A DNA stretch of 40,430 bases from NCBI GenBank assembly GCA_902373545.1, contig CABKMZ010000012.1, positions 1 to 40,430 on the forward strand. Direction: 5' to 3'. Position 1 is the stretch's first letter. Every line of letters begins with the position of its first letter. The notes beneath the pieces are model-generated. The model made no database searches. It saw only the letters and a program-made list of their open reading frames with translations, and was not told where the DNA came from. The position numbers and the translations under genes are program-made. The stretch comes from an uncultured Actinomyces sp. Its GTDB lineage: Bacteria; Actinomycetota; Actinomycetes; Actinomycetales; Actinomycetaceae. This document shows positions 1 to 40,430 of the stretch, piece after piece.

Positions 1-3000
1 ACCAACCGCGCGCGTCACTCATCCACGCGCCCTCCGCCGGTGCCGGGTCCGGGTTGGGCGCCGGGTCCGGCGTCGGTTCGGGGGCACCCGGCATCGCCAG
101 ACGCACCCTATTCGTCACGTACGAGGCATCGCGCACCTCGACGCGCAGAGCAACGTCGGTGCCGGTCGGGGTCCACGGGAAGGTCGCGGAGGCCACGGGC
201 GCGCGGTCCCCGTTATCCGTCATCGCGGTCCAGTCACGAACCAGCGTCTCGGTGCCATCCGCACCGACCTGCACGGCGCGAACCTGCGACGTACCAGCGA
301 TGCCACCCGTCACGGACGCGGTCACGTCCACGGGCGTGCCAGCCGGACCCGTCAGCGTATACCCAGCCCCGGCCTCGGCAATGCCGGTACCGGACAGGGC
401 CACCGCCGGGAGCGTGATGCTGTGCAGCTGCGCGACGTCGATACCCGCTGACTCAAGCGCAGCCTTGGCGACGTTCCACGCCGCAGAACCCTCGGGGGCG
501 ACGACGTAGACCTGCGTGTCCGCCTTGTTCTCGTCGCTCAGCTCGGGCTCGAGGTCGAGGCGGGTCAGCGTGGATGGCAGCACGAGGACGCGCGGCACGT
601 CAACGCCGAAGGACACGGAGGTCATGCCCTCGCCGAAGAAGGCGCTCTGGCGACGACCGTTCGTCGGGCGACCGTCGTAGACGAAGGAGCCGTCCACACC
701 GCCGCGCACGATGATGCGGCGAGGCATCGGAACCCAGCTGCCCTCCATGCGGATCGAGCGCACCTTCGTGCCGTACTCGACGACCTCCAGGGAGTTGTTG
801 ACGACGCCGGTCGAGCGCTCCACCGAGTCCGGGATGACCAGCTCGGTCAGGGCCTTGCACTCGGCGAAGGCCTCATCGCCGATGACCCTCAGGCCAGCGG
901 GCAGGACGACGCGCGTGAGCGTCTTGTTGGCGCGGAACGCCGCGGCACCGATCTCGACCGTGCCCGCGCGCACCGTGTAATCGGTGAGCGAGTTCGCGGC
1001 CGGGGACAGAATCAGGTGCAAGCCGTCGTCCGCCTTGCGATACAGGACGTTGCTGTCGGCCGAATACACCGTGTTGGTCTCGGCAACGGTCAGCGACGCG
1101 ATCTTGTTGGAGTTGTACAGCGCGGTCTCGCCGAAGGAAGTCACACCCGCACCGATGTGGAACGAGGTCAGGGTGCCCGTCTCCGAGAAGGCCTGCTCAC
1201 CAACAGTGGTCACCGAATCCGGCAGGGTCACGGAGGACTGGCCGGCGCGGCTGAAAGCGAAGTCACCGATGGAGACCAGCCTGCCCAGCTCTGGGCGGTA
1301 GTTGACGCTCAGCTTGGAGCCGCTGGACTCAAAGGCGCTGCCCTTGATCGTGACGGTGCCGCCCAGGTCAACGGTTTCCAGCTTGCTCGCGTTGCAGAAC
1401 GCGCAGGTTCCGATCGTCTCGAAGCCCTCGGGCAGGGTGAGCGAGGTCAGCGAGGAGAGGCGGAAGGCCTCGTCGCCGATCGAGCGCAGAGACGCGGGCA
1501 GGGTCACGGTCACCAGGCCGGACTCCGTGAACGCCCGGTTCGCGATCTCAGTGGTCCCATCCATCACCGTGTACGTTCCGCCGGAGTTCTTCGCCGTCGG
1601 GTACAGGATCAGGCGCGAGTGGTCCTTGGAGTACAGGACGCCATCCACGCTGTCGTAGAACGGGTTGTCCGCATCGACCTCGACGCTGGTCAGCGCGCGG
1701 GTCTCCGCGTATCCGGAGGTCACCGATTCGCCGGAGACCTTCGGGCCGAAGGACAGCGTCGTCAGAGTCCTGACGTAGTCGATGAACTCGGCGCCAATCG
1801 TCGCGACGGAACGCGGCAGGGCCAGCGCCTCCAGGGAGGTGTGCGCAAAGGCGCGATCACCGATCGACGTCAGCTGCGAAGGGGCAGCCTTGTCGTCCTG
1901 GAAGGTGATCTTCTTGAGCGAGGAGTAGATGAACGCCTCGTTGCCGATGGTGCGCACACCGGCGGGGATCGTCACGTTCTCCACGGTCGAGCTGGCAAAT
2001 GCGCGCTCGCCGATGTCGGTGACGCCCTCGGGGATGACGACGTCGGTCGCGCTGCCCTTGTAGGCGGTCAGCACGCCGCTGTCGTCGATCACGAAGTCGT
2101 CGGCGTCGGCGGAACGCACAGTCACGGGGATCTGCGCGGTCTTAGCCGTGCCGGCCTCGTTCGTGACGGTCGCACTCAGCGTGCCAACACCCGCGTGATC
2201 GCCGCCCGTCAGGGTCGCCGTCGTCGACTCGGTTCCGGCCACGACGGTCGCCAGATCGGCGGGTTCGACGCTCCAGGTGACCTCACGGCCAGCCAGCGAG
2301 GGAGCCAGGTACGCCTTGAGGGCGGACTCCTCCCCCACCTTCACGGCGACGGAGGTCTGCGCGAGTTCGATGCCCGCGTCCTCGGAGATTTCACGCACGT
2401 GGACCGTCGCGGAGGCCGTCAGAGTCGGCTGGGAAGCGTCGGTCACGGTGATCGTCGCGTCGCCCGCGGCCACAGCGCTCACCTCGCCGGTCGCGCTCAC
2501 GGTCGCCACGGCCTCGTCCGAGGAGGACCACACCAGGTCGGTCACGTTGGCGTTCGTCGGCTCGTAGGAGGCGGTCAGCGAGACCTTCTCACCGGCGACA
2601 ACCGTGGACTCGGCCGGGGTCAGCGTCAGCGAGGTCATCGGGATGGTCTGGAAGCGGATCTGCTGGCGGGCCTGGTTCTTGCCCCAGTCCCAGGCGTACA
2701 GGTAGGAGGTCGCCGGGTCGGACGAGTCCGCGCGGTCGACCAGGTCCGCCCACTTGATCTCGTAGTGCTTGGAGTAGGTGCCGTCGGCCGCTCGGTTCGC
2801 GCCCACGGCCTCCTTCTCGTCGTAGTAGTGGCGAGACGTGGGAGACTCGGAGAACGCGATACCCGCCAGCGGCGAGTTATCGGCGACGTCGAAGGAGACG
2901 ACGCGCGCGTCGCCCTCACCGGTCACGGCGACGTTCGAAATAGTGGGCGCCTGGGTGTCCAGTGCGAACTCCCACGTCAGCTCCTGCTTGGTGGAGGAGG

Positions 3001-6000
3001 GCGCGAACGAGGAGGCCTCAATCGTCAGCTTGTAACGACCGTCGGGCAGCTCGTTGCCGTCCTTGTCGAAGCCGTCGAAGACCGGGTTGTTGCCCTCCTG
3101 GCTCTCCACGGGCTGCACGGCGCCCGCGGCGAAGCTGAACAGGGATTTCTTCGCGCGCTCGAAGGTATAGGAGCGCACGGTGTCCCCGGCCTCGTTCGTG
3201 TACGTGTAGGTCAGCTCCGGCGTGTTACGCAGCATGCACGTGCGCGGAAGCATCTTGTTGGGCGCTTCCTGGGCCGCGGAGCGCGACATGATGAAGTAGG
3301 CGGGATCGACCGCGCGCACGGACATCGGGTCCTGGCCGTCCAGCGGGTTGAGGGCGCCCAGGGGCACGTCCGTCGCCGGGTTCATGAGCGTCGAGGAGCA
3401 GGCGTGCGCGGTGCTGGTCTTGCCGTCGTACCACTTGCCGTCGAAGACTGCGGGCGCGCCCCAGGAACCATAGAAGCCCATGTAGGGAACCGTCAGGTCG
3501 GGAGCTCCGTCGGTGCTCGTGAAGGTCACGGCGCCGTCGATGAAGGTGCCCTTGGGCGCGTTCGCGTTCGCGTACGAGGCGAAGGCCGAGCGCGGGGTCA
3601 CGGTGACGGTCACGGTGGCGCTCGACTTGGCGGGCACGGTCACGGACTCGGAGGAGAAGGTCAGGTCGATGCCCTGCCCCGCCCAGTTCTTGGAGTGCTC
3701 GGTGAAGAGCTCACCCTCGACGATCTCGGACAGCGCCTGGCCGCCGAGCGTGTAGGTGTGGGCCTCGGTCGACATGTTCGTGAGCTCCACCTGGAAGCTC
3801 CAGCCCGACGTACCGTCTCCCAGGTCAGCCTTGGGGCGTGAAGGGTTGGCAGCTCCCACCACGGTCGGGTACACGTACGAGGTCGTGGCCGCGACCGCGT
3901 CCACCTGACCCGCGCCGACGCGACGCGGGGAGTAGTAGGTGCCGTTGTTCTGATCGACGTCCAGCAGCGGGTGGGCGGTGCCCATCAGGAAGTTGGTGAC
4001 GATCGTCGTCTTCTCGTAGGCCGACAGGGAGGCGAACTCCGGGTCCTCGTTGAGGCGCTGGCGCACGAGCGTCGTGATGCCCGCAACCTGCGGGGTCGCC
4101 ATGGACGTACCGGACATCGATCGGTATTCATTGCCCAGGACCGCTGCCACAATGTTGCCGCCGGGGGCCGCGACCTCGGGCTTGAGGGTCAGGTTCGGGG
4201 TGACGCCCCACGACGTGAAGTCGGAGATCGTGGGGTTGTTCGAGGCCAGCTCGAGGCCCGCGTGCGGGTTGGAGATGGAGATGGAGTGAGAGTCGGCGGC
4301 GTTGATGGCCTCGATCAGCGCGTCCTTCTCCTTCTTCGTGATGGTCACGGTGGGCAACGTGTGCGTGGACTCGATGGTCGCCACGTAGGGGGTGTCCGTC
4401 TCGTCAGCGTCGCCGATGATGAGGGCGGCGGGCGTCGAACTCAGCTTGGTCAGCGCGCTGACTTTGGCCTCATGCGTCATGTCCGCGCCGGTCGCGCTGT
4501 CCGATCCGCCGCGGTCCTCCAGGACGATGACGTTGGACAGGTCACCGGGGTGCTGCGCAACCATCGTCTCCAGGGCTGCCGCGTCGCCGATTCCGCCGAA
4601 TATAACGGTGTAGGTACCCTCCGTGATGTCCAGCAGACTGGGCACGAAAGCATCCTTGAGTCCGCGGGACTTGCGGTAGACAACCTTCTTGTCACCGTAG
4701 GTCAGGTAGGGCAGGGCGTCCTGGTTGTTGACCGAGGCAATGGCCAGGGTCGAGCCGTAGGAAGCGGGTTCGGAGACCGTGCCCGAGTCGGGGTCGGTCG
4801 CATAGGGCTTGCCCTTACCCGAGTAGTTCGAGAAGGCGCTCGAGTAGGAGTTGCCAGCGGCGGCGTTGACGGTCACGCCGGCTGCTGCGAGGTTGTTGTA
4901 CACCTCGGAGTAGACGGTTCCAGCCTCGGTACCCATGCCCGCATCGTCACCGAGCGAGAGATTGATCGAGTCGGGCCTGAGGACGACCGCGTCGTCGAGG
5001 GCCGCCAGCACGGTGCTGTCCGGGATTGCCCCGTCCTTGTCGGCGGCGACCTTGGCCACGATGATCTGGGCGTTGGGCGCGGTGCCCTGCAGGTCGGGCG
5101 CGTTGGCGGCCGCGATGGAGGCGACGTGCGTGCCGTGGGACAGGTCCTTGGTGGAGGTGGGCAGCACGTTGGCGTCGTTGTCGGCGTAGTCGAAGACGAA
5201 GGGGATCTTCGCGTTGATGTAGGCACCGGTCTTGCCGTGGCTCAGCTGGCTGGCGAGGACCTCGACGTCGTGCTGCGACAGGCGCACGGATACGTCGTCC
5301 ATGGACCCGGAGAAGGCCTGGTGGGTGGACTCGATACCCGTGTCGATGACCTCGATGACCTGGTTGTCGCCCTTTTGCGGGGTCTGGTTCGCGCGGGTCA
5401 TCTCAAGGGAGGACCCGTTCTTCAGCTCGGGGTTCACGGCGTCCGCGCCGGCCACGCCGGTGTCGCCGTCGACGACCATCGGCTTGTGGTAGCGTTCGAT
5501 GAAGGCGGTCTTGACGCCCTCGGTGCCCTTGATGGCCTCGAGCGCGGCGGCGGGTGCCTCAATCGCGAAGCCGTCGAAGGCGTTGGTGTAGTCACGCACG
5601 TGCGTGATGGAGGCGCCGGGGAACTCAGCCTCGATCGAGGCCGCGACGCGGTCCTTGACGGTCTGGTGCTTGGTGGAGAAGGAATGGCCGAAGGCGCGCT
5701 GCGTCCAGGGCACTCCCGCGTTCGTTCCCTCCATCTGGACGATAAACATGGTCGGGGTGTCGTCGGCGGGCTCGGGGGTGGTGCTCGCGCTGTCTTCCCC
5801 GGCCTCGTCGGCGCTGTCGGAGGGCGTGGGGGCTGCCGATTGCGCGTCGGAGGACGAGGCCTGGGTGTCCTCGGTCCCCTGCGTCGGGCTCTGCGCGGCG
5901 GCACCGGATTGCGTCTGGTTCTCATCATCGGCGGCGAAGGCTGCCGGAATACTGACTGTGGTCGCTGCGAGGGCGCCGGTTACTACCAGCGCCAGCGCCG

Positions 6001-6019
6001 TGATTGATCGATGGGACAT
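1..6019 (-). CDS. Secreted S8 subtilisin-like protease with Big_2 and BspA-type LRR domains (3' end beyond window)
   Basis: About 2,006 codons are visible and the frame is still open at the window edge, so the C-terminus is missing. Residues 1-29 form a signal peptide (MSHRS... hydrophobic ...PAAFA). An acidic Ser/Thr/Pro linker and an I9-like propeptide follow. The S8 catalytic domain shows Asp226 (VIDTG), His298 (SHGTHVAS), oxyanion Asn390 (AAAGNS) and Ser639 (SGTSMATP). A PA-like insert lies between Asn390 and Ser639, as in lactocepin/C5a-peptidase relatives. After an Fn3-like region come Ig-like Big_2 repeats (around residues 1130-1300), then many BspA-type (LRR_5) leucine-rich repeats of the form LTLPxGFETIGxxAF (about 1310-1830). 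The far end is Pro/Asp-rich (PNPDPAPAEG). It should act at the cell surface on host or bacterial proteins, with the LRRs as an adhesion module. The ATG at 6019 is preceded by a weak Shine-Dalgarno (AAGTGAG). Domain identity is strong; substrate and anchoring mode are unknown. Confidence 0.93.
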   Translation of the reverse strand, partial: MSHRSITALALVVTGALAATTVSIPAAFAADDENQTQSGAAAQSPTQGTEDTQASSSDAQSAAPTPSDSADEAGEDSASTTPEPADDTPTMFIVQMEGTNAGVPWTQRAFGHSFSTKHQTVKDRVAASIEAEFPGASITHVRDYTNAFDGFAIEAPAAALEAIKGTEGVKTAFIERYHKPMVVDGDTGVAGADAVNPELKNGSSLEMTRANQTPQKGDNQVIEVIDTGIESTHQAFSGSMDDVSVRLSQHDVEVLASQLSHGKTGAYINAKIPFVFDYADNDANVLPTSTKDLSHGTHVASIAAANAPDLQGTAPNAQIIVAKVAADKDGAIPDSTVLAALDDAVVLRPDSINLSLGDDAGMGTEAGTVYSEVYNNLAAAGVTVNAAAGNSYSSAFSNYSGKGKPYATDPDSGTVSEPASYGSTLAIASVNNQDALPYLTYGDKKVVYRKSRGLKDAFVPSLLDITEGTYTVIFGGIGDAAALETMVAQHPGDLSNVIVLEDRGGSDSATGADMTHEAKVSALTKLSSTPAALIIGDADETDTPYVATIESTHTLPTVTITKKEKDALIEAINAADSHSISISNPHAGLELASNNPTISDFTSWGVTPNLTLKPEVAAPGGNIVAAVLGNEYRSMSGTSMATPQVAGITTLVRQRLNEDPEFASLSAYEKTTIVTNFLMGTAHPLLDVDQNNGTYYSPRRVGAGQVDAVAATTSYVYPTVVGAANPSRPKADLGDGTSGWSFQVELTNMSTEAHTYTLGGQALSEIVEGELFTEHSKNWAGQGIDLTFSSESVTVPAKSSATVTVTVTPRSAFASYANANAPKGTFIDGAVTFTSTDGAPDLTVPYMGFYGSWGAPAVFDGKWYDGKTSTAHACSSTLMNPATDVPLGALNPLDGQDPMSVRAVDPAYFIMSRSAAQEAPNKMLPRTCMLRNTPELTYTYTNEAGDTVRSYTFERAKKSLFSFAAGAVQPVESQEGNNPVFDGFDKDGNELPDGRYKLTIEASSFAPSSTKQELTWEFALDTQAPTISNVAVTGEGDARVVSFDVADNSPLAGIAFSESPTSRHYYDEKEAVGANRAADGTYSKHYEIKWADLVDRADSSDPATSYLYAWDWGKNQARQQIRFQTIPMTSLTLTPAESTVVAGEKVSLTASYEPTNANVTDLVWSSSDEAVATVSATGEVSAVAAGDATITVTDASQPTLTASATVHVREISEDAGIELAQTSVAVKVGEESALKAYLAPSLAGREVTWSVEPADLATVVAGTESTTATLTGGDHAGVGTLSATVTNEAGTAKTAQIPVTVRSADADDFVIDDSGVLTAYKGSATDVVIPEGVTDIGERAFASSTVENVTIPAGVRTIGNEAFIYSSLKKITFQDDKAAPSQLTSIGDRAFAHTSLEALALPRSVATIGAEFIDYVRTLTTLSFGPKVSGESVTSGYAETRALTSVEVDADNPFYDSVDGVLYSKDHSRLILYPTAKNSGGTYTVMDGTTEIANRAFTESGLVTVTLPASLRSIGDEAFRLSSLTSLTLPEGFETIGTCAFCNASKLETVDLGGTVTIKGSAFESSGSKLSVNYRPELGRLVSIGDFAFSRAGQSSVTLPDSVTTVGEQAFSETGTLTSFHIGAGVTSFGETALYNSNKIASLTVAETNTVYSADSNVLYRKADDGLHLILSPAANSLTDYTVRAGTVEIGAAAFRANKTLTRVVLPAGLRVIGDEAFAECKALTELVIPDSVERSTGVVNNSLEVVEYGTKVRSIRMEGSWVPMPRRIIVRGGVDGSFVYDGRPTNGRRQSAFFGEGMTSVSFGVDVPRVLVLPSTLTRLDLEPELSDENKADTQVYVVAPEGSAAWNVAKAALESAGIDVAQLHSITLPAVALSGTGIAEAGAGYTLTGPAGTPVDVTASVTGGIAGTSQVRAVQVGADGTETLVRDWTAMTDNGDRAPVASATFPWTPTGTDVALRVEVRDASYVTNRVRLAMPGAPEPTPDPAPNPDPAPAEGAWMSDARGW

Positions 6020-6364
6020 CCGTGGCTCACTTAGTTGACAACTGGGCGTGGGGCGCGTCGCGTCACGGTGACACACCCAGTGTCAAGACTAGAGCGGGGA
6101 GCCTGTAAAAACTAACCTCGTCCGCCTTTATTCTCGGCATCTGTCAAGGGCTTTACCCTCGATGATTAATAGGGTAGACTGCTCTATTTTAGTCTCACCT
6201 TAGTTGCAATAGTTTTGTATTATTTTGGCTGGTTCCACACGTGAAGCTTTCGCCAACCCGAGCGCGGGCACGCGCAGACACAAACCCGCCAGGAGGCCTC
6301 GGACATCAGTGCCCACGCCCCCCGGCGGGTGTGTGTATGGTCGCGCCTCGAGGGCCCGATGCAC
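6020..6364. other. AT-rich upstream region of the protease gene, no gene
   Basis: These 345 bases separate the protease start from the end of the YbjQ-family gene. 6090-6240 is clearly richer in A and T than its surroundings and probably holds the protease promoter; TTGACA-like hexamers on the minus strand lie near 6080 and 6145, but neither has a convincing -10 partner. An inverted repeat, 6278-6290 with 6324-6336 (13 bp, one mismatch, 33-base loop), may end transcription of the YbjQ-family gene, though it lacks a T-run. Confidence 0.4.
6184..6202 (-). promoter_or_regulatory. Possible DtxR/IdeR-type iron box
   Basis: Read on the minus strand, TAAGGTGAGACTAAAATAG agrees at about 14 of 19 positions with the DtxR/IdeR consensus TTAGGTTAGGCTAACCTAA. 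A lone half-site, GAGGTTAG, lies nearer the gene around 6113-6120. Both are upstream of the protease start at 6019. Matches of this quality can occur by chance in AT-rich DNA, so this is tentative. Confidence 0.3.
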
Positions 6365-6685
6365 TCAGAGAATGACGGCGGTTCCCGTCGCAATTGCGGC
6401 AAGCATACCGTTGTCGCTGCCGGCCGTGAAGTAGTCAACCTTCACGCCGACGACCGCGTTGGCACCCATCGCCTGCGCGCGTGCGCACATCTCGTTGACG
6501 GCCGTTGCGGCGGCGTTGCCGATCTCCTCCTCGTACTGGGAGGCGCGGCCGCCGAACATATTGGACAGGCTGGCGCCAAAGTCCTTGAAGACATTGACAC
6601 CGGCGAACGTCTCGCCGGATACCATGCCGATGTAGCGCTTAATCGGCGTACCCTCAACGGTCGGGGTCGTCACCACAAGCATCAT
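6365..6685 (-). CDS. YbjQ/UPF0145-family protein
   Basis: 106 aa, the usual size of the YbjQ (UPF0145) family, small soluble homo-oligomeric proteins of uncertain function sometimes described as heavy-metal-binding. Family hallmarks are the N-terminal strand LVVTTPTVEG, the central GxxxxNxF segment (GETFAGVNVFKD) and the C-terminal MGANAVVGVKVDY block. AGGAG lies just upstream of two consecutive ATGs (6685 and 6682); spacing slightly favours the second. The gene appears monocistronic. Recognition of the family is firm; cellular role is not. Confidence 0.87.
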   Translation of the reverse strand: MMLVVTTPTVEGTPIKRYIGMVSGETFAGVNVFKDFGASLSNMFGGRASQYEEEIGNAAATAVNEMCARAQAMGANAVVGVKVDYFTAGSDNGMLAAIATGTAVIL

Positions 6686-6748
6686 GTTCTCCTTTGGTTA
6701 GGTTGTGAACAGACCAACATTACCCGCATTCCCGCACGAAGGCTAGTA

Positions 6749-6774
6749 GGTCCGCGCCCGCGCGGGCGGGGACC
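6749..6774. terminator. GC-rich hairpin upstream of YbjQ-family gene
   Basis: GGTCCGCGCCCG (6749-6760) and CGGGCGGGGACC (6763-6774) form a 12-bp stem with one mismatch and a 2-base loop. No T-run follows on either strand. It lies in the 338-base gap between the divergent YbjQ-family and NYN genes and may insulate the two promoters. The rest of 6686-6929 shows nothing else I can name. Confidence 0.35.
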
Positions 6775-6929
6775 ACCTGACAGCTCGGTGCGGACCGGGC
6801 CGCTGCAATTCGGACTGTTAGGCGTCGCCCGCGAGTTTGATCGGGTGCCGGATAATCGTCTTGAGTTTCTCGGGAGCTACCTTGCGGGCATCCACGCGCT
6901 ACCCTTCAACAGATCCACGGCACATTGTC

Positions 6930-6959
6930 TTGCATAACGGCATGCACAGCTGCTATGCT
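6930..6959 (+). promoter_or_regulatory. Candidate promoter of the NYN-hydrolase operon
   Basis: TTGCAT (6930-6935) and TATGCT (6954-6959) are separated by 18 bases. The predicted start near 6967 gives a leader of about 57 bases containing a hairpin and the ribosome binding site. The same -10 hexamer is used in the putative tmRNA promoter in this window. Confidence 0.4.
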
Positions 6960-6972
6960 TCCTGCCATAGCT

Positions 6973-6999
6973 CCCCGTCATCCCCAGGGATTGGCGGGG
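6973..6999 (+). promoter_or_regulatory. Leader hairpin before NYN gene (attenuator-like)
   Basis: CCCCG (6973-6977) pairs with CGGGG (6995-6999); inside them CATCCC and GGGATTG add further imperfect pairs. TTTACTCTAT follows directly, then the ribosome binding site GGAGG at 7012-7016. A terminator-shaped hairpin between promoter and start codon could attenuate the operon or stabilise the mRNA 5' end. Confidence 0.35.
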
Positions 7000-7023
7000 T
7001 TTACTCTATCCGGAGGCGTCACA

Positions 7024-7656
7024 ATGACTGTGCGTATGGCCGTCGTCATCGACTATCAGAACGTTCACCTCACAGCCGCCCAACTCTTTCTGCCCGGCCG
7101 CCCTATCGAGGAGAGCCTGATCGACCCGTTTCGGTTCGCGAAGCAACTTGCGAAGGCACGTAACAAGGATGGCCAACACGAGGTTGAAGTTTCACGAGTC
7201 GAAGTCTTCCGCGGATTTCCAATCCAAGCTGACGACCCAGATGGATATCGCCGGAACCACGCACAAAAGTCGAAGTGGGAGTACGGTCATCATGGCATGG
7301 TCTCAGTAACCCTACGACCTCTCAAATACAACTGGGAATGGTTTGATGGACGCAAAACTCCTGTCCGTTCAACACGCAGGGAAAAGGGTGTTGATGTCAT
7401 GTGTGCCCTCGCACTCGTTCGACTCGCACGATCAGGAAACTACGACGTCGTTACCCTCGCCTCGCGGGATACCGACCTCGCCCCTGCCCTTGATGAAGCA
7501 CACAAACTACAAGCCGCAAAGATTGAAGCGGCAAAGTGGTACGACCCCTCCGACAGACGAACGTTTGGAAATATAAAAACCGAAGCGCGACTCTGGACGA
7601 CCTCCATGAACCAAGATCATTTCATGGGTTCGCTAGACCCTCGGAACTACGAGTAG
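7024..7656 (+). CDS. NYN-domain (PIN-like) putative ribonuclease
   Basis: 210 aa. The start at 7024 is chosen because GGAGG lies 7 bases upstream and the domain begins at once; an upstream in-frame start at 6925 would add 33 residues of non-conserved sequence overlapping the promoter. NYN/PIN-like acidic residues are visible: Asp10 in AVVIDYQNVHL, Asp124 in KGVDVMCALALVRLA, and Asp149 and Asp151 in LASRDTDLAPAL. Such proteins are metal-dependent endoribonucleases, often tied to RNA quality control or phage defence. An alpha/beta hydrolase follows after 39 bases, probably co-transcribed. The gene is visibly less GC-rich than the flanking core genes, suggesting transfer. The RNA target is unknown. 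Confidence 0.87.
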   Translation: MTVRMAVVIDYQNVHLTAAQLFLPGRPIEESLIDPFRFAKQLAKARNKDGQHEVEVSRVEVFRGFPIQADDPDGYRRNHAQKSKWEYGHHGMVSVTLRPLKYNWEWFDGRKTPVRSTRREKGVDVMCALALVRLARSGNYDVVTLASRDTDLAPALDEAHKLQAAKIEAAKWYDPSDRRTFGNIKTEARLWTTSMNQDHFMGSLDPRNYE

Positions 7657-7695
7657 GTCCGTTCCCACCACAAGGACACCGCACGAGGACATTGC

Positions 7696-8478
7696 ATGAG
7701 AATGCACGTTTACGAGGGTGTTGGGGACGACTCCCCCACCGTCCTCCTTATTCACCCAATGCTGTCGTCTGCCTCGCGCATGAAGGCCGCAGTCGCCGAC
7801 CACATGGGCGACGGGCTGCGTTTCCTCATACCGGACCTGTCCGCCCACGGGGACGAGGCCTCGGCACCCTATTCGTCAGCAATCGAGGAAGCGGCGGCGA
7901 TCCACTCCTGGCTGGTGGACAATGGGATCCGCCATCTGGCTCTGGGATTCGGGGCATCGCTCGGCGGGGTCGTGTTCTTCGAACTACTGCGCTTCCCCGA
8001 CTTGTCGTTCGACCGCCTCTTCATCGAAGGCGTGAGCTTCTACTCGGGAGGGCCGATCTCGAGGACGGGCGGCGCAATCCTGAGCCACATCATGGTCGCA
8101 AAGCACCGCAAGGCCATGCACGACCCGGAGGCAGGAGTTCGCAAGCTCGCGCGGCTTTTCGGCGAAGAGGTCGCCCGCCCCATGGCCGAGAGCCTTGCTG
8201 CGATGAGCGAGGAGAGCATTCGGGCGATCGTGCGCGACTGCTCGCGGGTCACACTGCCGCACCTGTCCCCCGACGTTCAGCGCCGCTGCACGTTCGCGTA
8301 CGGGCAGAAAGACTCGGACCTGCGACTGGCACGGCGCACGGTTCCGCGCCTCTATCCCGACGCGGAGCTGGTCGTGTGGCCGGGGAGGGGCCATTGCGAG
8401 CGCATGAGCCGTGACTCGCGCGCCTACGGGGCGATGCTGCGAAACGTCGCCCTGGGCGGCCGAGAAACCACAGCCTAA
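7696..8478 (+). CDS. Alpha/beta hydrolase
   Basis: 260 aa, cytosolic alpha/beta-hydrolase fold. An N-terminal strand (TVLLIHPMLSSASRM) carries the oxyanion segment. The nucleophile elbow GFGASLGG has Ser88, the acid is probably Asp206 in YGQKDSDLR, and His233 in GRGHCER completes the triad. ACGAGGA precedes the ATG. It follows the NYN gene by 39 bases and is likely part of the same transcript. The substrate cannot be read from sequence; esterase or lipase-like activity is the family default. A convergent gene ends at 8576. Confidence 0.87.
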   Translation: MRMHVYEGVGDDSPTVLLIHPMLSSASRMKAAVADHMGDGLRFLIPDLSAHGDEASAPYSSAIEEAAAIHSWLVDNGIRHLALGFGASLGGVVFFELLRFPDLSFDRLFIEGVSFYSGGPISRTGGAILSHIMVAKHRKAMHDPEAGVRKLARLFGEEVARPMAESLAAMSEESIRAIVRDCSRVTLPHLSPDVQRRCTFAYGQKDSDLRLARRTVPRLYPDAELVVWPGRGHCERMSRDSRAYGAMLRNVALGGRETTA

Positions 8479-8575
8479 TCCCAGGGGCAACTCAGCAACC
8501 GCAAACTCACGGAAACCTCAGTCACGAGCCCAAGACATACACACGGCCACGCGCTAGCGGCCTGCACCCACAGGG

Positions 8576-9718
8576 TTACATTCCCCCGGTAGACGCCATT
8601 ACTGCGCGGCGCGCCGCAAGATTGATCACCTGTGCCCCTTCCTGCCTTTCTTCCCTCGCGCCGGACATGTGACTGACGCCAATCCAGGGCATGATGAAGC
8701 AAGAAGGAACACCCGTTTCCTCTGCGATCCTCCGCACCGGCAAACCCGGCCAAACGCGCTCAGCAGCCTGCAAAAACAGAGCGGGAGTCTCTATGGGGAC
8801 CTCGACAGGCTCATCGAACCTCCAACCGCGAGCATTAATCTGCCCATACAGACTCTTTGCCCGCATGTCAGAGATTAGATGGAGCCTACTGGCACGCTTA
8901 ATGATTGCCATTAAGGACACTCCAAAACGTGCCTTAATTCGCAATAAGTCAGTCAGCATAGAACGCTCATGAACAAGCTCACGAAGAGGAGCTTCGGGCA
9001 AAAGAAGCGCACCAGCAAAATCAAATGCCTTCAGTTCCTGAGGTGACCTCGCACGGGGTGCCCTAGCCATATCGTGATCAAAGAGCAGGTGAGCCAACTC
9101 GTGCGCAATAGTCAGACGCTGCACATCTCCACGTTTGGGAGCCAAAGTGCCAACCAGAGGCCTGTCCTCACTAGCGGACGGGTGAGACACCCCAGCCATG
9201 TCTGTCCCATAAGAACGCTCAGGATCCAAGTTGGCCACGACTGCAACGCCCATACGCTCCACCAGCCTTGTCATGGAACCGACCGGCGCGTCCGCACGCA
9301 AGCCAGCGACTTCCCGGATCGCCGCAGCCGCATCCTCAGCATCCAACCCGCTCATCTGAGGAGGAACGAATGTGCGATACCCCGACTCAAGAGACGTCAC
9401 GCGCCACAGATCACCCGCAAGCTGCACGAGTACACCGATTCGGCGTTCCTCACGCGCCCGCGTTGAAGACTTCTTTCGGAACGTTGCGGCAGCCGCATCC
9501 GACACACGCGGAGCACGAGCAAAAAACGAAGGCGGAACATCGAACTCCAGAGCTAGTCTCGTCACCAGCTCCTCGGAAAATGGAGAAACACCGTGCACAA
9601 TTTTCGAGACGGCTCCCTGCGTCATACCCAAACGAGAAGCCAGTTCTCCCTGTGTCATCCCTTCCAAATCCAGAAGGGCCGACAGACGCCTCCCATAACA
9701 CCTATTCACCGAACCCAT
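8576..9718 (-). CDS. XRE-family HTH fused to ImmA/IrrE metallopeptidase
   Basis: 380 aa. The N-terminal helix-turn-helix spans about residues 10-65 (GMTQGELASRLGMTQGAVSKI). An ImmA/IrrE (COG2856) zinc-peptidase domain follows, with the HELAH motif at residues 206-210 (TIAHELAHLLFDHD). The C-terminal part (about 290-380) has a predicted ligand-sensing or regulatory role. Proteins of this plan repress promoters and are inactivated or activated by self- or partner cleavage; related modules control ICEs, prophages and toxin-antitoxin-like loci. The ATG at 9718 lies inside the end of the upstream gene (17-base overlap), implying translational coupling with that partner. A GTG three codons in is an alternative start. 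Confidence 0.9.
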   Translation of the reverse strand: MGSVNRCYGRRLSALLDLEGMTQGELASRLGMTQGAVSKIVHGVSPFSEELVTRLALEFDVPPSFFARAPRVSDAAAATFRKKSSTRAREERRIGVLVQLAGDLWRVTSLESGYRTFVPPQMSGLDAEDAAAAIREVAGLRADAPVGSMTRLVERMGVAVVANLDPERSYGTDMAGVSHPSASEDRPLVGTLAPKRGDVQRLTIAHELAHLLFDHDMARAPRARSPQELKAFDFAGALLLPEAPLRELVHERSMLTDLLRIKARFGVSLMAIIKRASRLHLISDMRAKSLYGQINARGWRFDEPVEVPIETPALFLQAAERVWPGLPVRRIAEETGVPSCFIMPWIGVSHMSGAREERQEGAQVINLAARRAVMASTGGM

Positions 9719-10349
9719 CAGCTATAGCCTCCTCCGCGTCGATCTGAGCAAAGAAGTCCTCCAACGGATTTTCTTGATTATCGACGAATCGCAGCGCCTT
9801 CAAGACCCCAATGTCATCACTCAGCGGAATACTTGCATCAATCGGTGTTTGACTGCCGAACGCACCCTTCCCTTTCGGATGAACGAGACGCAATGTGAAG
9901 CCCTCCTCAACCCTGCCCGGGTCCACATAGTCCCAGAGGAGCAGAAGATTCAACGCGGGAGCACTCTCGTCTTCAACCTCAAGAAGGGACGGCTGCCAGA
10001 AGGCCTGACGCGCCCCATTCCGACCGGCAGCCGGAACCCCGCCAGGAAAGACAGTTGAAGACTCTTTCAAAAAGCGCGCGCAGACTCCATCCGATTCCAC
10101 CAGCAGCTGTCCCATGCGTTGCGGCGAACCGGCTACCCGCCACCCATTCGGAAGCTCACCCCCAGCCGTGAGGACCTCACGCAAGCACGCGCGTGCGACG
10201 AGTGGACGCAGCATCGGATACTTTTCGTGGGCAAGCCCGCGCATACGTCGCTCGGCATCTTGGAGAGCTTCCCAGTGCGCATTCCAAAGCACAGGGGAGA
10301 GCTGCTCGGCAGCGCTTTGCATAGTCTCGATCATGTTCGTGTCGCTCAT
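9702..10349 (-). CDS. Protein of unknown function, coupled to XRE-ImmA gene
   Basis: 215 aa, family not recognised. The start at 10349 has GGAGG six bases upstream; longer in-frame starts add a poor N-terminus. The protein is soluble, helical at the N-terminus (MQSAAEQLSPVLWNAHWEALQDAERRM), mixed in the middle, and acidic at the C-terminus (LEDFFAQIDAEEAIADGFGE). No signal peptide, membrane segment or catalytic motif is visible. It overlaps the XRE-ImmA gene by 17 bases, so the two are probably made in fixed ratio and may interact. A toxin, toxin-like effector or protease substrate is a reasonable guess from context only. Confidence 0.8.
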   Translation of the reverse strand: MSDTNMIETMQSAAEQLSPVLWNAHWEALQDAERRMRGLAHEKYPMLRPLVARACLREVLTAGGELPNGWRVAGSPQRMGQLLVESDGVCARFLKESSTVFPGGVPAAGRNGARQAFWQPSLLEVEDESAPALNLLLLWDYVDPGRVEEGFTLRLVHPKGKGAFGSQTPIDASIPLSDDIGVLKALRFVDNQENPLEDFFAQIDAEEAIADGFGE

Positions 10350-10534
10350 CTCAGCCTCCGATAAACCTTTGGGAATATTATGCACTAAAAAGACATGTCG
10401 ATGGGGCAGACACAACACGATCGTCTATGACTCAGACAACAGTTACTCCGGCCCGCAAACCAACGCATGGCGACGGACTTCGCCCAGGCCGCGTCCGCGC
10501 GCGAGCATCCCCGTCTGCGCAAAGCGGAGGCTCT

Positions 10535-11134
10535 TCAGTGGCACTGAATCATCGCGATCATGCAGGGGATCCGACCGCGCACAACCCGATAGGTGACACC
10601 CGTGTAACCCATGCGTTCAAAGAATGCCCGGTAGGATGCCGGGTCGAAGTGCTCTTGGAAGTGCACGCCGAATCGGGAGATCAGCCTCAGGAACATGGTG
10701 TGCGCGCGCTTCTTGGGAATCACGTAGGTAGGAACAATGATCGTGCCGCCCGGGCGCACGACCCGCTTGAGCTCCTTGAGCGCGTCGCCCGGTTCAGGCA
10801 GCAAGTGGATGACGTTGCCCGCCACGACGGCGTCGAACGAGTCGTCCGCGTAGTGCAAGTCGGTGATATCCGCCTGCTCGACGACCACATGCGGGAACCG
10901 TGCGAGCTTCTTGCGTGCCTGCTTGAGCATCCCCTCGGAATAGTCGGTCGCAACCACGCGCGCGCACGTGGGGGCGATGGCGGCGCTAATCGCGCCCGTT
11001 CCGCACGCACATTCGAGCACGGTGTCACCGGGGCGAATCAACCGGGCAACGGCAGTGCCCGTCCCGTCGTACACCCTCCTGTTGAGCGTGTTGACGGCGA
11101 GGTCGTAGAGCGGCGCAACTCGATCCCAGATCAT
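10535..11134 (-). CDS. Class I SAM-dependent methyltransferase (UbiE-like)
   Basis: 199 aa. SAM-binding motif I is VLECACGTG (about residues 39-47), followed by the acidic end of strand 2 (VVATDYSEGML) and the motif IV region FDAVVAGNVIHLLPEP. This is the COG2226/Methyltransf_11 plan, close to UbiE/MenG-like enzymes acting on small molecules. Translation starts at the ATG after AGGGGAGGAACAAT. Forty-three bases separate it from the upstream NADAR-like gene, so co-transcription is possible. The substrate is unknown. The 185-base gap up to the next gene shows no further coding signal. Confidence 0.87.
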   Translation of the reverse strand: MIWDRVAPLYDLAVNTLNRRVYDGTGTAVARLIRPGDTVLECACGTGAISAAIAPTCARVVATDYSEGMLKQARKKLARFPHVVVEQADITDLHYADDSFDAVVAGNVIHLLPEPGDALKELKRVVRPGGTIIVPTYVIPKKRAHTMFLRLISRFGVHFQEHFDPASYRAFFERMGYTGVTYRVVRGRIPCMIAMIQCH

Positions 11135-11177
11135 ATTGTTCCTCCCCTGTCAAACAAGGTGACAGATCAATGAAAAC

Positions 11178-11822
11178 CTAATGATACCCAAGTTCCAGAA
11201 ACGCTCGAGGTGACTGCATAGCATCCTCCAGAAGCCCCGCCCGGGCAAGACCCACCACTTTGGCCACAGTCCTTGCCTGACAGTTGATCGCCCGCTCCGG
11301 ATTATGCTCGATATCAGTGAATGCATCGAACATCATGACCTGCTCAACGAGCTTGTCATCACGACAGAGAGCCGAGGCGTACAACCAGTCGTAGAAATAA
11401 GTCTTCGGCTCTAATGGGAATTCATGTGCAAAATACTTGAAACCAACGAGCTTTCCGCTTGCCCTCAATCGCCGATCTGTTTTTGCCGCACGACTCGAGG
11501 CGTCGAAAAGATCAACAAACGGGCCACCATGCGAAAACACTTTTGAAGCCTGGAAAGCACATTCAACACTGTAACTTCCACGTCCTGGATGCTCAATCAT
11601 CAAATTGAACGCGCTTAACTGAACGCCAAGGTCTCTTTCACTCTTGGACGACACCTCCAGAACGCGCGACGAAGGAAACTGAGCCACATACGACGCATGT
11701 AAACTCGCAATCGAACGCTGCTTCTGCTGAATAGAAGATCCAGAAAACTGCTCAAAATCCAGAGACAACTCCGAAACATACGGCCTGGCCGAGTCAGGCA
11801 CAAACACCGGCCTACGAACCAT
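11178..11822 (-). CDS. DarT1-associated NADAR antitoxin-family protein (orphan)
   Basis: 214 aa from the ATG at 11822, which has AGAAGGGG seven bases upstream; a GTG at 11840 would place that signal inside the gene. I recognise the family from the blocks SSKSERDLGVQLSAFNLMI, VECAFQASKVFSHGG, LVGFKYFAHEFPLEPKT, YDWLYASAL and the C-terminal AFTDIEHNPERAINCQAR. These match DUF6977/NADAR proteins paired with DarT1 toxins, ADP-ribosylglycohydrolases that remove ADP-ribose from DNA. No DarT (DUF4433) toxin gene lies beside it; neighbours are a methyltransferase and a small membrane protein. Local DNA is AT-richer than the core genes, consistent with transfer. Family identity is from memory of conserved segments, not a search. 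Confidence 0.75.
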   Translation of the reverse strand: MVRRPVFVPDSARPYVSELSLDFEQFSGSSIQQKQRSIASLHASYVAQFPSSRVLEVSSKSERDLGVQLSAFNLMIEHPGRGSYSVECAFQASKVFSHGGPFVDLFDASSRAAKTDRRLRASGKLVGFKYFAHEFPLEPKTYFYDWLYASALCRDDKLVEQVMMFDAFTDIEHNPERAINCQARTVAKVVGLARAGLLEDAMQSPRAFLELGYH

Positions 11823-12029
11823 GACGTGACCCCTTCTCACTCAATACGACATCCCAATAATTAAGGAAAGCAAAGACGTTCATACTCTCTAGAATCCTCA
11901 CTTTCCACTGACCACAAATGCTTTCATACTTATTCAGACTGTGCAACCTTGCGCACTCGTCTTACAAAATTATCCTTCATGAACACATCGCGTTGTTCCA
12001 CTGCAAAGCCTGCCTGATATCAGACTCTA

Positions 12030-12395
12030 TTATTGTTCTCTCGCACGTTTGCGATAGGCCAGCACACCGAGGCCGTGGGCCCCGAAACCGAGCAAGCTGT
12101 AGCCCACCCCGTAGATGAGGGCACTGTCGTTGAGGAACAGGTACATCGGCGCCAGGAAGCACACAAAAGGTGCGAGCAGCCACAGGAGGCTAAAGCCCTC
12201 CTTCACACCGTCCCAGGCTCCAAACCCCATTGCCAGGATCGGCAGGATCACGAGCAGGATCAGGAACACGAGGCTCTTCACGATCTCCATCGAGTCCGAG
12301 ACGCTCGAGAGACTAAACCACGCCGCCAGCACCAGCAGGTAGATGCCAAACAGCACTGCGATACGAATCCACGTTGATTGTGTCGTCCACCTCAT
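12030..12395 (-). CDS. Small integral membrane protein, paralogue A
   Basis: 121 aa with four predicted membrane segments (about residues 10-30, 38-60, 68-90 and 92-112) and a basic C-terminus (YRKRAREQ). It is a clear paralogue of the protein at 14992-15351: both begin MRWxTxSTWxRI and share AWDGVKEGFSLLW and APFVCFL. I do not recognise the family. It lies downstream of the CstR/rhodanese cluster on the same strand but behind hairpins, so it may be transcribed separately. No strong ribosome binding site is seen. The 207-base gap before the NADAR gene (11823-12029) is AT-rich and should hold that gene's promoter. Confidence 0.8.
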   Translation of the reverse strand: MRWTTQSTWIRIAVLFGIYLLVLAAWFSLSSVSDSMEIVKSLVFLILLVILPILAMGFGAWDGVKEGFSLLWLLAPFVCFLAPMYLFLNDSALIYGVGYSLLGFGAHGLGVLAYRKRAREQ

Positions 12396-12477
12396 GACTC
12401 AATGATAGCCGCCTCACATGAAGAAAACAGCTCTTTGACACGTCAGCTGTGCGGGCCTCGACAAGGGCGTGAACGAC

Positions 12478-12504
12478 CCGGCGTCGCGGTGCTCGCAACG
12501 CCGG
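12478..12504 (-). terminator. Hairpin downstream of Cys-rich small gene
   Basis: CCGGCGT (12478-12484) and ACGCCGG (12498-12504) form a 7-bp perfect stem just after the 59-aa gene ends at 12519. There is no T-run; it may be a weak or rho-assisted terminator of the sulfur-stress cluster. Confidence 0.4.
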
Positions 12505-12518
12505 CAGTGGGGTGTGGG

Positions 12519-12698
12519 CTACTTGCAGAAGCTACCGAAGAAGCCGCTCTTCTTGCGGGCGGCGGCATACTCCTCGTCGGTATGGTTCTTGTCGCACCAC
12601 TGATCCGGGGGAACCTGTTCCTTCACCGAGTCGATGTGCTTGCCGCAGCCCTTCCAGGTGGTCTTTCCGCATACCTCGCAGGTGGTGGGTCGACACAT
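12519..12698 (-). CDS. Small Cys-rich, probably zinc-binding protein (59 aa)
   Basis: A 59-aa gene preceded by a good ribosome binding site (GGAAGGA, 7 bases before the ATG). It starts MCRPTTCEVCGKTTW, contains GCGKHID and QWCDKNHTDEE, and ends GFFGSFCK. Six Cys and two His with CxxC and CxxH spacing suggest one zinc site of rubredoxin or zinc-ribbon type, or a redox-active thiol protein. It lies on the same strand as and just after the CstR-like and CoA-disulfide reductase genes, suggesting a part in persulfide or thiol homeostasis. I recognise the pattern as a small uncharacterised actinobacterial protein, not a named family. Confidence 0.8.
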   Translation of the reverse strand: MCRPTTCEVCGKTTWKGCGKHIDSVKEQVPPDQWCDKNHTDEEYAAARKKSGFFGSFCK

Positions 12699-12722
12699 GG
12701 TTGTTTCCTTCCGTTGTTGCGC

Positions 12723-12746
12723 CGCGGATCCTTGGGCGGATCCGCG
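12723..12746 (-). terminator. Hairpin between CstR-like gene and Cys-rich gene
   Basis: CGCGGATCC (12723-12731) and GGATCCGCG (12738-12746) form a perfect 9-bp stem with a 6-base loop in the 94-base gap after the repressor gene. No T-run follows. It could partially terminate or protect the mRNA end and so lower or decouple expression of the small gene. Confidence 0.45.
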
Positions 12747-12792
12747 CCATGGTGTTGTGACGTTGCGCCCGCAGTCTGGCTGCGCCGTCGCA

Positions 12793-13098
12793 TTAGGCCA
12801 ATCTGAGGAACAGTTGCTCGAGTTCTTCGAGCGTGATGCTCCCGGTTGTGACGAGAGATTCTACCGCTTCGCACTCCGACGCAGGAGCGTTTTCGGCTCC
12901 CGCATCCTCAATCGCACACTGGGACATGATCGTCGCGACGGCAAGGTAGCTGGCGCGCTTGACCGCAGAGTTAACGGCCGCGAACTGGGTGAGCACGTCA
13001 CGGCAATGTGTATCCCCGCTCTCGATGTGGTCGATGAGGCTGTCGAGCTGCCCGCGCGCACGCTTGAGCCGGTTCACGACCTGCTTGCGCGTCGTCAT
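12793..13098 (-). CDS. CsoR/RcnR-family repressor, CstR-like persulfide sensor
   Basis: 101 aa, all-helical DUF156 fold (MTTRKQVVNRLKRARGQLDSLI). Cys32 (THCRDVLTQ) and Cys61 (TIMSQCAIED) sit where the two sensor cysteines of CstR lie. The His that copper-sensing CsoR proteins carry four residues before the second Cys is Ile57 here. The absence of that copper ligand, with a rhodanese-fused reductase next door, argues for sensing persulfide or polysulfide rather than Cu(I). Start and upstream stop overlap as ATGA (13095-13098), so it is translated with the reductase gene. It probably represses its own operon through the palindrome at 14830-14845. Confidence 0.9.
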   Translation of the reverse strand: MTTRKQVVNRLKRARGQLDSLIDHIESGDTHCRDVLTQFAAVNSAVKRASYLAVATIMSQCAIEDAGAENAPASECEAVESLVTTGSITLEELEQLFLRLA

Positions 13099-14777
13099 GC
13101 GCACCCCTCCCCCGTGACGAGGACGGCCTCGGCCTTGTCTCCGAGCCACGCCCGCAGCGTCTGAATGCCGCCCGACAGCATGGTCACATTGAAGCCCGCG
13201 TGGCGCACGATGCGGTAGCCGATCCAGGAGCGCACGCCCGCGGCGCACATGACGACGAAGGGCTGGTCGCCGACCTTCTCATCGACCCAGGAGCGGACCT
13301 CGTCGAGGCGGTCACGCAGCTGAGTGTGGGGAATGTTGAGGGAGTTGGGCATGTGCCCGGCAGCGTACTCGCCAGGCGTGCGCACATCGAGGACCGGCAT
13401 GTCTTCGGTCAGGGCGTCCGGGCCGGTGAGGACGAGTTCGCCGGTCGCCACGTTGTGGGCGACCATGCCGGTCTGGTTGACGGGGTCCTTGGCCTGGCCG
13501 TAGGGCGGCGCATAGGCGAGGTCCAGGTCGATGAGGTCCGTCGCGCTCAGGCCAGCCCGCATGGCGGTCGCGATGACGTCGATGCGGCGGTCCACGCCGT
13601 CGGCGCCCACGGCTTGCGCGCCGAGAATCTGCCCGCCGGTGCCCACGTGCATGAGGATGTGCACGGGCTTGGCGCCGGGGAAATAGCCCGCGTGCTGGTT
13701 GGCGTGCGTGTGCACCGTGAAGTACTCCGCGCCCGAGGCGTCGAGGGCCTGGCGGTTAGCGCCGGTCATGGCGGCGGTGAGACTCCCGATCCGAACGATT
13801 GCGGTGCCCTGGGGGCTCGGGATGGGGCGCGCGGTGGCTTCGCCGTGTTCGGCGTCGGCGATCGCGTCGGCGACGAGGCGTCCCCCGCGGTTCGCGGGTC
13901 CGGCCAGGGCGACGGGACGGTCGTGGTCGCGACCCATCGTGCCGTCGCCGATCGCGTAGACGTCATCGGCGCTAGTACGCCCGTGCTCGTCGACGAGGAT
14001 GTAGCCGCGGCTGGTCTCGATGCCCGCGGCCTCGGCGAAGGCGGTGTCGGGGCGCACGCCGGTCGACAGCGCGATGACGTCGGCGCTCAGCTCGGTGCCG
14101 TCGGAAAGCGTCACGGAGTCGTGGTCGTCGCCGTGGGTGATGGACTGAGCGGCAACTCCTGCATGGACACACACGCCGAGGCCGCGCAGCTCCTGCGTGA
14201 CCAGCGCGGCCATCTCGACCTCAAGAGGCGGCAGGACGTGCTCGGCGTACTCGACGAGGTGGGTTTCGAAGCCTCTGTGCGCGAGGGCCTCGGCGGCCTC
14301 GACGCCGATGAAGCCGGCACCGAGGACGACGGCTCGCGTTCCCGAGGCCTCGCGCAGGGCGAGGGCGTCGTCGACCGTACGCAGGGTGTGTACGCGCGGG
14401 GAGTCGAGGCCGTCGATGGGCGGGCGGGCGGCGAGTCCTCCGGGGGAAAGGATCAGGTGGTCGTAGGTGAGCGTGTAAGCCTCGCCGGTCTCCGTGTTCG
14501 CGACCTGGACGCTGCGGGCGCCCGGGTCAATCGCCGTGACCTCGGAGTTGATGCGCACGTCCAAGTTGAGTGCGGCCTTGAGGGTTTGCGGGGTGTGGAG
14601 GAGGAGCTTGGCGGGGTCTTCGATCTCGCCGCCAACGTAATACGGGAGCCCGCAGTTCGCGAAGGACACGTACCTGCTGCGCTCCAGCACGATGATCTCG
14701 GCGCCCTCGTCGCGCCTGCGCAGGCGCGCAGCCGCACTCATGCCACCCGCGACTCCTCCGACGACTACTACTCGCAT
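13095..14777 (-). CDS. CoA-disulfide reductase / rhodanese fusion (CoADR-RHD)
   Basis: 560 aa from the ATG at 14777. Residues 1-450 are a pyridine nucleotide-disulfide oxidoreductase: N-terminal FAD motif VVVGGVAGGMSAAAR, single active Cys42 in SFANCGLPYY as in CoADR/Npsr enzymes, second dinucleotide motif VVLGAGFIGVEAAEAL, and FAD-binding AIGDG. Residues about 465-560 are a rhodanese domain with active Cys511 (VVMCAAGVRSW). Such fusions reduce CoA-persulfide or polysulfide using NAD(P)H and clear sulfane sulfur in the cytosol. Its partner in sensing is the CstR-like repressor overlapping its stop codon. The Shine-Dalgarno is weak (AAAGTGAG), seven bases upstream. The upstream in-frame extension to 14867 would cross the operator and is rejected. 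Confidence 0.93.
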   Translation of the reverse strand: MRVVVVGGVAGGMSAAARLRRRDEGAEIIVLERSRYVSFANCGLPYYVGGEIEDPAKLLLHTPQTLKAALNLDVRINSEVTAIDPGARSVQVANTETGEAYTLTYDHLILSPGGLAARPPIDGLDSPRVHTLRTVDDALALREASGTRAVVLGAGFIGVEAAEALAHRGFETHLVEYAEHVLPPLEVEMAALVTQELRGLGVCVHAGVAAQSITHGDDHDSVTLSDGTELSADVIALSTGVRPDTAFAEAAGIETSRGYILVDEHGRTSADDVYAIGDGTMGRDHDRPVALAGPANRGGRLVADAIADAEHGEATARPIPSPQGTAIVRIGSLTAAMTGANRQALDASGAEYFTVHTHANQHAGYFPGAKPVHILMHVGTGGQILGAQAVGADGVDRRIDVIATAMRAGLSATDLIDLDLAYAPPYGQAKDPVNQTGMVAHNVATGELVLTGPDALTEDMPVLDVRTPGEYAAGHMPNSLNIPHTQLRDRLDEVRSWVDEKVGDQPFVVMCAAGVRSWIGYRIVRHAGFNVTMLSGGIQTLRAWLGDKAEAVLVTGEGCA

Positions 14778-14829
14778 GTTCGGCTCACTTTCTGGCTCAA
14801 GGACGGGTTTTCTTCGACAGACTCCAATA

Positions 14830-14845
14830 ATACCCCCGGGGGTAT
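14830..14845. promoter_or_regulatory. Perfect CsoR/CstR-type operator palindrome
   Basis: ATACCCCCGGGGGTAT is a perfect 16-bp palindrome 52 bases upstream of the CoADR-rhodanese start. CsoR/CstR-family operators have this form, with ATACCCC and GGGGTAT arms. On the minus strand TATTAT overlaps its downstream edge and could be the -10 hexamer, so the bound repressor would block RNA polymerase. Confidence 0.8.
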
Positions 14846-14991
14846 CCAAGGGCGCGTTCACACACATCTCAGCGACAACAGGTCACCAAGACCCACACAT
14901 CAACCGTCCACAGGGCCCCTCCCCCGGCTCGGACCCCCATCCACGACAACTCCCGACAAGGCCTGGGCTGGGTGAGTCGAACAATCGCACG

Positions 14992-15351
14992 TTAGCGCGC
15001 ACTGGAACGTCGAACAAACGCTCCCAAGGCATTCGCGATGATGCCGAACACTGCGTAGAAGCCGCCGAGGTAGAGCGCACTGACGTTGAAAAACAGGAAC
15101 ATCGGCACCAGGAAGCACACAAAGGGAGCGACGAACCAGAGGAGACTGAAGCCCTCCTTCACGCCATCCCACGCGGCAACGATGATCGCGATGAGCGGCA
15201 GCGCAATGAAAAGGATCGTGAACGCGAGGGCTTTGCTGCCATCGTCTATATCGGCGAGCTGGTTGACGCCGAACCAGATCCCCGATGCAGCCATGTACCC
15301 ACACGCCAGCACGAGGATGCGCATCCACGTTGATTTTGTCATCCACCTCAT
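14992..15351 (-). CDS. Small integral membrane protein, paralogue B
   Basis: 119 aa from the ATG at 15351, chosen by alignment with the paralogue at 12030-12395; an ATG at 15381 would add ten basic residues. Four membrane segments are predicted. The shared core is AWDGVKEGFSLLW then APFVCFLVPMFLF, with a conserved Asp/Lys pair between segments two and three. Family not recognised. It lies upstream of the CoADR operon on the same strand, separated by 214 bases with the operator, so it is likely a separate unit. Both paralogues have CTCTTTGACAC on the plus strand shortly upstream of their starts (12430 and 15399), showing that the duplication included flanking DNA. Confidence 0.78.
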   Translation of the reverse strand: MRWMTKSTWMRILVLACGYMAASGIWFGVNQLADIDDGSKALAFTILFIALPLIAIIVAAWDGVKEGFSLLWFVAPFVCFLVPMFLFFNVSALYLGGFYAVFGIIANALGAFVRRSSAR

Positions 15352-15498
15352 GGCACCGATGTTACACCTACGCGCCGCCATAAAACACGCATTTACCTCT
15401 TTGACACCAGCATCGGTTGGTGGGACAAAGATGCGTGTTGAGCGCGCGTCAGGACAGTAGGTGTCCCCCTGCGAGAACTACCAGGAGGAGGCGTTCAC

Positions 15499-15576
15499 GG
15501 ATAGGTTAGGCGCTTGCGGATAGGTTACTAAGCTATCCGCGTCGTCATAACCTATCCATGACATCGTTACCTATCC
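15499..15576. repeat. Phased palindromic array, copy 1 (GGATAGGTTA, 19-bp period)
   Basis: Five copies of a 10-mer: GGATAGGTTA at 15499 and 15518, then inverted TAAGCTATCC at 15529, TAACCTATCC at 15548 and TTACCTATCC at 15567. Copies in the same orientation start exactly 19 bases apart, with 9-base linkers. The two inner opposed copies are 1 base apart and can fold as GCGGATAG...CTATCCGC. A second array with the same geometry lies at 38503-38580. No gene overlaps it. Confidence 0.85.
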
Positions 15577-15825
15577 ACGAGTGCACGCTACGAGGCTCAC
15601 TTCGACTCTCCTCCACATTGACGCGCCAAGGCTCCCACGGCGCCAGCCACTCTCGCCTCACGCCTCGTCGGCACGGATTGTCTACACGGGCACCCGCACA
15701 AACACAGCGACTGTCGCTGCTAACCCGACAGGTGGCCCCCTGGGCCCCACGATGCGCACGTTAACCCGATAGGTGGTGGGGTAGGCGGGGGTGCCCATAC
15801 TCCACTCGTAGGGTTTAGCTGCGCA
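15577..15825. other. Gene-free stretch with TAACCCGAYAGGTGG motifs
   Basis: No credible gene. TAACCCGACAGGTGG (15721-15735) and TAACCCGATAGGTGG (15762-15776) are direct repeats 41 bases apart; a related inverted piece, CCACCTGT, lies at 15843-15850. They adjoin a transposase remnant and may be decayed insertion-sequence ends. Confidence 0.45.
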
Positions 15826-16026
15826 TCAAGGGGTTAATACCGCCACCTGTGTGGCCGTACTGCCCCAATACCCGGGACACATCACATCAAGATGCTTGGC
15901 CGTGGAATTAATGCGGCTAACCTGGCTGATATTACACAGGGAGCAGCGCCATCGCTGCGCCCCTGACGCTGAGTGCCCATACCTGGTCATCACTGGCCCG
16001 CACGCCGGGCATTTGGGGGTATTCAT
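15826..16026 (-). pseudogene. IS1249-like transposase N-terminal remnant
   Basis: From the ATG at 16026 the frame gives a zinc-ribbon start: CPACGPVMTRYGHSASGAQRWRC, CSLCN, then SRINSTAKHLDVM. This is the N-terminus of IS1249/IS256-group-like transposases, which begin CPxCGxxMxxxGxxxxGxQRWRC. After about residue 48 the similarity stops and the frame ends at 15826, so more than 300 residues, including the catalytic DDE region, are missing. The start codon lies in a perfect inverted repeat, GGGGGTAT-TC-ATACCCCC (16015-16032). I take it as a dead fragment; the exact IS family is a judgement by eye. Confidence 0.65.
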
Positions 16027-16041
16027 ACCCCCACGATGAAA

Positions 16042-16203
16042 CAACCACCTTCAATGTGGCTTTTCCCGCACCAGCAAGCCGAAAAGTCGCTACAAAACCA
16101 ACATGTTTTGTCCATCCTTCAAGTTGGCTCCCACCAACTTCAACACCGACTTTCCCGTACCAACAAGCCAAAAAGGCACAATACAACCAACACGTTTTTG
16201 GCC
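16042..16203. repeat. Degenerate tandem repeat, two ~72-bp units
   Basis: Unit one (16042-16113) and unit two (16132-16203) align at roughly 70% by eye. Shared landmarks are CTTTCCCGYACCARCAAGCC and ACAAMACCAACAYGTTTTTG-like tails. Between them AAGTTGG...CCAACTT can form a hairpin. They lie just upstream of the transposase remnant and may be old element ends. Confidence 0.6.
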
Positions 16204-16258
16204 TGTAACCCTAGCGTCCTATCACCTAGAGACGCCTCGTCACGACAAAGAGGGAGCG

Positions 16259-16276
16259 AGGCCCGCTTCCGGGCCT
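16259..16276. terminator. Small hairpin, possible terminator
   Basis: AGGCCCG (16259-16265) and CGGGCCT (16270-16276) form a perfect 7-bp stem with loop CTTC; TCTGACGGTTGATTATTT follows on the plus strand. No gene clearly ends here, so its function is uncertain. Nothing else is recognisable in 16204-16406. Confidence 0.35.
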
Positions 16277-16406
16277 TCTGACGGTTGATTATTTCACAAC
16301 TAGCCCAGGGGGAATCCTCGCTCCACACACGAGAGTATCAAGTGTTTCGCGCAAGACGCGCGTGCGCCACCAGGCGGCACAACAGCACACCAGCTAGTGT
16401 CGACGC

Positions 16407-16667
16407 ATGGACCACGACACAGTGACGGCGTTTGTTGAAGACGCCATCGAAGATCTCGAGCAGCGCAACGCGCTCGAGGAAGTTGAATACCTGCGTATGA
16501 TGCTCGAGTGCGACGGCCCCGACGTTGACGGCGCAGTCTCGTCGCTCGTCAAATACGGCGCGGTCACGGTCGCCTGGGTTGAGCGGCTCGCAGCGATCAA
16601 CGAAGAAGCGGCGGGATTCTTCGACGAAGAACTAGCAGAACTGCGCGAAGGGCTCTCAGGCGCCTAG
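16407..16667 (+). CDS. Small acidic helical protein of unknown function
   Basis: 86 aa, strongly acidic, predicted all-helical: MDHDTVTAFVEDAIEDLEQRN and later EEAAGFFDEELAELREGLSG. No membrane segment, Cys pair or known motif. No Shine-Dalgarno precedes the ATG, but TAGTGT seven bases upstream could be a -10 hexamer for a leaderless message, common in actinobacteria. Codon use looks genuine (GC-rich third positions). It converges on the tmRNA terminator. Function not recognised. Confidence 0.65.
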   Translation: MDHDTVTAFVEDAIEDLEQRNALEEVEYLRMMLECDGPDVDGAVSSLVKYGAVTVAWVERLAAINEEAAGFFDEELAELREGLSGA

Positions 16668-16709
16668 GCTCACTTCACGCCAAAGCGGAGCGCACAAAAC
16701 GCAAACAAA

Positions 16710-16736
16710 CCCCGGGCTTCCAGCGGAAGCCCGGGG
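16710..16736 (-). terminator. Rho-independent terminator of tmRNA
   Basis: A perfect 12-bp stem: CCCCGGGCTTCC (16710-16721) and GGAAGCCCGGGG (16725-16736) with a 3-base loop. Reading the minus strand, TTTGTTTGCG follows. It lies six bases past the CCA end of tmRNA and may also stop the convergent plus-strand gene. Confidence 0.88.
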
Positions 16737-16741
16737 TGGGA

Positions 16742-17119
16742 TGGTGGAGATGGGGGGAATCGAACCCCCGTCCAATAGTCGGCCCCGAATTCTTCTCCGA
16801 GCGCAGTCTACGGTTTTATTTCTCGGCCCCCGGCATTGCGTAGACTCACCGCCGGATGGGCTCAGTTGATTGAGTGTCGGAGGCGCCCCACCAACATGGG
16901 CGACTCCCAGTGGCTCCCTAGACGACGCCAGACACCGGGCCGGAAGCAACTCCCGGGCTGACGGACTAAAGGTTCAGGCTGCGATATCAGGCAGCGAGAA
17001 CGTAGTCGGTGCGATTCTGTTCGGCACCTATTGGTTTGCACGCATCGTTTACGAGTTGAGCGTACATTCTCGGCTCGCTTCACTTCGATCGACGACCACT
17101 GTCGAAACCGATCATCCCC
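16742..17119 (-). ncRNA. ssrA: tmRNA (ssrA)
   Basis: About 378 nt. The 5' end GGGGATG (complement of 17113-17119) pairs with CATCTCC near the 3' end, followed by A and encoded CCA (16742-16744). The TpsiC arm reads GGGTTCGATTCCCCCC and the 5' part carries the typical GGTTTCGACAG. The tag frame, complement of 16987-17025, encodes AEQNRTDYVLAA followed by TGA; TAGGT immediately precedes the resume codon GCC, resembling the TAGTC before the resume codon in E. coli. tmRNA with SmpB frees ribosomes stalled on broken mRNA and tags the product for proteolysis. SmpB is encoded 5.3 kb upstream on the same strand. Confidence 0.95.
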
Positions 17120-17174
17120 TCTTGAGTTTTCAACTCCCCGACGCCCAGCGTTACCGCAGACCGTCGGACACATC

Positions 17175-17204
17175 AGCATACAACCATTCCACGTACGCCG
17201 TCAA
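17175..17204 (-). promoter_or_regulatory. Putative tmRNA promoter
   Basis: On the minus strand TTGACG (complement of 17199-17204) and TATGCT (complement of 17175-17180) are 18 bases apart. Transcription would start near 17167, leaving a precursor leader of about 48 bases before the mature 5' end, to be removed by RNase P. Confidence 0.55.
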
Positions 17205-17230
17205 GACAGAAAACCCATCGCACGAGGAAA

Positions 17231-17259
17231 GAGGCCCCCCGCGAACACGCGCAGGCCTC
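17231..17259 (-). terminator. Terminator after the YhgE/Pip gene pair
   Basis: GAGGCC (17231-17236) pairs with GGCCTC (17254-17259), with additional CGCG/CGCG pairing inside. On the minus strand TTTCCTCG follows. It lies 22 bases beyond the stop codon at 17281 and separates the membrane-protein pair from the tmRNA promoter. Confidence 0.6.
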
Positions 17260-17280
17260 GTCCCTACGAGCACCGCCGTC

Positions 17281-19476
17281 CTACAGGAGCTTCGTGGACT
17301 CCAGCTTGGCCACCATCCGCCGATTGCCCCGCACCAGTAATGGGCGCAAAGCCAGCCCCAGGAACGCGGCGAACAGGATGAAGGAAGCGAGGAACCACAT
17401 GGCGTCCGCATACTCGTGCCCCGAGTATCCGGCGATCGACGCACGAAGCGCCGTGATCGCGTGGGTGGCCGGCAGGAACGGGGACACAGACGAGAAGAAG
17501 GGCGGCAAAATTGCCAGCGGGAACGCTCCTCCGGCTCCCGAGATCTGTAGGACCAGCAAGAGCACACCCAGGGCCTTGCCCGCATTCCCGAACGTCGCGA
17601 TCAGCGTGTACATCAAGAACGAGAACACCACAGCCGTCAGCCACAGGGTGCCCATGAACTCCAGGGGGTGGTTGTGTTGAACCTTCAGGAAATACAGGTC
17701 ACCCAGCCCCAGCAGAGTCGCCTGGGCGAGCGCCACCGTCCCGAAAATCAGGTAGCGCCCCAGGTACCCGGCAGACAGGCGGATCGGCGAAGCGGTCAAC
17801 GTCGCGCGCAGCGGATCATCCTCGGCCAGGCCATCAGCGACATTCTCGTCAGTCACGTCGGAGCGGATGGACACAACCATGAGAACGGAGCCGACCCACA
17901 GAGCCAGGATCGTATACATGGGTGCCATCTGAGAGCCGAAGTTCGCCACCGGATAGACGGGGATCGTATCGACGCCGACGGGGGCGGCGATGGCCGCGGC
18001 CAACGCCTCGGGATTGTTCCCGATGACGTCCTTCAGGGTCGTCAGATCGCCGCTGTCCTGCGCTTCCTTGATGGAGTTGTGCAGCGAGTCCATCTTGCCG
18101 GCAGAATCTCGCATATCCGTTGCCGCAGAGGTCAAACTGTCACGCAAGCTCGTGAGCTTCTCGCGCGCACTGTCGCTGCCGTCCGAGGCAGTGGACGTCG
18201 AGGAGGACAAGCTGGAGCGCGCAGACGACAGAGAACTCTGGGCCGACGACAGGGTTGATGCCAGTGAGTCGAGTTTCGGCTTCAGATCGTTGTCGTAGTC
18301 TGCGGACAGGTCGTCGACGGCCTGGTGCGCGTCGGCAATCAGCGCGGTGATGTTGTCGTGATTGGTTTGCGCGTTCGAGGTCTTCGTGTCGAGGTCGGTA
18401 GCCGCGTCGCGCAGGTTGGTCGCCAGGGTGCGGAGCCGGTCGGCTGCGCTTTGCAGCGTATCCAGGGAGGACTGGGATACGGGAGAACCTGGCATGTCTT
18501 TGAGCGTCTTTTTGATGTCTTCGTACGTGGTCGCGTGCGAGTCCAAGACTCCCGCCTGCGACCGCAGCGACGCGGAGGCATCGGCTGTACTGGTTGACGC
18601 CGTGGAATACACGTTCTCCACGGAGGTGGACAGCGTGTCCAGCTCTGTCTTGGATGAGTCGATGGCGCTCGAGACAGAGGCAATCGCTCCCGTGGCTGCA
18701 GCGGTCAGACCGGTTACCCCGGAGTCGGCGCTGCCGACAGCTGACTGCGCGGAGGATTTCGCGGCCCCCACGCCGGACACGAGTGTGGTCGTCGAATCGA
18801 TGAGAGTCAGCGAAGAGCTGGCCAACGCAGCGTACGCATCCGCACTGTCGGCGGCGGTCCGCAGGCGCATAGCCACCAACTGCACGCGGTTATCGAGCTT
18901 GGTGACGGCCCCCGTTGCGGTCGTCGAGGACAGTGCGTCCCCCATCGATGAGGCCGTATCCAGCGCAACCTCGGCGAGAGTCTGTGCGAAGGTCTGGTTC
19001 ACCTGCGCGCTGACGGCCTCAGCGCCCTGGCCAGCGAGCTTGGGGCTAATGCCGTTCTTCTTCTCGTTGACGTAGTAGGTCATGGGGGCGCTAGACACCT
19101 CGCCGTCGAAGAAGGTCAGCATATCCTTCGAGAACTCCTCGGGGATGACGATGGCCGCGTAATAGTCGCCGGAGCGCGTCCCTTCGATGGCCTCGTCCTC
19201 CGTGGCAATCACCCAGTCAAAGTTGTCGTTCTTTCGCAGCGCGGAGACGACCTGGTCACCGATGTTGATGTGCAGAGGCACCAGATCGGACTTGAAGCCC
19301 ACATCCGTGTTCGCGATAGCGATGCGCAGGGAACGCGTGTTGCCGAAGGGATCCCAGGACGCAGCAACGTTGAACCACGTAAACAGCGAGGGGATGACGA
19401 TCAGTCCAAAGGTCACGACGACGGCAATCAGGGAGCGACGCGCGCGGCGCAGGTCCGCGCGGTAGATAGCCCACAT
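17281..19476 (-). CDS. YhgE/Pip-family membrane protein (second of pair)
   Basis: 731 aa. N-terminal membrane segment (AVVVTFGLIVIPSLFTWFN), then the YhgE/Pip signature NVAASWDPFGNTRSLRIAIANTD and YYVNEKKNGISPKLAG. A long Ser/Ala/Thr/Asp-rich coiled region (about 180-480) follows, then five to six C-terminal membrane segments of the ABC-2-permease type (LGVLLLVLQISGAGGAFPLAILP). Relatives include phage infection protein Pip and the ESX-associated EsaA; the outer coiled region is exposed. The ATG at 19476 lies five bases after the upstream paralogue's stop codon, so the two are translationally coupled and probably form a heteromer. Role in transport or phage adsorption is inferred from the family. 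Confidence 0.9.
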   Translation of the reverse strand: MWAIYRADLRRARRSLIAVVVTFGLIVIPSLFTWFNVAASWDPFGNTRSLRIAIANTDVGFKSDLVPLHINIGDQVVSALRKNDNFDWVIATEDEAIEGTRSGDYYAAIVIPEEFSKDMLTFFDGEVSSAPMTYYVNEKKNGISPKLAGQGAEAVSAQVNQTFAQTLAEVALDTASSMGDALSSTTATGAVTKLDNRVQLVAMRLRTAADSADAYAALASSSLTLIDSTTTLVSGVGAAKSSAQSAVGSADSGVTGLTAAATGAIASVSSAIDSSKTELDTLSTSVENVYSTASTSTADASASLRSQAGVLDSHATTYEDIKKTLKDMPGSPVSQSSLDTLQSAADRLRTLATNLRDAATDLDTKTSNAQTNHDNITALIADAHQAVDDLSADYDNDLKPKLDSLASTLSSAQSSLSSARSSLSSSTSTASDGSDSAREKLTSLRDSLTSAATDMRDSAGKMDSLHNSIKEAQDSGDLTTLKDVIGNNPEALAAAIAAPVGVDTIPVYPVANFGSQMAPMYTILALWVGSVLMVVSIRSDVTDENVADGLAEDDPLRATLTASPIRLSAGYLGRYLIFGTVALAQATLLGLGDLYFLKVQHNHPLEFMGTLWLTAVVFSFLMYTLIATFGNAGKALGVLLLVLQISGAGGAFPLAILPPFFSSVSPFLPATHAITALRASIAGYSGHEYADAMWFLASFILFAAFLGLALRPLLVRGNRRMVAKLESTKLL

Positions 19477-19481
19477 GGTTC

Positions 19482-22361
19482 TCACTTCGCGCCCTCCTCG
19501 TCCTGGGTACACTCGGCATCCGCTTCATCGCCGAGGCCGGGGTCGGTCTCGGCGATCTCGGCTCCCTCCGCTGACTTGTTCTCATCCGCGAGGCCGGGGT
19601 CGGTCTCGGCGATCTCGGCTCCTTCCGCTGACTTGTTCTCATCCGCGAGGCCGGGGTCGGCCTCGGCGCTCGCCTTCCCCTGCGCGGAGGGGGCGGTGTC
19701 GGCGGAGTCCGGGCAGGCCTCGTCCTCGGACTCCTCGCTCACATCACTGCCGTGCTCGGAGTCGTACTGTGCGAGGGATGCCGCCAGGGCAGAGGAAATC
19801 GACGCACTCACGGCGGCAGCACCCAGAGCGATACGCGAGCGGGCGCCCTTGATGCGGCGGGTCAGCAGCGAACGCACATCGCTCTCGTCCATGGCACCGA
19901 GCAGCTGCTGACGCTCGAGCGCCTCGCGCAGGTACTGCAAGCCGATCAGGAACATGATGACAGCCAGGACCCACACGATCCATGCACCCAGCACAACCGG
20001 TACTTCGGCGGAATTCGTGACCGACAGAACAGCGAGAGCCGCGGGCACGAGAACACCCAGCACAATGGCGCCACGCCTGATGCGCGGGTAGCGGCGCTCG
20101 AAGCGGGCAGCACGCGCGGACACCGACCGCTGGAAACCTTCATGATCGGCCAGCGCCGCAACGATCTGGGTGAGGCGATAGCGGCTGGAGGGAACGCGCG
20201 TCGCCTCGGCCACAAACAGGCCCGAGGACGACAGATCCCGCGTGATCATCGCGTTCAGGTTCACCAGGAAGGGGCGCAGCGCCAGCCCAATGACGAATGC
20301 GAGCAGCGTGTGAATGCCGAGCGCCCCCAGTGCCGAGAAGTACTCATGCCGGTAGAAGCCTGCGACCGTCTCACGCATCGCGTTAATGCCGTAGGTGAAG
20401 GGAAACAGCGGGTGCAGGAAGCGGAAGAAGGACGGCAGCATCTCGATCGGGTACAGGCCGGCGGAGCCGGGAATCTGCACGACCATGATGATGACGCACA
20501 GCCCCTTGCCGATGTGCTGGAAGCACGTCGCGAGCATGTAGACGATCGAGACATAGACCAGCGAGATGATCATCGACGTCCCCACGAACGCTGGGCGCGA
20601 CACGGTCTGCACGCCGATCACGAGAACACCGATCGACACGACAAGCGCCTGGATGATGCCGAAGAATGCCAGCAACATCCACCTGCCCATGTACTTAGCA
20701 GCCGAGGAAGTCGGGCCGATCTCCTCTTCGTCAACATCGAGCTTGATGAGAAGAACGAGGGAGAACGCGCCGATCCACAGCGCCAGGTTCGTAAACAGGG
20801 GTGCCATAGCCGACCCGTAGGCGGCGACCGGGAACACCGTCTGCGTCTGGATCGAGGTCGGCGACGCCATGAAGGAGGCGACCGATTCTGCGTTGGTCCC
20901 CAGCGATGTTGCCAGGTCACGCAACGTGTTCGACGATGCGATCGACGAGATATCCGTCGAGACAGTATCCAGGTCCGTCTTAATCGCGTCCGCGTTAGTG
21001 GCGCTATTCGACGTGGCGCTCTTCGTATCATCGAGCAGCGAATCCAACTGGTCGAGCAGCATCGACACATCGTCGCGTTGGCTGCGCAGGGTGTCGAGCG
21101 AGGAACGCATCGATGAGGAGGCACTCGAAAAATCATCGATGGCCGCCGAGAGTGTGGGAACCTCGCCGCTCACGCCCGTTCGCGCGTTCGATACAGCAGT
21201 CTGCACGGAACTGGCAGCGGTCGATGCGGAGGACAGAGCCGTCGAAATCGACGTCGAGGACGTGGACAGGTCCGTGTTCAGCGTCGTCAGGTCGGTAATC
21301 GCGGTCGACAGCGACGTGTTGTTGTTCGTCAGATCCGTCAAGGCGGTGCCCACGCCAGGAAGATTCCCCACCCCCGCCGTGTCCAGGTCACTGAGGACCG
21401 TACCGACCGTCGTGTTGATCGAGTTGCCCTCCACAAGCAGGCCGTCGAGCCTGCCCGTTGCGCCCTGCACGGCACCGTCGAGGCTGCCCGCGTCGGTCGA
21501 CAGGCCGGCGAGCGCATCCGACGTATTGGTCGATAGACCATCCAGAACCGACCCCATGTCGGCGGAAAAATCAGCCAGCGAGGTACGAGCGTCGGTCACC
21601 AGCGCGTCGGCCGTGTCCAGCGATGTCGACAGGTCGTCGGCCGCGGTATCGAGCTCCCCCAGCGTCGTACGAGCCGAGGCCACGGAATCCTTCGCGGAGT
21701 CAATCGTCTCGCTCATCCCGGACAGGGTGTCCGACGCGTTCTGTACCTTCGTCGATGCCTCCCCGAGTGATGTCACCACGTCTGCACGCGCAGTGTCGGC
21801 CTGATCCGCGATGCTCACTCCGGCCTCGGACGCCTTCTCGGACAGAACCTTTGCGACGGTGGACACGAACGTCGCGTTGATCTGCCGATCCAACGCCGTC
21901 GCGCCCGCCCCCGTGACCTTCGGAGCCACCGCGTTGTTCTTCTCGTTGACGTAGTACTGGATGTTCGGCTTGACGTACGTACCGTCAACAATGCCAGTCA
22001 GATCGGAAGAGAACGAGGCCGGGATAATGAAAGCGGCATAGGAATCACCGCGCTCGACCTCAGCCAGGGCCTCGTCCGCACTCACGAGGTGCCAGCCCAG
22101 CTGATCGTTTTGTTTCAGTTGTGACGCCAGCATTGCACCAACGTTAATGGTGCCTAGACTGTCCTTCGTTGCACCCTCGTCCTCGTTGGCTACGGCCACG
22201 CGAATCTGCGACGTATTGGCATAGGGATCCCAGAATCCCGCGATGTTGAACCACGCGTAGAAAGCGGGCACGAACGCCATACCGATGATGACAATCCACG
22301 CGGCCGGAACACGCACCAGCCTCAGAAGATCACGACGAAAAATCCTGATGGAACCTCGCAC
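19482..22361 (-). CDS. YhgE/Pip-family membrane protein with acidic repeat tail (first of pair)
   Basis: 959 aa with a GTG start at 22361; AGAAGG lies eight bases upstream. Same plan as its partner: membrane anchor, FNIAGFWDPYANTSQIRVAVANED, YYVNEKNNAVAPKVTG, a long Ser/Thr/Ala/Asp-rich coiled ectodomain (about 170-500), and C-terminal ABC-2-like segments including VIIMVVQIPGSAGLYPIEMLP. It differs in an additional C-terminal half: about 250 residues with two more membrane segments (GAIVLGVLVPAALAVLSV, VVLGAWIVWVLAVIMFLIGL) and a cytoplasmic acidic tail made of 19-residue repeats. Upstream is smpB (18-base gap), so it may be co-transcribed with it. Family is clear; substrate is not. Confidence 0.9.
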   Translation of the reverse strand: MRGSIRIFRRDLLRLVRVPAAWIVIIGMAFVPAFYAWFNIAGFWDPYANTSQIRVAVANEDEGATKDSLGTINVGAMLASQLKQNDQLGWHLVSADEALAEVERGDSYAAFIIPASFSSDLTGIVDGTYVKPNIQYYVNEKNNAVAPKVTGAGATALDRQINATFVSTVAKVLSEKASEAGVSIADQADTARADVVTSLGEASTKVQNASDTLSGMSETIDSAKDSVASARTTLGELDTAADDLSTSLDTADALVTDARTSLADFSADMGSVLDGLSTNTSDALAGLSTDAGSLDGAVQGATGRLDGLLVEGNSINTTVGTVLSDLDTAGVGNLPGVGTALTDLTNNNTSLSTAITDLTTLNTDLSTSSTSISTALSSASTAASSVQTAVSNARTGVSGEVPTLSAAIDDFSSASSSMRSSLDTLRSQRDDVSMLLDQLDSLLDDTKSATSNSATNADAIKTDLDTVSTDISSIASSNTLRDLATSLGTNAESVASFMASPTSIQTQTVFPVAAYGSAMAPLFTNLALWIGAFSLVLLIKLDVDEEEIGPTSSAAKYMGRWMLLAFFGIIQALVVSIGVLVIGVQTVSRPAFVGTSMIISLVYVSIVYMLATCFQHIGKGLCVIIMVVQIPGSAGLYPIEMLPSFFRFLHPLFPFTYGINAMRETVAGFYRHEYFSALGALGIHTLLAFVIGLALRPFLVNLNAMITRDLSSSGLFVAEATRVPSSRYRLTQIVAALADHEGFQRSVSARAARFERRYPRIRRGAIVLGVLVPAALAVLSVTNSAEVPVVLGAWIVWVLAVIMFLIGLQYLREALERQQLLGAMDESDVRSLLTRRIKGARSRIALGAAAVSASISSALAASLAQYDSEHGSDVSEESEDEACPDSADTAPSAQGKASAEADPGLADENKSAEGAEIAETDPGLADENKSAEGAEIAETDPGLGDEADAECTQDEEGAK
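19533..19666. repeat. In-frame 57-bp tandem repeat in the YhgE/Pip tail
   Basis: Two near-identical 57-bp units (19533-19589 and 19590-19646; the second differs by single bases) and a partial third from 19647. Each encodes DPGLADENKSAEGAEIAET. Multiples of three keep the frame, so copy number could vary between strains and change tail length without disrupting the protein. Confidence 0.9.
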
Positions 22362-22379
22362 GTAATCGCCTTCTTTCCC

Positions 22380-22907
22380 TTACCGGCGGGCCTGCTTCAC
22401 GTAGCGGCGCATCGCGCGCTCGGCCTCGCGCTGATCCTGCTTCTCGCGCAGGGCCTGGCGCTTATCCCATTCCTGCTTGCCCTTAGCCAGGGCGATCTCA
22501 ACCTTGACGCGGCCCCCGATGAAGTACAGCTCCAGGGGCACAATCGTGTAGCCCTTCGCGGCCACGCGGTCCTGCATGCGGTCGATCTCGGCGCGGTGCA
22601 GCAGCAGCTTGCGCTTGCGCGTGGGCGCGTGGTTCGTCCACGAGCCCTGCGAGTACAGGGGGATGTTGGCGCCGTACAGCCACGCCTCTCCCCCGTTGAT
22701 CTCGACCCAGGCGTCGACGAGGGACGCGCGGCCCATGCGCAGCGCCTTCACCTCGGTACCCATGAGGGCCAGGCCGGCCTCCCACGTGTCCTCAATCGTG
22801 TAGTCGTGGCGAGCCTTCTTGTTACGGGCGATCGTCTTCTTCGCGTCGGAGGCAGCCTTGGCGCGCTGCCCCTCCGTGGTCTTGGGCTTCTTCCATTCCT
22901 TGGGCAT
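22380..22907 (-). CDS. smpB: SsrA-binding protein SmpB
   Basis: 175 aa, slightly longer than the usual ~155-160 because of an N-terminal Lys/Ala-rich extension. The OB-fold core is evident: IARNKKARHDYTIEDTWEAGLAL, then GTEVKALRMGRASLVDAWVEI, and the HAPTRKRKLLLHRAEID region. The C-terminal tail KGKQEWDKRQALREKQDQREAERAMRRYVK is the basic helix that enters the mRNA channel of stalled ribosomes. SmpB binds tmRNA, encoded 5.3 kb downstream on the same strand. It lies after the ftsEX-peptidase genes but behind a strong terminator, so it likely has its own promoter in the 43-base gap or depends on read-through. Confidence 0.97.
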   Translation of the reverse strand: MPKEWKKPKTTEGQRAKAASDAKKTIARNKKARHDYTIEDTWEAGLALMGTEVKALRMGRASLVDAWVEINGGEAWLYGANIPLYSQGSWTNHAPTRKRKLLLHRAEIDRMQDRVAAKGYTIVPLELYFIGGRVKVEIALAKGKQEWDKRQALREKQDQREAERAMRRYVKQARR

Positions 22908-22950
22908 GACCTGCCTCCCTCCACACTCGTATTCCTGCTCTGACAGGAAA

Positions 22951-22980
22951 GACCCCCGCAGCGCAAACGCTACGAGGGTC
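22951..22980 (-). terminator. Rho-independent terminator after the M23 peptidase gene
   Basis: A 13-bp stem (with two G-U pairs on the transcribed strand) closes a TTTG loop; TTTCCTGTC follows on the minus strand. It lies 14 bases past the peptidase stop codon and ends the ftsE-ftsX-peptidase transcript. Confidence 0.82.
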
Positions 22981-22994
22981 CATCCTAACCCGGA

Positions 22995-24269
22995 TTACAA
23001 GTAATCCATGGGTTCAACGTAGTTTCCGTTCTCACGAACACCGAAATGCAGGTGGCAGCCCGTCGCGTAGCCGGTCGAGCCGACTTCACCCAGAGCGTCG
23101 CCCGCGTTCACGTACTGTCCGGGAGAGACGTACTGGGCCTGCATGTGCAGGTATTCCGTGATGACGGAGTTGCCGCCGACGATGCCGTGGTTGACATCCA
23201 CGTAGTTGCCCGCCGACACGTCCGCGGAGACGGCGCTGACGTAGCCGGAGGCGACCGCGCGAATGATGGTGCCGCAGTCGGCCGCCATGTCCGTACCCGA
23301 GTGGCCCTTCATGTAGCCCAGCACCGGGTGGTAGCGCATACCGAAGGGGCTGGTCACCACGATGGGGATGTCGAGGGGGTTACGGAAGCCCGAGGAGGAC
23401 GTGTAGGACACGCCCGTGGCCTGGTTCGCCGCGTCGATGGCCGCCAGCTCATCGCTGCGCGCCTGGTAGTCGGCCTCGGCCTGGTCGAGCGAGGCCTGCA
23501 CGTCGCCCTTCTGCGCGTCCCATTCGGCCTGTTTCGCGGAGGCCTGATCCTTGAGCGTGTTGAGGTCCGTGAGCTTGGCGTCGGCGTCATCCTTCGCGGT
23601 TTTCGCGTCCTTTTCCGCCTGCGCGGCCTTGGCCTCGAGGTCGGAGATGCGATCCGTGATCGCGCCCTGGCGTGTGGACTGCGTGCGCTGGGAGGAGGAG
23701 ACGTCCAGCGCCGAGGTCATGGTCTGGTTTTCGGTGCGCAGCGCCATGTCAGCGACCGCTGCCCGCTCCGTGATGGACTCGGTGCCGCCGGAGGTCAGGG
23801 CGACGGCGACAGGGTCGACGTTGCCGTCGCGGTACTTGCGGCGAACCAGGTCGCCGATTGCCCGCTGGGAGTCGTCGGCCTGCGTGTTCGCGTCGGTCAG
23901 CGAATCGTCGATACGGGTCTGTTCGCCCTTCGCGGCGTTCAGCTCGCCCAGGACCGTCGTATGTTCGCGCGTCTTCTTGTCGTAGTCGGCCACGGCGTTG
24001 TCGTAGGCGGTCTGCGCGTCGGGAATCTGGGCGTTGAGGTTTTGCAGGTCGATAAAGACCTGCGCCAGCGACGCGTCGATGCCTTCGAGCTGAGACTGGA
24101 GAGCATCGACGGTCGCCTGCGCGTTAGCCACCGCATCAGCGGCGGCGTCGCGGTCGTCGTCCGCCCGTGCGGGCAACGTCTGGCTCATCGCGACGAACGA
24201 GGCGAACGCGAGGACCAGGGCGCCCGCGCGGAGGAAGCCGCGGCGGGGACGACGATGAAGAGAAAACAT
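22995..24269 (-). CDS. Secreted M23 peptidase with coiled coil (FtsEX-linked, EnvC-like)
   Basis: 424 aa from the ATG at 24269, five bases past the ftsX stop. A basic n-region and hydrophobic core (RAGALVLAFASFVAMSQTL) give a signal peptide ending near ARA-DDDR. Residues about 40-300 are two long coiled-coil segments rich in Ala, Asp, Gln and Lys. The C-terminal LytM/M23 domain keeps zinc ligands: His323 and Asp327 (GHSGTDMAAD) and HLH at 406-408 (CHLHFGV), so it should be an active peptidoglycan endopeptidase, unlike inactive EnvC of E. coli. Its place after ftsEX suggests FtsX controls it through the coiled coil, by analogy with EnvC, PcsB and RipC. Confidence 0.93.
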   Translation of the reverse strand: MFSLHRRPRRGFLRAGALVLAFASFVAMSQTLPARADDDRDAAADAVANAQATVDALQSQLEGIDASLAQVFIDLQNLNAQIPDAQTAYDNAVADYDKKTREHTTVLGELNAAKGEQTRIDDSLTDANTQADDSQRAIGDLVRRKYRDGNVDPVAVALTSGGTESITERAAVADMALRTENQTMTSALDVSSSQRTQSTRQGAITDRISDLEAKAAQAEKDAKTAKDDADAKLTDLNTLKDQASAKQAEWDAQKGDVQASLDQAEADYQARSDELAAIDAANQATGVSYTSSSGFRNPLDIPIVVTSPFGMRYHPVLGYMKGHSGTDMAADCGTIIRAVASGYVSAVSADVSAGNYVDVNHGIVGGNSVITEYLHMQAQYVSPGQYVNAGDALGEVGSTGYATGCHLHFGVRENGNYVEPMDYL

Positions 24270-24274
24270 GCGAC

Positions 24275-25189
24275 TCACGCCTTCGTGTACTTGGCCAGCG
24301 AGAACATGGAGGCGATAACCGCCAGCGCCACCGCGGCCAGGACGAGGATCGGCGTCATGATCGCCACCTCGCTCATACCGATAAAGTTCGTCCACTTGAA
24401 GGCGGGTGCCATCCACCCCTGGACGACGAAGTGCACGCCCGCGAACAGGGTGCCGATCGCGAAGGCTGCGCCCACCAGTGCGGCCAGCGCGCCCTCGATC
24501 ATGAAGGGGGCCTGGATAAACAGGTTCGAGGCGCCCACGTAGCGCATGATCTGGGTTTCCTGCTCGCGGCTCATGGCGCTCAGGCGGATCGTCGTGGAGA
24601 TCAGCAGGATCGCCGCGACGACCATGATCGCGCCGAGGCCCAGGGCAGCCGTGCGGGCGGCGCCCAGCACGCGGAACAGCGGTTCGACGACCTCACGCTG
24701 GTCGCGCACCTCGGACACGCCAGCGGTGCCGGAGAACTCCTCCTTGACCACCGAGTACTGCTCGGGATTGACCAGCTTGATGCGGAACGCGAACTGGAGC
24801 ATGTCCGGAGTGGTCCACTGGGTCAGTGCGTCGTTACCGTTGAGGCGCTTGAAGTTCTCGTAGGCCTCTTCCTTGGTCTCCTCGTAGACGGTTGCCACGT
24901 AGGGCGTCATTTCGGAGGAGGCCAGCTTGGTGCGCACGGCGTCGATCTGTTCCTCGGTCGCCTCGACTGAGTTGCAGTTGGGGGCGGCGTCGTTGATCGC
25001 GCACATGTAGATGGTGACCTCGATCTTGTCGTACCACTCCGACTTCATCTTGGAGACCTGCATCTGGGTCAGGCCGGCGATGCCCACGAAGAGGAGGGAC
25101 ACGAAGGTCACGAGGATGACGGCGACGCTCATCACACGGTTGCGTGACAGGCCCTTACCGACCTCGGAGAAAATAAAACGAAGCTTCAC
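24275..25189 (-). CDS. ftsX: Cell division ABC transporter permease FtsX
   Basis: 304 aa with a GTG start at 25189; GGGAGG lies eight bases upstream. The first membrane segment (VMSVAVILVTFVSLLFVGIAG) is followed by an extracellular domain (about 45-165) containing two Cys that could form a disulfide (YMCAINDAAPNCNS). Three C-terminal membrane segments follow (GAIMVVAAILLI, GALAALVGAAFAIGTLF, ILVLAAVALAVIASMF). FtsX works with FtsE to activate cell-wall hydrolases at the septum; the extracellular domain should contact the M23 protein encoded next. Five bases separate it from ftsE. Confidence 0.96.
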   Translation of the reverse strand: MKLRFIFSEVGKGLSRNRVMSVAVILVTFVSLLFVGIAGLTQMQVSKMKSEWYDKIEVTIYMCAINDAAPNCNSVEATEEQIDAVRTKLASSEMTPYVATVYEETKEEAYENFKRLNGNDALTQWTTPDMLQFAFRIKLVNPEQYSVVKEEFSGTAGVSEVRDQREVVEPLFRVLGAARTAALGLGAIMVVAAILLISTTIRLSAMSREQETQIMRYVGASNLFIQAPFMIEGALAALVGAAFAIGTLFAGVHFVVQGWMAPAFKWTNFIGMSEVAIMTPILVLAAVALAVIASMFSLAKYTKA

Positions 25190-25194
25190 TACCT

Positions 25195-25884
25195 TTACCT
25201 CCCGGCCCCGTAGACGCCGCGGTTCTGGTCGCGGATGACGTCGCCGGCCTCGAGCTCGATGACGCGCTTGCGCATCTGGTTAACAATGGTGGCGTCGTGG
25301 GTGGCCATGACGACGGTGGTGCCCGTGCGGTTGATTCGGTCGAGCAGGCGCATGATGCCCAGCGACGTCTCAGGGTCGAGGTTGCCGGTGGGTTCGTCCG
25401 CGAGCAGCAGCTCGGGGCGGTTGACCATGGCTCGCGCGATGGCCACGCGCTGTTCCTCGCCGCCGGACAGTTCGTGCGGCAGGCGCGATTCCTTGCCCGA
25501 CAGGCCCACGAGGTCCAGGGCGTCGGGGACGGAGGTCTCGATGGCGTGACGAGGCTTGCCGATCACCTGCATGGCCAGCGCGACGTTCTCGTAGACGGTC
25601 TTGGAGGGCAGCAGGCGGAAGTCCTGGAACACCGTGCCAATCTGGCGGCGCAGTTTCGGCACTGCCCAGGTGGACAGCTTGGATACGTCCTTGCCGAGCA
25701 CCCACACCTTGCCGCTCGTTGCTTTCATCTCGCGCATGACGAGCTGGAGGAAGGTGGACTTGCCGGAACCCGACTTGCCGACGAGGAACACGAATTCTTC
25801 GCGTTCCACCTCCAGCGAGACGTGGTCCAGCGCGGGCTGGGCACCTGGCGTGTACACCATGGTGACATCATCAAAACGAATCAT
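25195..25884 (-). CDS. ftsE: Cell division ATP-binding protein FtsE
   Basis: 229 aa. ABC ATPase motifs: Walker [10 protein letters not shown], signature [14 protein letters not shown], Walker [13 protein letters not shown], and H-loop [10 protein letters not shown]. The A-loop and Q-loop region ([22 protein letters not shown]) is typical of FtsE. It forms the cytosolic motor of FtsEX. First gene of the ftsE-ftsX-M23 operon; the 190-base gap to prfB holds the operon promoter and the prfB terminator. The ribosome binding site is weak (GGACGG). Confidence 0.97.
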
Positions 25885-26017
25885 GGGACCGTCCGATCGG
25901 GGTCAATAGTCTCTGCCAGATTAGGTAACGATGGGGTCACGACCCGGGTGCGACACGCGGAAAACCGGCGGTGTGGTTTGTTCAGCGCCACCCGCGCCAG
26001 CTCGAGGATGCGGGCGG

Positions 26018-26049
26018 CCCGGCCTCGTTCATGAATCGACGAGGCCGGG
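26018..26049 (-). terminator. Terminator after prfB
   Basis: CCCGGCCTCGT (26018-26028) and ACGAGGCCGGG (26039-26049) form an 11-bp stem with a 10-base loop, 25 bases beyond the prfB stop codon. It lacks a clear T-run. Confidence 0.6.
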
Positions 26050-26074
26050 GCCGGGAAAAGTGAGACGCGTACGC

Positions 26075-27196
26075 TTAGTCCTGGGCGGCGTTCTTCTCGT
26101 TCTTGCGCCAGCGGATACCGGCGTTGATGAAGCCGTCAATGTCTCCGTCAAACACGGACTGGGGGTTGCCGGACTCGAACTCGGTGCGCAGGTCCTTGAC
26201 CATCTGATACGGCTGGAGCACGTAGGAACGCATCTGATCGCCCCACGACGCCTTGACGTCACCGGCGAGCTCCTTCTTCTTCGCCTGCTCTTCCTCGTGA
26301 CGCAGCACGAGGAGGCGGGACTGCAGGACTCGCAGGGCGGCCGCGCGGTTCTGGATCTGGGACTTCTCATCCTGCATGGACACGACGATGCCCGTGGGAA
26401 TGTGGGTCATGCGCACGGCCGAGTCCGTCGTGTTCACGGACTGGCCGCCGGGGCCCGAGGATCGGAAGACGTCAACCTTGAGCTCGGATTCGGGGATCTC
26501 GATGTGGTCGGTCGTCTCGATCAGGGGGATAACCTCAACCGCAGCGAAGGACGTCTGGCGTCGGCCCTGGTTGTCGAAGGGACTGATGCGCACGAGGCGG
26601 TGGGTGCCGGCCTCGACGCTCAGCGTGCCGTAGGCGTAGGGGGCCTGAACCTCGAAGGTCGCCGACTTCAGGCCGGCTTCTTCCGCGTAGGAGGTGTCCA
26701 TGACCTTGGTCGGGTAGCCGTGACGCTCCGCCCAGCGCAGGTACATGCGCAGGAGGATCTCAGCAAAGTCGGCGGCGTCCACGCCGCCCGCACCGCTTCG
26801 GATCGTGATGACGGCGTTGCGCTCGTCGTATTCGCCGTCCAGGAGGGTACGGATCTCCAGGTCGCCCAGGTCCTTGCGCAGCTGCTCCAGGTCAGCCTCG
26901 GCCTCGGCCAGGATGTCGGCGCCCTCGTCGGGATCCTCGGCGGCCATCTCCACCATGGCTTCAAGGTCGTCGATGCGTTCGCTCATCTGCGTGACGCGGT
27001 CAAGCTCGCTCTGGCGGTGGCTCAGCGCGCTCGTGACGGCCTGGGCGGCGCTGGGGTCATCCCACAGGTCGGGGGCAGCTGCTTTCTCGTTCAGCTCGGC
27101 GATCTGCTCACGCAGCTTGTCCGGCTGCACGACCGCGAGGATGTTCTCCATCGTGGTGCGCAGGGAGGGGATCTCTTCAGAAAATTCAATGGCCAC
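26075..27196 (-). CDS. prfB: Peptide chain release factor 2 (RF2)
   Basis: 373 aa from a GTG at 27196 that gives [12 protein letters not shown], as in other actinobacterial RF2 proteins; a GTG two codons earlier is equally possible, and neither has a strong Shine-Dalgarno. Key motifs: GGQ at residues 250-252 ([10 protein letters not shown]), which triggers peptidyl-tRNA hydrolysis, and SPF ([11 protein letters not shown]), which reads UGA and UAA stops. The N-terminal helical domain is complete. The reading frame is continuous: there is no internal UGA and so no programmed +1 frameshift, as usual in actinobacteria. It lies upstream of ftsE on the same strand. Confidence 0.97.
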
Positions 27197-27294
27197 ACAC
27201 ACAGGGTAGCCGATTCACGCCCCGCGCATGGACGCGAGGGCCCCCGGTGTCGGGCGTTACGCAGACCCTCGCGGCCCTTGCCCCCGCAAGACGG

Positions 27295-27330
27295 CGGTGC
27301 CCCGGCGTCGCGCAGGACGCCGGGGCACCG
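27295..27330 (-). terminator. Strong hairpin terminator after gdhA
   Basis: A perfect 15-bp stem: CGGTGCCCCGGCGTC (27295-27309) and GACGCCGGGGCACCG (27316-27330), with loop GCGCAG. It starts 14 bases past the gdhA stop. No T-run follows, so it may also work as a 3' stabiliser. Confidence 0.75.
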
Positions 27331-27343
27331 CAACAGGATCGGA

Positions 27344-28726
<1,383 letters not shown>

Positions 28727-28790
28727 TTACCAGCGATTCAGTGGGCGTCCCACGATGTGACCGTCGCGCATAACACCTTTTTGGCACAGA

Positions 28791-29216
28791 TCAAAGCGGT
28801 CTCATGCGCGCACTCGACGTTCTTTCGAGCTCGGGGATGACCACTCCATGCAGTGCCGGGGGCACCAGCGAGACGCGAGGCCGGGCCCTGACTGAGACCT
28901 CGATTTCCTCTCCCTCAACGCTCACGGAGGTGACTTCGACCCCCTCCCCCACCCGGCAGGTCGACGCTGCCATGGCACCCAGCGCAGCCTCGACCCGGAA
29001 GGCAACCTCTGCCTCGTCAATGTCCGAGGATTGGCCCACCAGGACCGATGTCGACGACGCGCCGCCCACCCCGGCACCGGCCAGCGCGTCCGCGCACGAG
29101 ACCAGACGCCGGTCCTGCATCGCCACCTGCGTGAGCGCGATGGTCACGTAGAGAATCAGGCACACGAAGGCGCAGCCCGCGCACATGAGGATCCCGATTC
29201 GCCCCTCCTCATCCAC
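28791..29216 (-). CDS. Tad-locus secretory/pilus minor protein (TadE/TadG-like)
   Basis: 141 aa with a GTG start at 29216. A short acidic start (MDEEGRIGIL) leads into one membrane segment (CAGCAFVCLILYVTIALTQVAM), followed by about 100 extracytoplasmic residues with a possible Cys pair. Last gene of the Tad operon, overlapping the previous gene by eight bases. Similar proteins in actinobacteria sit at this position and are called Rv3654c-like or helicase/secretion-neighbourhood proteins; a minor pilin or assembly factor is inferred. Confidence 0.8.
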   Translation of the reverse strand: MDEEGRIGILMCAGCAFVCLILYVTIALTQVAMQDRRLVSCADALAGAGVGGASSTSVLVGQSSDIDEAEVAFRVEAALGAMAASTCRVGEGVEVTSVSVEGEEIEVSVRARPRVSLVPPALHGVVIPELERTSSARMRPL

Positions 29217-29607
29217 CGGCGACCACCTCCCGAAGGGGAGCGTTCGCGCTGGAGGACACGTCCATGCCGACCGGGCCCAGCCAGGCGGGCAGGAAGGGCA
29301 GGGGCACGCGCACCGACACCCGGACCTCGATCATCGCCTCAGCGGAGTCGCACGCCTGACACGAGGAGGACACAACGGGCTGGGTCTCCACCCCGAAATC
29401 CTCGACGATGAGGGACACCGCGTGCTCCGCGTCCCCCTGACGCTCGACGTCCTCGGCGAGGATCCGCGCCGCCTCGCGCGCACCCGCGTCCGCCGCCATC
29501 GCGCCCGCGCTCACGTGTCCGACCGCCAGCACAATGTACAGGACAGGAATGACCAGGACCACCAAGATGCCGAGGAACTCGACGGTGGCGTCGCCGCGCT
29601 CGCTCAT
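29209..29607 (-). CDS. TadE-like pseudopilin
   Basis: 132 aa. The TadE-like N-terminus SERGDATVEFLGILVVLVIPVLYIVLAVG has the pseudopilin Glu nine residues in and a single hydrophobic helix; the remainder is exported (ADAGAREAARILAEDVERQ, then SSSCQACDSAEAMIEVRV with a possible disulfide). It probably primes or caps Flp pili after prepilin-type cleavage. Start and upstream stop overlap as ATGA. Confidence 0.85.
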   Translation of the reverse strand: MSERGDATVEFLGILVVLVIPVLYIVLAVGHVSAGAMAADAGAREAARILAEDVERQGDAEHAVSLIVEDFGVETQPVVSSSCQACDSAEAMIEVRVSVRVPLPFLPAWLGPVGMDVSSSANAPLREVVAGG

Positions 29608-29987
29608 GGCCCCTCCACAAGGCTGCGCCCGCGCACGGTCAGCCAGCGCGGACCGAGACCGCCCACGAGCGGCAGGCGCGTGCGCACGGTGACGACGAGA
29701 ATGTCCGTGCCCGCGTCGGACTCGCGGGTCACCGAAATCTCGCGATCCCGCGACGCGCCCACGAGCGAATCGAGGAGCTCGCTCGTGCGCGCGACCGCTT
29801 CCTGCTCGTCGCCTCCGAGCAAGCCGCCCCGGCGCGCGCCCTCCGACGCCGCGCTCACGCTCATCGTGCGCACGTGCGAGGCGAAGGCGAGTTGAATGAG
29901 CAGGAGGATCACCAGGACGACGAGGCCCTGGACGAGGACCGTGGAGACCACCTCGGAGCCGCGTTCGTCGCCGCTAAATCCCCGCAA
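29604..29987 (-). CDS. TadE/TadF-like pseudopilin (TTG start)
   Basis: 127 aa if translation starts at the TTG at 29987; a TTG at 30035 is the other option. No ATG or GTG lies early enough to keep the N-terminal motif DERGSEVVSTVLVQGLVVLVILLLIQLAF, which is typical of TadE-like proteins and needed for export. The exported part carries SVSAASEGARRGGLLGGD and ends in VRGRSLVEGP. With the 29987 start it overlaps the end of the flp gene by 14 bases, consistent with translational coupling. Start assignment is uncertain; the family assignment is good. Confidence 0.78.
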   Translation of the reverse strand: MRGFSGDERGSEVVSTVLVQGLVVLVILLLIQLAFASHVRTMSVSAASEGARRGGLLGGDEQEAVARTSELLDSLVGASRDREISVTRESDAGTDILVVTVRTRLPLVGGLGPRWLTVRGRSLVEGP

Positions 29988-30144
29988 CGGAATCCATCGC
30001 CCGATTGAAGATTTCCACCAGACGATCCGACGCAACGCCCCAGATGAGGACGACGAGGGCCGCCGTCATGAGGGTGATCAGCACCCATCCGGGCACGTCC
30101 CCACGCTCCCCCAGGGGCGGGCGCCGCCGCAACCACTTCTTCAT
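29974..30144 (-). CDS. Small Flp/DUF4244-like pilin (56 aa)
   Basis: 56 aa with a good ribosome binding site (AAAGGA, six bases before the ATG). The sequence MKKWLRRRPPLGERGDVPGW then one hydrophobic helix (VLITLMTAALVVLIWGVA) and a short tail (DRLVEIFNRAMDSVAGI) is the size and shape of the Flp-type pilin at this position in actinobacterial Tad loci. The usual cleavage context, Gly followed by four residues and Glu-Tyr, is not clear here, so this may be a variant pilin. It lies between tadC (26-base gap) and the TadE-like genes. It was easily missed because its frame continues upstream. Confidence 0.82.
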   Translation of the reverse strand: MKKWLRRRPPLGERGDVPGWVLITLMTAALVVLIWGVASDRLVEIFNRAMDSVAGI

Positions 30145-30170
30145 GTGTGTTCCTTTCTTGTCAATGTGTC

Positions 30171-31067
30171 TCACGGTGTGAAGTCCAGAGCGATCAGGCC
30201 CGGGTACAGGGCGAATATGACGGTGACCGGCAAGATGAGAAAGACGACGGGCAACAGCATCGCGATCTCGCGGCGCCCGCCCTCCTCCATGAGGGCCGCC
30301 AGCGAGCGTTCGCGCTGATCGCGGGCCTGGTCGTGCAGGACCGAGGCCAGGGGTGAGCCGCGCTCGATCGCCGTCGTCAGCGTGCGAGAAAGCCGCGTCA
30401 GCGCCGGGGAGTCGGTACGTTCGACCATGTCGGCAAGGGCACGCACGGAAGGCATGCCGTTGCGGATATGACCGGCCGCGAGCGCCAACTCGGCACCGAG
30501 GGGCCCGCCCGCGCAGCCGGCGACTCTCTCGATGGCGGCGGGGATTGATTCGCCCGCGGCGACGGCGAGGGCCAGTAGCTCGGCACAGTCGGGGACGGCG
30601 GCGTCGATGGCGCGCTGGCGGCGGGTGGCTCGCAGGGTGAGAAGGCGGTCCATGGCGGCGATGCCCAGGAGCGTGCCGAGAAGCGCGCAGACGATGAGTG
30701 GGATGATCGAGGCTCGCAGGGAGGCCGCTGGCCGGGCGGTGAGGGCCAGGCAGGCCCCGATCATTCCCGCGATACCGGCGCAGGCTTGGCGCAGGCGGAA
30801 GACGGAGATCTCGGGCTGCTTTCCCGCCAGGATGAGCCTGCGGGCGACGGATTCGCGGGTCGATCCCAGGGAGTCCAGGGCCGAGGCCCCCACGCGCCGG
30901 ACCCATTGGGTGAGCTGGGGTGGCGCCTCGTCGAGGACGCGGCCCTGGGCGACGCGCTCGGCGAAGGTCAGGCGGCGTGCGCGCATGGCCCGCACGATGA
31001 GGGTGATGCCGGCGACGGCGAGGATTGCGGCACAGACGTCGAGCGCGTGGAAGTTCCAGGGATTCAT
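30171..31067 (-). CDS. tadC: Tad pilus inner-membrane protein TadC (T2SSF)
   Basis: 298 aa from the ATG at 31067; the same frame stays open to 32144 upstream but that part is a shadow of tadB and tadA. A leading membrane segment (VCAAILAVAGITLIVRAM) and a T2SSF domain (DCAELLALAVAAGESIPAAIERV, then RLSRTLTTAIERGSPLASVLHDQARDQRE) are followed by the closing segment IAMLLPVVFLILPVTVIFALYPG. It forms the inner-membrane platform with TadB. Start overlaps the tadB stop (ATGA). Confidence 0.9.
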   Translation of the reverse strand: MNPWNFHALDVCAAILAVAGITLIVRAMRARRLTFAERVAQGRVLDEAPPQLTQWVRRVGASALDSLGSTRESVARRLILAGKQPEISVFRLRQACAGIAGMIGACLALTARPAASLRASIIPLIVCALLGTLLGIAAMDRLLTLRATRRQRAIDAAVPDCAELLALAVAAGESIPAAIERVAGCAGGPLGAELALAAGHIRNGMPSVRALADMVERTDSPALTRLSRTLTTAIERGSPLASVLHDQARDQRERSLAALMEEGGRREIAMLLPVVFLILPVTVIFALYPGLIALDFTP

Positions 31068-31942
31068 CGCGTCCCTCCCAGGTTTCTCGGATCGGAGCTG
31101 AGTCGCCCGATAGCTTTCATCGCCAGGTAGGCGATGACGCACACGCCCGCGCCGGCGCACAGGACGGCGATGCCTCCGGGAGAGTTCCAGACGTTGGCGC
31201 TCGCGCCGCCTCCGGAGAGCAAGAGGAGGACGGCCCACGGGGCGGCCAGGCCCAGGCGTGCGGCGCCGACGGTCCAGGATTGGCGTGCTTCGAGTTCCCC
31301 GCGCACGCGCGCGTCCTCGCGCAGGAGGGTGGCGAGGTCTTGAAGCAGGCGCGTCAGGTCGGCGCCGCCGACAGATCGGGCGACGCGCAGGGCCTCGACG
31401 ATGCGGTCGGCGACGGGGTCCGCCACCTCGTCTTTCATTCGATCCAAGGCGGAGGCGAATCGCCCGTTGGCACTGTAGTCGCGCGAGAACGCCTCGAAGG
31501 CGAAGCGCACGGGCGCGGGTCCCTCGTCGGCGAGGTCGCACAGGACTTGAGGCAGCGAGGTTCCGGCACGCACGCCGGAGACCATCGCGTCGATGACTTC
31601 TGGCCATGCGGCCCGCACTGTCTTGGCGCGCGCGGCGACGCGGGAGACGACCCAGGCGTAGGGCAGGAAAGCCACGCCCACCGAGACGATCAGGGCGACC
31701 GGCCAGGCCCCCGTGACAGCCAGGACGACGAGCGCGACGATCGCGCCGAGGATCAGGCTGAGCACGACGAGGCGCGCGGCGCTCAGCCCTGGGACGCGGG
31801 CGCGGGCGACGTCCTCGCGCAGGCGCTTGCCCGGCCTCCAGGGCGCAGAGGTGCGCGGGGGTGTGAACCACGGGGACAGTGCCAGGACCAGGCCGATGCC
31901 GAAGACGAGTCCGCACACGAGCTCGATCACAGCGGCCCCCAT
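31064..31942 (-). CDS. tadB: Tad pilus inner-membrane protein TadB (T2SSF)
   Basis: 292 aa. Membrane segments at the N-terminus (VIELVCGLVFGIGLVLAL) and middle (LVVLSLILGAIVALVVLAVTG), then a T2SSF domain (WPEVIDAMVSGVRAGTSLPQVL; VGGADLTRLLQDLATLLREDARVRGELEARQSW) and two closing helices. Partner of TadC in the platform moved by the TadA ATPase. It overlaps the tadA end by 16 bases. Confidence 0.9.
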   Translation of the reverse strand: MGAAVIELVCGLVFGIGLVLALSPWFTPPRTSAPWRPGKRLREDVARARVPGLSAARLVVLSLILGAIVALVVLAVTGAWPVALIVSVGVAFLPYAWVVSRVAARAKTVRAAWPEVIDAMVSGVRAGTSLPQVLCDLADEGPAPVRFAFEAFSRDYSANGRFASALDRMKDEVADPVADRIVEALRVARSVGGADLTRLLQDLATLLREDARVRGELEARQSWTVGAARLGLAAPWAVLLLLSGGGASANVWNSPGGIAVLCAGAGVCVIAYLAMKAIGRLSSDPRNLGGTR

Positions 31943-33141
31943 TCCAAGAGCGAGGACAGGTCGAAGCCCGCCGCGGCGAAACGATCGTGCAGGTCCAGAC
32001 TCCCCGCGCCTCGTTCACACCTGTGCCCGTCGAAGGTGAAGAGCGTGGCCGTCTCGATCCGGTTGCCCTCGACTCGTCCAGGCACGGCCAGGACCTCGGC
32101 GACGAAGCGGCTACCCTCCCGGCTTCGCTCGACGTGACACACAAGGTCGATGGACGAGGCCAGGGTCGGGGTCACGAATCCCGTCGTCACGTTTTCGCCC
32201 GCCAGGAGGGGCAGGATCGAGAGCTTGTCCAGGGCCTCGCGCGCCGAGTTCGCGTGCACGGTCGCCATGCCGGGCACCCCCGCGTTGAGGGCCACGAGGA
32301 GGTCAAGGGCTTCGGGGCCTCGGACCTCTCCGACGATCAAGTATTCGGGGCGCATACGCAGGGATTCGCGTACGAGGTCGCGCAACGTGATCTCGCCCGT
32401 GCCCTCGGCGGCCGCCGGGCGAGTCTGCATGGCGACATGATCCCAGTTCGCCAGGCCCAGCTCGAAGACCTCCTCGCAGGAGATGACGCGCCGCGAACGC
32501 GGCAGCTCCCCGGCGAGAGCGCGCAACAGCGTCGTCTTGCCCGCCTGTGTGCCGCCCGAGACGAGGACGGACAGCCCCACGCACACGGCGGCGGCCAGGA
32601 AGTCGCGCATCGGCGGGGGCACCATGTCGACGGCCACCAGATCGTCCAGGGTGCGGGCGCGCTGGATGTGCTTGCGGATGTTGACGCTCCAGGACTGGCC
32701 GGTCACCGGCGGGATGACGACGTGGAGGCGCTCTCCCCCGGCCAGCATGGCATCCACAAAGGGGCTGGACAGGTCGAGGCGGCGACCCGAATGGTGCAGC
32801 ATCCGCTCCACGAGTGTGCGCACGTCCTCGTCGGTGAGGATGAGGCTCGTCAGCTCGGCGACGCCGCCTCGGGCCACGAACACGCGCGACGCCGAGTTGA
32901 TCCAGATTTCCTCCACGCTGGGGTCGTCCATGAGGATCTGGAGGGGGCCCAGGCCGCAGATATCGTCCATGAGGTCCGCTTCGACCTGCTCGCGCTGGGT
33001 GGGCAGCATGTCGGGGGCGTGGGCGTCAATGGCGCGGTGAATGAGGGCGCGCACGGCCCTCGGGTCTCGCGCGGCATCGATGCCGCCCGCGGCCAACCCC
33101 TCTCGCACCCGCGCTGCGAGCGCACGTGTCACGGCTTCCAT
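31927..33141 (-). CDS. tadA: Tad pilus assembly ATPase TadA (CpaF family)
   Basis: 404 aa. Secretion-ATPase motifs: Walker A GGTQAGKTT with Lys202, Asp box VISCEEVFELG, Walker B LIVGEVRGPEALDLLVALNAG, and His box GMATVHANSAREALDKL. The N-terminal helical part (DICGLGPLQILMDDPSVEEIWIN) is typical of CpaF/TadA. It powers Flp pilus extension and retraction from the cytosolic face. AGGAGG precedes the ATG. First gene of tadA-tadB-tadC-flp-tadE; no TadZ-like or prepilin peptidase gene lies next to it. Gap 33142-33283 is a divergent promoter region with the plus-strand gene. Confidence 0.95.
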   Translation of the reverse strand: MEAVTRALAARVREGLAAGGIDAARDPRAVRALIHRAIDAHAPDMLPTQREQVEADLMDDICGLGPLQILMDDPSVEEIWINSASRVFVARGGVAELTSLILTDEDVRTLVERMLHHSGRRLDLSSPFVDAMLAGGERLHVVIPPVTGQSWSVNIRKHIQRARTLDDLVAVDMVPPPMRDFLAAAVCVGLSVLVSGGTQAGKTTLLRALAGELPRSRRVISCEEVFELGLANWDHVAMQTRPAAAEGTGEITLRDLVRESLRMRPEYLIVGEVRGPEALDLLVALNAGVPGMATVHANSAREALDKLSILPLLAGENVTTGFVTPTLASSIDLVCHVERSREGSRFVAEVLAVPGRVEGNRIETATLFTFDGHRCERGAGSLDLHDRFAAAGFDLSSLLEWGPL

Positions 33142-33283
33142 CCCTGAGCCTCCTCGCTACAGCCAAAGCCAATGTGTCGAAAGTAACAGGGTTGTTCGGA
33201 AAGGAGCAAACCGCTGTCCCACAATCGGGCGCCCACCCGCGCGGGGATGCGCACCCGGGCCGCAGGCGCGATACATTCGAAGA

Positions 33284-34504
33284 ATGACAAGCCACAAGAG
33301 CGCCCTCGAACTAGCCGCGCTGGCCACCTCCGCCATGCCCGGGTTGCGCGTGAGCGCGCTGCGCCCGCCGACCTACACCGACGAGCTGGCCTCCGTCACC
33401 GGCATCGAAGACGTCGGCGGCAACCGCTGGATCGTCACCTGCCCCCACGAGGAGGTCTCCGGCCCCGCCCTCGAGGCCACCTCGGGGATCCTCGACCGCC
33501 TCGGCCAGGCCTACGAGCACGACTACATTCCCTTCGACGTCCCACGCCTAGCCGGACAGGCCAAAATCCGCGGCGGAGGGACCGTGTACGTGCACCGCGA
33601 TCCAGGCGGCCGCGCCCCCACGGAGCGAGACCTCGAGACGGATCCGCTGCTACCCGCGTCGCTCGGGCGCGCGCTCGCGGCCCTGCACAACCTGCCGGAA
33701 ACCGTGTTCTCGGCGATCGGCCTGCCCTCCTACACGGCGATGGAGTGCCGCGACCGCAACCTCGCTCTGCTCAACGAGGCCGCCCGCCAGGTCACGATCC
33801 CGCCGTCCCTGTGGAGCCGCTGGGAGGCCGCCCTGGAGGACGTATCCCTGTGGCGTTTCCCCTCCGCCCCCATTCACGGGGACATTCAGGAACGCAGCCT
33901 GTCCGTCAAGCGCGGCTCGGTCGTCGCTATCGGCGGATGGACCAGCGCGCACGTGGGTGACCCTGCCCTGGACATCGCGTGGATTCAGGCCAGCGCATCG
34001 GACGCGTTCCTCGAGCGTTTCCGCGAGACCTACGGCCACGAGCGCCGCGCCATCGACCTGCATGTCTTCACGCGCGCCCAACTGCTCAGCGAGATTGCGC
34101 TCGTGCGGTGGCTGGTCCACGGCCTACACGCCGAGGACTCCTCCATCGTCGACGACGCCCGCGCGATGCTCACCGACCTGGCCATCGACCTCGACGGCGA
34201 GCCACTACTGCCGTCGCACGCGACCTCCGTGGGGTCCGCCTCCATCGACGAGGCCTCCCCTGCCTCGACCGATTCCGTTTCCTCCCCCGACTCCTCCCGG
34301 GGCGCCACCTCCGGCTCTCGCCAGGTCAAGTGGAGGGACCGGGCCGCTGCGGCCGCCAAGGACGAGCCCGAGACGGGCGCGTCGACGCAGCCCGTGTCGC
34401 GCACAACGTCGGCCGTAGCCCGCAAGCTCGCCGAGGGCGAAGTGGATCCGGCAGCACCAACCGAGCGCCTGCGCCTGGGCCCCGACGGGACGCTCATCCC
34501 GTAA
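33284..34504 (+). CDS. Aminoglycoside phosphotransferase-fold protein, probably inactive kinase
   Basis: 406 aa from the ATG at 33284. The APH/choline-kinase fold is recognised from the helix LGRALAALHNLPE, the Brenner-like motif PIHGDIQERSLSV and the segment VGDPALDIAWI. Two catalytic positions look lost: the motif HGDxxxxN has Ser205 for the metal-binding Asn (His198-Gly199-Asp200), and the IDW acid position reads IGGW (Gly217). So it may bind a ligand or nucleotide without phosphorylating. The C-terminal 110 residues are low-complexity Ser/Pro/Ala-rich and probably disordered. Divergent from tadA and convergent with the DUF2304 gene. Orthologue role is unknown; the longer plus-strand frame from 33041 overlaps tadA and is rejected. 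Confidence 0.82.
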   Translation: MTSHKSALELAALATSAMPGLRVSALRPPTYTDELASVTGIEDVGGNRWIVTCPHEEVSGPALEATSGILDRLGQAYEHDYIPFDVPRLAGQAKIRGGGTVYVHRDPGGRAPTERDLETDPLLPASLGRALAALHNLPETVFSAIGLPSYTAMECRDRNLALLNEAARQVTIPPSLWSRWEAALEDVSLWRFPSAPIHGDIQERSLSVKRGSVVAIGGWTSAHVGDPALDIAWIQASASDAFLERFRETYGHERRAIDLHVFTRAQLLSEIALVRWLVHGLHAEDSSIVDDARAMLTDLAIDLDGEPLLPSHATSVGSASIDEASPASTDSVSSPDSSRGATSGSRQVKWRDRAAAAAKDEPETGASTQPVSRTTSAVARKLAEGEVDPAAPTERLRLGPDGTLIP

Positions 34505-34602
34505 GCAGCCCTGTCGCCGCGGCCACCGCCCAGCCCGCCCAGGCGCGCCGCCGCACCCACCCGCGTCCCGCCACAGGACGCACCCAACGACACACACCGG
34601 GA

Positions 34603-34627
34603 CCCGTCAGGCGTTCAACCTGACGGG
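34603..34627. terminator. Bidirectional terminator between convergent genes
   Basis: CCCGTCAGG (34603-34611) and CCTGACGGG (34619-34627) form a perfect 9-bp stem with a 7-base loop between the APH-fold gene (ends 34504) and the convergent DUF2304 gene (ends 34674). Confidence 0.75.
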
Positions 34628-34673
34628 CCCCGGCCTCGTCAATGGAAGCGATCAACGGCTCACACGTGCCGCC

Positions 34674-35111
34674 TCAGCGCTTCTTCTTGCCTTTCTTGCC
34701 CCGCGAGGAGGGCTTCTCAGGGGTGGGCTGCCCCGACGAGGAGGCGCGCCCCTCAAGGGCATCGAGGCGGCGCTCCAAGCGCTCGACCTGGAGGCGCAGG
34801 ATCGCGGCCTCCTCGGTGAGGCGCCGACGGTCCTCATCTCCGCGCGAAAGGTCGACCGAGAACCGCAGGGAGAGCAGCAGCAGGACGACGCCCGCCACGA
34901 AGAATCCCAGGTTCAGCGGAACGACGACGCCCAACTGGAAGGCGGTCCACTTCAGGATCGGCGGGAAGAGGGAGAGCAGCGCCGTGCAGAAGGCAATCCA
35001 GTACCACCACAGGCCGTAGCGTTCCTTCATTCCCGAGTTGCGCATCTTGACGAACACCATCACCAGGATGATGCACGCGAAGACGACTCCGAGCACGTAC
35101 GTGGGACTCAT
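34674..35111 (-). CDS. DUF2304 membrane protein
   Basis: 145 aa. Three membrane segments (YVLGVVFACIILVMVFV; WYWIAFCTALLSLFPPIL; LGVVVPLNLGFFVAGVVLLLLSL) precede a cytosolic coiled coil (EEAAILRLQVERLERRLDALEG) and a very basic tail (SSRGKKGKKKR). DUF2304 proteins are commonly encoded beside GT2 dolichol-phosphate-mannose-synthase-like enzymes, as here, where start and upstream stop overlap (ATGA at 35108-35111). A role in anchoring or assisting the glycosyltransferase is inferred. Confidence 0.9.
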   Translation of the reverse strand: MSPTYVLGVVFACIILVMVFVKMRNSGMKERYGLWWYWIAFCTALLSLFPPILKWTAFQLGVVVPLNLGFFVAGVVLLLLSLRFSVDLSRGDEDRRRLTEEAAILRLQVERLERRLDALEGRASSSGQPTPEKPSSRGKKGKKKR

Positions 35112-35863
35112 GCGTTCTCCTCCGCGGCCGGGGCGACCTCTTCGCCGGGGCGGGTCAGGGCCACGGCGAGCGCGAGGGTGGCTCGCACCAGGAAGAGCGC
35201 CGACTTGATCGGGTTGTGCGACGGCTCGCCGCCGGCGCGTGGGTGCATCTGCACGCCGACCTCACGCACGACCAGGTGAGAGCGGGCCGCGATGACGAGA
35301 GCGCCGATCGTGTCCCCCAGGTACTCTGCCGGGTAGTTGTGAGCGAAGAGCGACAGGGCGCGCGGGCCGTAGAGCTTGAACCCGCTGGTCGTGTCGGTCA
35401 GCTTCGTCGTACACACGCGCGAGAGGATGAACGAGAACAGGTTCATCGCCCATTTGCGCGGGCCTCGCGCCTGATAGTCACCCTTGCCGGCGAAACGCGA
35501 CCCGATGACGACGTCGGCGTGCTCGGCCGACGCCATGTCGACGAGCGTTTCGATTTCCGTGGGGTCGTGCTGGCCATCCGCATCAAGCTGGCAGGCGTAC
35601 TCGTAGCCCATGCGCCGCGCGTACTGGAAGCCGGCGCGCATGGCACCGCCGACCCCCAGGTTGATCGGCAGGTCGAGCACGGCCACGCCAGCGTCGCGCG
35701 CGATCTGCGCGGTAGCGTCCGTGGACCCATCAGACACGACCAGGATGTCCGCGAAGGACGGCTTTTCGACCTTCACAGACTCCAGGACGCCTCCCAGCAC
35801 TGCTTCTTCATTCCACGCGGGAATGACGATCAGCAGGCGGGACTTAGCACTCGGGCGCGACAC
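35108..35863 (-). CDS. Family 2 glycosyltransferase (DPM1-like)
   Basis: 251 aa with a GTG start placed directly after the rmlA stop (TGAGTG). The GT-A fold shows LIVIPAWNEEAVLG, VVSDGSTDAT, NLGVGGAMRAGFQYA and the DxD-like QLDADGQHDP, then VIGSRF and the conserved DTTSGFKLYG. No membrane segment is evident. It probably charges a polyprenyl-phosphate carrier with a sugar for surface glycan. Co-transcribed with rmlA and the DUF2304 gene. Confidence 0.93.
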   Translation of the reverse strand: MSRPSAKSRLLIVIPAWNEEAVLGGVLESVKVEKPSFADILVVSDGSTDATAQIARDAGVAVLDLPINLGVGGAMRAGFQYARRMGYEYACQLDADGQHDPTEIETLVDMASAEHADVVIGSRFAGKGDYQARGPRKWAMNLFSFILSRVCTTKLTDTTSGFKLYGPRALSLFAHNYPAEYLGDTIGALVIAARSHLVVREVGVQMHPRAGGEPSHNPIKSALFLVRATLALAVALTRPGEEVAPAAEENA

Positions 35864-36736
35864 TCAGTTGTCCTCACGGTTGAGCAGCTCGAGCAGGTAG
35901 GCTCCGTAGCCGGACTTAACCAGTGGCTCGGCGCGCTGGCGCAGGCCCTCGTCGTCGATGAAGCCCATGCGCCACGCGACCTCTTCGGGGGCGCCGATCT
36001 TCATGCCCTGGCGGGCCTCGACCGTACGCACGAAGGCGGTGGCGTCAGCGAGCGAGTCGAAGGTGCCGGTATCCAGCCACGCGGTGCCGCGCGGGAGGAC
36101 CTCAACCTTGAGCTTGCCGGCCTCGAGGTAGGCGCGGTTAACGTCTGTGATCTCGTATTCGCCGCGCGCGCTGGGCTTGAGGTTGCGGGCGATGTCGACC
36201 ACGTCGTTGTCGTAGAAGTACAGGCCGGGAACCGCGTAGTTCGACTTGGGCTTCTCGGGCTTTTCTTCGATCGAGAGGGCGTTGAATTCCTCGTCGAACT
36301 CGACGACGCCGTACTCGCGCGGGTTGGATACGTGGTAGGCGAAGACCGCACCACCGTCGGGGTCGACGTGGCGACGCAGCTGCGTACCCATGCCGGGGCC
36401 GTAGAAGATGTTGTCGCCCAGGACCAGCGCTGCGGCATCGTTGCCGACATGATCCGCGCCGAGCACGAAGGCCTGCGCCAGGCCGTTGGGCTCGTGCTGG
36501 ACGGCGTAGGAGATGCTCACGCCGAGCTGGCTGCCGTCACCGAGCAGGCGGTGGAACGACGGGGCGTCGTGCGGCGTGGTGATCACCAGAACGTCCGAGA
36601 TGCCGGCCAGCATGAGGGTCGACAGCGGGTAGTAGATCATCGGCTTGTCGTAGACGGGGACCAGCTGCTTCGATGTCCCCAGCGTGATCGGGTTCAGTCG
36701 GGTGCCGGACCCGCCTGCCAGGATGATGCCTTTCAT
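35864..36736 (-). CDS. rmlA: Glucose-1-phosphate thymidylyltransferase RmlA
   Basis: 290 aa, the family's usual length, from the ATG at 36736 with GGAGG five bases upstream; the frame to 36787 is a non-conserved extension. Signature [53 protein letters not shown] and the downstream [23 protein letters not shown]. It makes dTDP-glucose, the first step to dTDP-L-rhamnose, which the divergent rmlCD gene completes. First gene of rmlA-GT2-DUF2304. Confidence 0.97.
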
Positions 36737-36933
36737 GTTGCCTCCGCTTCCTGGCGCGTCCTCGTGTGGGTCGCGCATCATTGACAATTATCCCTATGTG
36801 ACGCTATTTTTCCACAACTGTGGCCTCCCGCACGCCGATGGGACGCAGTACCCTCACCGGTGGTGCGCAGATCGGCTAGAATTTGTATGGATTGTTACGT
36901 CCGCACGATACCCACGCACATAGAGGAAGAACA
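36737..36933. promoter_or_regulatory. Divergent promoter region rmlA / rmlCD
   Basis: This 197-base gap is AT-rich around 36780-36815. On the minus strand GATAAT (near 36790-36795) is a plausible -10 for rmlA. On the plus strand TAGAAT (near 36876) could be the -10 for rmlCD, about 58 bases before its start. Matching -35 hexamers are weak. Confidence 0.4.
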
Positions 36934-38361
36934 ATGGCGCCCACTGCTAAGCCCCTGGGGATCACGACTACGCCGATCCCCGGCTTTTTGCGCATCGACC
37001 TGACTGTTCACGGCGATAACCGAGGCTGGTTCAAGGAGAACTGGCAGCGCGAGAAGATGGTCGCGCTGGGCCTGCCGGATTTTCAGCCGGTGCAGAACAA
37101 CATTTCTTTCAACGACGAGGTCGGGGTGACGCGAGGCATTCACGCGGAGCCGTGGGACAAGTTCGTGTCTGTCGCCACCGGCCGTGTGTTCGGCGCGTGG
37201 GTGGATCTGCGCGAGGGGCCCTCGTTTGGCACGGTGTACACGACGATCATCGATCCGGGCGTGGCGGTGTTCGTCCCCAAGGGCGTGGGTAACTCGTATC
37301 AGACGCTGGAGCCGAATACTGCCTACACGTACCTGGTCAACGATCACTGGTCGCCGGACGCGAAGTACACGTTCTTGAACCTGGCGGACGAGACGGCGGC
37401 CGTGGATTGGCCGATCCCGCTGGATCGCGCGATCCTCTCGGATAAGGACAAGGCGCACCCGCGCATGGCAGACGTGACGCCCTTCCCCGCGCCCACTCCG
37501 GCGGGTCGCCGCGCGCTCGTGACGGGCGCGAATGGTCAGCTGGGCCGCGAGCTCATGCGCGTCCTGCCCGAGGCTGGCTTCACGGTGACGGGCGTGGACC
37601 TGCCGGAGGTATCCATCTCGAACGCTGAGCAGGTGGCGGCCCTGCCGTGGGACGAGATCGACGTGGTCATTAACGCGGCCGCGTGGACGAACGTGGATGG
37701 CGCGGAGACCCCGGAGGGACGCCGCTCGACGTGGGAGGCGAACTCGACGGGTCCGGCGGTTCTGGCTCGCGAGGCGACGGCGCACGGCGCGACGCTCGTG
37801 CACATTTCGACGGAGTACGTCTTCGATGGCACGCAGGATGTGCACGTCGAGGACGAGGCCCCCTCCCCCTTGAGCGCGTACGGCCAGTCCAAGGCGGGTG
37901 GCGACGCGGCTGTTGCCTCGACGCCCAAGCACTACATCGTGCGCACGTCCTGGGTGGTGGGCGACGGCAAGAACTTCATCAAGACCATGGCGTCGCTGGC
38001 CGATCGCGGCATCTCCCCGTCGGTCGTGTCGGACCAGGTGGGCCGCCTGACGTTCACGTCGGATCTGGCCCGTGGCATCATTCACCTGCTGACGAATGAT
38101 GTGCCATTCGGCATCTACAACCTGTCGGGCGAGGGCCCGGTCATGAGCTGGGCGCAGGTCGCCAAGCGCGTCTTCGAACTGTGCGGCCGCAACCCCGAGG
38201 ATGTCACCGAGGTGACCACGGAGGAGTACTTCGCGGGCCGCGAGGCTGCGCCTCGTCCCCTGTCCTCGACGCTGGACCTGTCGAAGATCGAGGCCACGGG
38301 CTTCACCCCCGAGGATTCCTCCAAGCGCATCGACACCTACGTGGCGTCCCTGCGCGGCTGA
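36934..38361 (+). CDS. rmlCD: Bifunctional RmlC-RmlD (dTDP-rhamnose epimerase/reductase)
   Basis: 475 aa from the ATG at 36934, after GAGGAAG. Residues 1-185 are RmlC, a cupin 3,5-epimerase: RGWFKENWQREKM, RGIHAEPWDKFVSVATGRVFGAWVDLR with His70, and VPKGVGNSYQTLEPNTAYTYLVNDHW. Residues about 190-475 are RmlD, an SDR reductase: TGANGQLGRELM, the Tyr316/Lys320 pair (SAYGQSKAGGD), STEYVFDG and RTSWVVGDGKNF. The fusion joins the last two steps of dTDP-L-rhamnose synthesis; it is known in Actinomycetaceae and Bifidobacterium. RmlB, the 4,6-dehydratase, is not in the window. The terminator follows 19 bases after the stop. Confidence 0.96.
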   Translation: MAPTAKPLGITTTPIPGFLRIDLTVHGDNRGWFKENWQREKMVALGLPDFQPVQNNISFNDEVGVTRGIHAEPWDKFVSVATGRVFGAWVDLREGPSFGTVYTTIIDPGVAVFVPKGVGNSYQTLEPNTAYTYLVNDHWSPDAKYTFLNLADETAAVDWPIPLDRAILSDKDKAHPRMADVTPFPAPTPAGRRALVTGANGQLGRELMRVLPEAGFTVTGVDLPEVSISNAEQVAALPWDEIDVVINAAAWTNVDGAETPEGRRSTWEANSTGPAVLAREATAHGATLVHISTEYVFDGTQDVHVEDEAPSPLSAYGQSKAGGDAAVASTPKHYIVRTSWVVGDGKNFIKTMASLADRGISPSVVSDQVGRLTFTSDLARGIIHLLTNDVPFGIYNLSGEGPVMSWAQVAKRVFELCGRNPEDVTEVTTEEYFAGREAAPRPLSSTLDLSKIEATGFTPEDSSKRIDTYVASLRG

Positions 38362-38380
38362 TCACCGCACTAACGAGGCA

Positions 38381-38410
38381 GGCCCCGGGCACCGACAGGT
38401 GCTCGGGGCC
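38381..38410 (+). terminator. Terminator after rmlCD
   Basis: GGCCCCGGGCACC (38381-38393) and GGTGCTCGGGGCC (38398-38410) form a 13-bp stem with one mismatch and loop GACA; GTTGCTATG follows. Confidence 0.8.
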
Positions 38411-38502
38411 GTTGCTATGCCCGCGTAGCCGGGGCTGCCCGCGGCAATCTCGGGGACTCGCGGCGACGAGGCCGTGGTTGGTTCGCCGGGGCGCGCGCAC
38501 GC

Positions 38503-38580
38503 GGATAGGTAACGAACACGCGGATAGCTTATTAACCTATCCGCAAGCGCATAACCTATCCGTCTGCGAACAACCTATCC
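38503..38580. repeat. Phased palindromic array, copy 2 (GGATAGGTTA, 19-bp period)
   Basis: GGATAGGTAA at 38503 and GGATAGCTTA at 38522, then inverted TAACCTATCC at 38533 and 38552 and CAACCTATCC at 38571. Spacing is 19, 11, 19, 19 bases, identical to the array at 15499-15576. The reverse complement of this copy shares the core with copy 1: GCGCTTGCGGATAGGTTA then TAAGCTATCCGCGT. Relative to that core, this copy has an additional repeat on the opposite side. It lies between the rmlCD terminator and the CRISPR array. Confidence 0.85.
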
Positions 38581-38636
38581 GTGAAAGCACAGGCTAACGC
38601 TCCACCCGGCTGATGCTGCGCTCCGCACACGACCAC

Positions 38637-39919
38637 GGCGCTGCCCGTATTACGGCGCTCCACGCTTTCTGACCTTTCCTTTAGGAAAGAGGTGAGAGCG
38701 GTGTTTTGTCTTAATGCACCTTATGGTGCTCCGTGCTTTCTGACTCGAAGCCGCACCCATCCCCGGTGGCGGAACCGTTGTGTCTTAATGCACCTTATGG
38801 CGCTCCGCGCTTTCTGACTTCTACTGCACGAACACGGCCAACTGGGCGGAGACGCCTTAATGCACCTTATGGTGCTCCGTACTTTCTGACACCTAAGATG
38901 CTGTCGCCGAATACCACTATTTGGTGGTCTTAATACACCTTGGCGCTCCGCGCTTTCTGACCCGTAGACGCGTTCTACGAGTTCACCGATGAGCAGCTGT
39001 CTTAATGCACCTTATGGTGCTCCGTGCTTTCTGACGGACGTTGGGCAGTGCAGTGCGTTGTCGAATACAGCGAGTCTTAATACACCTTATGGTGCTCCGT
39101 GCTTTCTGACTGGGGCTACCATCGAACCCGATAAGATGACGACCTTGGGGTCTTAATGCACCTTATGGTGCTCCGTGCTTTCTGACTGAAGTCTTGTAGC
39201 AGCAAGGCTCGCATCATCGCCTAGTCTTAATGCACCTTATGGCGCTCTGTACTTTCTGACGCGCGCCTCTACGACCACCTGACACGGTACGAGAGGGTCT
39301 TAATGCACCTTATGGCGCTCCGTGCTTTCTGACAAAAACAACATTACGGGGTTCACCCTCTTATCCGTTGTCTTAATGCACCTTATGGCGCTCCGTGCTT
39401 TCTGACTTATTCCTACAGGACGATCGTTGCATTCGTATCGTTGTCTTAATGCACCTTATGGTGCTCCGTGCTTTCTGACCAGCCAAGATGGTCCAAGGAC
39501 TGGTTGGACTGGCAGCCGTGTCTTAATGCACCTTATGGCGCTCCGTGCTTTCTGACGTGCGGCATGAGGTCACGCCTAATCATGGCGGGTCCATGTCTTA
39601 ATGCACCTTATCGCGCTCCGTGCTTTCTGACCTGATCAATGAGATTCGCGTGCAGAACGGCAAGCGAACGTCTTAATGCACCTTATGGCGCTCCGTGCTT
39701 TCTGACCATCGACCCCAACAGCCTGACGTTCGCACCACCACAGGTCTTAATGCACCTTATGGCGCTCCGTGCTTTCTGACGCGACAAAAGATGCGCACGC
39801 CAGCGCAGCGGCCAAGCCGGTCTTAATGCACCCTATGGTGCTCCGTGCTTTCTGACAAAGTAGTCCTTGCATATCTCGAATGGAAAGGCAGGCCTTAATG
39901 CACCTTATGGTGCTCCGTG
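38637..39919 (-). CRISPR. CRISPR array: 16 repeats, one decayed 5' copy, one IS-broken copy; no cas genes in window
   Basis: The repeat is 37 bases. On the plus strand it starts GTCTTAATGCACCTTATGG, has Y (C or T) at position 20 and ends GCTCCGTGCTTTCTGAC. Repeat starts: 38708, 38782, 38854, 38927 (35 bases, AT deleted), 38999, 39074, 39150, 39224, 39297, 39370, 39443, 39520, 39595, 39670, 39744, 39820, and 39892 (first 28 bases only). Sixteen spacers of 35-40 bases lie between them. A decayed repeat ends at 38673, with a 34-base spacer-like segment to 38707. Repeats at the left end vary most (38782, 38854, 38927), so the left is probably the old trailer end and the leader lies beyond the right edge; transcription would then be minus-strand. 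Read that way each repeat ends ATTAAGAC, resembling 8-base crRNA handles. The type cannot be assigned without cas genes. Confidence 0.97.
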
Positions 39920-39990
39920 TGGGGTTAGGCTTGTGTTGTTGACACTTCGTTAAGCGGGTGTGTGTGCCTGCGGAGAGTGAGGTGCCTGTT

Positions 39991-40302
39991 ATGGGAACTC
40001 GTCGTCGTTTTACGCCGGAGTATCGTCGTGATGTTGCGTCTTTGGTGTTGGATACAGGGTCTTCGATCGCGTCTGTGGCCCGGGATTTAGGGCTGGGTGA
40101 ATCGGTGGTGGGCCGGTGGGTCAAACTCGAGCGCGAGCGGCGCCAGGCCGCCGCGCAGGGTCGTCCTGATCCACGTGAGATGGAAGCTGAGATCACGGCA
40201 TTGCGCCGGAGGGTGCGCGAGCTGGAGAAGGAGAACGAGTTCTTGGGAAAAGCCAGCGCCTTCTTCGCCTCCGTGCACCAAAACACCAGCGCTTTGAGCT
40301 GA
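39991..40302 (+). CDS. IS3-family transposase OrfA
   Basis: 103 aa from the ATG at 39991; a GTG or ATG further upstream would add non-conserved residues in the terminal region. An HTH_Tnp_1 domain (RRRFTPEYRRDVASLVLDTGSSIASVARDLGLGESVVGRWV) is followed by a leucine-zipper-like coiled coil (EMEAEITALRRRVRELEKENEFLGKASAFF), the classic OrfA plan for binding the terminal repeats and pairing with OrfB. The stop codon overlaps the OrfB ATG by one base (TGATG at 40300-40304). Confidence 0.92.
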   Translation: MGTRRRFTPEYRRDVASLVLDTGSSIASVARDLGLGESVVGRWVKLERERRQAAAQGRPDPREMEAEITALRRRVRELEKENEFLGKASAFFASVHQNTSALS

Positions 40303-40430
40303 TGGACGCGCACAAGGGCTTCCTACTCGATTACCTTGATGGCCAAGGTTTTAGGGGTCACGCGCGCGGGCTATGACGCGTGGAAAAACCGTGCACCCCA
40401 GCGGGGCAAGCGCGCGCTGGTGCGTCGGCG
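40293..40430 (+). pseudogene. IS3-family transposase OrfB, 5' part with a frameshift
   Basis: In the -1 frame relative to OrfA the sequence reads FELMDAHKGF, the usual OrfB beginning. At 40322-40324 one additional C shifts the frame; the expected continuation, YSITLMAKVLGVTRAGYDAWKNRAPQRGKRAL, is found in the next frame (from 40324) to the window edge. So the copy is probably inactive, unless this is a sequencing error. The DDE integrase core lies beyond the window. Confidence 0.72.

Follow-up and report, generated by a model that had tools for sequence, protein, structure and literature searches.

Two Mirror-Image Arrays in the Window

The window, by which we mean the whole analyzed stretch of 40,430 nucleotides, contains two arrays of a short motif, one to the right of a small open reading frame (ORF) and the other beyond the end of a gene encoding dTDP-rhamnose epimerase and RmlD domains. 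The features are as follows.

14992..15381, minus strand: small ORF left of array 1, context only, without a Pfam match
15499..15576, no strand assigned: array 1, two direct and three inverted copies, 19-bp phase, 1-bp center at 15528
15499..15508, plus strand: array 1 copy 1, GGATAGGTTA
15518..15527, plus strand: array 1 copy 2, inner left, GGATAGGTTA
15529..15538, minus strand: array 1 copy 3, inner right, bearing the polar C, GGATAGCTTA
15548..15557, minus strand: array 1 copy 4, GGATAGGTTA
15567..15576, minus strand: array 1 copy 5, GGATAGGTAA
36934..38361, plus strand: gene with dTDP-rhamnose epimerase and RmlD domains, context only, outside the array; array 2 begins 141 bp beyond its end
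38503..38580, no strand assigned: array 2, two direct and three inverted copies, 19-bp phase, 1-bp center at 38532
38503..38512, plus strand: array 2 copy 1, GGATAGGTAA
38522..38531, plus strand: array 2 copy 2, inner left, bearing the polar C, GGATAGCTTA
38533..38542, minus strand: array 2 copy 3, inner right, GGATAGGTTA
38552..38561, minus strand: array 2 copy 4, GGATAGGTTA
38571..38580, minus strand: array 2 copy 5, GGATAGGTTG

The original prediction had called both arrays, with five copies each, and all 10 copies were recovered at these positions with no more than one mismatch, against 0.35 expected in the window (100 dinucleotide shuffles, largest value 3). Their geometry proved identical, as claimed, with motif offsets of 0, 19, 30, 49, and 68 in both. 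The arrays had also been described as inverted relative to each other, with an extra copy on different sides; this agrees with our reading, as array 2 on the other strand is 3+2 and array 1 is 2+3. The GGATAGCTTA copy adjoins the center in array 1, and does so in array 2 when that array is read on the other strand. At Rfam gathering thresholds, a tmRNA was the sole match in the window. Array 1 used as a query against plasmids and phages gave no match, nor did a scan of viral contigs with two exact patterns.

A Genome-Wide Family with a 19-bp Unit

Public genomes scanned for the array center yielded 94 stretches, 89 of which fall in six assemblies: Schaalia odontolytica FDAARGOS_732, Actinomyces HPA0247, A. 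bouchesdurhonensis, Schaalia ORNL0103, one labelled Sanguibacter, and one labelled Xylanimonas. The last two look mislabelled, because they align closely to the others and belong to the same genus group. Single centers in unrelated genomes or MAGs (L016, L030, L049, L079, and L092) were excluded from the spacing counts. Of the 35 genus genomes, 12 matched with at most two mismatches, ten of them holding 14 to 46 centers each and two holding one; the identical twelve were the only matches, with at most one mismatch, among 200 genomes drawn from the family. The flanks of the window arrays align with loci of the S. odontolytica group, at 84–97% identity over long pieces and about 70% over shorter ones, which places the window in that group. 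From these sequence comparisons, the window arrays are read as two members of a large genome-wide family in the S. odontolytica group of mouth bacteria. The original prediction had called for a search of the genome and its relatives for the motif at 19-bp phasing, and in the genomes of relatives this revealed many intergenic arrays with a conserved phase. A literature search, with most subscription papers outside its coverage, found no description of such arrays among the papers listed.

The anatomy of the unit was derived from 112 arrays, 110 of them distinct after removal of two duplicates (a single duplicate was removed for the comparison of facing linkers). As arrays were located by their own pattern, this sample is biased toward intact ones. 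The repeat unit measures 19 bp and reads roughly nnnnCATCC-GGATAGGTTA; copies on the left face right and copies on the right face left, with one base at the middle. GGATAG is near-invariant, the GTTA part varies with place in the array, and the ATCC ahead of the motif is conserved, with about four weakly constrained positions per unit. Of the proposed 10-bp motif and 9-bp linker, the phase stands and the motif extent does not, since the 5′ (C)ATCC is conserved as well across the 110 distinct arrays. Conservation extends about 5 bp past the motif at each edge of the array. Arrays hold 3 to 12 copies, 3+3 being the commonest arrangement (49 of 112), and the arms are often unequal. A polarity is present at the center, where GGATAGC occurs in just one inner copy in 77 of 111 arrays.

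Random spacing of the motif across genomes had been named in advance as evidence against a phased system, and this is not what we observed: neighbors on the same strand lie exactly 19 bp apart in 420 of 434 cases and 38 bp apart in 11. One common spacing likewise accounts for 108 of 113 facing pairs, a figure that is partly built in because loci were chosen by their exact center; the 19-bp figure is free of this effect.

Gene Context of the Arrays

None of the 112 arrays lies within a called gene, a result valid for called genes only, as our home-made gene caller misses low-GC genes; one ORF of 363 aa that it missed (L052, 2720–3811) extends 16 bp into an array. The mapping of gene orientation suggested with the original prediction disclosed a bias to convergent gaps, which hold 39 of the 82 arrays with both neighbors known compared with 21.0 expected by base pairs, and a scarcity in divergent gaps (4 of 82, 15.7 expected by base pairs). 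Gene starts are avoided: 0 of 43 arrays lie within 100 bp of one, whereas 14% of positions drawn at random from these gaps do. As orthologous loci do not count as independent, the placement figures should be taken as effect sizes and not as strict tests. The preference for convergent gaps and the avoidance of gene starts argue against a promoter role. Seventeen immediate neighbor genes, of roughly 200, were scanned, and the 14 with a Pfam match are mostly involved in metabolism, translation, transport, and the cell wall (three had no match); no transposase, DNA-binding regulator, or rep gene was present among these 17.

Preservation and Turnover at Orthologous Sites

The site between the genes for ribosomal protein L9 (rplI) and a penicillin-binding protein was compared in eight genomes. 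Pairwise identity is 97.0% in the motif, 83.4% in the linker, and 65.2% in the nearest 60 bp, with flanks at 65–68% overall. Gaps in the linkers occur only as whole 19-bp units, and the unit number shifts in 19-bp steps. Orthologs were gathered with a query that included the flanks, and two genomes were excluded from the identity set: G022, whose rplI site is without an array, and G003, in which the array adjoins the other gene of the site, about 7 kb away from rplI. Two further ortholog sets follow the same order of motif, linker, and flank identity (0.894, 0.698, and 0.574 for L003; 0.937, 0.816, and 0.710 for L020). In the L019 set the motif is again highest (0.988), and the linker (0.921) equals the flank (0.922). 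Motif and lattice are thus constrained and linkers less so, which points to protein binding.

Array positions turn over among relatives. At the L025 locus, among 10 array-bearing genomes, four have arrays, one has a decayed array, and five have none.

Related Arrays with Other Motifs and Phases

Two sister genomes (G011 and G012) lack the GGATAG centers and carry 27 and 34 GGGGYAGG(TT/CA)A centers, respectively, which are absent from the other 33 genus genomes. These arrays have a CATT front, a 1-bp center, and a 20-bp phase, with 20-bp spacing in 34 of 40 same-strand neighbors at 16 loci. In a third genome, G009, GTTTGGCGG repeats with a 19-bp lattice and TRATGCTCTCGNCG with a 22-bp one, and a TRATGCTCTCGNCG array once occupies the gap where other species have a GGATAG array. 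Phases of 34 and 52 bp are also seen in facing arrays. Among the loci compared, none of 23 GGGGYAGG arrays stood at a clear orthologous GGATAG site, and no change of dialect in place was seen; as far as seen, the dialect shift would therefore have been accompanied by a turnover of positions.

Layouts of any motif were sought with a four-copy scan of loci and with a nine-base seed scan at narrower and then wider settings, the narrower output being swamped by masked N stretches. The seed scan gave nine matches in 400 kb of G009, where some stretches had been picked for an already known array, 11 in 385 kb of G012 and four in 240 kb of G010 (both wider), and three in 260 kb of G001 (narrower). 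The single match in 120 kb of G056 was a tandem repeat, and there were none in G019 (160 kb), G100 (120 kb), or shuffled G009 and G012.

Position on the Chromosome

The largest array-free gap contains the antipode of dnaA in G001, G017, and G022, and does not in G010. The probability of a gap that large is 0.05 in G001, 0.01 in G017, 0.13 in G022, and 0.24 in G010, and these genomes share ancestry. The G001 test used 20 centers and excluded direct-pair-only matches (e.g., at 2013865 and 2205618), none of which lies in the gap; sequence lengths of G017 and G022 were rounded. In G024 the antipode falls in the widest gap among the positions listed, while G012 displays no terminus exclusion, with dnaA near 1.618 Mb and, by hand count, 6 of 29 places in the terminus quarter. 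In sampled stretches, neither GC skew nor four-fold-site skew pointed to a usable terminus, and the one match to a dif-like consensus pattern in five genomes, at 603 kb of G024, is distant from the antipode. An array-free gap near the terminus is a lead only and is statistically weak.

Proposed Function and Alternatives

The rigid lattice, variable linkers, bias to convergent intergenic gaps, avoidance of gene starts, retention of motif and phase at the older sites compared, and gain or loss of whole units can all be read from the sequences. Our preferred reading, held tentatively and a little short of even confidence, is that each array may be a composite binding site for a candidate sequence-specific chromosomal protein, maintained by the host for chromosome structure or for traffic at convergent genes. 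A dimer would seat on the 21-bp inverted center, and from there the array would fill outward by one protomer for each 19-bp unit, a step of about two helical turns; the array, with six units in the typical case, would then form a defined nucleoprotein block. We infer both the protein binding and its cooperativity. For the host, the block would organize or anchor the chromosome, or insulate convergent transcription units from each other. The original prediction had likewise drawn protein binding from the constancy of the motif, the variable linker, and the fixed phase; that pattern holds genome-wide and across species and supports arrays of putative binding sites, while the attached labels of iteron and miniature element fared less well.

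SlmA and Noc nucleoid-occlusion sites and the matS sites of MatP are single palindromes that occur at tens of chromosomal positions and are read by one binding protein; sites of the SlmA/Noc type are excluded from the terminus region, and their binding protein inhibits division. The arrays share the tens of chromosomal sites and, in three of the four genomes tested, an array-free gap over the dnaA antipode. They differ in having about six units each instead of a single palindrome, and the gap is weak and absent in G012. The arrays may serve as segregation or nucleoid sites.

The main rival to host-maintained binding arrays, which we judge unlikely, is a self-spreading miniature element, in which an enzyme encoded elsewhere, either a transposase or a recombinase, binds the phased ends and the minimal element consists of two facing end arrays. 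Among the matches listed, the best pairs of non-orthologous arrays within one genome are 90–97% alike over 77–105 bp, linkers included, many others are 75–85% alike, and some matches continue into the flanks for 340–760 bp. Such close matches indicate that arrays get copied within genomes, and many of the array-sized copies listed at unrelated loci of one genome end no more than about 6 bp from the array edge, as a mobile element would predict. Orthologous sites without arrays in close relatives, whole arrays in tandem in G024 (by eye), and dialects that occupy different positions also fit this view, and the facing-array families of sister genomes, with other motifs and phases, resemble successive element families.

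However, the few empty sites read by eye displayed no target-site duplication. Two comparisons of G001 and G010, in which entire stretches differ (257 bp versus 4, and 367 versus 14), and the L025 locus showed neither a duplication nor a clean excision. These few sites lend no support to the earlier suggestion of miniature-element ends, yet array-sized copies do recur at unrelated loci. Fixed ends are lacking as well: where a MITE has fixed terminal inverted repeats, unit number here varies from 3 to 12 and conservation ends about 5 bp beyond the outermost motif. At older sites, motif and phase outlast the flanks. The Y1 transposase (PF01797), the sole enzyme family searched, was absent from all 35 genus genomes, a set that did not include the window's own genome, and was found in 5 of 14 control genomes. 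The arrays had also been considered as possible remnants of a known IS end, and no such end was recognized, with the Y1 family alone searched.

REP/BIME elements of enterobacteria, associated with RAYT transposases, are dispersed intergenic palindromic repeats favored at 3′ ends and between convergent genes. The arrays are likewise dispersed, intergenic, palindromic, and biased to convergent gaps, but they form a rigid 19-bp lattice with variable linkers, whereas REP/BIME consist of one conserved hairpin unit, and the genus genomes searched lack the Y1 enzyme. As for the hairpin itself, the motif arms of the arrays are complementary and fold, while their facing linkers and asymmetric center depart from it, as detailed below. 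Transposon ends of the Tn402/Tn5053 and Tn7 types carry phased transposase sites of 19–22 bp, which are in opposite orientation at either end of the element. The phased, inverted repeats of the arrays are similar, but with a 1-bp center, no cargo, and no target duplication at the few sites read. Plasmid iterons are phased direct repeats of about 19–22 bp (those of P1 RepA are 19 bp) that adjoin a rep gene and an origin; in phasing and length they are comparable to the units described here. The arrays, in contrast, are mirror images and number in the tens at intergenic chromosomal sites. Their dispersal over chromosomes and the lack of a plasmid match for array 1 make the earlier label of a replicon iteron unlikely.

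It is improbable that the arrays act as RNA, in the form of long nested hairpins transcribed from either side, with a role in termination, protection, or processing at the 3′ ends of convergent transcripts. Placement leans to 3′ ends, and the three arrays folded were all far more stable than shuffles (z of −5.1, −4.6, and −8.6); however, any palindrome folds well. Across 186 pairs, facing linkers resemble each other less than they do in shuffles (mean of 1.52 positions out of 5 compared with 2.06, a shuffled value inflated by the mixed orientation of symmetric arrays; none of 500 shuffles was as low), opposite to what stem covariation would give, and the GGATAGC of a single inner copy breaks a stem pair. 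Both findings argue against an RNA stem. Unequal arms are frequent, and by eye the rplI array sits between, and beyond, two terminator-like hairpins.

An operator role for an ordinary transcription factor is still less probable; one example would be a DtxR-like regulator, as AGGTTA is part of its half-site too. The DtxR box, found at promoters, is the 19-bp palindrome TTAGGTTAG(G/C)CTAACCTAA (PMC1382209), which the array center AGGTTA-n-TAACCT resembles in its AGGTTA/TAACCT half-sites. In the DtxR box 3 bp separate these half-sites (PMC1382209), compared with 1 bp in the arrays, which also lie off promoters. Moreover, the arrays shun gene starts and divergent gaps, and the scanned neighbor genes have no common pathway.

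CRISPR arrays, direct repeats of about 24–40 bp with spacers of similar length, are ruled out by the 19-bp units with mirror symmetry.

Implications

A wider proposal, which we regard as doubtful in its full form, is that these arrays represent a new class of site in Schaalia/Actinomyces relatives: rigid 19- or 20-bp mirror-image arrays, read by a fast-evolving candidate protein in group dialects (GGATAGGTTA; GGGGCAGGTTA; GGGGTAGGCAA), whose tens of sites, mostly between convergent genes, would organize or insulate the chromosome. If the arrays spread by themselves, they would be a mobile repeat class. If a protein reads them, it would be a chromosome-organizing or insulating factor, for which we know of no counterpart in Actinobacteria. 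The natural shift in dialect, in both motif and phase (19 to 20 bp), would then offer an experiment on the joint change of a DNA-binding protein and its many sites.

Surroundings of the arrays in the window

Three further features lie near the two palindromic motif arrays of the window (array 1, 15499–15576; array 2, 38503–38580):

16742–17119, minus strand: tmRNA gene, tag AEQNRTDYVLAA
38650–39920: CRISPR-like array in which a repeat of roughly 37 bp, GTCTTAATGCACCTTATGGYGCTCCGTGCTTTCTGAC, occurs about 17 times at steps of 72–77 bp
39991–40302: transposase gene (HTH_Tnp_1)

The tmRNA gene is located about 1.2 kb from array 1, and about 125 bp separate array 2 from the start of the CRISPR-like array. 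The final CRISPR-like repeat is incomplete and sits directly ahead of the transposase gene, which suggests that the CRISPR-like array may have been truncated by an insertion.

Arrays and repeats in related genomes

At L052 (2366–3892), a 363-aa ORF that by eye resembles DUF559 proteins is flanked by two arrays of opposite polarity, its 3' end falling within the second; the matching locus of Actinomyces HPA0247 (L050) carries one array, compared with two at L052.

Facing arrays with other motifs and phases were also observed. The L025 locus, where only some genomes carry the array, displayed an additional one by eye (L130, L131, L128, L132, L133), with four copies of TGTTACAAACGTCGTCAA arranged 2+2 at a phase of about 52 bp; between G001 and G022 its linkers have diverged while the motif is preserved. 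Genome G012 has CGCACACAAGGGC facing arrays with a 34-bp phase at five places in the 385 kb sampled (L242, L244, L249, L252, L254).

Judging from alignment and genus grouping, two assemblies that bear the labels Sanguibacter keddieii 250_SKED and Xylanimonas cellulosilytica 352_XCEL (L002–L004, L007, L019, and other loci) look like Schaalia odontolytica-group genomes.

Close to many arrays of HPA0247 is a further repeat, GGAATTGCATGCGAAA, whose counterpart in Schaalia ORNL0103 is GGAATTACGTGCGA (loci L010, L032, L040, L041, L047, L053, L069, L077, L083; L026, L029, L057, L060). The two are possibly another dialect pair, that is, one layout written with different motif words in related genomes.
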